Shown here in pieces: positions 1 to 64,000 of a stretch of DNA of 64,000 bases (positions within the stretch are counted from its first letter, which is position 1; the number at the start of each line of letters is the position of its first letter). The position numbers and the translations under genes are program-made. The notes below the pieces were generated by a model. It had not been told where the DNA came from. It searched no databases and saw only the letters and a list, made by a program, of their open reading frames with translations. The DNA is from Mesodorylaimus sp. YZB2_4 (lineage: Eukaryota; Nematoda; Enoplea; Dorylaimida; Dorylaimidae), in assembly GCA_030248295.1 (NCBI GenBank), contig JASANH010000193.1, positions 558,001-622,000 on the forward strand, read 5' to 3'.

Positions 1-19
1 CGTTGAGTAGAAGACCGCC

Positions 20-806
20 ATGGCCAACGTAAAAGAGCAGTTGCAGAACGAGCTGAACACCTTCCTGCAGCAGTAAGCAGCTCTTAAAGGCGGAAACTTC
101 GGGGCTCAACGAGATCCGCTTTCAGGGAGGACCGTCTGATCCCGAGGCTGCTGGCGAATCTTGAGTAATCCACGAAGGTGAAGCGCGAGCAGTTCGTGTA
201 CGGGTTCCTCGGCGTCGTCTCGCTCTACCTGGTCCTCGGTCACGGAGCCGAGCTGCTCTGCAACTTCATCGGGTTCGCCTATCCGGCCCACGCCTCGTGT
301 AAGTAGCACACTTGGTTGGGGGCTCGGTCCTGGGTGGCAGGTCCCCCATTTTAGTCGAGGCCATCGAAACGGACGACAAGGCGGACGACACGCAGTGGCT
401 GACCTACTGGACCGTGTTCGGCACCATCTCGCTGATCGACTTCGCCTCGGACAAGATCATGGGCTTCTTCCCCATCTACTGGCTGGCCAAGTGCATCTTC
501 CTGCTCTGGCTCTACCTGCCCATCTTCCGAGGAGCCGAGCAACTGTACAGGAACGCCTTCAATCCCCTGTTCAAGCGCCTGCGCCCCGCCATCGACGGCA
601 CGGCTGCCGATGTAAGCAGCCTCTTTTCGTGTCGCGCGCGTACGCAAGTCGCCTTCATGAAGCTCAGTCTTTTGCAGGTGAAGCAACAAGCTCAACAAGC
701 CGCCATCAACGAGTTGCAGGCCCAGGCTGCACCAGACTCGGCTGATCAGGCGCCGACGACGGGAAACGAGCCAATGGCCGCGGGCAACGAGCAACCACCG
801 ATGTAG
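20..806 (+). pseudogene. REEP5/6-type (TB2/DP1/HVA22) ER-shaping protein with an in-frame stop
   Basis: Four exons fit by phase: 20-72, 126-298, 355-611, 678-806 (204 codons with stop). The reading frame shows the TB2/DP1/HVA22 core: a first hydrophobic hairpin with LGHGAELLCNFIGFAYPA, then DDTQWLTYWTVFG, a second hairpin, and RGAEQLYR, all typical of REEP5/6. These proteins sit in the ER membrane as wedges that curve tubules. The tail is Gln/Ala/Pro rich. Codon 32 (166-168) is TAA, inside the conserved N-terminal helix just after LLANLE. The next in-frame Met lies far downstream in the second hairpin, so re-initiation would lose the first membrane hairpin. Either this copy is dead, or the stop is a base error or is edited. 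The family call is firm; the pseudogene status is not. The upstream promoter lies at the window edge. Confidence 0.75.
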
Positions 807-2065
807 ACGAAGATCGGGCACTGGTGACGGCTGAGTGACGAGAAACGATCGGAAGTTAATGATTCTTGCCGAATCTCGTGTTTTGTATGCTCGTTGAAAT
901 GACTGTGATTTTGAAAGAATACAGAAAAGAGGAGGGAAAGGAGGTCACTGATATCCCTCGTGTCGTGCGGTAATTCAACTAATATGCAGGTAAAACTGCA
1001 TTGAGGATTGAAACTGCACGCGCCGGGCTTTGGGCAACGTGCTATTGATGAGTAAAACTAAACTATTGCATTGCACTCATCCAAGCTTGTCCGCCAATGT
1101 CCGATATAGTGCTTTGAGTTTGAGCCGTCTGTACTTGCAGCTCTGTGGATTGTCGATATGCTTGTGGCCAAGACCATTCTGTGATTGGCGGGCGTAATTC
1201 ACACTATCTGCTTTGACCTGCTGGTGTCTCGCCTTCTATCAATAAAGTGCTTTATGCCCCTTCAACCGCTTCGCATTGCAAAGGCGGCATGCACGTACCT
1301 GCTATCGGATATGTCCTTATTTTACAGTAGTCTTCTGTGTAGCAGGTACTGCGACTATTTACAAGATGCGTCAAGGCACCGCGCACTGCCTATGACGCGG
1401 AGAGTTCACGCCGGCCATCGTTTTCCGAGTCCATCAAACCAGGCTGTTATTGGGGCAGTGGCCCATCGCTGAATCATTCAAAGGGCACTGCTACCGCCAA
1501 TGCGAGTAGACCGATATCAGCTGGGTCACTAGAACCTCTGCTGACAATGACTCAACACCACGCACAGGGAGGCTCGAACCAAATGATATGTATACCTTAG
1601 AATGGCCTCACAGAATTGGCATACTTCAATGCCCAAGACGGATATATCAAAGTGCAGAAGAAAAAGTAATCCCCCAACACGGTTAGACGCGTGGAATGCG
1701 ATCTTATCTATGCTGCCTCAGGATCTCGGGGGCCGCTTGAGCCATGAGAGACGTAGGCTGGGACCCTAAGCGTAAGGCACATCGGCAAAATTGGGTGGGA
1801 TCATCTTTGGGCCCAGTAACGGTCTGCAAAACTTAGCTTGTTGGCCGCTGGGTAAGTACACACAAATTTCAGTTCTGCAGCCAAACAACTGCGGAAGGCA
1901 TGAGGCGGATGGGGCTGAATTCTACAGAGGCGGGTGCATGATTCTCGCCCCTCAACAGTAATCGACCAGCACATTGTAAAGGAAAGCACTTGGAAGCCGA
2001 GCACAGTGGAAGGACCTCGTTCGTGTGTGCAGTTGTGTGCTATTATTCGCAACTGGGTGTTAAAT
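807..2065. other. spacer between REEP and lectin genes
   Basis: No coding region, RNA gene or clear repeat could be supported. A minus-strand GGTTCGAGCC-like box B stands near 1571-1582, hinting at an old tRNA-like retroposon, but no box A could be placed. Open frames here look random. Confidence 0.4.
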
Positions 2066-2798
2066 ATGGTCAAACACCTGCGCCTGATCTGGACCCTGCT
2101 GGCCGTCAGCGGCTCCGTCCTCGCCCAATGGTTGGCTCCGGTCGGCAACATTTGCGAGGACGACCAGTCTCGAAACGGCATCAGCAGTCGGACAGTGTTC
2201 AAATTCAGAAACCGCAAGGCGTGCTATTTCGTGGTCGACGGGGCCACCGATCGCTCGAATGTTTTCAAGAGCGGCCTGATGTGGGACCAGAACAAGCAGT
2301 TCAGCATCGGCACGGCTCGCGAGATCTGCGCCATGTACGGGGCAACGTTGCCCATGCTGAAGTCGAAAAGGGAAGAGGAGCACCTGATCGAGCACTATAA
2401 TGTGCCCCACGTGGACAGCATCGCCCTCGACCTGACCTTGGTAAGTCTAGTGATCGACTCGATGATGCTCTCTCTGTGACTGATGCTGGTTGTAGAAACG
2501 GGGTAGCCATTACGTGTGGGCCGACGGGACCCCTCTCGATCCGTCCATTCCCAACAAGCACGTGCCGCTGGCCTCTGATCAGGCCTACTCGTTCACGATT
2601 ATCCACAGGGATCGTCGACAGCTCTCGTGGCATGATCACGCCTCGAACGACTCAATCTGGAACGGCGTGACCGTCGTGTGCAGGCAAGAATTCGAAGGAG
2701 TCCTGGCCACTCTGGAGACGATCGTGGTAGGCACTGTCGTCGTTGTCGTCGTCACAGCTGCTGTTGTCATCATGACCATGGTCCTGAAACTGTGGTGA
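2066..2798 (+). CDS. C-type lectin-like domain protein with C-terminal membrane anchor
   Basis: Two exons, 2066-2440 and 2496-2798, joined in phase 0 by a 55-base GT-AG intron, give 225 residues. Residues 1-20 are a clear signal peptide (cut after SGSVLA). The middle is a C-type lectin-like fold: Cys in ACYF, ICAMYGATLP followed by an acidic helix (KSKREEEHL), a WADGTPLD loop, and a final VVCRQ. No EPN or QPD sugar-specificity triplet is visible, so calcium-dependent sugar binding is doubtful. The last ~25 residues are almost all Val/Thr/Ala/Met and should form a type I membrane anchor with a very short KLW tail. Nematodes have large families of such proteins, many in gut or epidermal immunity; that role is inference here. 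Confidence 0.75.
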
Positions 2799-3747
2799 CC
2801 CGTGATCGAGAATGCGTCGAGTCTTCAAATCTGTTTCATTATTACTAACTTGTGCATGTACGCGTATGTATTTCTGGCATTGCAGTTGTCATATTGCGTT
2901 TCTCCTCCCTTCCGTACTTAATGGGCAAATGCTGGCATGAAATTTGTAGATTGAGACAACCTGATAGAGATCTCCGCGTCGTAAACGGCTATGGTCACAG
3001 TCAGGTGCACCAATTTGAATTTGATTAGCAGAGTAGACTCCATGTTTGGTCCAGAGCAAACCGCCTCACTAATAGGGGTGCGCACATACCCCGCATTTCC
3101 TGTCACGGCAAATTTCCACCAAGCCTTGCCATTATTCTCGCCAAAGTCGTGTTTTCTTGCCAAGCTTTGTCCAAATTCATGCTAGTTGTCACGTCAAGAT
3201 CTTGCCACTATCCTAACGTTATCTCGGCAAGATATTTAGCATGCGCTTGCCAATAAAACCAAGTTTGGGCAATGCGGCACTGTACGGTACTTTGCCGCCG
3301 ACCATGTTTCAAGTTGACGAATCTTATATCTTTTCACGGCCGCCTGGCATGGAGTAACCTCCTTTATCCATATCCCGCATTTAAAAAATTATACTTTTCT
3401 TTGACTAGTAACAAGTTTTTCCTTCTCGCAGAATGTCAACTAGGTCAGAACATCGAAAAGGCAGTTTCGGTCAAGAGTCAATTACGGGGTTCACGAAGAA
3501 AAAGTAGGTGAACATATCGCCTATCACTCAATCACCTCCGTAGAGTTGAACCAATGGCCGACCGCGCCTAGTCTATTTGAGACTGCATTCACGCTCTTCG
3601 AAATGCGTGCAAGGTGTTATTTGCAAATAGGTCGAACGTGTCTTCTATCTTGCTCGTTAACTGAGACTGTTCCGATTTTATCTTTTAACTGGGTCAAAAA
3701 CCGTTTCAGTTCAGAGGTCTTCTAGGGGTGTGCGGGGGCAGCGTGCC
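2799..3747. other. spacer upstream of the collagen gene
   Basis: AT-rich stretch with short unconnected open frames; no gene or repeat recognised. Its 3' end carries the collagen core promoter. Confidence 0.4.
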
Positions 3748-3755
3748 TATATAAT
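3748..3755 (+). promoter_or_regulatory. TATA box of the collagen gene
   Basis: TATATAAT lies 84 bases before the collagen ATG, leaving room for a start site about 30 bases downstream and a short leader. Nematode collagen genes usually have TATA boxes. Confidence 0.55.
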
Positions 3756-3838
3756 CAGCCAGGTACCATCCAAATCATTACCTTCTGTTCCTCTCATCGC
3801 AGTCAGTTGTACTAAAGGAGTTAAAAGTTTCGAAGAAA

Positions 3839-5338
3839 ATGGTGGTTGTATTTGATGAGAGCATTGGGGAGGATGTGCCTGAGTATCGTCAAATTCGTCG
3901 AGGTGCCTTCTTGGCCGTCGTTGTGAGCACGGTGGCGGCTGTTGGTTGCGTGATTAGCCTTCCTCTTATGTACAATTATGTACAGCGGCTGCATGCCCAT
4001 GCTGAAATTGAGCTCGACTTTTGTAAAGCTCGAACGCGAGACATGTGGGTGGAAATGCTGACCATAAAGCAGTCCTCATGGCACACGCCAACGGCCGTCG
4101 AAGCTGCTCGGCGAAGAAGGCAATGGTTGTTCGGTCAGTGGGCAAACGTGGCTGCTGGCGTGGCTACGTTCGGTTCCGAATACGCGGTAGCTCCTGCTGC
4201 TGCTGGTACTCCAGTTCCTATTGGTGTGGGCACTGAAGCCACTGGAGCAAGCCCTGGTGTCGGTGCCGAAAGCGTGAGCACTGGACTCGCTGGTACAGGT
4301 GCTGTAGGACCAGGCGCATCAGTGCCACCTGTTTTGCAGCCTGTATCTGCACCTCTCATACCTGCAGCACCTGTTCAGCAGCCATTGTGTCCTTGTGGTA
4401 CCGGTGAACCAGGCCCTCCAGGTCCTGCAGGTACGTTCTCGTAAAGTCACGTAATGGCACGACACCATGAGATGTTGATTTAGGTGAGCCCGGCACGGAC
4501 GGAAAGGATGGAGAACCTGGCAAAGAAGGCCCGTCTGGCAAGAGTAGCTCATGCCCGCCTGCTGAAGCTGTTGAACCAGTAAATGAACCTCTCTCTTCTG
4601 TACATTACATTCTGTAGCCCTACACCAGCGCATGTGACCTCCCTTTTCAGTGTATTATCTGCATGCCCGGACCGGCTGGTCCAGCGGGCGAGATCGGAGC
4701 CAAGGGTCCGGATGGTCCCAAAGGTGCTCCTGGTGCCAACGGAGTGAATGGAAAGACTGGTGAGAGGGGTATGGTCGGATCTGAAGGTGAGTTTCGGGAA
4801 GCACAAGACGAAAGGGTCCGTGTCAGTCCGTATTGTTTTCAGGCCCACCCGGACGACCAGGTGGTCCAGGACCGAAAGGCCCAGTTGGTGAACCTGGACC
4901 AATCACCAATGTAACTTCGTACTTCCAATGTAGTTGCCAGCTTCTGTTATCGCCCAGTTTTAGGTCGATGGCCCAGCTGGTCCGCCAGGTCCTGCAGGAG
5001 GTCCAGGCGCCACGGGACCCCCAGGACCACCTGGAAGCGATGGCAAAAGCTTTGATAAAGGTCTGTGATACCTTCTCTGGCCTTAGATCTAATCCCGCAC
5101 ATGATTACCAAATCCCATCTCCATTTCAGGCCCATCTGGACCCGAAGGAGAGGCGGTAAGGCGCTGTTTCCCTTTGCCCACTTGAGTGCACCTCACTTAT
5201 GCTTTATTGCAGGGTGATGCTGGACCTGGTGGCGCACCTGGGGGACAAGGCCCGCCTGGTTCTAGAGGCAAATTCGGTTCCCCAGGTCCATGCGATCATT
5301 GCCCAACACCGAGGACAGCACCCGGTTATAGGATTTAG
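3839..5338 (+). CDS. nematode cuticle collagen
   Basis: Seven exons (3839-4430, 4484-4578, 4651-4786, 4843-4910, 4964-5060, 5130-5155, 5213-5338) give 379 residues with every phase consistent. The N-terminus is the cuticle-collagen domain: YRQIRRGAFLAVVVSTVA enters a membrane segment at about residues 23-45, then a Cys/Trp-containing region. RRRRQ near residue 97 is a likely subtilisin-type processing site. A long Ala/Pro/Val/Gly stretch follows, then CPCGTG and interrupted Gly-X-Y blocks (PGPPGPAG, PPGRPGGPGPKG) flanked by Cys pairs. It ends CDHCPTPRTAPGYRI, the C-terminal signature of one cuticle collagen group. The product should be secreted by the hypodermis and cross-linked into cuticle trimers. 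Seven exons is more than most Caenorhabditis collagens have. This gene is the main evidence that the DNA is nematode. Confidence 0.93.
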
Positions 5339-6862
5339 GGTCTCTTCCTATGGTCGAACCAACTCACTTTCAGAATTTATAGGTTAGGCTTTCCAAAGAT
5401 CTGTTCCTATTTCTTTGTGTACCTGTGCATTTGCTGTCATCATCAAAAAGAGGACAGAAACTTTACAAGTTTTGGTTTTCCTGATGAAGAACACTAGGCA
5501 AGAAACGGAGGCAACATGCGTCACGAGCAAAGCCATGAGACATCCAGCCCACGCCAGATATAGCATCGGTATCCATCATATCCCCCACTCACTCATACGC
5601 TGCATAACTAGATAGAATAACTGGTTTCGAAACACTCTAGGCACTCTCTGAAGTCGCGAACATAAATGTCATCCTTTCGATGCAACTGTCAAACACTGTT
5701 CTGTTGACCCATCTTCGCCTATGCGTCATCGACTGATGTTTAGTAAAGCGAAGCAGGTTCTTGCAGGGCGTTCTCCTTGTCGACATATTGCGCATACTCG
5801 CTTCAGATCAAATTTGGTAGCCGGTTTCGTCGTGCACAGTACAGTGTACACATAGGTGATTTAGTGAATTGGGGTCGCCTCCCACTACGACACGTACTGG
5901 CTGACAGTCGGTAGTCGTGTATGTGCTTTGCCAAGAACAGGCTATGTACAGTCGAAGGTGTGTGCAATACCTGCCCCCCTGCGCCTGGACATGATGCGCA
6001 GTTGACTGACAGAAAAGATATACGATCAGTCGACCGACTCACTCACTTTCGCATTCTCAATATATCGAAGATTACGGAACCTCATCCGCGTCGTGACTGA
6101 AACAGTGCGTGTGAAAAAAGCTCGCCGTTTGAACATAGAATTGAGCAGAAATGCAAGTAAGTGCCTTTGCTGTTTCCTTCTAAGGACCTCGTTTTCCCAC
6201 CAATCTTTCCTGTGGTTTTTCCATGATTACCCCAAATGTACTGTACTTAACTCTCTTGTGTCCGCGCTCTTATGACATCACGAAGGTACGAATGTGCCAA
6301 GCGCGTGTCCACCACCACACGGCAGTTGTATGGATAAGGCCTGGCAAAGCACATACTCCAAGCCCCCCAAATCGGCTTATCCAAACCAGACCAGATGTCA
6401 AGCCTGTTTTTGCACCATTGTGTGCAAAAATCGCCACCACAAATGCCCCAAGTGACAATCTGTAAAATCAGGTGCAGCGATTTGCAATTTGACATTTTTT
6501 ACTCGACTGTGTTGACAGAACTGTTTTGTGCGCTTGTACAGTACAATAGAGCCGCTTCGCGGGAACTTGGCTTACGTGCAGCAGCTGACACCTTCCACTG
6601 TTTGAGAAGAAATCAATAAGAATCAGAGGATTACTACGTTGCCAGGTAAAATCTATGTTCAGTAGCGGCATTAGCTCGCCGCTCAACTTACCTCTTTCTA
6701 AAGCCGACTGCCAGCACGGCTGATCTGTCACAATTGTCCAGTAGAATCATGAGATCAGCTGTTTCTGACAAGGTATAGATTCATGGGATAGATTCAGGCA
6801 CGGTCCGATTAAGGGTCAACCCTTTATGAGGACGGATAGGGCCAAGAGAGGACTCTTCAATA
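5339..6862. other. spacer between collagen and anoctamin
   Basis: No gene supported. Open frames on both strands lack family similarity and splice context. Confidence 0.4.
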
Positions 6863-6979
6863 ATGTTCTGTCACAGTGACTCAACCATCGCTCTTCGATT
6901 TCAGGCGCACCGCGGGTTTTCACCTCATGACCAATGGGAACGCCCTCGAGGACACCCGAGAGAGGAGATCAATCTGAAA

Positions 6980-9900
6980 ATGTACTCCACGAAGCCACCT
7001 CCAGCCGAATATCCGACAGCGAGTCCTGATCGATCACTGAATGCCAGCAGAGGTACTTACTTCAAAGATGGTGTTCGAAGGATCGACTACGTCTTCGTTT
7101 ACGAGTCGGAACGTAAACGATCCTTCGGCAATGACTTGCAAGACGTCGCGTCGAATGCCATGAAAACGACGAGAAAACGACTTGCCATGAAAAAACGCGG
7201 GGGCAAGAATGAGCACGAAAAAAGTTCCCCTATGGCCCGCATCCAGTATTACTTGGCCAATCTGGTCGATGCTGGATTGGATACTGAAACGGACACCCAT
7301 CACGAGGAAGATCGGATCGTAACAGTGGTCAAGCTGCACGCGACTTGGGACGCCTTGTGCAGGGAAGCAGAAGTACTAAGAATGAAAATGCCCCTGAAAT
7401 TAGTAGACACCTACGAGGCGGCTGTCTCCAAAGAAGAGTCGTATTGGGCAAAATTTTGGAATCTAAATTGGATAGGGAGAAGAAACGACGATGAACCAGA
7501 AGGTGACAAGTCCAACATCTATTGGCGATTTGATCGTGACCACTTGGAACGATATCAGATTCCCAGGAACAGAGACGAGTTCTTTTCGGTAATTCAACGG
7601 TCCGAGATGACCTGGGAAATCATGCAGGTGAGCAGACGTGGAAGCTAGTGCGCAAGCTGAAGCTCACCCTTCCTCAATAATTTAGGACTGCCGTAACGAC
7701 CCCCACAATAAGGAGAGACGAGGTATCGAAGCCTTGCTCGAAGAGGGGATAATAGAGACAGCCTATCCTCTGCATCACGGTGACTACAGCATTCCAACTG
7801 GCACTTCACCTTCCGAATATTGTTTCCGACAAAAACTGCACGCTGATTGGGCAACCATTTGGGCTTTGTTCAAACCGCAGCCCCTGAATCGTATTCGTAA
7901 TTACTTTGGCGAGAAAGTGGGCTTCTATTTTGCCTACATGCAGTTCTATACGCTTCATCTTCTCATCCCATCCGTCTTTGGTCTGGCAGCGTTCCTATAC
8001 GGTCTGATTTCGGTGGCAACGAACGTAAAGCCGGTCATTAACGACATCTGTAATCCTCGTGGCGAGGTCGGCGAATACGACATGTGCCCCATTTGCCAAC
8101 CGCCATCATGCGAGCCGTTCAAAATGTACGAAGAAGGGTGCTTCCGATCAAAATGGCAATATCGATTAGACAACGAGGCCACTCTTATCGTTGCTATTTT
8201 GACCGTATTTTGGTGCGCTTTCTTTATAAAGTATTGGAAACGACGTCAGGCCCGATTAGCCTTTGATTGGCAAACTTACAACATGTACGAGCTGCCTGGC
8301 CAGATCAGACCAGACTACGAAGAACGAGCTACGGAGGAGAAGATCGATCAGATAACAGCCGTCAAAGAACCCCACGTGCCCATGTCCAAGCGATTACCTT
8401 GGATCATAGCGTCCATTGCAGTCACTATTCTTCTACTGGCTGCAGCTATACTCAGTTTGATGGGCTTGATCGCGGCTCGTATTGCCATGTACGACGCCTT
8501 CCGAAAGTTGGGTGGTGAATTCAAGAAGAAGAATGTGGAGGCGTCGAGGTGGACAGCCCACTTCCTAATCTTTGTCATGGTCACAATCTTCGAAAAAGTT
8601 TATCACGCCATCGCTGAAAAGTTGACCATTTGGGAATGTTGGAAAACAGATGTGAAATTTAACTTTTCCCTTTTATGGAAATTGTTTATTTTATCTGAAC
8701 TAGTCGACTTTCTTCCAATCGCCTATGCCGCCTGGGCCAAAGGCCGGTCTGTGCGAACTCCTATTAACTTATCGCCTTACACTGAGACTTGCGAGCCAGG
8801 TGGATGCATGGGCGAGGTAAGGCTTAATATGGTATTTTATAACACTGACCCTGAGCTCTCGGGTAACCTGCCGTACACTGATACGCCCACCTAGTGGAAA
8901 AGCACAGTCATGTCATTCTTTATCCATGGCCAAACACTACAGTATCGAGGTATAAGGAACTAATAAATCGACCATCATTTTTTACCCAGGCGGGAGTAGA
9001 ACCCTGTCCTGTAAAAGCGTACTAAGGATTAGCGTGAGAGGCAGATGCCTTAACCCACTAGGCCACGACCCGGAATCCGGGCTTGTCACACACAAAGCTT
9101 GGAAGAGCTCGAAATTGGTCGACTCGGCCGTCTAAGAAAGCAGTGAAGTTCTCTCTGCTTCTTGCACGCCTGGCGGTGGGTGACTCACCCTTCATCCCTC
9201 CGGGGTCAGTAAGTGAGGAGAGGCCATATGTGGCGGGAGGCTATCGAAACCAGGTCCCCTCAGGCAGCACGGGCATGGTATGGTTACCTCACGGGGTAAC
9301 TCCGACATTAAGGAGCAAGGAACACGCGCTCTATCCTGGCATGTATTCTGGATGGGCTAGAAGATAGCAAGATAGGGTCAACTAGCAAGCCCCTTAGCCA
9401 CATTGAAAGGGTCAAAAATCGACCTCACCTGGAACGACCAGGATGGGTAAAGATAAAAATCCCTGCAGTACACCCGTGCACATAAAATTACGTACTGTCA
9501 TTTTCAGGTGGTGGAACTCGTAGCCGTCTTGTTGGTTGCCAGGCTCGTCGTGGGCAATCTGATCGAATTCATCGTCCCTATCATTCGAAGCTACATTGTC
9601 CGACGTCGAGAAAAAAAGAGGATGGAAAACCTACGTCGCAATTCGAGCCACGGAGCAAGATGGCCTCAGTGGTTGAAGGACTACCACCTGGAAGAAATGC
9701 AACTGGACGGTGTCAGCAAGGAGCTAATGGAAATGATGATCCAAATATCTTTCATCGTCTTCTTTGTGCCTGCCCTAACTTTGGCCCCAGTCCTATGCTT
9801 CATCAACAACATTATCGAAATTCGTGTCGATGCCTTGAATTTCCTCTCCTCCCATCGACGTAAAACGCCACAACGGGTACCCCACTTCGAAACGTGGAAT

Positions 9901-10665
9901 ATCTTCTTGGAAATCATCTTGAAAGTGGGTGTGGTAGTGAATGCCGCCCTTATCGCCTTCACCAGCGAGATCATTCCCCGACTCTTCTACAAGTACCAAG
10001 TGAGCGAGTCCAATGGTACATTCGTCGGTTATCCCCGCTTCAGCATGTCCAGATTGAATGTATCGCACTGGCCAGCACTGCAAGCAGTCGTGGACGAGGC
10101 TCGAGAAAAGTTAGCCCACGCGGCAGGAAAGGCATCGGAAAGTCTTTCGAATGTGACCAGCCCTCATCACAGATTCCTTCGATCAGCCGCCAACAAAGCT
10201 AAAGAAATAGAAGAGGAAGAGTGGTTAGCTGGATTGAAAGAATGTCACTATTTCGATTATCGCGACAACGAGTACCCCTACGCCAAGTCCATGCTCTATT
10301 GGCACGTGCTCACTTACCGAATCGCCGCATTCGCTTTATTCGCCATTGGCTTCTACGTCATCATTTTCCTGATCGATCGTCTGATCAAAGATGTGCCATC
10401 GGATATTCAGAAAAAGATGAAGCGTCATCAGTACATTGTCACCAAGTACTTGGAAGAACAGGGCGATGCCAAAGGCCATCAGTATGCCACACCTGCCCCA
10501 CTCAATCAACCAGCCCCCGCTCCAACCAATGCGCCACAGGATGACTGGAAGCAAAATGCTGAATACGCCGAGTACGACGAGCCCAGGCCAGACTATGACG
10601 ATGACCACATGCACAGGGGAGGGGGGATGGTGAACAGAGTCTATATCGATGATGATCACCTGTGA
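6980..10665 (+). CDS. anoctamin (TMEM16 family channel/scramblase)
   Basis: Three coding exons, 6980-7627, 7686-8816 and 9508-10665, all phase 0, give about 978 residues; the family is usually 800-1100. GTYFKDGVRRIDYVFVYE is the start of the cytosolic dimerisation domain. About ten membrane segments follow, with DYSIPTG...NPRG, a Cys-rich first extracellular loop, ETCEPGGC before TM7, NLIEFIVP in TM7, and NNIIEIRVDA in TM8. The Glu and Asp of that last motif match calcium-binding positions of the family. In TM6 the usual FVN motif is replaced by LSELVDF, so one calcium ligand may differ. The C-terminus is Asp/Tyr/His rich. It could be a calcium-activated chloride channel or a lipid scramblase. 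The frame stays open upstream to an ATG at 6863, with a possible splice acceptor near 6904, so a further 5' exon is possible. Intron 2 carries two SINEs. Confidence 0.88.
8935..9072 (-). repeat. SINE-A copy (tRNA-derived), tail degraded
   Basis: Read on the minus strand it begins GGGTCGTGGCCTAGTGGGTT (box A), passes TGCCTCTCACGC and has a worn box B followed by CCCGCCTGGGTAAAAAATGA, then decays into GTTCCTTATACCTCGA. It matches the copies at 49044, 55124 and 56949 but lacks their 3' tail. It lies in anoctamin intron 2. Confidence 0.75.
9083..9470 (+). repeat. SINE-C copy, 5'-truncated
   Basis: About 380 bases closely resemble 37745-38185: GTGAAGTTCTCTCTGC, a GAGAGGCC block, ACACGCGC, GGATGG, GCAAGATAGGGTCAAC and GGTCAAAAATCGACCTC occur in the same order. 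The tRNA-like head seen in the other copy is missing. It abuts the SINE-A copy in anoctamin intron 2. Confidence 0.75.
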
Positions 10666-10826
10666 CCATATCCTATGCTGTGTCATAGTTCGGCCATGTG
10701 CCAGATAGTACTAGAATCTAGACAGGTCGTAGATTCTTGTTTTTTCGAATCTCACCTCCCATCGAACGAGGACCTTCCTCACCCGCTACTTGCCTGATAA
10801 CAACATTCCACAGCGATTTTTTTTTA

Positions 10827-10832
10827 TTCTAT
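10827..10832 (-). terminator. poly(A) signal of the uS2m gene
   Basis: AATAAA on the minus strand, about 30 bases past the uS2m stop codon, in a T/A-rich stretch. Confidence 0.5.
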
Positions 10833-10861
10833 TACTACACTTCATTCCACACACCTTACTG

Positions 10862-12145
10862 TCAAATCAGCTTTTCACCACGTTGCCTCCTCTTTTCCAC
10901 AGCTACTGCATCAGGAAAATCGATCTTTGCCTTCTCTTTGCCTCTTCTAATAGCTTCTTTGAATAATTGCAAATAAAGTCGGACGGCCGTTGGGGAATCG
11001 TCGTTTCCAGGGATAGGATACGTCAAAGTATCCGGGTCGCAGTTGCTATCCACAACGCCAACTGTTGGTATGCACAAGTCGTTCAATTCGATAATAGCCT
11101 TGTGTCGTTCGAATACGGATTCCATAGTTGTGCAGAAGATACCCAAATCGGGATATCGGATAACGCTGCCGAACATCAGTTTCGAATCAACCAAAGTGCC
11201 GGGCACAAATCGGCGACAATGCGAATACTCGCCGATTTCCTTCGCAGTTTGTTCGATCAGGTGGATATTCCAACTGAAAATGAAAGATACAATATCGGTT
11301 CTATTATAGCTGTGCAGCAGCATGACGACTGATGCATGGTCCCACGAGGTCCTTGTGTAATGCATATTAGCTCGTAAGAACGGGGCGAAAACCATTGCAG
11401 TCCCCAGACATTGGAAGCAGCCCTATCCGCACTTCATATGCCAGAACTCACGATCAGCAGCAGCGAACCACCCGTAAATCAGCTGTGACTCACTTAGCAT
11501 ACTGCCGAGGGCTTCAAACAAGCAGCGAATCAGGCACTGGCGCTGGAACCCTCTTTGTGCGCTTCCGTTGTCATCCTGGAACGCTGGTTTTCAGCTAATC
11601 GCCTCAGAGCCTACCATAATACTACTCATAAGGGGACTGGGGGCATCAGGAGGCCCAGGCCACAAAATTTACTAGTCAAACCCATCCGCCCTCTCTTACC
11701 TGTCCCCTCCGAAAAATACGACAATGGCACATCGATAAGCCATGTGAGCAACAAAGTTCAAAGCGGCTTGAAGGTGAACAGCCGTTTTATCCAGATCGAA
11801 CACACAAACGCCCAATCGTTCGCCGAATAGATACGGTTTCATCTTGTCGTTCAGCGTTCCAACTTTATGCCCAAGATGCACACGCGCTTCCAACAGCTGC
11901 CGAACTGTGAACAAATTGGTTACTCGGAAATAATCTGGATCCTGTAACGACTTGTAGAATTGATCTTCAGGACCGACCGTTGGTAATACTTTGAGCGGAG
12001 TAGCTGGTCTCGGTTTCGGTGGTTCGTTAAAGTCAAGGGGAGGCCAGTCTCGGATATTTCGTTTCGCATCACCAGAATTAAAGGCGTAATGCCGCCTGAA
12101 AATCTTCATCAAACATCGAATTGAACTTCGCGACGCCACGTTCAT
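10862..12145 (-). CDS. mrps-2: mitochondrial small-subunit ribosomal protein uS2m
   Basis: Two exons, 12145-11700 and 11273-10862, joined in phase 2 (AG|T), give 285 residues; human MRPS2 is of similar size. The N-terminus (MNVASRSSIRCLMKIFRRH) is basic and free of acids, as a mitochondrial targeting sequence should be. The uS2 core is clear: LLEARVHLGHKVGTLND near residues 90-110, FDLDKTAVHLQAALNF, then GEYSHCRRFVPGTL, PDLGIFCTTME, IPTVGVVDSNCDPDTLTYPIPGNDD in order, and a basic C-terminus. It should sit in the mitoribosome small subunit near the head and platform. An upstream in-frame ATG (12226) would add 27 residues, but they would delay the transit peptide, so the internal ATG is preferred. 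It converges on the anoctamin gene. Confidence 0.92.
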
Positions 12146-12472
12146 GACTCTGAAAAGTGCACTTTCACCATTGGCACAACCCACCTCATTTTCAAAATAT
12201 CCATGGCAGATCAGCCAGAATCTCATTCAGACACTCGTACCTACCAAGACCTCATATCTTTACTATAATGCATCCGTCGTAAAAAAGTTTACACATAATT
12301 CACATGCCAAGACCCTTCGCAGCAAAAATACATAAAACTCCCCACGACTGATAGTTAAGAACTCATAATCTTGGTCATATCGCACTAAAATGCAGGAAAG
12401 TGAACCGCCACCCCATAAAATATCAGTTAAATAACCTCAGTATCACATCAAACCTTAGAGAGCCGCCGCCAA

Positions 12473-15400
12473 TCACACGACTTCGAAATCAGCCAGTTCA
12501 ACCGGATAGTTTTCAGTCACCTGCACCGTACTGTTCTCCACCAACGAGTGACCCGCCTCGTCAGAGCTTTTCGCCGTATCTTCAGAGCCAGACGAATAAA
12601 ACTTCGTCCGATGCTTGATCAGGCGTTGCTCCATATCCAATCCCCACAGCTTTCCATTAGGAGTCACTAAAACCAATGGCAAATTCTCACCAGGCACGAG
12701 TCTTTCCTTCACAAACTTACCCGCTACAGACCGAAGTTTGTAAGAGAGAGGTTTCCAAAAATTGCCAACGGGATTGTCGCGCGAAATTCCATAGCGTTGA
12801 TACAATTCGAAGTCCTCCGATAGCGCCCACGCACAATCGCAACTGACGGCTAACGTCCGAGCTTTCATATCTTCAATCTGAAAACGAGTCATTCAGTGAG
12901 TGTGGTCGTTTCGACACAAAATCTCAGCAGCAATGCCAAAGGTATGTCATTTGTCCCCTTACCTCAGTCCATTTCTTTCCGATAGGTATATCACTCGTAA
13001 TACCCAACCGGACAAAAATCCGTCCCCCTCTCGTTAGTGCCCACACTGCCGCACCATCAGGCGTGCAATACACTTTCCTTACGACCACATTCCGCCTCTT
13101 AGAGCCACTTCTTCGACTTGCTCGACCTTCTACCTCCTTTTCTTCGCTAACGTCGTCATTCTCATCCAGCCGAACCCATGCTGATGGCAAGCCAGTTGAA
13201 TCCAACGGACTCACGCCCAAGCGAACGAAAACTCTCCCCGATTGATCGCAAGCCCAGACGGCATCCAAACTGCAGCTGATATGAGTGAATTTGACTGATC
13301 TTTCTTGACCTACTTCAAATTGTGTCATGTCCAGCATCTGCCACCTGGAACCCAATGGACACTGGGCGGGATCGATACCACATCGAACAAACAGCCTTCC
13401 CGAGTCGTCCAGTGTCCACACATATCCAAGCGCACCACATATGGCAACTACCTGCAACCACAAAAACGTTGCCAGGCACACAAAACTCACTATTGATCAG
13501 GTTACCTCACCTCAGAGTCCACGCAGGGCGCCACCAGGGATTGCAATCGCTTTGAGTCGGGCTGGTAGGCCATGAATTCGTTGTTCAGTCTGATCAGCCA
13601 TACGTAATCTAGAATATAACACGTTTTTTAAAATTGTAGTGGGTTTGGCCCCGTTGCGCCCCAGCTCCTCACGGGACTTCCACCAGTTTTTCCTATAGCT
13701 GACCAGGAGTCATGATATGACAAGCAAGGCCGTGAGGTGACCAGCTCTCACGACAACTTCCCTGTGTCTCCACTAGGAGCCACACGAGGGCATCCTCTGC
13801 CAGCACCAGCATGCCAGGACGATACTGGGCGAGAAGGGAGGGACCTATTTAACTGGTGTTCGCGAACCAGTTCCCTGATTCTCTACTCGTTCGGCATCCG
13901 CCACATGACGGTACAGGGTGAGTTGCCCAGAGTCAGGTGTGCAAGGCCAGCGACAGATTTACTACTTAAATCGCCGTCCTCAGCCGGAACAGAACTGCGG
14001 CCTCCACGTCATGTTGTTGGCCCAAGCATTAGCGTTCGTTCGGGATCGGGACTCGCTCAATCCCGACCGGGATCGGGATTTTGTAAAGAGAGCGCTTTTC
14101 ATTGGCTATAGATGACCTACAACCCACCCTGAGTAGCCAGCAAACTAAAAGCCACAGATTCCCTTTCCTTGGATAATTTTTAGTGCAGTATTTATCATTG
14201 CATTCAAAATCAGGCAAGCGAAGAATCAGTTACAAATTAGCAAACAAATCCCTTCCTTCCCCTCTATCAATTCGATCATCCGCCAAGGTCTCTATATTTC
14301 CCCTTCTGAAACATTTTGATGGCCATGACCATCTGAGCCAGTGTCAAGCAGAATGTCGCCAGCTTCTGCAGCAGGCCCACCATCTAATTATGGCAAATGC
14401 GGGCTTTAACTACATATATCCAACTCGTACATCGTACATCAGAAAAAGCAGGACTTGTGCATTTTATGGGAGTAGTTTCATCCGATCATGCCATTATCAC
14501 CCCTACAGCTCGTTTCCCAAACACCAGCCCCATTCCCTGTTGCAATAAAAACATTCTATCTCCACAATATTCAGTCCCAATCCCGACCACTTTTCATCAG
14601 GATCGGGTTCGGGAGGGGCAATCCCAACCGGGATCCCGAACGAACGCTACAAGCAATGCGGGATCCAGCGCCTTGACCAACTAAGCCACCGCGGCTCCAA
14701 AATGACAGTTACACTGACTGTTAAACCACACCAGGCGGGTCTACCCACTCACTCACCCCTGACAGAACACATATACAAACGTTTAATCCACGCGAGGGTC
14801 GAACAGCAGCTTGTACGTAAATGCCCATCAGTCCTAACCATCACTGTAAAGACTCACCCGTGGCTTCATCGAAAAGGCACGACGTCCATACCCTTCGAAA
14901 TTGAGCAACATTATCCCATTCCATCGGAATGACACGCGACCAGCGATGGCCCGTTACGCCACCTCTGCAATACCAAACGGACCGATCCACCGCTATGTGT
15001 ACGCCAACTGGTGTGACACAAACTGCATGAGGCAACGTCCGTCGTCTTACTGATTTCGATCCACTTAAACTCAGCGCAGAAGGCAAAGCAACCTGAAAGT
15101 AGTATAGCTCATAGCGGTCCCTGGCCTCTTTAGTAACTTTTACAATATCTACAACCATCCCAATCCAAACTTATCTCACCTGCCACCAACGACCAGTAGT
15201 CCCAATCGGATGCTTGTTATTCACGCCTCGACAAAACCAAAGTCTCCCTTCCGTATCGATCACCCACGCAGTCTCATCGTGAAGATGCAAGGCAATAATC
15301 TCACTCGGTCCATCTGGCCTAAAATAAAAATGACTGGAACATCTTCAACCAAAAACGACTCCTAATCAGCCAACTTACACGAAATCAATCCAATCCACTC

Positions 15401-18400
15401 CGATAGGACAGTCTGGCAATTTGACACCAATACGCACCACCAATCGCCCATCGTGTCTCAGACCCCAAATGACATCGTCCATACAAGACAACTGAACCAA
15501 TGGCCACTCGCAAGGAATATGAGCAATTTTATAACACGGACGATCTGGACGAAGGTGCATTTGAGCACAAACCTGAAAATCGTAAGTTTGACTCCATATT
15601 TTAAAAAATATTTCTTCCTCCACTTACCGATCCATCCGTTTTTAAGTACCAAGAACTCGTATTGGAAACAGCAATTTTCGTCGATACTTCTTTTCCAGCT
15701 TCGCACCACCTTGATCCCATCGGGGAATGTAAGCCGGGCCTCAACCGACCATACGCCACTTCGTCCAGTACGCGCCATACAATCCTCGCATTCGGCGATA
15801 CAGCAAGAGTGTCGGCTTTTTCTGGCAACGTCGACCACGCCTCCTCCTTTCCATCCATCGTCGATAGCAGATCACCATCAACCGCATTATTACGAGCATA
15901 CGAAAAATAACGGCATACTTGATCCACATCGACGAAGGCAAAATAATGAGCGCTGCCCGTAATATATACGATCGGCCGATCATGGGTCACTTGACACCAA
16001 ATATCGCGACCAGATACGCCCACCGATCCAAAAGATGAAAAATCACCTCCGCCAGAACCGTCATCGGGCGAAGCTAGTAATTCGGATGTTATCGTTCGAC
16101 GCCGAGCCGCTGATTGAACTGGTTCCGTCTCTTCGTTTATGGCAACTCGCGCTTCATTCAATAGCAACTGACGAAACGAAGTGGCCACCGTTGATGGCCG
16201 AATCTTTGAATCGGCCAATTTCCTAATCTCTGACGAATCGGCCGAGTGCAAACTTTCTTCTCCGATCGAATTCAATGACCCGTCTCTGTCTTTCACCGCA
16301 CATTCCATGATCGCTTCGACTTCGTTCTCCAGCGGTGTCGACGTTTGGCGAAGGAATGTCGAATCCAACATTTCTTCAAGTTGTTCGCGCGTGAAAGCAG
16401 GTGATTTCGGTGCAGTCGCAACACTATCGTCAAATGGATTAAACCGATTCTGTAAATACTTCTCTTCCGTTGGCGTGGTCAATCGGTTATCGACCACAAA
16501 TGTCCCCTTGTCCGTCACAGCGACAGACGTTAATTCTTCAGACGATACGCTTTTCGAGACACTTTCAGCAGACGTCTTATTCTCGCTCCTTTTCTTAGCC
16601 GGCTTACTTTCATTTCGAACTCTGCTCTTTGTCACTCGAACATGGGAAGACACTGCAGCCGATGAGCTGTCGGTCAATGACTGATCTTCCAGACACCAAG
16701 GCGGTAGCGAAGTCCCACCACCTCCAGATGCCAAGCTGACCGTGTCTGGAGTTGATGCCTGACTCGACGTCGCACCAATCATACTCGATTGCATCATGCC
16801 ATCAAATTCTTCCATACTAACACCCAAGCCAACTTTACCGTCCACGGTCGAAGCACGCAGTTTGTTTAAAAAAATTTGAAAATTTGGCGCTGACGAATCC
16901 ATATCTTTGACCGAAAAAACGTCCGCACTTTTGCTGACAAGTTCTGACGAGCTAGTTTTCAACTTTTGAAAAAATCCTTTCACGCTAGCAGCAGCTGTAA
17001 TATTCATCGAGTCTTCGAGCGAAAGCTTCTTCGATCGTTTTTCCTCTATCGACGATGTGAGAAACCACGGATCGGCGGAAGTTCCACTGACTCGCAGAAG
17101 TAGCGGTGACGCCTCCTGGACGAATAACACAAATATCTCGTTCGTACTTGAGCAAACGGCAACATTTGTAATTGACACTTGGAACTGCGCCCATCCGACC
17201 AATTGGCGCTGTCGAACGTCGACCAAGAATAAATGGCAATCGTCATGGGTAACCAAAACATTTATTGATTGTTCCCCATCCTTCTTTACGTTCGCCAGTC
17301 GATACAAGAATCCGAATCCAAGCGCTGATGGAGATGGCTTCGCCGTCGGAGGACTGCCCCCTTGCAAATCCAATGGAACAGGCAAAGATGCGCTGGTTGA
17401 TGTTGATTGTAAATAATCTTGAGTTTCCATAATTTTTAATTCTTCATCTTCTGATTCAGATGCATTCTTTACAGATTCAGTCAGATTAATTCGCCAAAGA
17501 CGGCATCCAGGACGCGATACGTACAGTCGTGGACGAAGGTAAGACCCTTGATCGTCATCGTGCACAAAGGCAACACCACAATGGAGATGAGTGCTGAAAA
17601 AGCAACGTCAGGTCCAAGTAAAAGATCAAAGGGACGCCTTACCTTTTCTTATTCTGGTGACCGATAGATTTCACCCGACAATCGTCCGCAATATCAACTA
17701 TAAATGAATGGCTTGCCGTAGACGCCGCTAGAAAATTGCCCCAATATGCCAGTTGAGATATACCACAATGATCGGAGTCACAATACACAAAACTGGAGTC
17801 GTAAACGTTCTGAAAAGCAAAACCTTACATTCTGATTAAACTAGGTATGTTTCATGCAGATTGAATTGCCATTTCATCAAAAACCAAAATCTATCGACCA
17901 GTCATTTCAGGAAGGACCGTTCTTACATTCTCAAAATCGACTAGCGTCATCATGATCAAGCCAGACGCATCGCCTGTGAACAGTTTTCTTCCATCTGCTG
18001 ACCATTCAATGCAGGTGATCTTGGATCGATGAACGTCCGCTATGACCTTCTCCGATAGCTAAAAAATATGCCAACACAGTTTATGTACTAGAGCAGCAAA
18101 ACACAGTCAGATTACCTTTCGAGATTTCCCCTCGGCACTTGATGGAAGCTGAACAGCAACAAAAAGGCCAGTTTCTAGACCGACTCCCAGCTGTGCATAT
18201 TCCCCATTATGCGATAGTTTCAAGCATTCGATTTTATTCTACAAAAAAGTACAGTAGGCCTACGTTAGCTTTCTGAATCAGAGGAAGCTGAACTAATGTA
18301 GGCCTCGGATCACAGGAAAACTTACAAAACTTTTCAGCACAGGCAAGAAACAAATAAATAAACTCACTCTTCCTTTCACAGTAAACATTTTCCGCTGTCG

Positions 18401-18700
18401 TCGATTGAAAATGTAAATGTTTCCAACATTTGTGCCGATTGCGATTTGTACATCGTCCGCATCCAAGCACGTGGGTACGACGCGTTCATTCGTAAAACCT
18501 TTGTCCAAATTGAATGCCTTTGTCGGTATTTGATCAGTCAAGCCCATGCACAAATCACAAAAATCAAATCGAGGAGGCCAGCCCGAATCAGGTCTCTCGC
18601 CCTCGTCCATTGTAAGTTTCAGTTGCGTTCTATTTTCGGAACTTCCTTCCACGTCAGCAGAAGATGCAGACGTTCCGGAAAAAAAACGGGTCAATCGCAT
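12473..18700 (-). CDS. tecpr2: TECPR2 homologue (WD40 plus tectonin beta-propeller)
   Basis: Eleven exons on the minus strand: 18700-18368, 18238-18116, 18058-17927, 17809-17643, 17593-15628, 15572-15379, 15318-15180, 15092-14858, 13608-13511, 13451-12963, 12877-12473. All phases agree and the total is 1426 residues, close to human TECPR2 as recalled (about 1411). The N-terminal third is a WD40 propeller (AIGTNVGNIYIFNR, CIEWSADGRKLFTGD). The middle is long, Ser/Thr rich and probably disordered, mostly in one 2-kb exon. The C-terminal part has repeated tectonin blades such as GYVWTLDDSGRLFVRCG and AVWALTRGGRIFVRLG. The last residues are ADFEVV, a possible LC3-interacting motif at the extreme C-terminus. 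TECPR2 links autophagy receptors with COPII-dependent ER export. The intron between exons 8 and 9 carries a SINE-B with a nested element. Confidence 0.88.
13640..14700 (-). repeat. SINE-B copy interrupted by a nested inverted-repeat element
   Basis: Two blocks, 13640-14028 and 14651-14700, match the SINE-B copy at 54255-54833. Read on the minus strand the head is GGAGCCGCGGTGGCTTAGTT, a tRNA-like box A, and the body includes CTCGCCCAGTATCGTC and GATGCCCTCGTGTGG. The two blocks are separated by the element at 14029-14650. The whole lies in a TECPR2 intron. Confidence 0.75.
14029..14650. mobile_element. non-autonomous terminal-inverted-repeat element (MITE-like)
   Basis: The left end TTAGCGTTCGTTCGGGATC is mirrored at the right end, where the reverse complement reads GTAGCGTTCGTTCGGGATC. 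AAGCA flanks both ends (14024-14028 and 14651-14655), a 5-bp target-site duplication. Length is about 622 bases with no transposase frame. TCCCGACC/GGGATCGG sub-repeats lie inside both termini. A fragment rich in similar TCCCGATCCCGA motifs occurs at 53590-53990. Confidence 0.75.
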
Positions 18701-18947
18701 TTACAGACGAGCTGGGTTCGCAATCGACCTCCATTTCTCGTTCTCGTTTATGACTTCGAATTTCAACGATACAGTAAGATTGCACACAACAACAGCGACG
18801 CTTAGGTTACGCTGCGCATGACAATTAAGCGGGAATTCAAATTGTCATCAGTTGATCTCTGATCGTGGGAAGGAAGTAGCTCATTTTTTGAGAACCTTAA
18901 CACAAAACAAGCGAGCGCATTCGACAAATTTTAGTAAGCTTTCCAGT

Positions 18948-20581
18948 TCAATACGATCCGAACGATTCACCAGTTCCAGTGGATTTCATCGTGTCCTGCT
19001 GCGCTTCTTGCTGCTGCATGTCGTGGAATTGCTGTACGCCAAGTTTCTTCAAGACGGCCACGTTTCGAGCTCTGGGAGGAACGACACGTTGAACGATGGA
19101 AGCTGGTACGTTGGCGATTTCTGTGAAAAAGAGGCAAAGTGGATCTTTTGGCTTGGGCGAGCAAGCTAGCACTTACCCTCTTCCCTGAAATTGTAGAGGA
19201 AAGCATCAAGGCGCTTGTCTTTCAAACGACGTAACGGATCGTAGTATGGATCAGCACAAACCTCGATAGCGGAGGGTCTACAGTAAGAACAATGGCATCG
19301 AAGTAGTTCCGACTGTCTGGTGACCACAACGAAGATGACTTACCTCCGCGAGGGTTTGAACTGCAACATCTTCTTGATTAGTGCTATGACATTTGCTGAC
19401 AAGGAGGGTTTGAAGCGGGCGAGATACTACAGAGATGAAGTTGTACGAACAGCATTGATCGTTTGCTTTATCAAAGCCTACTTGATCAATGGCGCACGGG
19501 CGTCGTGCTGGTGGGATATCCTTGTCTTTCAGCAACGGTTGCATTTCGCAGATTTCCTCCGCGGTTGGATCGCCCAAGAGTTCGCATATGATTGCGAAAT
19601 GCTTGGTGCGGTATTGGTCGCGAAACAGGCGTTCATTGACAACGCACTCAGACAGAATGCATCCGGCGGCCCAAATATCTGAAGGAAGCAAATCTTGAAT
19701 ATGAATACAATAAAATCAAAAACATTTCTTACCAATTTTTTCGTCGTAATCCTGATTTCCCAGTTCCAACTCTGGTGCTCGGTATGGTTTCGACACAACG
19801 TCCGTATTCATGGCTTCTCCACGAACCAATCGCGTCGCACTGCAAGGTTCTCCATTCTTACTGTATACAGCCCCTATATCAAAACATATGCATGTACTTA
19901 CCTCCCAAAATCGCAGAGCTTCAAAATTTTTTTCTTCGTAATGAGAAAATTCGACGGTTTTACATCTCGATGGAGAATGCCCAACGAATGAATGTAGTGA
20001 AGAGCTCGAAACATTTGGTACGTGAATAGCTGAAAAAATGCATGAAGTGCAATCACCTACATAAAGAAGGTACTGCCTACCATGGCATTCCTGGCCAGCA
20101 TAGGTTTGTGTCTTCTTCGGCAATTGTCCAAGATATCTTTCAGAGACTCTTTTGAATATTCTAAGACGAGACATAGGTCCGTGATCGGCTACAATGAACT
20201 AGAAAATAAATTTGGAAGGAATATATATAGCTACAATAAAACTCACTGGATCGGAGTTCTTTCGTACTTCTCGAAAATGACCCAGAAGTCGGGTGACGTT
20301 TGTGTGAGAAAGCTCCAGATTGAAGTTCAATTCTATCTAAAGGCCAACAATTGTTTTTATGTCCTGTTTCAAGAACTCCAAACCCCTACCTCCGAACCGC
20401 TGTCCAATGGCAATCTTTTTATGGCGACAAGCTTACTGGTCTCTTTATCCTTGGCTTGATAAACTTCTCCGAATGTTCCCTGGCCGATTCGCTTCAGGAT
20501 TCGATACCGTCTTGGATCATTGGAGTGTCGCCTCTGCGAAGTCGATCTGAGGCCGAATAAGCGAAGGAAGAATCTCTTCAT
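18948..20581 (-). CDS. divergent GSK3-family protein kinase
   Basis: Nine exons on the minus strand: 20581-20390, 20336-20247, 20188-20081, 20029-19902, 19839-19733, 19678-19482, 19426-19344, 19277-19177, 19120-18948; 392 residues. Core kinase motifs are intact: [41 protein letters not shown]. The block after [12 protein letters not shown], parallels SAKQLVRGE of GSK3, and [12 protein letters not shown] parallels LGTPTREQIREM, so this is GSK3 rather than CDK. By alignment from memory, GSK3-beta Arg96 is Ile, Lys205 is Thr and activating Tyr216 is Asp, while Arg180 remains. The pocket for pre-phosphorylated substrate should therefore be weak and the loop cannot be Tyr-phosphorylated at that place. 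Nematodes have divergent germline GSK3-like kinases; an equivalent is plausible. The acceptor of exon 5 was chosen (19839) to keep the loop at family length. Confidence 0.83.
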
Positions 20582-22530
20582 GGCTTTTCGTACGACCTCA
20601 GGCTGGCCCTACACGTCTCAAACTAATACATGGTCTGCAATTTTACAGTGTACACATACGATCGTAGTGTAAAGCAGAGATAGGTGGGGCAGAGATAGGT
20701 GAGGGCGGACAGGATCACTTCCCTTGCTTTTCGGACTCATCTCCGTTGGTGCTTTCGAATAAAGTGCTACATCCGCAGACGCCAAGAACAAAGTGCTGCA
20801 AGGTATAAGACTGACACATCACCTCGCATGATTAGCTCTCAGCTATGACGTACAAAGTGATTCACTGCGCACCTGTAAAAAGCTACACGTGATATTCGTG
20901 TACTTACTTTTTTGCTTAGCTGACACAAAATGGAAATGGAAACACTGATGACGACGTTTCGCAAAATGGCACTAGCGTTTTTGTTCCCATCTGGGCTCCG
21001 CCATATTTCAGCCCTGTTTTGCAATTTAGGTTACGCGGACGAGTTCAAAATCAACATCAATTTACGATGATGACTAAATCATATGGCTAGCCAAGTGCAC
21101 AGTTCAAAAACTGATATTTCCTTTATGCATGTTTTTATGATGATGGCAGTTTCGAGCTTTGGTTTTTCTTAGAGTCCATAAAGTTTTAGTTTACCGCAAC
21201 TGTTCTTGTTTTTGATTTATTTTAATTTTCTCGCCACTTTCGAAAAAAAGGCAGACTCGCATTGAAGACAAAATGGAGAGGGGAGTTTTTGTTTCACAAG
21301 TCAGACACTTTTCATTGGACGCAGCTTAGCAGCTCAGCTGGGACTGAAAATAATAGCAGCCAAGTTGCAATCAAGAGATTACAGTGATCAGGCGCATGAA
21401 CACAGCCCATATTTTAGGTTGAACAGAAAATAATACCCTCGAGGTTTCATTCTCGTTGCGTGGATGCCATTGAGACGCCTAAAATGGGTGCCGCTGATAT
21501 CACATGTACACATAATCATTAATCAAGGCCTCACCATGGTAGCCCCTCGAACACTTGTAAATCGTTCTCATCCGCGAGCCCCTGACGATTCGGACGAGTC
21601 CGTAGTCAATTTCTCTTCGGCCTGCAATCCTTCTCTAACGCACAGACACACCATTTCCATTAGGGCAATCGATGCAGACAAGACATATCGGTGCGTGTTA
21701 AGGGTGCTGAAATGGGAGAGCTTGACGGATGTAACTTGTATCTTTGGACTTGTCAACAGTGTCTTCCAAGTTTGCTATAGTTCACAAGCGAGGGTGGGTT
21801 TCTTTGGTTTCCTTTCAGCTAACACGGCTGTCTGTCTGAAACAGAGGCGGCGTAGAATGCGAATGAGAAATTTCTTTTGGGCCTAGTCATCAGGTGTGTT
21901 TATCTGCGTAGAAAAGGCGTAGGCCCGGGGAAGCTAATGATGGAAGCTAACTAAGTGAGTGAACTACTACCGAGACCAGCCTTACGTCTTGTCTTGCAAA
22001 TCGTTGCCTACCAGTTCCTCAACTGTGGCTCTTGTCTGCATAAGTATGGGTTTGGTGAGTGGCGTCTAATAAGTCGCGCTTCTAACTTACCGCGGCGAGA
22101 AAGCCTACTGCCCCGGCGACGGACGACAGCGATTGCTGACCGTGCGCAGTCAGACCTGGAGCATCGTCGAAACGCGCCTGTTTTCTCGATTTACGGGTGT
22201 CGTCGACGTTTATGTTGTAAGTAAGCCAGTATACTCTTTCAGATACATCTTCCTATTCTCACTCTGACGCGCCGAGATTCTACCAGCCGAGTAAAAAGCT
22301 TCGAGCTTTCTTTTCGCCGCCTTCATACCCGTCCTCGACTTTGAAAGGCGCAAGCTCGAACGACAAGGAGCCGAGGCAAACTTCGTCCTCCCGTTTATCA
22401 TTTCGCCCCTGTCATTGCAGTTCCCACGAGACCAAACGAGACTCATCCGTTTTGCGCACGCCTTTTGGAAAGCCCCGAGGGAGCCGAGGGAAACCAATCC
22501 GTGCCTCGCCCCCTCCTCGTCACTGCCTAG
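20582..22530. other. spacer between the kinase and the four-repeat gene
   Basis: No gene supported. 21950-22220 is GC-richer, contains GTAAGTAAG near 22215 and could be a 5' untranslated exon of a neighbour, but nothing confirms it. Confidence 0.35.
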
Positions 22531-22536
22531 TATATA
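22531..22536 (+). promoter_or_regulatory. possible TATA box of the four-repeat gene
   Basis: TATATA stands 34 bases before the ATG at 22565. If used, transcription would begin close to that codon and translation would more likely start at 22571, 22589 or 22601. Confidence 0.35.
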
Positions 22537-22564
22537 GGAGAGGCAAAATATTCCTGCCGCCAGT

Positions 22565-24526
22565 ATGGCTATGCCCGCCACCATCTGGATGTCTCGTTCA
22601 ATGAGCACCACCTTCACCTTACCGTACGCCGACGAGGGCGCCGTTAGGCTCTTCTGCGTCACCTTCCGGCCCCATGATAAAATCCTCCTATTCCCACCCT
22701 CACTTCAAACGGCCAAGATATTGAGGAGTGCCGTGGAGACTAACTGGGGACTGGACTCGCACGAGACGGCGCCCGATTGCTACACCCTCAATTTAACTGG
22801 ATCGCCCTTTCTCAAACACGCCCGCCGAGAAAATGCCATCATGGTCAAGTACCTATGCTGCGCCATTCTAGACAAGTTAAAGGAAAATGGATGGGACTTG
22901 CTTGTGTGCGCCGACTTGTCCTGCAAAACGGACTTGACCGCCTGGTATTTCGCCAGGTCGGGTCCCAAATCCACTGCATCCCTCACACAGCCCCAGGCGC
23001 AGCGACTCTTGGAAGACGACGCTTCCGATTCGGGCTCCTACACTGGATCTCTTTCCGGTGCTGGCGAAAGACGAACTTCGACCGCGTCAGACATCACCAC
23101 ACCCTCACTAGTATGTCTCAGTTTGAGCAAGACGAGGAAATTGCAACTGATCAACGCCCCTCCTATTTTGCAACGCGTCTTGAAGAACGTCGTACAAAGC
23201 ACCTATGCTCCGGGTTTGAACTGCGAAAATCAGAGGGGCAAGCACTACGAAGTAAAAATGAACGGATCTCCATGGGAGACCACCAATCGCGAACAATTGA
23301 CTGCCGCTTGTCGAATGCTTTCTTCCATTTTCGCTGAATTTAATGAACGCGGTTATCGATTTTATGGTCTTGTCAATTTTAAAGAAACGGCCGATTCTGT
23401 ATTTTTCGAATACGATTCTTCACCCGCCCCAAAGCGGAGCGTCGCCAGCTACGCTAGCGAACTGGATGCCTCCAGTCCGACTGGGATTAGCGGACGCTTC
23501 ATGATGGTCATTATGGATGCTAGTAATCTTTTGAGGTTGGTCGGTGTGGAGCGATCGACGGCCGAAGCTGTGGAGGAAGCCATCAATAGGTACTGGGACG
23601 GGGGCCTGCTGGGAAAACCATACATTGTCGACGAGTCAGAAATCAGGGCTTCGGCCAATGGTCGAAACACGAACGACGATGACGTCAAGCTGCAGTATTC
23701 TCATCACTTGGAAGGCATAACTGTCGAGTTTACCATGAAGGGCTCGCCGTGGCTGGCTAGGTTATCGAAAATCGGGAAGACTAGACAGTTTGTGGCTCGA
23801 CTACTGGATGTGCTGTTGGGCGAGGGTTGGACGGTGGTAACGGGTTTGGATATATCTCGAGGGCTGAACAGTAAGAGTGCCCTTCTATTCGAATCGTGCG
23901 CACCTACTCCAGGATTGAGGCACGCTTGTATTAGTCCACTAGGAAAGCAGAGTTTGCAGCTGGTCAATGGGCCAGCCTCGTTGCGACGGTTGATTCAAGG
24001 CGAGTTTCAAAGAATTATAACAGCTGAAAAGACCATCAACGACGGCACTGGCGATTTTGGTTTCCTCGACGCCACATTTGAGGCCAAGTTGAACGGTTTT
24101 CACTGGGACCCTCATCCGGAGAAAGATGCCACGGAGTATGTGTACACACGAAAACACATGGGCGCCCTGTTGCAAAGACTAATGGATGCTGGATGGAGAG
24201 TTGTGGTGAGCGCGGACTGTGGCCATCATCAGGAAGACACGGACGTGGGCGAGGGAATCCACAGCTGGTTTCTCATATTCGCAGGAAATGTTACCGATGC
24301 GTTTTACGTGTCGCCTCCTTCTTCATCCCCAATTGACCGCGATCGGGGGCAAAGTGGTGCGTTGGGAGGCGCAGACGCTGCGTACAGCATGATGAACGTT
24401 AGCTCCAGAATGGGCCGCAGAGCTTCCGCATTTGCGACTACAGCAGCCGCTATCGACGCCCAGCGAAGACACACCATCGCCCCCAAGTCATTCGGTTCTC
24501 CGTTAACAAGAAGGCAGCGACGCTGA
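22565..24526 (+). CDS. intronless protein with four copies of an unrecognised ~120-160 residue repeat
   Basis: One uninterrupted frame of 653 codons, in a region where most other genes are split. I do not recognise the family. Four repeats are visible, marked by a G-S-P-[FW]-type turn at residues 79 (TGSPF), 233 (NGSPW), 393 (KGSPW) and about 510 (NGFHW). Each is followed after some 25-45 residues by an L..L...GW/Y..... strand-like motif (ENGWDLLVCADLS, ERGYRFYGLVNF, GEGWTVVTGLDIS, DAGWRVVVSADC) and then a hydrophobic FF/WF-type strand (LTAWYFAR, SVFFEY, ALLFES, SWFLIF). A preceding L.L.N.P..L helix start recurs (LQLINAPPIL, LQLVNGPASL). No signal peptide, membrane segment or catalytic motif stands out; the C-terminus is Ser/Ala/Arg rich. 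Absence of introns could mean an old retrocopy that stayed functional. In-frame ATGs at 22571, 22589 and 22601 are alternative starts. Confidence 0.8.
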   Translation: MAMPATIWMSRSMSTTFTLPYADEGAVRLFCVTFRPHDKILLFPPSLQTAKILRSAVETNWGLDSHETAPDCYTLNLTGSPFLKHARRENAIMVKYLCCAILDKLKENGWDLLVCADLSCKTDLTAWYFARSGPKSTASLTQPQAQRLLEDDASDSGSYTGSLSGAGERRTSTASDITTPSLVCLSLSKTRKLQLINAPPILQRVLKNVVQSTYAPGLNCENQRGKHYEVKMNGSPWETTNREQLTAACRMLSSIFAEFNERGYRFYGLVNFKETADSVFFEYDSSPAPKRSVASYASELDASSPTGISGRFMMVIMDASNLLRLVGVERSTAEAVEEAINRYWDGGLLGKPYIVDESEIRASANGRNTNDDDVKLQYSHHLEGITVEFTMKGSPWLARLSKIGKTRQFVARLLDVLLGEGWTVVTGLDISRGLNSKSALLFESCAPTPGLRHACISPLGKQSLQLVNGPASLRRLIQGEFQRIITAEKTINDGTGDFGFLDATFEAKLNGFHWDPHPEKDATEYVYTRKHMGALLQRLMDAGWRVVVSADCGHHQEDTDVGEGIHSWFLIFAGNVTDAFYVSPPSSSPIDRDRGQSGALGGADAAYSMMNVSSRMGRRASAFATTAAAIDAQRRHTIAPKSFGSPLTRRQRR

Positions 24527-25513
24527 GCTGATCAATGTGATCATCAAGTGTGACATGTGGCCCGTGCAGTACATGTTGTGGCATACAGGAGTTGGCCACG
24601 TTCTGTAGGCCACGCATATCAAAATGCCATACTATCATTAATAATTTATATTGTAGCACAATACACAAGGAATTTCGCTTTAGCCGTCTTGTTTCCTTTA
24701 AGCAGAACTGTCCGACTGAGTACCCGGCTCAAGTTCCACAATTGAAAAGACTGGTGCACAATACTGTATTTGCATAGCTATTTGAACCCCAAGCCACGGA
24801 AACGTTCAATCGTGAAATGGCCTTTTGTCTTTGAACCGTGAGCTAGGAGGCTGTGCTGGACAAACTACAGTATCTGTCCATTTCGATATCCAAATATCAT
24901 CACAGACGATGTTTGCGGTCTGGTAGTTATTGATAGTGCAAAACACTAGATGAACAATCCTGTCAGAGTTACCCCACCAAAATATCACAGCTCACAGTGA
25001 AGGTCCACGCCCCCCAAAGTCGCCCCATGCAAATCTGCATGCGATGCGTTCTCATTCATATACTGTGCCGAAACAATAGCCGTAAAATGCGGGTGAGCTT
25101 GTCTCTGTCAATTGTCCACCTCCCATTGATTTATTGCTTCCATTCCCTTACTGTACGTGGACAAATGACAGTGGCACGTAGGCAACTCCGATACCTGTTA
25201 AATATCCTCAGGGCTCAGCCGCCTCCTTTAGGACGGCCATTGCACTGCTTTGCACTTTACTGTATGGCAGAGCAAGAGGCGCAGAACCTGCTGACGCCTT
25301 TACCTCAGGCGATCAAATCCGTGACAGGGACAGGCATATTAAAAGATTAGACATACTGTCACTATGCGAACCAATGGGGAAAAGTTCATCTTGATATCCC
25401 CGTGACAACAAAAAACAGGTTTGGCTAACTGAATTCGTCACTTTTCGTCATCATGCACTTGAAAAATACTTGCACTCTTTCGTAAACGCCCAGTTTTAGG
25501 GACAGATTTCGAG
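24527..25513. other. spacer
   Basis: No gene, RNA or recognisable repeat. Short frames only. Confidence 0.35.
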
Positions 25514-25520
25514 TATTTAA
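25514..25520 (+). promoter_or_regulatory. TATA-like box of the Gly/His-rich peptide gene
   Basis: TATTTAA lies 66 bases before the peptide start codon and is followed by a short leader. Confidence 0.45.
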
Positions 25521-25585
25521 GTAGGAGACTTCCGTCCAGACGCCCAAGTTCACTCTTGCCAAGTCAATTCGAAGTGCTCATTCAA

Positions 25586-26186
25586 ATGGCCTTCTCTGCT
25601 CGTTTAGTATTGTGCTTAGTCATTGTGGCTCTTTGCTTCCAAGCCTGCCGAGGTAAGCTTGTCGTCTTTTGGCTCAAGCGCGCTTGCGTTGTGCGGGTAC
25701 TTGGGTGGCAAATCGAGCCATGAAAGCGCTGGATGTCACACGGAGCCAACGTATGATATCTTTCATTCTTAGCTCGAGATTCATCGTCAGCCGTGTCCAG
25801 CGAAGAAACTGGTGACGCTGCCGGTGGTACTGCAGGCAACGACCATCAGCGACGAGGCGGAAGTGGCCACCGTGGCCATCATCGCAGCGGGCATGGCAGG
25901 GCGTCTTTTTGTAATCATGTTGCGCGCGAAATAAATCTAGCATTTTTAGGATCTGCAAAGTTTCGCCACGGAAGGTCAGGTGCAACTCACAAAGCGTCAA
26001 GCAGAAGATCCGAGCAGCGACCAAGGCAGTGGCCATCACGGACACGGACATAGACATCGCGATGGAGCATGGCGCGAAGGCAGTGGCCATCGTCACGGAG
26101 CATGGCGTGAGGGGAGTGGGCACAGCGGCCATCATCGTCACCGTGGTCAGGGCGAAGCTCAACAAGCTCAACCAACTGGCAACTAA
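25586..26186 (+). CDS. small secreted Gly/His-rich peptide precursor
   Basis: Three exons fit: 25586-25652, 25773-25900, 25950-26186, about 143 residues. Residues 1-22 are a textbook signal peptide (hydrophobic LVLCLVIVALCF, then QACRA). The mature part is rich in Gly, His, Arg and Ser: GSGHRGHHRSGHG in exon 2, and GSGHHGHGHRHRDG then GAWREGSGH repeated twice in exon 3. A dibasic KR near residue 80 could be a processing site. Exons 2 and 3 share the GSGH style, which fixes the frame across the second intron; that frame needs a GC donor (AGG|GCGTCT) and a 49-base intron. His clusters suggest metal binding or antimicrobial action, as in other worm glycine/histidine-rich peptides, but no family is recognised. 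A second long frame overlaps exon 3 (to 26313) and is considered a shadow. Confidence 0.6.
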
Positions 26187-26264
26187 AACTGTTGTGAAAT
26201 CTACAATTGATAACAAATTACAGCTTTTCGTGACAAGCTCATACAGTAGCACTGCTTGTTATGA

Positions 26265-26270
26265 AATAAA
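26265..26270 (+). terminator. poly(A) signal of the Gly/His-rich peptide gene
   Basis: AATAAA 79 bases after the peptide stop codon. Confidence 0.5.
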
Positions 26271-28013
26271 ACATAATACTCGTATGTCAGTTTCATACCC
26301 ATACGGAAAATAAACAATGCGGTCATTATCAGCACAATAGCGACAAAGCAACAGTGGTGTACAAGATGATCAAGAGTGGACACAAGTTCAGTTCTGAACG
26401 ATAGAAGACCCATTACACCGAGGCTGGAGTCACACTTTTACTCGCAAGTCAGCACGGGTATCTCGTACTGTACCTGGCCATACTTGGTATCGATAACTCG
26501 TTAGTACTGGGGACCCTGCATCGCAGTGCAGCCTCCGAACTTTCCCTGCTAACAACACAGCAATAGCATTGTAAAGCAAGGATTGTGCATTCTGCCTACT
26601 TCCACCTCATTTATGATGTAAAAAAGACATAATGGAGAGCTCGTTTTCTCGATTCTACTGGGGATCCACTCTTAGTTTCGGTTTCGATTTCGGCTTCCAG
26701 GGGTGAGAAAACAAACGACGACGAGAAAATAGTTGAAAAAGAGCAAATAGTCGCCGGTGATCACCCAGCCGAAGAGCGTGTCATCAGCGACGAGGAAGGG
26801 ACATTGTCGTCTCCCGATGCCGAAGAAGAACTACAATTATCAAGCGGCGAATTCGATGTTGCTATACTTGAACGAGAAGAAGGGGATGGCTACGGCTGTG
26901 GAGCGTGAGGATATCCTTCTAATCGAGCTATACTTAGGATACGATATGAGCATACGATTCGTTTGTAGGTACGCTCCGGAATGCATGCAATGGTGTCGGC
27001 GCAAACCACAAGCTCTTCTTGCGGTCATTTGCTTTCTGTTCGTTTGTGCATCTTTCATCCAGCACGGCGCCATATGGGCCTCGGTGACACAGTGGTAACG
27101 TCGCTTCCACTTCACAGCCTTCGATCTGGCTGCTATACGTGCAGCGTACGACGTCGGGTGTATGATCGTGGCTTTGCCTATTATCTTCTTCGGCGATAAA
27201 GGTAAGAAGAACCAACGCGGATGTTAGCGCTTTTACGTTCACTCCATTCACTCATTCAGACATACATCGAGCGCAGTGGATGGGCATCGGTGCCATTTTG
27301 GCTGGAATAGGAAGTATGGTCATGACGATCCCCATTTTGCGGCTGATACTTATCAGCGGTTAAATGTTGCCGTCGATATCTGCAGTCAAGCCGATGAAAT
27401 TCCTGCGCATTGTGATCAGCTGTCGTCTGAGAGAGCGAACGTGTACAAATTCATTTTCATGCTGGGTGAACTGCTGATTGGAATGGGAGTGTCGCCCTCT
27501 CACACCATGGGGTTTGCATTTTTGGGTGAGATCGTCTCTGCTCGCCAGTCCAACATTTATACATCGCTCGTGCAATTGTCCTCCATGATTGGGCCCATGT
27601 TCGGTTTTCTGGTCACGGGGGCGATTATCAAGATCTACGGTGACATCGACAAGGCTGATCCACGTGGTAATGGGTGAGAAAATGGGCTAGGGATCACCGG
27701 GACTGTTGTAGGGCTGTTCCGTTTTAGGCTGGATCATGATCATCCCAACTGGTATTGTGCCTGGTGGATAGCAATGTTCATCGGTGCCATTATGTCTTGG
27801 ATCGAAGCGGCGCTCATCCTGCCATTTCCGAATCAATTATCAGGCGCACCCGACGTAGTCCGAGGTCGAGAAGGGATGCAAATAAAGATGATGCGCGACG
27901 ACGATCGACGGCAGCGACGAAACCGAGAGCGGTGAAACCTACAGGACCAAACTATCAGTAGGAGCTACTAGCCTGCTTGGTTTCGTTCGTTCAAGTCGTT
28001 AATTTCTTGGCCG

Positions 28014-28092
28014 TTCTAAGTAATCGCAGGATCTAAGTAATCGCAGGTTCTAAAAGGTAAAAGGCTCTAAGTTATCGCAGAAATCGCAGGCT
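28014..28092 (+). repeat. short tandem repeat beside the LINE insertion
   Basis: Three to four imperfect copies of CTAAGTAATCGCAGG(A/T)T occur directly before the LINE; AATCGC occurs again just after its 3' tail. Confidence 0.55.
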
Positions 28093-28853
28093 ATTGTCTT
28101 CAAATATGGAAATAACAAAGTTTCTCCACCGACTTTATTCCTTCGAGGTCATCCGCTGGACTACCTTACCGAGGTAAAATATTTGGGCGTCCTTTTCTCA
28201 GCTGACATGAAATTCAATGAGCACGTCTCTGCGGTTGTTAAAAAGTGCAATATTATGCTTGGTGCTCTCAGGCGTAAGTTAGGAAGGCATGTGTTACCTG
28301 TGGTGCTTAAAAACGTTTACGAATCATGTGTCGGGTCTATCCTTGAATATGGTTGTGTGGCGTGGGACCCGATTTTAAAGTCTGATATTGCTCATTTAGA
28401 ACGTGCAAATTTTTATGCACTTCGACTTTTTATGAACGATTTCATGGTTCCGTATGAAACAGGTCTAGCATCAACTGGCTGGTCATCTTTGTATGCTCGC
28501 AAAAAACTTTTGAAGCTTTATCAGTTTTATAAGTACTATCATGGTATTCACGACTTTTGCAATGTGCGCTTTGTTCATAGGGCGGAGTTTCGCACCAGCG
28601 AAAGGATCTCGGAACTTCATCATCTTGTCACGCCTATGCCATTTTATGAATCTTATAAGCATTGCTTTTTGTATTCAGCGATTGAGCTATGGAATAATTT
28701 ACCCAATGATGTAGCTTTTTCGGGTTTGTCGAATTTTAGATCTGTGATTTCTAATAGACATTTTAATTTGTAGTTCTTTTTTCTCCGTGTTTCATACATT
28801 TCCAAGTGCGCTTATGCGTTTATGTATGAATAAAGCATGACATGACATGACAT
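28085..28853 (+). mobile_element. 5'-truncated non-LTR retrotransposon (LINE) fragment
   Basis: An open frame from about 28110 to 28773 encodes the end of a reverse-transcriptase protein: VKYLGVLFS..MKFNEHV is the start of the post-RT thumb region, followed by GALRRKLG, YESCVGSILEYGCVAWDP and IELWNNLP, the usual C-terminal signature of Jockey/CR1-type LINEs. The frame is intact to its stop. A short 3' untranslated region ends in GAATAAAGCATGACATGACA plus one more GACAT-type unit. Catalytic RT and endonuclease parts are missing, so this copy is dead on arrival. The tail matches the 3' end of SINE-A. Confidence 0.8.
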
Positions 28854-30135
28854 AATCGCGTGTTTCTTGGAGTGACGATGGAAGAATGCTTCCGGAGTTT
28901 TCTGCTAACTGGTTACTCGGTATTCTTAGCGAGCCATGTGGAAGCTGCTTTCGGTACATGCCCGGCTAATGCGGACATGCTCGTAGGTATGTACTTGGTT
29001 TGTCGAAAGGGAAGATCATCCACCTTGCTCGTTGCTGTAGGTTTGTTCGTTGCTCCGAGCGCTCTCGGAGGCTTGTCATATGGAACCGCTGTGCAATTTT
29101 TATTTCGTCTGGACGTGACGGAAATCTACGTCTTTGCGTGGCCGGCGCCACCGCTAGTCTGGTCTTCTCAGTCGCCTTCTTCGTGGACTGTTCAGTCTTA
29201 GAAGTGACGGGCGTAACCAGCCCGTATCCCGTGCTTAGGAATACTATGTCCGAAGAACCAGAGTTACCATCGCTGATCGATCCCTGCAACGCCAACTGTA
29301 CGTGCCTAATGGAGTTCGATTCCGTGTACTCTCGGTCCACTGAAATGGCTGGCTTGTCCTGCGATCCAAATCACATATTTTTCAAAATGCTTCGCTAGTT
29401 GCTACGAAGAGCCACTTGGGAAACTGGAAAGTATTACTCAGGGTGCACCGACACTTTTTCCGCTCTTGACCTGCTTTTTCGTTTACTTCAGACTAACGAT
29501 AAGCCTAATTGTGCGTGCTTGCCACCGAGGAATGGCACTTTGATGCTGGGTCGCTGTCAAAAATGTCCTTCTTACAGAACATACGCATTTCTGCTGCTTA
29601 TATCCTGGATGGCTCTCTCCGTTTATGTTCGATTTAATCCTGTGAAACAGATATTGCTCAGGTAACTTTTTTAGATCACTTGTTTTGCTCTCAAGCTATT
29701 TTTTAGACAGGGTGAAGTCGAATTTATTTTTAGGACGTGGCCATGGCGCTGACAGCAACAGTCGAAAAATTACTGTGTAAGCGTTTATCATGAACAAGTT
29801 TAGCTCTGATTTCAGCCTTTTTTCTTTTAGGTATTCCGAGCCCGTTTATTTTTGCTGTCGTTATGCGTAAAGCTTGTATTCTTCATTCTTCTGTCTGCGG
29901 AAATCCAAAAAATTGCGTCATATTCAACAGTGTCACCCTGTCCGTTGCCTGCAGCACTACAATAGGCATCATCAGCCTGCTGTGCCTGTTTTCCCTGCTC
30001 TTCGCCTTGTGTTCTCACACTAAAAGGCCAGCCATATCTTCACGGAACAAAGCATGTCTAACACCGATATCGGAGTCGTTAGAAGTGGAATCATCGAAAT
30101 CGAAATCGTCTTTAACTGAACCAATTGAACCCTAA

Positions 30136-30684
30136 GAACCAGTACCGCCAATGATAAAAAATCTCTACATCTAATTTGATGGAGTCCAGTAATACTGCAT
30201 ACGCTATGTGCATTCCTGTTTCTACTGTACTATACTGCGGATTCAAAAAGTACAAACTGACTGAGTGGAAATCTTTCATCTATCGTTAGATTTCAGAGCA
30301 AACCTTTCATGATTAGGCAGCTATGCTTAGAATCGCTTGAGTGACGGAAACGTGAGACTAATGATAACACTTTGTCATTGCCCGAGTGATGTTTGAATGT
30401 AGTAAGGCCAGTGTAAGTCAAATAGCAGTACGTTCCAGCAGAGCTATGTCGACCCAACAATGCGCACGTGTCCGTGATGTGGCATGTTATCAGTCAATAA
30501 CGCAATGTTTTTGGACAAGCTAAGACAATCTGATGTTTATGCATTGTGCGAAACCTGCTTATTTGGCGACATGATACGACGCTCAAGAGCAGCTTCGGCG
30601 CTATCATTCTTAACGATAACAAGCCACGAGCTTGACTCAGTCAGTCGTCAGCTGGCTTGGCAAACTCAGTAGTGTCCTGCAAAA
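30136..30684. other. spacer before the AGMO array
   Basis: No gene recognised. Probably contains the promoter of the first AGMO gene, but no clear TATA box is seen. Confidence 0.35.
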
Positions 30685-32499
30685 ATGAACTTCAAAGATT
30701 TTTGGGAAAGCAACGGACGCCATCTTAGGCAAATGTTTTATTTGGTTACACCACAAGAAACCTCTTTTCCATCCATGGAAGCTGTACCACCCATGCTCGA
30801 CGAGGTGAGCTCTCTTTGATCTCTCTGATACAAGTTATCGAATCCTATTTTTCTAAACAGGCTGTTCCATGGTTCATATTCTTGATTCTCTTGGAGGCAG
30901 CTTACTTCTGGAAGAAAGGACGTAAAGATGTGTACGGACTCAATGATTCCATGACATCAATGGGAGCTGGATTCATTCAAATGACCATGACGTATGCTTG
31001 ACTTTTCATTCGTCGTACCAACTATACGCCATATTCTATTCTAGAATCGCCTTCCGAGTAGCCGAATTGTCCCTGTATCGCTGGGTGTACGAAAACTGGT
31101 GTATTTACAAGATGTCATGGGATTCACCTTGGACTTGGTTCGCATCTTTCATCGCCGTTGATTTCGCTTACTATTGGTTTCATCGGGCCGGTCATGGAAA
31201 GTGCTAACTGTGCTATGCAGGAACAATCATACTCCATACTGTCTTTCTTTAGAAGTCAATGTCCTTTGGGCCATGCATCAAATGCACCACAGCTCAGAGT
31301 ACTACAATCTGTCCACAGCTTTGAGGTGAAGCCTTATATAAGTGTCCATATTGTATCGGACACTCCCTCCGGCCTTGTCTTTCTAGGCAGGGCATGTTTC
31401 AACAATATGCTTCCATGTTCTTTTATATTCCCGAAGCATTTTTCGTTCCACCCCAAGTACATATGGTGCACTCAATCCTAAGCCTTCTCTACCAATTTTG
31501 GATTCATACGCAAGTGGTCGGTTCGCTGGGGCCATTGGAGAAGATCATCAACACTCCGTCAAGTCATCGAGTCCATCATGGTCGAAATCGATACTGCATC
31601 GACAAGAACTACGCTGGTGTGTTGATCATTTGGGATCGTATGTTTGGTACATATCAGCCAGAACTAGACACCGAGCCTATTTCATATGGGCTGGTCTGCT
31701 TGGCAAACTCCTTCGATGCCTTGTACTTGCAAGTGAGTCCAGCATGTGTTACCCAAACACAGACACTGCACTCGCCTTTCAGATCTTCTACCTCAAACAC
31801 GTGTTGTGGGATAAGCCGCGTTCCATGGAGGGGATCGGCAATAAGTTGAAAGCCGTATTCTACGGTCCAGGTTGGCATCCTGGCACTGGTCGTTGCGGAG
31901 ACTTGGCTGAGATCCCCGACGTAAGTCATTTAATTTTTCACTGCTCCATGCCTGTAATGCATCATGTTTCAGGTTGATCACACGGCTAAACCCTACGATA
32001 GTGGCGTACAACCTTGGGTTTCGATCTATGCATTGGTGCATGGCATTTTTGTCCTTTTGGGTAACCAATTAGTGGCGAGTCGAATTGGAGTGAGTCACCG
32101 TCAGCAAGCCGGTCATGCCTTTTTTCAGCTTTGATTCCTTGTAGAACTTTCCGTGGACTATTCGTTTGCCCTTTGCTGCGCTCCTAATCTATTCGGTCCA
32201 GGTACTTAGTTACTTACTCGAAAAAAAGTAAGAGTTCAAATTCATTTGTCCTTGCATCTATTAGGGGAAAGTGTCGTTTCAGAAAGTTTGCTCCCATTTT
32301 GGAAGTCATCAGATGCCTACTGCTCTACATTTACTGTTGCCCGCTCATTTGGGCACCCGAGAGCACCGCTTTTACCATCGCCCAACTAATTCTTATGGCA
32401 TCGGCCGCTTTGTGGATTCCACTCACCATTGCAGGCATACGTGCTGGATTAGGGAAGGATTTTGAAATTTTTGAAGCAGGCAAACCTGTCAGCGAATGA
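30685..32499 (+). CDS. agmo: alkylglycerol monooxygenase, array copy 1
   Basis: Nine exons: 30685-30804, 30861-30991, 31045-31196, 31253-31325, 31387-31732, 31783-31920, 31973-32089, 32145-32227, 32283-32499; 458 residues (human AGMO 445). AGMO is a tetrahydrobiopterin- and iron-dependent ER membrane enzyme that hydroxylates the ether bond of alkylglycerols, giving a fatty aldehyde and glycerol. The eight-His scheme of the fatty-acid hydroxylase superfamily is present: HRAGH, HQMHH, and SSHRVHHGRNRYCIDKNYAG. Also typical are WDSPWTW, YQFWIHTQVVGSLGPLE, LIIWDRMFGTYQ and YGPGWHPG, and several membrane spans at both ends. The exon 3 donor in the conserved phase position reads G|GAAAGT rather than GT. 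First of four tandem copies. Confidence 0.9.
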
Positions 32500-33702
32500 C
32501 CTGAGATGTGTGCTAAGACAACACAAGACTAATAGAAGCCTCGTTTTGTAAACGTGAAATAATATTATTGGGATGAATGATATTTTTAGCCCTTGCAATT
32601 TTTACGTTTCTCTGTGTTCTACATCTCATATGTTGTCGCCGTTTGATTTGTAGTCTATACCATCTCTCTACTTAATCTGTGTTCATGTTTTATTCCCTCG
32701 CCGAATGCGGGTAAACTCGAGGGTGAGCACATTGCACAAAATGCCGCCAAGAGTCAAATACTTTTTGATGAATGCCCATCCATTGCGGAAGACGGCAGAT
32801 GGCTAACCTGCACAAAGGCCCCAAAAAGTGGATTAGTAATCTAAAAAACCGAGGACAGAATGAATACCACAGGTTTCGTTCATCCACCATTAAACCTAAA
32901 CAACGGGATAAAACCTTCCAAAAACCAGGTTATACTGATAGTGAGCTTGATTTGACAGCAGAGTGAGTACAGAAGTACACAGTGACATGTGAATACGCTG
33001 CTTATGGTCAAGGTAGACCCTTCTCTCCTTTTTGCCTACCGTATCACATTGTCTCCTGAAGTCTTTCGGCTACTTTACTCTCTATGTACATAATGTCACA
33101 AGCCCCGTCAATGAGAGGGCTAAGTTTTTTGAGAAGCCTTGGACCACTTGTCGTTTACAAATGTGCCAGACACTTCATTTCGACTGTACAATAGAGTACC
33201 TACGTCGACTCAGCACAGTTTATTATGAGGCATGAGTACACGGGTGCGCGTATTCAACGTGGAACATGTACGCTGAGTATGACTTGCTTTGAATAGGTTC
33301 TTCCTGAAAAAAGACACCCCTCACTAGCACTAAACTTACTCAATGCAGTGCTTCCTTAGTTTTGGGACAAAAGAAAGAACGTGAAAGGCACCCAGATATT
33401 AAAAATTATTCACATGTCCAGGTGCACTTCCCACTAAAATGGTAACTCGTGACATTTATCGCTCACAATGGGACTGGTTCGACGCTTGTGTAGTCCTACG
33501 GGGGCGGCCAGACTTTGCCAGAAAAAAATGCCACAATACCGAACCTGTCCTCATCATATTTAGGTGCGTGCAAGCCCAGAAAAATCCATTTTTATCAATG
33601 CTTGCCATTCGCTAGACCTATCCTAACGTGCTTACGAGCGATTTTTCGTTTGTCGCTAATAACCCTGGTTTTCAATCGCTGGGTCAATCATAACATCTAA
33701 GG
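32500..33702. other. spacer between AGMO copies 1 and 2
   Basis: No gene supported; short frames on both strands have no splice context or family likeness. Confidence 0.35.
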
Positions 33703-36700
33703 ATGGGTTTTCCATTGCCAAACGCGGGCCCGTACGGACTTTACATACGACAACTCTTCTATTTTGTAACACCTTGGGAATCAGTTCTGATCGAGGAGGT
33801 ATGAGGGCACAGTGTTCGGCAAGCCATCCAAGATAGGAAGCATGACCTATGGTCGAGCTCTCGCATACGTAAAACGTTTTCTGATCATTAGTTGATGAGA
33901 CAAAAGAGAAATGATTTCAGAAATTTGATTTTTATCGCTGATGGTTCCTCGATTTTGGTTTCTGAAATCATTTTTCAAGTAGCTCTCAGACTCGAATGCT
34001 TTCGCAGGCGCTGTCCTAACAGCCACAGGTCAGCTTGCATTTTTGACTTTGAGGAAGAAGGCGTTTCTTTGGTCGATCCTTATCAAGCCTCATCTTCACT
34101 GTGAGCAATCCAAGAATATGATGCCCGATTTTTTTCTAGACACTTCCATGGCTTATATTGCTAGTGCTTGTGGAGATACTATACTGTTGGAAAAAGGGAC
34201 TGAAAGATGCGTACCGGCTGAACGATTCGATCGCTTCCATCAGTGCCGGTTTCTTTCAGAGGATAATAATCGGGTAAAGAGTTCGTGTGGCACTTACGAC
34301 GGTGTCCGACAATGAATTTGCTTTTTGATAAACTGCGGGTTTTTCCCCAAAGAGCAATTGTTTTAAGGTACCCACCATTGATGTTAAAATATTGCAACCA
34401 ATGTTTCCTGCATTTTCCATTCCATGGATTTGTAAACTCCAAAAGCCAGCTCATTGTCGGACAGCTCCCCTCCCCGTGCATACCCATACCCATACTAACT
34501 TGTCAGCAAGTGACTGTGTGCGCATGTGTTGATGAATGTGTGGCCCTCACAGTCAGATTCAGGCACTGAAACTTCTGAGTGATTTCATCAGGCATGAGCG
34601 CCCACTCCGCATCTCGTCCTCGCTCTTCGTCCCTCGGCCTTCTGTTGATGAAAACCTGCTGATGTTTTCATCTTGGTCTAATACAGTAGTATAAGAGCTC
34701 ATTGCTACTCTTTGTTCTAACCAGGAGTAAGAATGAGAAGGAAGTCAGCATGTACTTTTATGAGGAAGCAGAAAATGAAATCCTGCAGCGTCTACAACGC
34801 CAGAAGAAGTCAAGGTGCACTATATGAACTGCAATCCCGAACCTTTTGCCACCGTCCTTGTGCTGCCGACCAATGGAGTAGACTTCGACTTCTTTGCTTT
34901 CTTAGGCTTATATATCGAATGACGGAATTTCAATTATACAGCCACATTTACAACAATTGCTGCGTCTTTGATCTACCTTGGCATTCCCCCTTCACATGGC
35001 TCATGGCCTTCGTTTCTGCTGATTTTCTCGGCTATTGGATTCATCGCGCCTCTCATGGCACGTAAATGCACTTACACGTGAGCACTTATGTTTTCTCTCA
35101 CCGTCTTTTTTTAGAAATCGGATTGTTCTGGGCGATTCATCAAACCCACCACAGTTCAGAGTTCTTCAATTTGACGACAGCCTTCAGGTAAATTTTTCTT
35201 TTGCATTGAGCTTTTTTCAAATAGAAATGGCTGGGCTGATAAATCCTTCAGACTAGCTAATAATATGAAATTTTTGGAAATACTAGTAGAAAAGGCAATA
35301 AATAAGACGACTGCCTAGAGTTATCAAAGAGCAAATTATAAATCCTGTTTTACAATCATTACAGACAGACCCATTTTCATACGTCCAGGCAATGTAGGAA
35401 ATCTGGACTGATTTCTCTCTCCTCATAAATTACTCCCACGCAAAAAAGATAGTTAACGCTAAAAATGAGGGCGCATTGGCCGAATAATTGCGGTGTGCAC
35501 TGCGCATGCGTGATGAATGGCATGCCATCGAAGGAACATTGTCTGCATATGCAATACACTCGCACTGATGTGCTGTATATTGCTGCTGGAAGTCGGGCAA
35601 AGGCTTCATGCAAAACAACCGATTGCATCACATTTGTTATTGTCTTACAGATCAACAAATGAGACGCATACGATAAACACTTTGCTTGGACATACTGTAG
35701 TGCGTAGGTTCGAAATAACGATTGACAGTGAGTCTACCTGTCATCTTTTCGTGCATAAAACCTCAGCTTCTGCAGCACGTTCCCGCATCTCCAGCATAGT
35801 ATCATCTGAGTCAGGGATTGACCATAGATATATGCTATCAAGCACAGATATTGTAAGACGTGGTAAGTTTACGCACTCCGCATAAAATCGGTATAGTGAC
35901 CAGTGGCTCTAGTAGTCAAAGACCAGTATAACGTCAAACTGAGTTGTTAAAGAGTCTCTTTTATCACGGCTGTCCTCGATAGACCAGGCCATCAAGAGAA
36001 ACACCGCCGGTTCTGAAGCCTGTGTTACACTTGCAAAAGCTTATTTTGAAAGTCTTACGCCCATCACATTCTTCTAACGTTAGTACGATGGCTGGAAGGA
36101 GTGCCTGAAAAACAATTTAGGTCCTGTATGCGAGTCTGCGTTTTAGGCAGAACATCCTTCAACCATTGGTGACAATGTGTTTCAATCTGTCGGCAGCTGT
36201 GCTTATTCCACCAAGCGCCTTTTACGCGCATCTTATGCTAAATATCCATTATCAGTTCTGGGTACATACCGAGGTGATCGGTTCGTTGGGACCTTTGGAG
36301 AAAATTATCAACACGCCTTCTAGCCATCGAGTTCATCACAGCCGCAATCGGCTGTATATCGACAAAAACTATGCTGGTGTTCTGATCATTTGGGATCGCA
36401 TGTTTGGAACGTACCAACCAGAACTAGATAACGAACCTATTTCCTACGGGTTAGTAAATCAAGCTAATTCGTTCGATGCCATGCATCTGCAGGTTAGATA
36501 AAGTTTAATCTTGTCGGCCATGCACAGTATACACATGACTTCTGATGCAGTTTTCCCACCTGAAGTATGCGTTATGGGATAAACCACGTTCTATGAAAGG
36601 AGTCGCAAATAAACTGAAGGCTGTATTTTATGGTCCAGGCTGGCATCCTGGAACGGCCCGGTGCGGAAACACGGAAGAGATCCCCGACGTGAGTCTTTTT

Positions 36701-37289
36701 AAGTAACTTACTGTACCACTAAAAATTCCAAAGCAAAAGTTAAGTTTTAGGTTGATCGTACCTCCAAACCTTACGACACTGATGTGCAACCATGGGTCTC
36801 AGTTTACGTTCTCACACATATCATCTTTACTCTTGTGGGGTATCAAATAGTGATCAAGACGATATGGGTAAGAGCGCTATGTGTGCAATGAGAGCCACTC
36901 TTTGCAAAGATGTACTCTCTTATTTTAGTATTTCCCGTGGACGAATCGCTTTGGCTTTGTTGCCCTCCTGGTTTACTCGATTCAGGTCCTTAGCTGCTTG
37001 TTAGAGAAAAAGTATGCAACTATCTCGCCATGCCTACCGCTATCTGTCATGGTGCCCATTTAGGAAATATGGTGCAATCTTAGAAGTGATACGATGTCTA
37101 CTTTTGTACCGTTACTTTTGCCCCACTCTTCGGGCAGTCAATGACACCGCCTCACTAATTGGCCAAGTCATTCTATTGGCATCGGGCGCCTTATGGACTC
37201 CATTTGCCATCGCTGATATCCCTGTCACTCGGTTGGGAAAAAAGTTTTATTTTGGACTTTTGGAGAACACCAGAACTATCGCCGACTGA
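33703..37289 (+). CDS. agmo: alkylglycerol monooxygenase, array copy 2
   Basis: Nine exons: 33703-33798, 34140-34273, 34906-35057, 35115-35187, 36147-36492, 36551-36688, 36751-36867, 36929-37011, 37064-37289; 454 residues. Exons 3 to 8 have exactly the lengths of copy 1 (152, 73, 346, 138, 117, 83). Histidine motifs HRASH, HQTHH and SSHRVHHSRNRLYIDKNYAG are intact. Exon 5 shares LGPLEKIINTPSSHRVHH with copy 1, so the two are the closest pair. Intron 2 (about 630 bases) and intron 4 (about 960 bases) are much longer than in copy 1. The exon 3 donor is G|GCACGT, a GC donor. Confidence 0.88.
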
Positions 37290-37740
37290 CAGCAAAAATG
37301 TCAGTGCGACGAGAAAATGCTGCTTTTTTGAATTGAAATTGCTGCAGTGGTTTGACTATGACAAACCTTGCTTCAGTTGCTTTGCCGTTAATTTAGCGGC
37401 AGCCAGCTGTGTTATCAGTTCGTGCAGGACGAGGGGTACAATATACAAGATGCCGCCACATGTTTTTTGTGTGCTCTCTATACAGTCTGAAAATGAGCGC
37501 GAGCGTATGTTTATACTGTATGTCAGCAAAACAGTGCCGCTACTACGCTATGCTATACTTTACTGTGCCAAAAGCGGCTCCCAATGGCGCTACTTGCCCA
37601 CAGTACTACTATGATGTAATTCAGATAGTATTAGGCGAGATGTATGGAGTAAGAGGAATGAAAGATGATAAAAGTCTCTCTTAGAGGGAAATTAAAGGGT
37701 GGACGCACGTTGACCAAAACCAAATGGGCACATTGTTTTA
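37290..37740. other. 3' spacer of AGMO copy 2
   Basis: No gene recognised; short frames only. Confidence 0.35.
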
Positions 37741-37744
37741 CACG

Positions 37745-38185
37745 CCGCCTCGGTGGTGTAGCGGTGAAAGGCGTGTGTCACAGTTTGCTTGGCAGAGCTG
37801 GAAATCGGTCGGCTGCGAGTTTAACTCTGGCCGTCGGAGAAGTTGGTGAAGTTCTCTCTGCGCCTCGCACGCCTGGTGGTGGTTGACTTACCCTTTATCC
37901 GTTCGTAGTCGATGAACGACGAGAGGCCCTATGGGGCGGAAGGCTCACGAATCCGCGTTCCGTCACGGGGCACAGGCTGGGTTTGGTTGCCCCTCGGGGT
38001 AACCACCGACATCGCTGGGTTGCGACTAACACGCGCCCTTGCCCGGCATGCATCCCGGATGGACCCTAGTCGATGGCAAGATAGGGTCAACCAACAAGCC
38101 CCCTAGCCCGCGGGTAAAGGGCCAAAAATCGACCTCGACTAAAGCGACCACGATGGGTCAAAACAAAAAAACCATTGTTTTACCC
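37745..38185 (+). repeat. SINE-C copy with tRNA-like head
   Basis: Begins GCCTCGGTGGTGTAGCGGTG, which fits a tRNA D-arm/box A, and continues for some 440 bases with the same blocks as 9083-9470: GTGAAGTTCTCTCTGC, GAGAGGCC, GCAAGATAGGGTCAAC, GGCCAAAAATCGACCTC. A poor A-rich end follows. Confidence 0.75.
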
Positions 38186-38544
38186 ACGCCGATTTTATGC
38201 TTGGGCATCAGATGAAAGTACAGTATGCAACAGGGAAATCAACAGAGACATGGCAGCCGACGCAGAATTAAATTAGAAATTAAAAATTGGCAAAACCACC
38301 TTTCAGTACTTGGCTCCATAAATACTTCCAGATGCTCTGCGATTTTACTTTTGCCTTAGGATATCCAACGGGGATAACGAATAAGACACCACATCTTTTA
38401 TGGCTTTTTCCAAGGAGTTCCAGAGGTCGCCAAGGTGCCAAGCACTGGCAAATTTCAGACCCTATCGCCATCGGCATACTAAGCCTATGGTTAAAGTCCG
38501 TAGAAAGCACCTCACCCCTATACTCGCACCGCCGACAAGATGCA

Positions 38545-38780
38545 TAGGAAGCTGCCGCGGCAGAATTAGGAGAATGCGACATCGCAGACCCGACGTTGCA
38601 TGACGACAAGCCATTCAAAATCGATCTGCTACTGGGGTACTACTATCTATTGATCGCTGCAGGAGCCCCAGTCCGAATTTAAGATACAATCAGCATCATT
38701 CCTACCATGTTCGGTCATATTCTTACGTTTTGGAGGTGCGCTCATCATCAGATCTCAGTGGTCAGCAACGAACACTATGT
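38545..38780 (+). mobile_element. degenerate BEL/Pao-like retrotransposon scrap
   Basis: One frame reads ECDIADPTLHDDKPFKIDLLLGYYY, like the segment between protease and reverse transcriptase of BEL/Pao elements (LADP.F....IDLLIG.D.YW), and a hit to ..PT.FGHIL follows after a stop. No LTRs or longer domains seen. The family assignment is tentative. Confidence 0.4.
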
Positions 38781-39966
38781 TCTTGTTGCTAGCGAGCTCA
38801 AATAGTCCCTTGCGAAGCCTGGGCCGCTGTTGCGGCACGAACCGGGATGCCCAATGTCGCCATGACGGAAATCTCAGACTATGAAAACCCAAACAAGTTA
38901 TCATGGCCGCGCATATCTGTTTCTGTGCGGTTTTAGCAATTTTAAACTTACAGCGCGCTTTTTAGGAAAATTCTTCATTGTTTGATGCTTTCCTTTTTTG
39001 TGTACAATAAGCTAGTGTCGAGATAGGCCCTGTCCAATGCTGTGGGTGCACTGGTTCAGCACATTATGCATGGTTTTTTGCGCATTGTAGGCTTTGTTTT
39101 GTTCACATCTCATGACAGAAACGGGCTATGTGCCGAGATAGGCTCACTTCAACCAAATGTAATGGGGAATTGGAATGTCGCTACTGCTGGTGATGATGAA
39201 CATATTATTCCCGTTGCAGCTAAAGCTGGGCTTGCAGCTGCACTCAACTTGGCGATGCCATGAAAATGAATGCAGTTTCTAGTTTTCCCGGCTGGGTAGT
39301 CTCAATGGAAGGGAAAAATCGCTGAGCAAATGCATATACAGCTTGCATGTTTTGGAGTTCAGTCCTAAAAGTGGCTTTACCAATGTCAAACTTCCCACCG
39401 TTTTTGTAAAATTTGAGGTTGGATGAAAGATGTGGAGAGAGGCATTAGAAAGAGTATTCAATTCTGCGTCGGCTGACCTCTCCCTGCTTATTCTAGCTAA
39501 CAGGTTGAGTGAGTGAGTGAGGTATTTCCAATATCGACCAATGCACATTTTTGTGACCCTTTTGCCGACACCCCTAGATAGGAGCGATAGCTGGCGGAAC
39601 TAGCTTCGTTATAGAACTCTACCAAAGTGCCATATTAAACAGGGGTGTCAAATTTTTAGGTTGCCTTGGGTCCAGTCGTCTGTTTCGAACTCCTCGGAAC
39701 CCTTGTCTTTAACCCTGTCTCTTCCTTAGAGACCTAATAACACCGTCCCCAGAGAACTTGCGTCTTACGACTAGACATTTTCGCTTGTGCTGATTGCCGA
39801 AACCAGTTACGCAGTCAACACACGTAGTTTAGCGATTGTCTTTAAAGAGCCAGCACTAAAACTCTGCCGTGCGAACATCCTGTATTATTGCTGCCTGGAT
39901 GCCCATCGCCGTAAACGTCCCTTTACGAATCAAGTGCATCGTCATAGTTGAAGGCATTTGTGGAAA
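38781..39966. other. spacer before AGMO copy 3
   Basis: No gene recognised. A short GAGTGAGTGAGTGAG run lies near 39504. Confidence 0.35.
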
Positions 39967-42900
39967 ATGGTCCTTCCTTTGCCAACTGTAGGGCCTCTGG
40001 GTCGACATTTGAGGCAATTATTTTATTTGGTAACACCGTGGGAGCCGATGCCATTGCTCGTGGAGGAAGTATGCTAGGAAGTGCAAAAAATGTTCCCTCT
40101 CATCTGCTGGCTTTTATGTAGGTGATTCCATGGATTATAGTGCTGATAGTTTTGGAAGTGATATATGGCTGGAAAAAACGGGCTGGCCTATATGGGCTTC
40201 ATGATTCGATAGTTTCTATTAGTGCTGGTCTGGCCCAACAAACTGTGATCATGTGAGTATCATGAGAATCTATCCAGACATAATCTTCTCCACATCTGTT
40301 CTTCTGTAGTCTCTTTTATCGAGCAGTAGAAGTCGATCTCTACTGCCACATCTACAGCAGCTGGCGTATTTGTGAGCTTCCTTGGAACTCAGAATCAGCC
40401 TGGGCATGGCTCCTCGCCTTCTTTACTTTTGATTTCATCTATTATTGTGCCCACCGTGCTTCGCATGGTGCGTCTTTGCGCGCCTACTGAGTGCTTTCAC
40501 TTACAAATTATTTTATCTTCTTGACATAGAAATCAAGTTACTCTGGTCCTGGCATGAAGTCCATCACAGCTCCGAATATTTCAATCTGACGATTGCATTC
40601 AGGTTTGTTTGTCTTGACTGCTTTGCATGGAAAAGGAGGGACAGGCTCGAGCATAAATCATAATGGGATCTTCAAAAGTGGGTGGAGGGAAATTATGCCT
40701 GGTCAGCTGCCAACGTGATAATTTACAGAAATTTTAATGGCCTCATAGAATCCAGTTACATTATTCGATGGAGCCCGTGCAGTTTTTCCATTTCGCATTG
40801 TACAATCTAAACAATGTACAAATCAAATATCTCGATATTACTTAACGCAAAGTCTCTCGGCCCAGTTTCTCTAAGCGTATTGATGACTATAAACATAGGC
40901 CTAAAGCATTATATGTCTACAGTAATTGCTTTCGAGAAACTGGGCCCAGGGGAGTTATTGCTTGTCTGATTCAGTAGTCCATGCAGTATCAGACGCAACA
41001 CTGTAAGTCTAGAAACTAGGCTGTTTATTATAACTTAAGATTCGAACAAAAATCTTTAGAAAACCTGCACAATATTCCTGCAATGGGTACTTCGACTAGT
41101 CAGCGTTGCCTCACGATCAGTGACCCGCAGTGTCCACTGTTGCCAGTCGATGAAGGTCTCTTGTATAGCAGCAAGGTGCAGCGGAGGAGACATAGAATGG
41201 GAATAGCGTCAATATGAATCAGTTTTTCTCAGTATTAGAATATTCAGCGTGTTATTTAAGGGAGCATAGAGTTCCTCAAAGCTTAAGCCGCAGTAATAGT
41301 AAGCCAAAGCAAAAACAAGTTTTTTGCCGATTATCCACAAAGTTATTCAAAATAATCATTGTGTACTTCTAAACCACATGCTAGACACATGCAACCTGAC
41401 TGCATTTTCTTTGGGATACCAGAATGCATTTTTGGGTTTCAGGATCAGTAAGGTTATAATACTGACGAGTATAGGTAAGTTCACTATATCAACAAAATGC
41501 TAAGAGTTCGGCATTTTTCTCTTCGTATTGCTTGGGAGCAAGTGGCTGGACTGTCCCATGTTCGATCCTCGGCGATGGAGGCTTGTTTTCGAACCATAAA
41601 CCCTCACTGACCTCACACGCCAGGCCATAGGTCACTCACCCCGTACCGTCGAGATGCTTTGAGGGGAGAAACACCGACAGGCTTCAAAGCCCACCCGCCA
41701 TTGTCCGAGGAGGTCGGTGTTCAGTCCAGGATGCCCTCGCGTGGAAGTGCTACTAGCGAAGATACGCAGAGGGACGCTGCTGTGTGTGCCGATCTTCGCA
41801 CAGCCGAGCTTGGAAGGTTTGACTGCTGGCCGACTCCAGCCAAAAACGGGTTTCGGCCGACAGAAATTTTAAAAAAACCAAACACCTGGAAAAAAATCTG
41901 CCTTGTGACCAGTCTGCGCCCTTGGCCTTGTTAAGAGGTTCGGCTGGTTTGACGTGACGATGAAAAACTTCATGGTCATTCATTTTAGGCAAGGCGTATT
42001 ACAACCGTTCGTGCAGTCGTGTCTATCTATCTGCTGCACTCCTGATTCCACCCAAGGTTTTCTTTTTGCATGTGACTCTAAATATTACGTACCAAATCTG
42101 GATTCATACTCAAGTGATAGGGTCAATGGGATTGTTTGACCGAGTCCTCAACACGCCATCTAACCATCGAGTACACCACAGTCGGAATAGAGAGTATATA
42201 AACAAAAACTATGGCGGCGTCTTAATGATTTGGGATCAATTGTTTGGATCTTATCAAGCTGAACTCAAATTCAAGCCAATTAAATATGGTACGACTGAAG
42301 CGCTGAACTCGTTTGAATTCTTCTCGGTGCAGGTACAATGCGTAGGATTAGGATAGTCCTTGACATAACTGCTTAAAAGCAAGTTTTTTCAGTTCCTTCG
42401 CGTTAAAACCTTCCTTTTCGGCAACATATTTTCAGCCAGAGCGCTCAGAAGCAAAGATCTCTTTTATAAGGCAGATTCTTCCAATAGCTTATCGGAGGAA
42501 GAAAAAACTGATGACTCGGAAACCTTGTCAAAGGTGAGCTAGGCTGGATAATGCTGATGGTCTAATGCTCAATAAAGTCGTATCTTAAGGTGACACATCC
42601 GAAAATCAAGTATGACACAGGCGTATCGCAGTGGGTGTCACTTTACGCACTATTTCACACGCTCCTGATCCTTATCACGTTCGGAATGATAGCACCATCG
42701 CTTCCAGTAATGCCAAATGTCTGGTCCGTTCGTGCAATCGCAATAACAATTCGCGCTATCTTGCAGGAAATTTCGTGGCTCATGCGCATTGCATTCTTAT
42801 TGGTGGAAAGTTGCATGCTGCAGGCAATCAGCATGTTAATGGAGAAAAAGTAAGTCTTCTACAGAGCGTGTCTCTTAGCGAACAAACCACGCTATTCTAG

Positions 42901-43057
42901 AGCTTATGGGCCAGTTTTTGAAACACTCCGCTGTCTTGTCTACTGCTTGTGTTGTCCGCTGATTTTCCCACCCATCCTACCTGTCGTCCACGCAGTTCAA
43001 GTTATTACGGGTATATCAGCAATTTTGTGGCTTTCAAAGTTCTGGAATCAGCTATAA
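39967..43057 (+). pseudogene. agmo: alkylglycerol monooxygenase, array copy 3, frameshifted by 2 bp
   Basis: Nine exons follow the array plan: 39967-40068, 40122-40252, 40310-40467, 40530-40602, 41989-42332, 42393-42533, 42590-42706, 42767-42849, 42901-43057. Exon 5 is 344 bases, two short of the 346 in the other three copies. The frame breaks between VLQPFVQS and VYLSAALLIPPK near 42020-42027, as if one GT had been lost from a GTGT run. Everything after is otherwise open: SNHRVHHSRN, INKNYGGV, the membrane segments and a normal stop. HRASH and HEVHH of the first His clusters are intact. Exon 6 is more divergent and Ser/Glu/Asp rich. The copy is therefore dead, or the gap is an assembly error. 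Intron 4 (1.4 kb) hosts a SINE-D. Confidence 0.82.
41515..41960 (+). repeat. SINE-D copy
   Basis: Shares ordered blocks with 49500-50240: TTGCTTGGGAGCAAGTGGCT, box-B-like ATGTTCGATCCTC, CCGCCATTGTCCGAGGAGGT, AGTCCAGGATGCCCTCGCGT, GCACAGCCGAGCTT, TTTGACTGCTGGCC and AAATTTTAAAAAAACCAAAC. It lies in intron 4 of AGMO copy 3. Confidence 0.75.
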
Positions 43058-43381
43058 AAACTGAAAGGCGCTTGCAATTTGGCAATTGGAACACTGAAGC
43101 TATGAAGATTCCTGTGGGTTTATGATGCTGTGCCATATGACTCTTATACTTCATAATGTACGATAAATCAAACGTTATCCCGAGTGGATTGGTATAGTAC
43201 ACATGAAATAAAAGCCCCCTTGTTTGGAATCAATTCATGAACTGACTTGAATGATATCTGCCATCTTCATGCACCTTTAACCTGCGCCGCGAGAGCAAAG
43301 CGCACATGCTCACCCAAATCCCACGCAAACAGCAGATTTTCACGGAGATTACGAAACATTCGACAGTCCACCAACTACCTG

Positions 43382-43408
43382 CTATGCTATGCTATGCTAT
43401 GCTATGCT
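43382..43408. repeat. pentanucleotide microsatellite (TATGC)n
   Basis: About five perfect copies of TATGC in a row. Confidence 0.9.
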
Positions 43409-43492
43409 AATTTATCTCTGCCCAAACACTTATCAGTGCACTGAACGGCGAGTACATAAGAAAAACAAGAAACACGAAAACCGTCGAAAGAA

Positions 43493-44100
43493 CTAAAACT
43501 CTGTTGCCAAAATGTGGCTTTTGAACACGTTATAAGATCCAATGGCTACCTCATATGGCATCACTTTTTTATCACGATTCCAGAAGTTCTTTATCACCGA
43601 ATATTCAAAACTTTGACCAAAAGTTTCTTTGATAAGACCAGGTAAGTTCAAGAAGTGTGCTTGAGTCGTGCGCTCATTATATCTTTGACCCGAATCCACA
43701 ATGTGAATGAATCTGCTATTTGTTGGATATGCAGCGTGACCATGGTACAGTTTGTAAACCTTTTAACCTTTTGTAAACCTGTAAACTACCTTTTTGTTCC
43801 TGCCTTCTGTTCAGATGCGATTTAAAAAAAAACAGTTTAACTCTTCAAGGAATAGTCAGTGAATGCCTGGCGCCACAAATCAAATTCGCTGCCGTATACT
43901 CGTGCCATGGATATGGCTTGGTTATTTGGATCCAGGTGTTGTAGAACGTGTGACAGATGTTCTACGCTCACGTGACGGCGGGTTCGGGCTGATATTACTA
44001 GCGAGCGGTCCAAGGTCTTCAATAGCCCAAGCCTGCTAGAAAGTCTTATTCCTGCAGAGTACAGATCATTGAGACCCCGATTCCTGCAACGACCCCTCAC
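43493..44100 (-). other. two orphan minus-strand open frames, possible gene fragment
   Basis: The frame ending at 43493 reads upstream through VDSGQRYNERTTQAHFLNL and beyond its first ATG (HAAYPTNSRFIHI), looking protein-like. A second frame, 44100-43837, contains RRHVSVEHLSHVLQHLDPNN. They could be exons of one unrecognised or decayed gene. No splice join between them could be found. Confidence 0.25.
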
Positions 44101-44574
44101 GATCAGGCGAGTACGCCGCGCCTCCCCGAGGTGCCTGCAACTTGCCTGCCTGCCTGCTGGTTAAATGCACCCGCTCCTAGGACGCTGGCCAACAGCTCTA
44201 CTGTCGTTGGCGCAATAAAGACCAAAGTCGACACCAAAGGATCCTTTACGAAGCACAACAATGCACGACGATGTCTCAGCAGTCCTGGATCTTTGCACAG
44301 ACAAACCAAGTACCTGTCTTGGAGTCAACTCCTGGACACTTCCAGTATGAAGTGATGGGAAACGACTACCCGCACAGGCCCCTTGAGAGTATGCTAACCG
44401 AAGTCCCTGGCTGGCGCCTGGCCTGCCCCGCACTTCTGCCAAATGGGGTCGACAAATACAGTAAGAAGGGTGGCTCCCCACGAATTCAGGACAATTAGAT
44501 GGAAACTAATCGAACAAAAGAAAGAAAGGGGGAGCCCTGATGTCTCCCAGCGGCCTGTTCTTACTACCCTGTCT

Positions 44575-44619
44575 CCCCCCCCCCCCCCCCCCTACCGAAC
44601 CCCCCCCCCCCCCCCCCCC
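44575..44619. repeat. two long C homopolymers
   Basis: Eighteen and twenty consecutive C bases are separated by an 8-base CTACCGAA-like spacer. Exact lengths are likely unreliable. Confidence 0.8.
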
Positions 44620-45197
44620 GACTGCCCTAGTCCCTACAACGCCACAGCTAGGGCAGTTTGCCCCGAGGGTAGGCCCCGAGAATTCTCGACGCCCCAAGCG
44701 GCAATAGTCACAAGACAGCTGAACAAGATTACTCGTACTTTTCTGATTCACCCCAGCGATATGATTATATTGTATGCAGTTCCACTAAACTGTGCCAAGC
44801 GGCGTGAAATTGTGGGTTACAGGCCAAAATTATGGGAATCAAGTAAACTACTGACAGCTATTATCGTTTGAAATACTTTCGAAATGGCCTGCCCATACGG
44901 ATTTGCTTGCAAAAGTAAGTGAAGTCAGATGCAGTTTGGGTGAAAGCTTATTCATGAGAACTTGTTTTAGTCATAAACAAGCCGTCTACGCGTTTGGCCT
45001 GGGGATAAAATTTTCCCATTCTTACGTCACATGCACATCTATTATTTTTCTTTAGTGCCGTCAAAACCAGTTGTACGCAACCTCGTTCTGGCGGAACCGT
45101 CCATCCTACCAGCCCATGTCGCCTATATCAGCACGAGTAAATTCACTCGAAGTCTCCGCAGCTACCAGTGTACAGTAGTAACAGTTCTTGCCACAAG

Positions 45198-48132
45198 ATG
45201 ACGTTGTCCAAGCTTTATGGACCGTATGGCCGGCGTTTGCGCCAGTTGTTTTACTTGGTCACTCCGTGGGAAACTATGTACTCATCATTAGACGAGGTGC
45301 CGGAGTTCACTGATGAGGTATCGATAGTCGAGTTTTTTGTCCAATATATGTTGCACAAAGCTTTTTCCATTCAGGCCATCCCTTGGTTCATCTTTCTGAT
45401 CATCCTCGAAGTTTTTTATTGCTGGAAGAAAGCCATAAAGGGTTCCTATAATTTAAATGACACGATGACTTCCCTTGGTGCCGGTTTTGTACAGACTATG
45501 GTCAAGTGCGTCCAGTTCATAAAGTTTAAAAAAATTTGAACTTTACATGAAGGTTACCCAAATTTTTAGACTGGCCTTGAGGACAATAGAGATATCTCTG
45601 TATGTATGGGTATATGAGCATTGGTCAGTTTATCGATTGCCTTCTGATTCGGCACTGGCATGGCTGCTAACATTTGTGGCCATGGATTTCTGCTATTATT
45701 GGATGCACCGCGGGGCACACGGTTAGTTGGCCAAATATGCAATGATTGGACTTCTGCGCAAGTGATATGTTTTGCAGAGATCAATATTTTCTGGGCGTTT
45801 CATCAAACCCATCACAGCTCAGAGTATTACAATCTTTCGACTGCGCTCAGGTAGGGAAGAAAGGATGTGGATCTCCGTGCTATAATCTGCTTACATGCCG
45901 GGCATCCTCAAAACAATCGCTGGCCTGTTGGTTAGTACCAGTATGCTTCTGGGTCCGTATTTGGACGAATGACTGACGATGAGCTTTCATGCGGCACAAA
46001 ACCCAGAGCAGAACCGAATCTTTCGACCGGCGGCCGCATTTATAATAAGCAAAGCTGGGGAAAATTTTGCCTCCTATCCGACGTGTGCCATCCTAAATTT
46101 AGGGTGTATCCTAGCTGACTATAACAGTTGCCCCTAGTCCAGCTGCAACATGATAATTCAAGCAGCTGTGGCTCCTCGCAAGGGGCGTTTATTAGAGGAG
46201 TCTCTTCAAGCATAGCGATTTTATCCCAATCACAACCTTAACACCGCCTTCTGATGCTTCAGACAAAGCGCATTTCAACAGCAGATTGCCATTCTCTTCT
46301 ACCTCCCTCAAGCTCTTTTCATTTCGCCCCACATGCACATGACCCACGAAGTTCTCAATCGACTGTACCAATTTTGGATTCACACACCAACTATCAATCG
46401 ACTGGGGCCCATAGAATGGATTCTCAATACCCCATCGCACCATCGGGTCCATCACGGTCGCAATCGATACTGCATCGACAAGAACTATGCTGGCGTATTT
46501 ATAATTTGGGACCGTATGTTTGGCACATTTCAACCCGAACTTGAGTCCAGCCCGGTCGTGTATGGATTAACTCAGAATATCAATAGTTATGATGCTTCAA
46601 AGATTCAGGTACAGAATGTAAAAGTCAATCTGGCAGGTCTTCTAACTTGATCATCTTTTTTGCTTACAGCTCAGTTATCTATGGCACATTCTTTTCGAGA
46701 AAGTGCCTTCAGTCAATGGAATACCCAATAAGCTAAAAACTGTTTTCTTCGGCCCGGGCTGGTCTGTCGGGAAACCGCGCTTGGGAGATTTGAATGACAT
46801 CCCTGAGGTAAGTGAGAGAAAATCTAGACTGTTGCATTAAAAGTGATTTTGATTGCTGCAGAATTCTCATCCTGAGCTAACGCATCCGAATGTGTTGCAC
46901 TGTACTGTTCGAATGTCTCACGAGGTTTAAAATTATGTGACCAACGTTCCAAACGTCTTCGCAATCTCCGAGAATGCTTCTTCTCACCGCCAGTCCTCAT
47001 TTTGACCAGTCTTATAACTAGTGTAATACTGAACTGAACGACCGGGTCAGTTACTGGAGGGATGGACGCCAAAAACCCAGGGCAGCCATATAAGTCTTCC
47101 GACCTAGTCCATGTGAAATCCTTTGGCCTATCATGGGGAGACAAGTGCAGACAAGTGCATTCACGCCTAATACACATGGCTGAAACATCCCTGACGGGAC
47201 ACGCTCTCAGCTGCTGGCTCTGTGCAGAATGTCGATTGACAGTCGAGCCTCTACATCAGCATCCTTTTAAAAAATTATGAGCAGTGGGAATTTTCGACAA
47301 AACGACGAAAGAAACTTTGATGATTTGATTCCAGAACTCACAGAAAAGCGTCTGGCCATTTTCCCTTCGCATGTTTCCGAGCATTTTCTCCAGGCCAAAA
47401 ACGTGCCTGCTTTTGTCTCAGAAACTTATCGCTAATGTAGGCTAGTCAAAAATTAAAATTTGTTTTGTTTACTTCGGTTTTTGCGCTCTATTCGCATATG
47501 ATGAGAAAAACATCTTGGCTTTCACCCATGGCGAGCAGCTCAAGCCTATAACTGGGAGTCAGAAACGTGCCTTACTTTTGTCTACCAGACGCAGTGACTC
47601 TGCAGTATATTTTTTCAGATTACCTATCCAGTTCGGAAATACCATTCAGGCGTATCAGGATGGATATCGATATATGTCTTTGTTCAAGGCTCTTTTTCTG
47701 TTATTGCGTACGATTCGTTTGCAAAGAAGTTGAAGGTACTCTTTGCTGCTTGCAGCATTGCACATTTAGATTGTTTTCTTTAGCTTTTACCCTGGTCGGT
47801 CAGTATCCAATTTGCAGCGGCAATGGTCTTTTCAACATATGTTTTGGGGGGCATCATGGAGAAGAGGTACGTGTGTGTTCTATATTGAACACGGGTGCAA
47901 TATATGAACGAGCTCTGATTTCAGCCGATGGTGTCCGTATCTTGAAATCATTCGCTGTCTTTCATTCTTCTTCTGGGTTTTCCCTATGGTTTGGCCTCAA
48001 GGGCATCTTCTAAGCTTTTTGCAAGTAGCAATGCAGATATCACTCCTTATTTGGGTAGTAGCTATGGTAGCATCAAGACGAAATGTAGCATTGTTCAAAC
48101 TTAATGGGCATGGCAAGTCGTGCGCACACTGA
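45198..48132 (+). CDS. agmo: alkylglycerol monooxygenase, array copy 4
   Basis: Nine exons: 45198-45317, 45375-45505, 45570-45721, 45778-45850, 46263-46608, 46670-46807, 47619-47735, 47784-47866, 47925-48132; 455 residues. Exons 1 to 8 have the same lengths as copy 1 (120, 131, 152, 73, 346, 138, 117, 83). All His clusters are intact: HRGAH, HQTHH, SHHRVHHGRNRYCIDKNYAG. Here NTPSHHRVHH and FFGPGWSVGKPRLG are the forms closest to vertebrate AGMO, so this may be the most conserved copy. The exon 3 donor is ordinary (G|GTTAGT). Introns 4 and 6 are longer (about 410 and 810 bases). An in-frame ATG ten codons upstream exists at 45168; the internal start matches the copy 1 N-terminus in length. Confidence 0.9.
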
Positions 48133-48937
48133 CTTGTGAGTGGCAAATATCAGTCCACACTGTATCGTATGACGGTAGCTGCTATTGTAGGATATTTTTA
48201 CTGACGTGCTCGAACTTGTATTGCAGAATGCATCCTGCATTTGCAGAGTCATGTTGTTTGCACATTTCAGTCATCCGATCAATGGAAAATGGAGTTCTGT
48301 TTCAGCACATCACAAAATCCAGGTATGCACACACTAGACGGTGAATGGACTCACAATAAGCTAAATGATTTACCCAGCCCCGAGTAGAATAAAGTGCCCG
48401 CCATGCGTGGAGGCAAACAAGCCTTCGTCAATACTGTAGGTGCACGGACAAGACTGCCAGACGAGCCTCCACTAGCCAGACAATCAAGTCAAGTGCACAG
48501 GTCGATAACCTGTCATACACTTATTATACCCATGGTGTTGTGCAGGAGCTGGACTCACGGTTGTACCAAGAAATACAGAAGGTTGAGCATCGTATATTTT
48601 ATGCATTCTACAGTACATTTATCTTTTAATTTTGTTGCCTTTGACTTTAATTTTAAGAAAATAAGCAAGGGCGGAAGAGCTTGTAAATATGATGAAGTCC
48701 TCCCAATCACTCCGACCCTAGTCACAAATTTTTTGCTTGGTCGATCGCTGCTCGAGTATGTTGGTGGTGCCAGTGAGCTCTTCATGCAGCAAATGGGTAA
48801 ACGCGTGCCGGGGGGGGGGGGAAGGGAAGCAGTCGGCTCTTTCTGGGAGTGGGAGCGAATTTGAAGTGTATACTTAAATAGTTTGATTGACTGGTGCAAA
48901 ACGTCGCAAAAATTTCGGGGAATCAACCGAATAGTCC
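48133..48937. other. spacer after the AGMO array
   Basis: No gene recognised. A G homopolymer of about 11 bases lies near 48811. Confidence 0.35.
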
Positions 48938-49022
48938 AGTTCGTGGCCTGGTGGCCAGGCGTTTGCCGCTCACGCCAGGTGCGTACTTTACTTACGAACC
49001 AGTGTTCAACTCGCGGACTGGC
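48938..49022 (+). repeat. partial, divergent SINE-A head
   Basis: GTTCGTGGCCTGGTGGCCAG then GCGTTTGCCGCTCACGCC and a box-B-like GTTCAACTC resemble the SINE-A head. It has no tail and stands just before a full copy. Confidence 0.5.
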
Positions 49023-49043
49023 CCCCAAAAGTGTAATTAGTTC

Positions 49044-49200
49044 GGGTCTGTGGCCTAGCGGTTAGGCGTCTGCCTCTCAGGCTGGGTACGCATTTGAAAG
49101 GGGAGGCTTCGACTCCCTCCTGGGTAAGTCAAATATGTGTTCCTTAGCCCTCGAGTGCGCTTGTACGGTGTTTGGCTATGGATAAAGTATGACATGACAT
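49044..49200 (+). repeat. SINE-A copy (tRNA-derived, LINE-like tail)
   Basis: Head: GTCTGTGGCCTAGCGGTTAG (box A), CTGCCTCTCAGGC in the anticodon-arm position (resembling tRNA-Glu CTC), then GGCTTCGACTCCC (box B). Body: TTCCTTAGCCCTCGAGTGCG. Tail: GATAAAGTATGACATGACAT, matching the LINE at 28085-28853. Confidence 0.88.
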
Positions 49201-49499
49201 GTACTCAGGGAGTCGGCCGTTCAGATCACAGCCTTACTCCGTCACTGCTGACACATTCACAAATTCGCACCATCAGTTAATTCAGATTGGCACGCTATTG
49301 TGACCTAGCTCAGACATCTTCTCACGCCATCCTAACTTGGGGTAAGGTCAAATTTCGGACCTCTGCTGTAGGTGGCAACTGGGAGGAAAAGAGGCCATGT
49401 AGGTTCCAGTTTTTGATGGCCAACTGGAAGTACCTTGTCGTAAATGGAAGCAGAAAACTGGAAGCCCGCAGTTTCAGTTGGCTCGCGCGCGTTATCAGT

Positions 49500-50240
49500 G
49501 ACCATACAGCGGCCGCGGTGGTGCAGCAGTCCGGCATTCGTCTCTCCGTATCGCTTGGGAGCGAGTTGCTAGACTCGTCCCAGGTTTGATCCCCAGTGAC
49601 AGAGGCTGGTTCAAACCACAAACCCTCGCTGACCTTGCGCGCCAGGCCGAGGGTGACTCACCCGGTACCATAGAGGTGCTCCGAGTGGAGAGACGGAAGC
49701 CAAACGAGTAGACTGTCTCGGCTGTCAGACACCGACAGGGCTCTCAGCGTACCCGCCATCGTCCGAGGAAGTCGGTATCCTGTCCAGGATGCCCTCGCGT
49801 GGAGGTGCTCCTAGTGGAGACACGCAGAGCAACAACCTAAACTAGAAGGCACTTGGTGTGCAGCCATTTGAAAGGGGTCATCCATAGAGGACGTCCACCC
49901 TGGGGGTCAGCGGAAAGTGGACCGAAGTGGATGGGGGGAAGGGAGGGGGGAGGCTGACGCCGAGTGGACGTCCACTTCATATAATTGGTGGAGATATCTC
50001 AAAATTGGCGTTAGCTCAACACAAGCTGCTGCTGCTAAATACGAGCAGCTGCTGTGCGTTTCGATCTCTGCACAGCCGAGCTTATAAGATTTGACTGCTG
50101 GCCAGCTAGAGGCAAAACGGGCTTCGGCCAACAAAAATTTTAAAAAAAATCAAACGTCAAGAGGGAAATCTGCCCCGTGTCCGTTCTTCGCCCTTAGCCT
50201 CGCTCAGGAGGCTCGACGTCTGACGTCAAGATGAAAATCA
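49500..50240 (+). repeat. SINE-D copy with tRNA-like head and internal insertion
   Basis: Head GCGGCCGCGGTGGTGCAGCA and box-B-like AGGTTTGATCCCC, then the ordered blocks shared with 41515-41960 (GTCCAGGATGCCCTCGCGTG, GCACAGCCGAGCTT, TTTGACTGCTGGCC, AAAATTTTAAAAAAAATC). About 150 bases with two GGACGTCCAC(C/T) motifs interrupt it at 49850-50000. Confidence 0.7.
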
Positions 50241-50801
50241 AGCCAACTGGAAGTGCGGGCTTGCAGTTTTCTGCTTCCATTTAAGATAAGGTACTTGCAC
50301 TCGGCCATCCAAAACTGGAACTTATCCACATGGCCTTATTTTCTCTCAAAACTCTTCCAGATGAAAGTCCGAATTTCGACGTGATCCCCAAGGCACATTC
50401 CGAATGCAACCTTTCATCTGCAGTATATCTGCTGCTTCAAGGCCAGGCACTGGGAAAATCTAACCCATCGCCTACACATCGATTTCAAATAGCCGCACAC
50501 CAAGTGCCTTCTAGTTAGGTTCACTATTTCAGGGTGATTTCCCATGCCCTGCAGAATTTCTATCGATGATAGGAAAACAAACTGATTGAGAGTGAATCCA
50601 ACGACGGCATGGCTTGACAAACAATCGAAGTGCCCAGTGATCGAGTGCTCTGATATTAGTCGTCAGTGAATAAAATTTGAGTGCGAAGTACACAGTATAA
50701 TCGAAGCATGGCATCACTCACTACGCCAATAAAAGTCAAGAAAAAAAACATAGCCCTAGCCAATCCAAATGAACGTAACATATACGACATTGCAAGGCTT
50801 A
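50241..50801. other. spacer 3' of UHRF1
   Basis: No gene recognised in this stretch. Confidence 0.35.
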
Positions 50802-53800
50802 TTATTTTGTATCCGTGCAGCTTTTTCGTTTTTTTACACCCCGTCCTTTAGCATACCCGGGTATCAACGATTCCAACGCCTCCACCAGTTGATCGTTGAT
50901 TTCGATATTTTCGTCCATAGGCGTTCGGCACGTTGGACAGTCTCCGTAACCCGACTTTTTGGCGCGATCGATGCAGCCCTGCAAAAGATATTATCAGATA
51001 TCCCTATTTCGAAAGCCACAAAGACATACCAAGCATAACGAATGACTACAAGCCAGTGTCACTGGATTGTGAACGATTTCCTGGCAGATGGCACAAGCGA
51101 AGACGACGGACAATTTTTCAAAAAACGCAATCGAACCCTTGGCCGCTTCCGCGATGCATTCTAACCACAATGCATGATTCTTCTTGTCGTTATCGATAAT
51201 TTTGATGTGATCCGGTGGTACTTCATACGCAGCCAGCTTCGTCCGTTTCGCCTTTGTTCCACTCAACAAGGAACCGCTGCTTTCTTCATCCCCTCCGACT
51301 GCATCGTTCGAACCGACCGACTCGTATTTCTAAAGCATATATGACAAAGTGAGGGGAGTTCATTTTTAAAAAAGGGTCTTGACTTACGTTTTCGATGCCA
51401 TCATCCGGTTCGATAACCCGGTCCAGGCCTTTTGCTTTAACACGATCCCGACCAACCTTCGTATAAGGCGCTGGAATCGGATCGTCCCTCTTGAGTTCGA
51501 AACGCCAGATGATAAACCCCTCTTTGCCCTTCTGCGGCCAATACTTCACCACCTGAAACAACGATGTTACGGGTGATGGATTACAGAGCGATAAGAAAAA
51601 TTACCTTGTAAATGCCGTCGTAACGAAACCCCTCGGCTGGCCCATATTTGTTCTTCAGTTTGTACGATCTGACGACTCTCAACGGCTTTCCTTTCTTCCA
51701 GCTGGCCCCAGCATCGTAACCTTTCTTATTCAATCCGCCAGATTGGGAGTGGCAATTTCTCGCTAAGGCAGCATTGAATTTCTCCAGGACTTGATCTTTC
51801 GATTGATTCGACACTCGTTTATTGCCCGTGAGATCGCGCCCTCCGCTTCCAGTATATACGATGCGATCTCCTTCGTCCTATAAAAAAAACATTTCATCAA
51901 AATCCAAACAGGCGTAATTAATTATCGACAACTTACAACATCGTCCTCGTAGCCTCCAGCAACCACAATCGAATAAGCGGCGTCCCCAGCCTTTCCATGA
52001 ATTCCGGCAACCAGCGGTCGATGCACACCAGCTTCGGCCACCTGTTTTCGATACCGCCAGCACGTACCAACTTCAACACCTGGAATCGGTCCGAAATGAT
52101 TCGACGGGACGATGTTACACTTTTTCGATAGGCCGTCGCAAGACTGCTTTCCGCCCCAACGTCGTTTGGTCTTGGCGGATGGCATATTCAACAAGCGATT
52201 TGTCAACAATTTCGAGCCGTCGCCTTCTTTTACCACTTCAGTTTCATGGTTCTTGCAGTTGGGACAATACCAATCGTCAGTAGGAACAGTTTGTAGCGGT
52301 GGCGACAGACAATAAATATGATACATTTCTTGGCATTCCTCGCAAAGCATTAACTTTTCCTTATCGTTATCATTGCGGCAGTGGACGCACAGACAATATT
52401 TGCAAGACGGTTTTTTGGCCACATTATCGAAGCATATGCGACAGTCCAATTGGGTGCCTAAAACAACATATCAGTGTTCAGAATATTCATGTAGAGCGAA
52501 TAGGCTAGACTGTGACTTACGCAGTGGACAAGCTTCTTGAAGGCGAACGTCCGAGCTCAGTTTCGGCATTCGTTCCGGGAATACGTAAATTTCATCCAGT
52601 TTCGTCACTTTACAATTCGGGATCGCAACAACATTGGTTGCCTCACCAGCATACACCGTCGCCAAAAGAAACCGGGTCCGAGTCCGACTGTCTACGCGAT
52701 TCAAATTCAGATCAGCCTCGTACCAATCGCCCAGTTCACCAGGAGTTTGTGTGTTGTAGTTCACCAAGTAACGGACCTTGGTGCGATCGTTGTCACCTTT
52801 CAAGCAATAGGCGTTGATGTCGACTTTTTCCACGGCTCGAGAACGAATACGATGGACTGGTAGCTCTTCGATAGTGTCAGGAAACCTAAATAAGGAAGTA
52901 TAAAACATGTCATTCCAACGCCATGTATGACTATGCTTGCAAGATGCGTCATTTCTAAGCTGATAGCATAGGCGAGACCCGCTGCTTGACTTTATCACCC
53001 TTACTTATGGGGCAACCGTCGGGGTGAGCAATCGGATTGCCAACATTAATGATAACGAAACATATCAAAGCAGTGCGTCTTCAAACTGTGGGGTGCTAGG
53101 TTAGTTGCCTTCCCGGCAGGTTCCCTCTGACGTCTCTTTCCCTCCACTAGGAGGATCTCCGCCTAAGGCACCCTAGTGTTCGAGGACCAGTTTCCTGATT
53201 ATCTACGTAGGCCCAGGTGTCCAAGGGCGGTTCCAACACAGAGAATGAGCTTTCAACTGCCGCCCTCAACTCGAGTGGAACTGCCTTCGCCTTCTCCCAG
53301 TTCTTTTTAGTTTTGAATTTATTGTGGGTTGGTTAGGCCCCATGCCAGCCCAGTTCCCCACGGGATTTCCGGTCCATTCTGCCTACAGCCGGCCAGCAGT
53401 CATTATGATGATAAGCTAGGTGACCAGCTGTCACGGTGTGACACTCCCCTGCTCTGGGTCGGAATAACTACACGCGTGCTAGGTTCGAATCTACCCTGCG
53501 CGGTCTCTACCGAAACGGACGCTAATACAAAGAGCACTTTATTGGGCCGACACCTATACGCTGGTATAACAAAGCAAGTGCATAGGGACAGGTCGGGATT
53601 TGACCCCTCCCGATTCTGATCCCTATACTGAGGCATCGGGATTCTGCGTATAATTGATAGGCATAAGCAGGCTAGGTACGCTCTGATCCACCGTATTTGC
53701 GATGAAGCGGTAGCGATGAAGAAGCAGCGGCAACCAGCTCAAAGCGATGATGATAGCAACTCTGATTTTACTTAGCCTTTGCTGGACGTTTATCGAAACT

Positions 53801-55893
53801 GCAAATTTACTCATCAATTTCAGCTTATATATAATGACTAAAAATCGACCTACGAAAAAACGCTTTCAAAAATCTGGATGACTCTAACGTGCGCTTCAGT
53901 GAAGAAAATGGGCTCAAAGGCAAAAACCTGAAAAATGCAAAAAATCATAATCCCGATCCCGAAAAAAAGATCATCCCGATCTCCAAGTAGACAGCACTAA
54001 TAGGAAGGGCAGCTGGAGGTGATACCCAACCGCACGGTCGAAGAGATAGATAATAACAAGGGGCCAGCCAAGAGGCCGTAAGGGCGACCTAATAGAATCA
54101 GTCAGGATTAGATCTAGGCTAGCTCTGCTCTCACTAGAGGCCTGAGCAGGAAGTATTCATGCATGCCGGGCGGTCTAAACCGGATGGGGAAGGAACTTTT
54201 ATCATTAGACGCGAGTTGCGCTTCTCCCACCGCCAATTGAGCGTGACCCCACGCTCTTTCTGGACCAGCTACTCAGAGCTGGGAGCCCGGCACATGTGAC
54301 TACAGTACTTCCTGCTCAGGCCTCTAGAGAGAGCGAGCCTACATCTAATCCTCACTGGTTCGACCAGGTCGCCCGTAGGGCCTCTTGGCTGGCCCCTCAC
54401 ACTGCCCGTCACTTACCATCTATCTCATCGACCGTGGGCTAGGTATCACCCCCAGCTGCAACGGCAATTTCCCTCTGTGCGTCCCCACTAGGCGCACCTC
54501 CACACGAGGGCATCCTGTGCCAGCAGCAGCGTCCAAAGACGATACTGGGCGAGAAGGGAGGTCCTCCCCGGCTGATGGTACAGAACTAGTGCCCTGATTC
54601 CCTGCTCGTTCAGCGTTCGCCACTCGACGGTATTGGGCGAGTCAGGTGTGCAAGGCCAGCGATGGACTTACTAAATCACCGCCGAAGGCCGGTTCCCATT
54701 CTGAGAACCGGCTTACCAAACTGCCGTCCTCCATGGGATCTGAACTGCAGCCCCCCCCCCCCCCCCCCCGATCAGGGCGAAATGCGAGACCAACGCCTCG
54801 ACTAACTGAGCCACCGCGGCTCCTCCTGCTCAAAATTGCTGCCCCAAGAAAAGCGGGATCAACTTCTTCGCCAACCCTGATTCCCGGCTCCTATCCGGTC
54901 TTGGTTTCTATCCAGTCCCAGTCCCTATGCGGGGAGGTTTGAGGGGTAAAGAATTCAAAATACTGCGGATGCCATTTATGCACAACCAGTCCAGTGGGTT
55001 GAAGTGCAAAGTCTATCAGCCTGCATAAAGAGATACTCAATGCAATGCCAGAGAAAGATTTTCCGAAATTTGAAAGTTCGAATCCGACCGACAGCTAGGG
55101 GAAGATCCTTAAGTCAATCTACCGGGGTCGTGGCCTAACGAGTTAAGGCATTTGCCTCTCACGCTGGGTGCGCACTTAGAGGGGATGGTTCGACTCCCGC
55201 CCCGGTAAAAAATGATTGTCTAATTTGAGTTCCTCAGCCCTCGAGTGCGCTGTATGGTGCTTGGCTATGGATAAAGTATGACATGACATCTGGCCCGGCC
55301 CGGACTAGCGAGTCGGTCGATGCCCCCAGGGGTACAGGTCCAGGGATACGGACGGGCAAACTGGGCACAAATGTTGTGATGACGAAAAGTGAAACCTTGT
55401 CGTACCTTTCATAACGACAAAAATACACGAGCCCATCGTTTTCCAAATAGTTCTCATCCGCTCCAATTTCTTGAGTCGCTGGCTTTTTGCAGATCTTGTC
55501 GATTTTTGCCTCGTGCCATGTTCCATCCGTGTCTCGAACATCAATCAATTGTCCCGCATCGAAATATTCGGATTCCCCCGGTTCCAGGTCGACGCCATTA
55601 TCGTTGCTAACCACTTCGCTTGGCTCACTTTCATCGCTATTAGCCTTGTCGTTATCGCCGCTAATTTGGGTCCGTTCTTGGGCGAATACCGTCAAACCAT
55701 CTTCGATTCGGTAATTCAACAAAGTTTGACCGTCTTCGAGAACCTTTCCTTTGCAAATCAAACGCAACGTCGATGGATCTACTTCCAATTCGGATGCGAT
55801 CTTTTCACGAATTTCTTCGATCAAGTTCTGCTTTGAAAGATCTCTGAGAAAAAATACTTTTTGACGAAGCACGTGCTGAACCCGTAGTAACAT
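50802..55893 (-). CDS. uhrf1: UHRF1-type ubiquitin ligase (UBL, tandem Tudor, PHD, SRA, RING)
   Basis: Seven exons on the minus strand: 55893-55406, 52885-52521, 52457-51937, 51877-51605, 51552-51388, 51329-51030, 50978-50802; 762 residues (human 793 as recalled). Domains in order: ubiquitin-like (about 1-78, [19 protein letters not shown]); tandem Tudor (about 120-280); PHD (about 285-345, [28 protein letters not shown]); SRA (about 400-575, [48 protein letters not shown]); RING (about 680-725, [19 protein letters not shown]). The NKR finger that inserts into DNA in human SRA is retained. UHRF1 reads hemimethylated CpG with H3K9me and ubiquitinates histone H3 to recruit DNMT1. Presence of all five domains implies maintenance methylation. 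The 2.5-kb first intron is full of SINEs. An in-frame ATG 31 codons upstream was rejected because the UBL fold starts at MLLRVQH. Confidence 0.93.
53320..54200 (+). repeat. SINE-B-related composite repeat
   Basis: 53325-53430 resembles 13640-13740 (GTGGGTT..GGCCCC, CACGGGA.TTCC, GGTGACCAGCT). 53440-53600 matches 62215-62345 (ACACGCGT, AGGTTCGAATCTACCCTGCG as box B, CGAAACGGACGCTAATA). 53995-54190 matches 62366-62580 and, inverted, 54300-54470. It lies in UHRF1 intron 1. Confidence 0.65.
54255..54833 (-). repeat. SINE-B copy, inverted relative to its left neighbour
   Basis: On the minus strand the head reads GGAGCCGCGGTGGCTCAGTT, a good tRNA box A, followed by a 19-base C/G homopolymer (54751-54769) and the body shared with 13640-14700. 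Its 3' half is the inverted partner of 54000-54190. Confidence 0.75.
55124..55289 (+). repeat. SINE-A copy (tRNA-derived, LINE-like tail)
   Basis: The clearest copy: GTCGTGGCCTAACGAGTTAA (box A), TTTGCCTCTCACGC, GATGGTTCGACTCCCGCC (box B), CTCGAGTGCGCT, and the tail GATAAAGTATGACATGACAT. It lies in UHRF1 intron 1 in the opposite direction to the gene. Confidence 0.9.
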
Positions 55894-56948
55894 TGCAGAA
55901 GCTTGAAGTTCGACCGATATAGCAAGTTGATCTGAACTTGGAACAACGTTTTTCCCTGAGATAATCTTGCGAATCGACAGGTCCACTCAAATTAGACGGT
56001 GAAACTAAACTTAATCAAGGACATATGAAGAACAAATGGACAAACAACCCGCTGTTCGGAGAAAAGAGAGAAAACAAAGCCCGCCGCACCCGCGTCAAAC
56101 TTTTCTAACAATAGAAGCAAGCAAATTTCGAATCGAGCCTCCGACTCCAAACCCGCGTCAGCACCGTACAGGAGCACACCTTTGCGACAAGTTTGGCTGC
56201 TTGCCCCCGAAGCCGGGAAATTTAATTTTCCGGGTTGCACTCCAATACTAGTTCACTCGCGATTTAATACTCTTATGAAAAGATTTTATCCCCAAATTTT
56301 TAATGACGTATCACCAGCAGCAAAAACTTTCGATTTACGCTCATACAGGATAAAAAGTATCATTCGAAGAACATGTGCAGAGAAGGTGCCAGTGGAGCGC
56401 AATCTTCTTGAGTCCACTTCCATTCTAAATATGAGTCAGCCTCAATCTGCCTGGACAAATGCTGACACAAAACCTATCCTTTTGCTTGTTTGGTTTGCCA
56501 TTCTGCAGCATGGCTTACTGCTACTGTTACAGCACACAGCACCACTTTCTGCAGGTATGCTCTTCCGCTGTGCTAAAAATTTGAATCTCGAACTGGAGTT
56601 CGATACCTGCCATGCCAGACTGGGACGATGATCGCCGTAGACCAAAACGCAGTTTAAAGCTCAAGGTGACCGTTGGTCGGTCCAAGATAGGCATTCCAGA
56701 CTGACGGCGGAGAAGAGGCAACGGAACAGTTGTGTGATCCTTATCAGTCCTGCGGGCCATGGCGGGTGGGAGAGGGCCACTGGGCCCTATTACACCAGTC
56801 TTTTGTCGGAGAGTGGAGTATTTCACCAGGCTGTCTCCCCTGACTGGGAGCTGTCAACAACTCTGGCTGATATTTCAACCGCAGGCATAGTCGCAACCGA
56901 AGTCTTTTGTCCCACCGACTTCAGTCGATGGCATCCTCTCCCATGCCT
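55894..56948. other. UHRF1 upstream region
   Basis: Likely holds the UHRF1 promoter. No convincing coding frame, TATA box or repeat. Confidence 0.35.
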
Positions 56949-57111
56949 GGGTCGTGGCCTTGCGGGTTAAAGCGTCTGCCTCTCACGATGGGTGTGCACT
57001 TGCGGGGGAGGGTTCGACTCCCGCCTGGGTAAAAAATGATTGTCAAATATGTGCTCCTTAGCCCTCGAGTGCGCCTTATGGTGCTTGGCTATGGATAAAG
57101 TATGATGACAT
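56949..57111 (+). repeat. SINE-A copy (tRNA-derived, LINE-like tail)
   Basis: GTCGTGGCCTTGCGGGTTAA (box A), GTCTGCCTCTCACG, GGGTTCGACTCCCGCC (box B), CCCTCGAGTGCGCC and GGATAAAGTATGATGACAT as tail. Confidence 0.88.
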
Positions 57112-58462
57112 CGAAGGTTTGCAGTTGCTTCTCATGTCACCACGGTTACGGCGAATCTTTTTGTTTAATTCGCCACATTCTCTACTTGGGGCGTCTTTGT
57201 CTACAGTATTCAAAAATACCATGTTTTCACGCGACGTGCTGCCTTGAAAAGCACTGCTAAACGCCCTGATAAAAGGCCAAAAGATAATGCTGGCCTGCCA
57301 GTACCCACTCCCTTTGCTGTCCTTTTATGGGCATTTCTGCATTGTCATTTCCCACAGCATATCTTTTCTTTGCTTAGTCACGACGCAATCTTTATAACAT
57401 CTTGAAGATTCGGATTAGTGAAGACTAAATGGCTTCGAGCCCATACTTCGCTTCCTCGCACCCTTTGCATTCACTGATAAGCCTCGCATGTTGCTTTTAT
57501 CGCGCTTGTGTTTCGCACCTTCCCATGGCTATTATCAAGCTACCCAAACCTATCCAGAGGACGGGCAGACATTCTTGGCCAGTGTTTGGTACCGCGTTTG
57601 CAAGCGTTTGTTGCCTGACCAACGAAAATATACGTGCCTATTGACAATAGTCCCGAATTCGGACATGTCATAGTGACGTGCCCGATCTGTGATCCTGAGG
57701 GAGAGACTTATCCAAGGTTGCCTAAGATTGACAAATCTCTCGTCTACGTCATCTAACGATTAAGATCGGACAAAATGTACCCGTTTGGCAAAATCAGCTT
57801 CTTCAAAGTCAAGATTACAAATCCCAGGAAGAAGTGTTCATCAAAGGAATAGCATAGCCAAGTGAAAAGAAGGTTTTTCAAAAAAGTAAGAAAGACTTGG
57901 TGTTCGAAACTGGTTATCGACAGCATTCGAGTGGTGCAACCGGATTACTTGGCTTTCGAATTTCAACACAACCTGGAACTAGTCCGCCTTCGCTTACACA
58001 GCGGTTTTGGGTGCATAATGTGGGGAGTAGAGGCCACTCTGATAGCCCTAGTGTACACATCACCATCGTCAGCCTAGTCTTCAACTGCTCGGGAGACAGC
58101 TGGCTTCAAGGATCGATACGGCAGTCGTGCGCTGGGCTAATGGTGAAACTAGGGACTGACGCGTGCAGTCGTGTGCTCGGTTGCTAAGGCCAACTGTTTT
58201 CGAGTTTCGATTGCTTCCGAGAAAGAAGCATCTTTTCAGTCACTTTCTTCTAGTTACCTACTACACACTCTGGTCCTCTTCAAGTGACTGCTTGCTTCTC
58301 ATTGCAGGAAATCACCTGGGTACACATCCCCGTTTATTGACTCTATCAGATCGTCATTCTGCTCCTGTTTGTCTTTTAGTTCGGACTCTACCGCATCTCA
58401 GAACTGTTGTTTAGTTGTAAAATATTCGAGGTCTGTTGCGGCTGGTGACACCGTTTCCTACC
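57112..58462. other. spacer upstream of the TRIM-like gene
   Basis: A frame around 57440-57670 looks mildly protein-like but has no recognised family or splice sites. Nothing else seen. Confidence 0.35.
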
Positions 58463-61082
58463 ATGCCAGGAGCCGTGCCCGGAGTGGGTGAATGTAAGAT
58501 ATGTTTCGAGATTGTGCCCAGTGTCAAAGTACTCGATTGTGGCCATTCATTATGCTTTCCTTGCGCGGCTAGAATTCTCGAAGCTGAACAGAAGAAAGTC
58601 AAGGAACAACAGCAAAGTACCAGTGCTGCTTCTCAGACCGTCCCCGATCACATCGTCTGCCCGGAGTGCCGTGCCATAACAGAATGTGGTCCGCAAGGAG
58701 CCAGGTCCCTGAAGACCCTGTATTTCGGTTCACTTAAATGCGATCTGTGTTTGGAGAAAAAAGATTCTGACGATTGCTGGTGGTGTGCCGAATGCGTTCG
58801 CACTCTGTGCAGCAAGTGTAGCATCAAAGAACACTCGAAGAAAGGACATAATATTTCGGAATGGAATAAGTTGGAGCCTGTCATGTACTCGGTCAATTAC
58901 ATCAGTCAGGTGAGGATGGACTGACAATGAGTTAGAATTTGAATGTTTCTTATGCGGGAAGATATTCATAGTCAAAATTAAGTATGAATTCCTTAGTGCT
59001 GCTGAATGCGATGACCAGTTGGCCAGTTCACTCCATTACCAGACATGCTGACTTCATGATGGTTCACCTGAACAATCCAGGGAAAGCCTTTTCTCGCCTT
59101 AGGACACACAAGGGCTGGCTGGAGGATGGCTAAAGCCCCAGGAACCACACCACTCTGTCCACGGACTTCTTGACGAGCTCTACTGTCTCACGCCAAGAAG
59201 GCCGTGTAGGCTCACAGTGCTGAAAGCAGCCGCACGCGTTGGACGTCAAAGGGGTTCTGACGGACCTGAGCTCGAGGTGCTCACAGAGCAAGTTCAGACC
59301 GAAAACTCAAAACCACTCCTCTACCCATTGCAAACCGGACACTCGACCTCGATCTGGCTCTCAGTCTCGAGCCAGCCCTGAATTAGGAGAGGCAGGCTGA
59401 CTCCCTGAACCACTGCACCAATAGGCCAGAGAGCATAGTCAATGCATATTACACCAGCAGCTCGAGTTCACCATGAATGGCCCGCTTCCTTACAGGTCAA
59501 AGTGGCCAGACAAGATTCTACCGAAGCTGAACATAACCGTAAAATTGTGAATACTTTCCTGACGGCGGTGGAAGAGGCCTTACAAAAGGAATTGTCCTCT
59601 CAACCCGAACTTGACCGTCTCCAAAACGACCTGCTCGACCGATACGGTGGTCGCTTCAAGCAACATCAACCAATGTTGAAAAGTGGCCGACCATCAGTCT
59701 CCTCGCCCAATTTGCTAACCAGGGAGAAGACTGCATCTTCTGGCACTCGCTGCGATGACGGAGCCAAAGTGGTGGCAAAAGTTCTTCAACTGGCTGGTGC
59801 TAACATTTCAGAAGCTTTGGTCCCATCCCTGAGTGATCAGAAATTCCAACTGCACTTCACCACCACGCCTGAAGAAGTTGCTAAGCATCTACGATCCAAG
59901 ATAGAGTTTATACCCTTTGATCATGAAAACGTGTCATGCAAGTGGCGAACACCAGCTACCACCTCGCCGTCAGTCACCAACAACAGTCCCGGCACTCGTC
60001 ATAGTTACCACACCGCAATGGACCTTATTCGCGAGGAGGAAGCTGGTCATTCGAGGTCCAACTCATTTTCAGATGACGCGGCATCGATAGCTGAAGATAT
60101 TTTCTTGCCGTCATCGACACCGGCTAGGGGTGATATTGTGGAAGTGGACTTCGATGGCCAAAATTTGCTGGCACTTCGTTATTCGACCAGCGAAGTATGC
60201 GTGGTCAACTTGCATACCCGTCGGACCCTGTCCACTCTGCCAGTGCAGATGAAGCACGAGTGTCGAAGTGTAGCCTTCTCCGAGACAAATGGGCTTCTCT
60301 ATTTGGCTTTGCAATCAACGGCTAAACGTCACGAATGGATGTTAGAGGCCATCGATCTGACTAAATCGCCGACATGCATCGTCTTCACCACGCCCTTCGA
60401 TATCGATCCTGAAGACCGCGTTGAACATGTGCAATTAAGTATGGGAACTGGAAAAAAAGAAGGAACATTGTACGAGATACGATGCTGTTCGAGAAACGTG
60501 TCCGAAGTGTGGCGCGCCAGCTTGGAAAGAAAGTCCAAAACTCCATCGAAAGTGAAACTGAAGGAGTCCATGATCTATCAAAAAGACGAATCTCGCTACA
60601 CCCAACTCATCGTGGTCCAAACTCAAAATGGTGGCAAAGAACATACTCTATTCGTTTGGGATGATCTGTCGAAATCAGCTTTCCGATTGATCATTCGCGA
60701 TAAGCGATGTTATTCGAGTACGAAGATCGTAACGGCGCCTACTTGTGTTCCGTTTTCCTTGGACGCCTCCGATCATTTATGGATATTTGATCCATGCACT
60801 AACGCAATATGCAAAAGTAAGGATGTGGCCTTGAATAAATCGGTCATCAATTTCTGCGAGGCTCATCGATTCCGCCGTACTAGCCTTCATAAGATATGGG
60901 CCGATGTGTCAGCTGCTGCAATGGGAGGCGATTTTATTTTCGGTGTGCACGTTGCTTTCGATTCGAAGTCGTTGAAGATAGTTAAATTTAGGAAGGGAGA
61001 GATGGAATCTAACAGAGCTTTTTCCTATGGCGCAGATGCTAGAGCTGCGATCAAGAGAAGATCATTTTCGGCCCGGGTATGA
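58463..61082 (+). CDS. RING/B-box (TRIM-like) protein
   Basis: Two exons, 58463-58909 and 59496-61082, phase 0, 677 residues. Residues 11-75 form a RING: CKICFEIVPSVKVLDCGHSLCFPC and a distant CPEC. Residues about 94-135 are a B-box: CDLCL, CAEC, LCSKC, EHSKKGH. A Gln/Glu/Leu-rich helix follows (LTAVEEALQKELSSQPELDR), probably the coiled coil. After a disordered Ser-rich stretch, residues about 370-660 are beta-rich (DFDGQNLLALRYSTSEVCVV, SVAFSETNGLLYLAL, DHLWIFDP) and could be a propeller-like substrate domain; no NHL or SPRY motif is certain. The likely role is an E3 ubiquitin ligase. The ATG at 58463 sits in ACCATGC, a fair start context; an in-frame ATG nine codons earlier is less likely. 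The intron carries a SINE-E. Confidence 0.82.
59090..59430 (-). repeat. SINE-E copy (single, tRNA-like head)
   Basis: The minus strand begins CTGGCCTATTGGTGCAGTGG, which fits box A, then GGGAGTCAGCCTGCCTCTCC and a GCTCGAGAC segment. There is no second copy in the window, so the family is proposed only from the head. Confidence 0.45.
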
Positions 61083-62104
61083 TATGGTGGTGATAAGGAA
61101 GGAGCATGAGATAGGTCTCTTTAGTGGAGGTCGCTCGAACCCCTCACTTGCGTGCAGTAATCACCCTATGAGGTAGTATGTATTGTGTGTAAACTAACCT
61201 GATTGGTGAATCTAAAATGAATATTGTCATGAACGGCACTTGACTTGCACGGATGCCGTTGATGGCGAAGACGCTCGCATAGAAGACTGGCGTGTAACTT
61301 ACCGTTAGCCGGGCAGCAGTCAATCTTGTAAACAGGAGCACACACAGCAGCGTCCCTCTATGGGTCTCCATCACGAGCACCTCGACACGAGGGCATCCTG
61401 GAGGGGACACCGACTCCCGCGAACGATGACAGGTATTAGCCTGTGAACCCTGTCGGTGTTTGACAGCTAACGAGACTGTCTATTCGTTTGGCTTGCTATG
61501 CTATACTGTAATGTACTAGAAGACTCAGACCGCGGTCGCACTAGGCTTGAATACTTAGGGTACGGCTCTAGGTACTTGGCATCAGCGAAAAATCGCTGTC
61601 GCACTAAAGCTGTTACTGAGTGTAACACCACCACTTACTGCGCTTCAGTGAGAGGCTGGCGGAAGATCACTTATTTACTGATGCCTTTACTGATGGAACC
61701 GAATCAATGGCCTCAAATGGCAATCGCCGAATCACTGGCAGACAATTCAGTGGCCATCACTGAATTTGCTCAACGAGAATGTTAGTTATGTGACGTTTTG
61801 CAATATGCCTTTTTTTGATTTATCAATTTTTGTGAATATGGACTTTAGGTTGTCATTCATTCTTTATTTGTGTCTATAATGAGCCGCTTGAGTGCGCAAA
61901 CGTTGTTTCCGATGTGGTGAATTATGACTGACCATATATGCCCGCTGGTATGCAGGGTTTTTGACTGCTGGACATGGCTTGCTAGTTTTATTTGTTGGGT
62001 CATGTCTTGATCGAATTATGTTCAGTGACTGCCACACTAAGCCAGTAATGCTGAAACCTGCTAACTGCGCTAACATCTGCTGTATTCACCACGTCTACGC
62101 AGAA
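61083..62104. other. spacer with a SINE-D fragment
   Basis: 61355-61500 on the minus strand repeats parts of SINE-D (AAACGAATAGACAGTCTCGT, ACACCGACAGGG, AGGATGCCCTCGTGTCGAGG). The rest shows nothing recognised. Confidence 0.45.
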
Positions 62105-62600
62105 TAATATGGGTCTACTGTCAAACCGTTCCAGCAACAGTGGTAGCTGGAACGGTTTGGCCGGAACAGCTCCTTGCCCCCGAGACCTGTCTGCTGTTAC
62201 CTGTGGTACCTTCCCCGGTTATGGATCGGGATACCTACACGCGTACGTAGGTTCGAATCTACCCTGCGAGGTCCCTACCGAAACGGACGCTAATATAGAT
62301 GACCCTTTATTAGGCCGACGGGCGGACACCTCTACGCTGGACAACTAACCAAGTGAAGAGCACTGATAGGAAGGGCAGCTGGGGGATGAGACCCAACCGC
62401 ACCGATCGACGAGTAGATGATGACTGACGAGCAGTGTAGGCAGGCTGGCCGAGGGGCCGATCCAGGCGCTGAAGATAAACCAGTCACGGTTAGATCTGGG
62501 CTCGCTCTGCTCTCCTCAAAGAGGCCTATGGAAGTAAACACTTTGTGCACTGGACACATGTGCTGCCGGGTGGTCTACCGAATGGTAGGTCAACCCCCCG
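62105..62600 (+). repeat. SINE-B-related repeat
   Basis: GGTTCGAATCTACCCTGCG (box B type), CCGAAACGGACGCTAATA, AGGAAGGGCAGCTGGGG and CTCGCTCTGCTCTC line up with 53440-54190. Here the blocks are contiguous, so this copy shows the unbroken order. Confidence 0.65.
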
Positions 62601-63093
62601 TCAATAGATTAGGGCTGCATACCGCACTGCATTGTTGCCGGGATGTTTGAAATGCGCAAATTTGCCCTACCCATCTCTTAGGCTGTTGAGATATGGTTGT
62701 TGGTGAGGCAGCTCACGCCTCTGATGTCACTCAGCAAATCCTGATCAATCACTGCTTCGACAGCACAACCCAAATTTAGCATGGCCAAGTCAGTAAGCCT
62801 ATGGACATGCTTAAAGGACCTACCAGCTGATTGAAGTGTTGCCAGGCACCTGGCACAAGTCAGGTAGATCCACAGCATGCAAATGGCCCTGTTCATATTT
62901 TAGCGCGTCACCTAACGCGTCTGCGCACTCGAGTGTGAATGGGCTGATCCATTTGCCAGTGAGTGACGATCAATCGATGACATCAGTTCTTAACTATGGG
63001 TATACACCAGCCAAACACGAGCCATACATGCGGGATGACACCTACATTTTTGACAGGGAATAATGATGATTCTACACAGGCAGTAAAAAATCA
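62601..63093. other. spacer
   Basis: No gene or repeat recognised. Confidence 0.35.
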
Positions 63094-63631
63094 TTAATCA
63101 GAATCAGTTGTGGACGAGCTATTTTTCATCTGATCCATCCTCGACTGCAATGATGTGGCAAATGTTGATGAATGCTCATTCAACAAACGTCCAGTTTCGC
63201 CCATTGGCGAATTGAGCAGCGATACAGTTTCGGCTCGAACTTGCAATGGATTTTTCAGCATGAGGACTATTCGCTCTGCTTCTTTAATAGTAAGCACTCG
63301 ATCTTCATAAACGACCGCTAAAATAACAAAAGATGTCAAATGGAAATTAAATGAGGCTAGATATCTTACCCAGGGGCACAAGCCAATTCGTCTGCTTGGC
63401 CCATCGTAATGCTGTTGGCAAGTAACTACGATCTCGTATTTTTCCACTGACAACATCGAGACGCCCATCGTCCTCTTCTTTGATATATCTTTTCGTATAT
63501 AGCAGCGAAGTCAACATTTCTACATCGTCATCGAAAAAAGACGCTAGGCCTTCGAGTGTTGTTCCACGAAGGACTGACCAGATGACTTTGGGTCGTTGTA
63601 GCCTGGCCATTGCTATCCCGCTTGCTGACAT
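63094..63631 (-). CDS. short protein of unknown function
   Basis: Two exons, 63631-63370 and 63317-63094, joined in phase 1 (G|CG), give 161 residues. The sequence is mixed helical: LFFDDDVEML-like acidic stretch (SFFDDDVEMLTSLLYTKRYI), DRSYLPTALRWAKQTNWLVPL, EDRVLTIKEAERIVLML, and a Ser/Asp-rich tail. There is no signal peptide or membrane span. I do not recognise the family. A strong acceptor (TTTTTAG|G) stands directly before the ATG. This means either a 5' untranslated intron, a trans-splice site as is common in nematodes, or further coding exons upstream toward the window edge. Confidence 0.5.
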
Positions 63632-64000
63632 CCTAAAAACACAGTTTAAGTAGAGAGAAGGACCTTGAAGGTCATGAATTTTGAGGGGCAGGACAAGAAT
63701 CAATGATTATGAAAGCGTGGAACTAAATGTCAAATGCCTAATGTTCCTCGAACGGGCATAATCCAATCCAGACACAACCAGTCTTGCTGACTGTAGCATC
63801 GACCAGTCCGCCCATCCGGGCAGGTGGTCGCTCCTTATCCGATTTCACTGCTGGATCGACCCCGATCTGTCTACATACGGGTATACCGCACAGACCCATT
63901 CTTTTTCCAAATCCATATAAAATAAGCCCGATTCTCCCGTGCCTTTTGAGGAGGCCTTCTGGATAGTGAAAAAGATAAGATCAGTTTGGGAAGGATGTAT

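Follow-up and report, generated by a model that had tools for sequence, protein, structure and literature searches.

The SINEs of Mesodorylaimus sp. YZB2_4 very probably depend on borrowed enzymes: two families, SINE-A and SINE-B, appear to hijack the reverse transcriptase (RT) of a group of LINEs through a hairpin that all of these elements carry in their common 3' tail. The original prediction was of this kind, namely that a SINE is mobilised by a LINE RT via a shared 3' end, and it is supported by the common tail, by a conserved hairpin with compensated, covarying changes and by the related RTs found upstream of it; in addition, identical young SINE copies were observed. Our analysis started from a stretch of 64,000 nucleotides (positions 558,001 to 622,000 of contig JASANH010000193.1), hereafter called the window, and was extended to the whole assembly.

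Three SINE-A copies and one LINE fragment with ATAAAGYATGACAT-type ends had been predicted in the window, and both their coordinates and their ends were confirmed. The three SINE-A copies lie on the plus strand at 49044..49200, 55124..55289 and 56949..57111, with hairpins at 49141-49188, 55231-55277 and 57055-57101. The covariance model R1 (see below) scores these hairpins with 57.1, 57.1 and 58.4 bits, where the sequence of the second was included in the model and the letters of the third equal a model row. A fourth, diverged SINE-A copy is located on the minus strand at 8907..9071, and the decayed tail of a SINE-B, with 11 of 49 positions mismatched to the SINE-B tail, is found at 62897..62945 (minus strand); within the window, R1 misses both of these ends. 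Employing the 18-mer ATAAAGYATGACATGACA with up to three mismatches delivered four matches in the window, three of them exact (28830, 49182 and 55271) and one with two mismatches (8906, minus strand), whereas the shuffled window gave a mean of 0.08 and at most one match. A chance origin of the shared tail was rejected on this basis. The SINE-A copy at 56949-57111 is not amongst the four matches because of a 2-base gap in the repeat of its tail.

Genome-wide, the tail 28-mer TGGCTATGGATAAAGTATGACATGACAT occurred 228 times in exact form, while its reversed control did not occur, and a SINE query led to 41 matches on many contigs (best 40 of 2426 candidates scored); SINE-A is thus a short, high-copy and dispersed element. 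An identical 165-nt form of SINE-A was present at half of the 30 fetched SINE loci (15), and the family was therefore active recently. Strings resembling the A and B box consensus are visible in the SINE head, which had been predicted to be tRNA-Glu-like. The head looks tRNA-like, with 26 bits against the Rfam tRNA model at all three loci given, yet this is below the gathering score of 29, so that Glu is no more than a candidate isotype. ARAGORN, in its bacterial setting, reported a tRNA neither in the window nor in locus L005. SINE-B has head and body in common with SINE-A, and the outer stems of both differ by compensated changes (TTAGCC/GGCTA versus TTCACC/GGTGA); as judged by this comparison, SINE-A and SINE-B are two sister families with a tRNA-like head.

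Target-site duplications are mostly absent. In 29 of 30 copies (L026 was skipped), the longest flank repeat had a mean of 4.76, compared to 4.26 in re-paired flanks (highest 4.82), and the longest individual repeats were 13 (L029), 9 (L015) and 6 (L012 and L017). Such a scarcity is compatible with CR1/L2-like elements, but lends no support to the proposed hijacking. At positions 1501-1665 of L004, a SINE-A copy sits between the inverted repeat ATTTCAGGATA / TATCCTGAAAT, not between a direct repeat.

The LINE fragment of the window belongs to a family which we call LINE1. It is 5'-truncated, spans 28083..28853 on the plus strand (5' end approximate) and comprises the C-terminal coding part of an RT (open frame 28054-28773), a 3' UTR and the tail. 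The latter consists of the hairpin with AATAAAGC at 28791..28836, which model R1, built without LINE1, recognises with 44.5 bits (E 4.1e-7; fold z -2.80), and of three (GACAT)n units at 28837..28853, read directly in the sequence. A LINE1 query gave 43 matches (best 40 of 130 candidates scored), and no unbroken full-length LINE was found among the copies examined. For example, the LINE1 copy L063 contains an endonuclease-like region (Exo_endo_phos, 21.9 bits with a cut-off of 24.5) and an RT (RVT_1, E 2.5e-30), with two internal stops. RVT_1 lies above its cut-off in LINE1, LINE2 and LINE3, and the best matches of the LINE1 RT amongst solved structures are R2 and LINE-1 proteins. These LINEs may be CR1/L2-like. 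At the LINE1 match L038 the alignment reaches the tail, but the tail scans recognised none there. The LINE1 tails of L047, L048 and L049 (contigs C900, C382 and C923) end in (GAT)n and have similar surroundings; these loci are perhaps segmental duplicates or haplotype contigs.

LINE1 is not the only LINE family with this end. The apical string AGTGCGCNTATGCGTTT occurred 96 times in the assembly and its reversed control not once. Reading 60 of the 96 places revealed 32 with a LINE2 stem, 18 with a LINE3 stem, one LINE1 and seven SINE-B, besides L094, a distant LINE3-like end, and L064, which fits no family. The RT of LINE1 shares 66% identity with that of LINE2 (198 aa) and 62% with that of LINE3 (177 aa), and on the strength of these comparisons LINE1, LINE2 and LINE3 are three related families bearing the hairpin end. 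In the LINE3 copy L126, the RT is interrupted by other sequence and its C-terminal part stops about 100 bases before the tail, while L124 has the same LINE3 end without interruption; the foreign sequence inside L126 (about 2080-3260) is perhaps a reversed RT-bearing element. Behind four LINE2 tails (L112, L114, L119 and L121) stands a near-identical stretch, which reads TCTACACTCACCAACTTACG in three cases; the tail could have been captured within another repeated element.

A relaxed apical pattern matched 42 places, compared to 0 for its reversed form, and the 20 places read delivered, besides SINE-B, two more repeated tails with the 3' arms ACGTGAGG and CGCTGGG. The outer stem of the former is similar to that of the group and its fold not clearly better than shuffles, and the minimum free energy fold of the latter lacks such an outer stem. 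Both were left uncounted as LINE families of the group, since the comparison comprised their tails only. Two tail patterns searched in viral contigs found no match. The window itself holds a further candidate on the minus strand: a C-terminal remnant of 89 aa at 43493..43762, with 34% identity to LINE1 over 82 aa (pair E 9e-9), lies 41 bases upstream of a candidate hairpin at 43451-43409. Together with a subsequent (ATAGC)n, this hairpin forms the 3' end at 43381..43451; R1 scores it with 21 bits (E 0.043), and the outer register of its minimum free energy fold differs. We regard this as the end of a distant LINE, probably homologous to the hairpin end of the group.

In the predicted RNA fold, the shared end is composed of an outer stem of up to nine pairs, an internal loop, an inner stem of 4-5 bp and a tetraloop; past the hairpin follow an ATAAA-like stretch and the short repeat. 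This two-helix fold is alike in all five family representatives (LINE1, LINE2, LINE3, SINE-A and SINE-B), with 7 or 8 versus 2 nt in the internal loop. The fold energy is below that of shuffles for LINE1 (z -2.80), LINE2 (-3.38) and SINE-A (-2.51), and not clearly so for the representatives of LINE3 (-1.13) and SINE-B (-1.04); a LINE3 copy with the letters of L087, in which the mismatch is paired, reached -3.71. In the outer stems of the five representatives, which were chosen by us, 41 of 45 pairs are standard when each family keeps its own two arms, whereas swapping all 3' arms among families (44 derangements) led to a mean of 25.5 and a maximum of 30 of 45. Amongst the 120 possible arm permutations, only the true pairing reached 41.

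Similar results were obtained with 18 rows chosen from LINE2, LINE3 and SINE-A, whose kinship inflates the following counts. Of 234 pair cells, 91.5% are standard, and double-sided changes occur in 7 of 13 pairs; if the partner is slid by 1-3 columns, pairing amounts to 28-53%. Shuffling the 3' letters matched the percentage paired, the doubly changed cells and the covariation score in 0 of 500 cases each, whereas shuffles do reach the number of double-change pairs (236/500) and of pair types (356/500). Outer pairs 4 and 5 are unpaired in 6 and 7 of the 18 rows, respectively. The model R1 was built from these rows with LINE1 held out, and in the window it recovers the LINE1 end as well as three SINE-A ends, two of these being identical in their letters to rows of the model. 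Furthermore, the fifth inner pair of SINE-A is kept in all 38 distinct copies selected by exact flanking GAGT and TTGGCTA (27 C-G, 8 U-A and 3 U-G), and four of these copies show one mismatch at another inner pair. Thus modelled, the tail is predicted to be a hairpin conserved among the families, in which stem changes compensate each other and most stem letters differ between families.

Short terminal repeats replace poly(A) in the tails of SINEs and LINEs alike, with (GACAT)n, (GAT)n and (ATGAAC)n as the variants within the group. We collected 21 LINE1 tails (ungapped, at most 14 mismatches, duplicates removed by context), amongst which 16 are GACAT-type, two GAT and three other, one of the latter (L044) being GACAT shifted by one base. 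SINE-B tails are ATGAAC-type in 10 of 11 cases, AGGAAC variants counted, and the same type is found in the LINE3 copy L101. Within a set of 15 chosen LINE3 copies, in whose tree nearly all forks are open, (GAT)n copies differ by 1.4% on average (21 pairs) and (GACAT)n copies by 9.2% (21 pairs); by this measure, the former are young and the latter older. Since a single family, LINE3, bears (GAT)n, (GACAT)n and (ATGAAC)n, the repeat unit changes while the hairpin stays. An origin of such repeats by slippage may be supposed by analogy with UnaL2 (PMC3747384, in excerpt).

With three LINE families at hand, the tails were compared for the likely partner of SINE-A. Alignment of the tails scored 68 for SINE-A and LINE3 (z 18.5) and 60 for SINE-A and LINE1 (z 14.3), and according to these scores the closest LINE tail to SINE-A is that of LINE3, a family outside the window, and not that of LINE1. 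We nevertheless considered that the actual partner is LINE1 and neither LINE3 nor a set of families, as ATAAAGYATGACATGACAT is common to LINE1 and SINE-A and most LINE1 tails are GACAT-type (16/21). However, outside the repeat LINE3 is nearer to SINE-A (38 versus 28 for the hairpin only, including the AGCC/GGCTA stem core), and LINE1 as the true partner is rather unlikely. A search for a LINE-like version of the SINE-A tail gave 46 matches, eight of which were fetched. Seven were SINE-A copies or remnants, five with clear heads, one with a weak head (L155, E 0.012) and one consisting of the tail only (L154); in the eighth, a decayed match (L152), neither SINE nor LINE was recognised. A LINE with the exact SINE-A stem was hence not found among these eight of 46 matches.

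This latter result, as well as the (GACAT)n of identical SINE-A copies versus the (GAT)n of the youngest LINE3 copies, would fit a different scenario: the tail could be a relic of a fusion between a tRNA-like head and a LINE tail, with the SINEs now being copied by an RT that is blind to the hairpin. We regard this as improbable, because the stem pairing of SINE-A and SINE-B is upheld by compensated changes, the fifth inner pair of SINE-A is present in 38 of 38 copies, and the terminal repeat of the SINEs is not poly(A). That the LINE tails are only apparent, produced by the insertion of SINEs or of a single duplicated segment downstream of LINE copies, is hardly credible: probable duplicates with common flanks do exist among the LINE copies (L047 and L048; L112, L114, L119 and L121), but at many loci the flanks past the tail differ, the stem letters of LINE tails are not those of SINE tails, and an A-/B-box-like string within 140 bases 5' of the tail was found in 0 of 67 LINE tails (21 LINE1, 30 LINE2 and 16 LINE3). 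A separate SINE insertion behind the LINEs was rejected for these reasons. At many loci, the short 3' UTR of a LINE copy leads into the common tail, past which the flanks are unrelated, and the tail is present in LINE1 copies, where the hairpin starts 17-19 bases past the RT stop codon in all four copies with frames read. The LINE thus ends in a tail of its own.

If SINE-A and SINE-B do hijack the RT of the LINE group, the following mechanism could be envisioned. The ORF2 protein of the LINE would bind to and recognise the 3' RNA hairpin along with the ATAAA-like linker; within the hairpin, whose apical part (AGTGCGC-loop-GCGTTT) is constant, the outer stem would be read by its shape. Target-primed reverse transcription would then start in the short terminal repeat, and the LINE enzyme would copy in trans the SINE with its tRNA-like head, slippage giving rise to the terminal repeats. 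One might speculate further that a single fold is read by the whole LINE-RT group with little regard for stem letters, that several LINE families serve one SINE at once, and that the enzyme synthesises the repeat unit de novo, the unit being free to change on a constant hairpin. We put this extension forward tentatively, as a possibility that falls somewhat short of probable.

Besides the mobile elements, other aspects of window and assembly were recorded. At 31245-46544 of the window lie four coding blocks that are similar to one another (repeat families D1 and D2) and presumably resemble alkylglycerol monooxygenase (TMEM195-like) genes. The exact SL1 22-mer, searched as a direct test of the nematode assignment, has no match in the assembly and lends that assignment no support, though an assembly gap is also a possible cause. 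In addition, 15 COX1-like matches with TGA codons lie on several contigs, including L149 (C73) and L150 (C273), and are perhaps nuclear mitochondrial copies. Read with the invertebrate mitochondrial code, the COX1 frame has its best matches amongst solved structures in COX1 entries such as 1occ, presumably the bovine protein, a result that is neutral as to the taxon, and the frame after COX1 in L149 looks to us like ND4.

An endonuclease-like region followed by an RT, repeats other than poly(A) and few target-site duplications are features that these LINEs presumably have in common with CR1/L2/Rex1/Crack-type elements. A first comparison is offered by stringent-type LINEs of the L2 clade, zebrafish ZfL2-1 and ZfL2-2 and eel UnaL2 with its SINE, in which the 3' hairpin is needed for retrotransposition. 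In the zebrafish elements, recognition is specific for the loop and general for the stem, and about half of the activity of ZfL2-1 remains when it carries the ZfL2-2 stem (PMC4176376, in excerpt). The elements described here are like these (PMC4176376, same excerpt) in their 3' hairpin, their short terminal repeats and a SINE on the tail of a LINE. Unlike the stringent L2-clade LINEs, they have hairpin letters of their own, a predicted form of two helices separated by a 7/2 internal loop, and (GACAT)n, (GAT)n or (ATGAAC)n as repeats. With their constant apical letters and exchanged stems, the families look, by analogy, like a natural counterpart of the zebrafish stem exchange.

A second comparison is provided by LINE/SINE pairs of the L1 clade in monocots, in which compensated stem changes, conserved unpaired letters and a related 3' end of about 50 nt were described (Ohshima, PMC3747384, in excerpt). 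All three features are shared by the LINEs and SINEs studied here, whereas the hairpin differs and the monocot pairs are from plants and the L1 clade; in the majority of plant L1-clade LINEs, the 3' end is poly(A) (PMC3747384, same excerpt). Amongst nematodes, SINEs have been reported by repeat annotation in some species of Pristionchus (PMC9297572, in excerpt). As far as these excerpts go, LINE/SINE pairs with hairpins (fish, PMC4176376) and with compensated stems (monocots, PMC3747384) are thus already known. In a limited search that covered open-licence papers, no published description of the present pair was recognised. One hairpin shape here extends across several LINE and SINE families in which most stem letters differ. 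In this one 145 Mb assembly, the three LINE families and both sister SINE families thus carry naturally exchanged stems around a constant apical motif, a system that makes testable whether an RT reads the shape or the letters of a hairpin, whether one SINE has several partners, and how repeat units originate and change.
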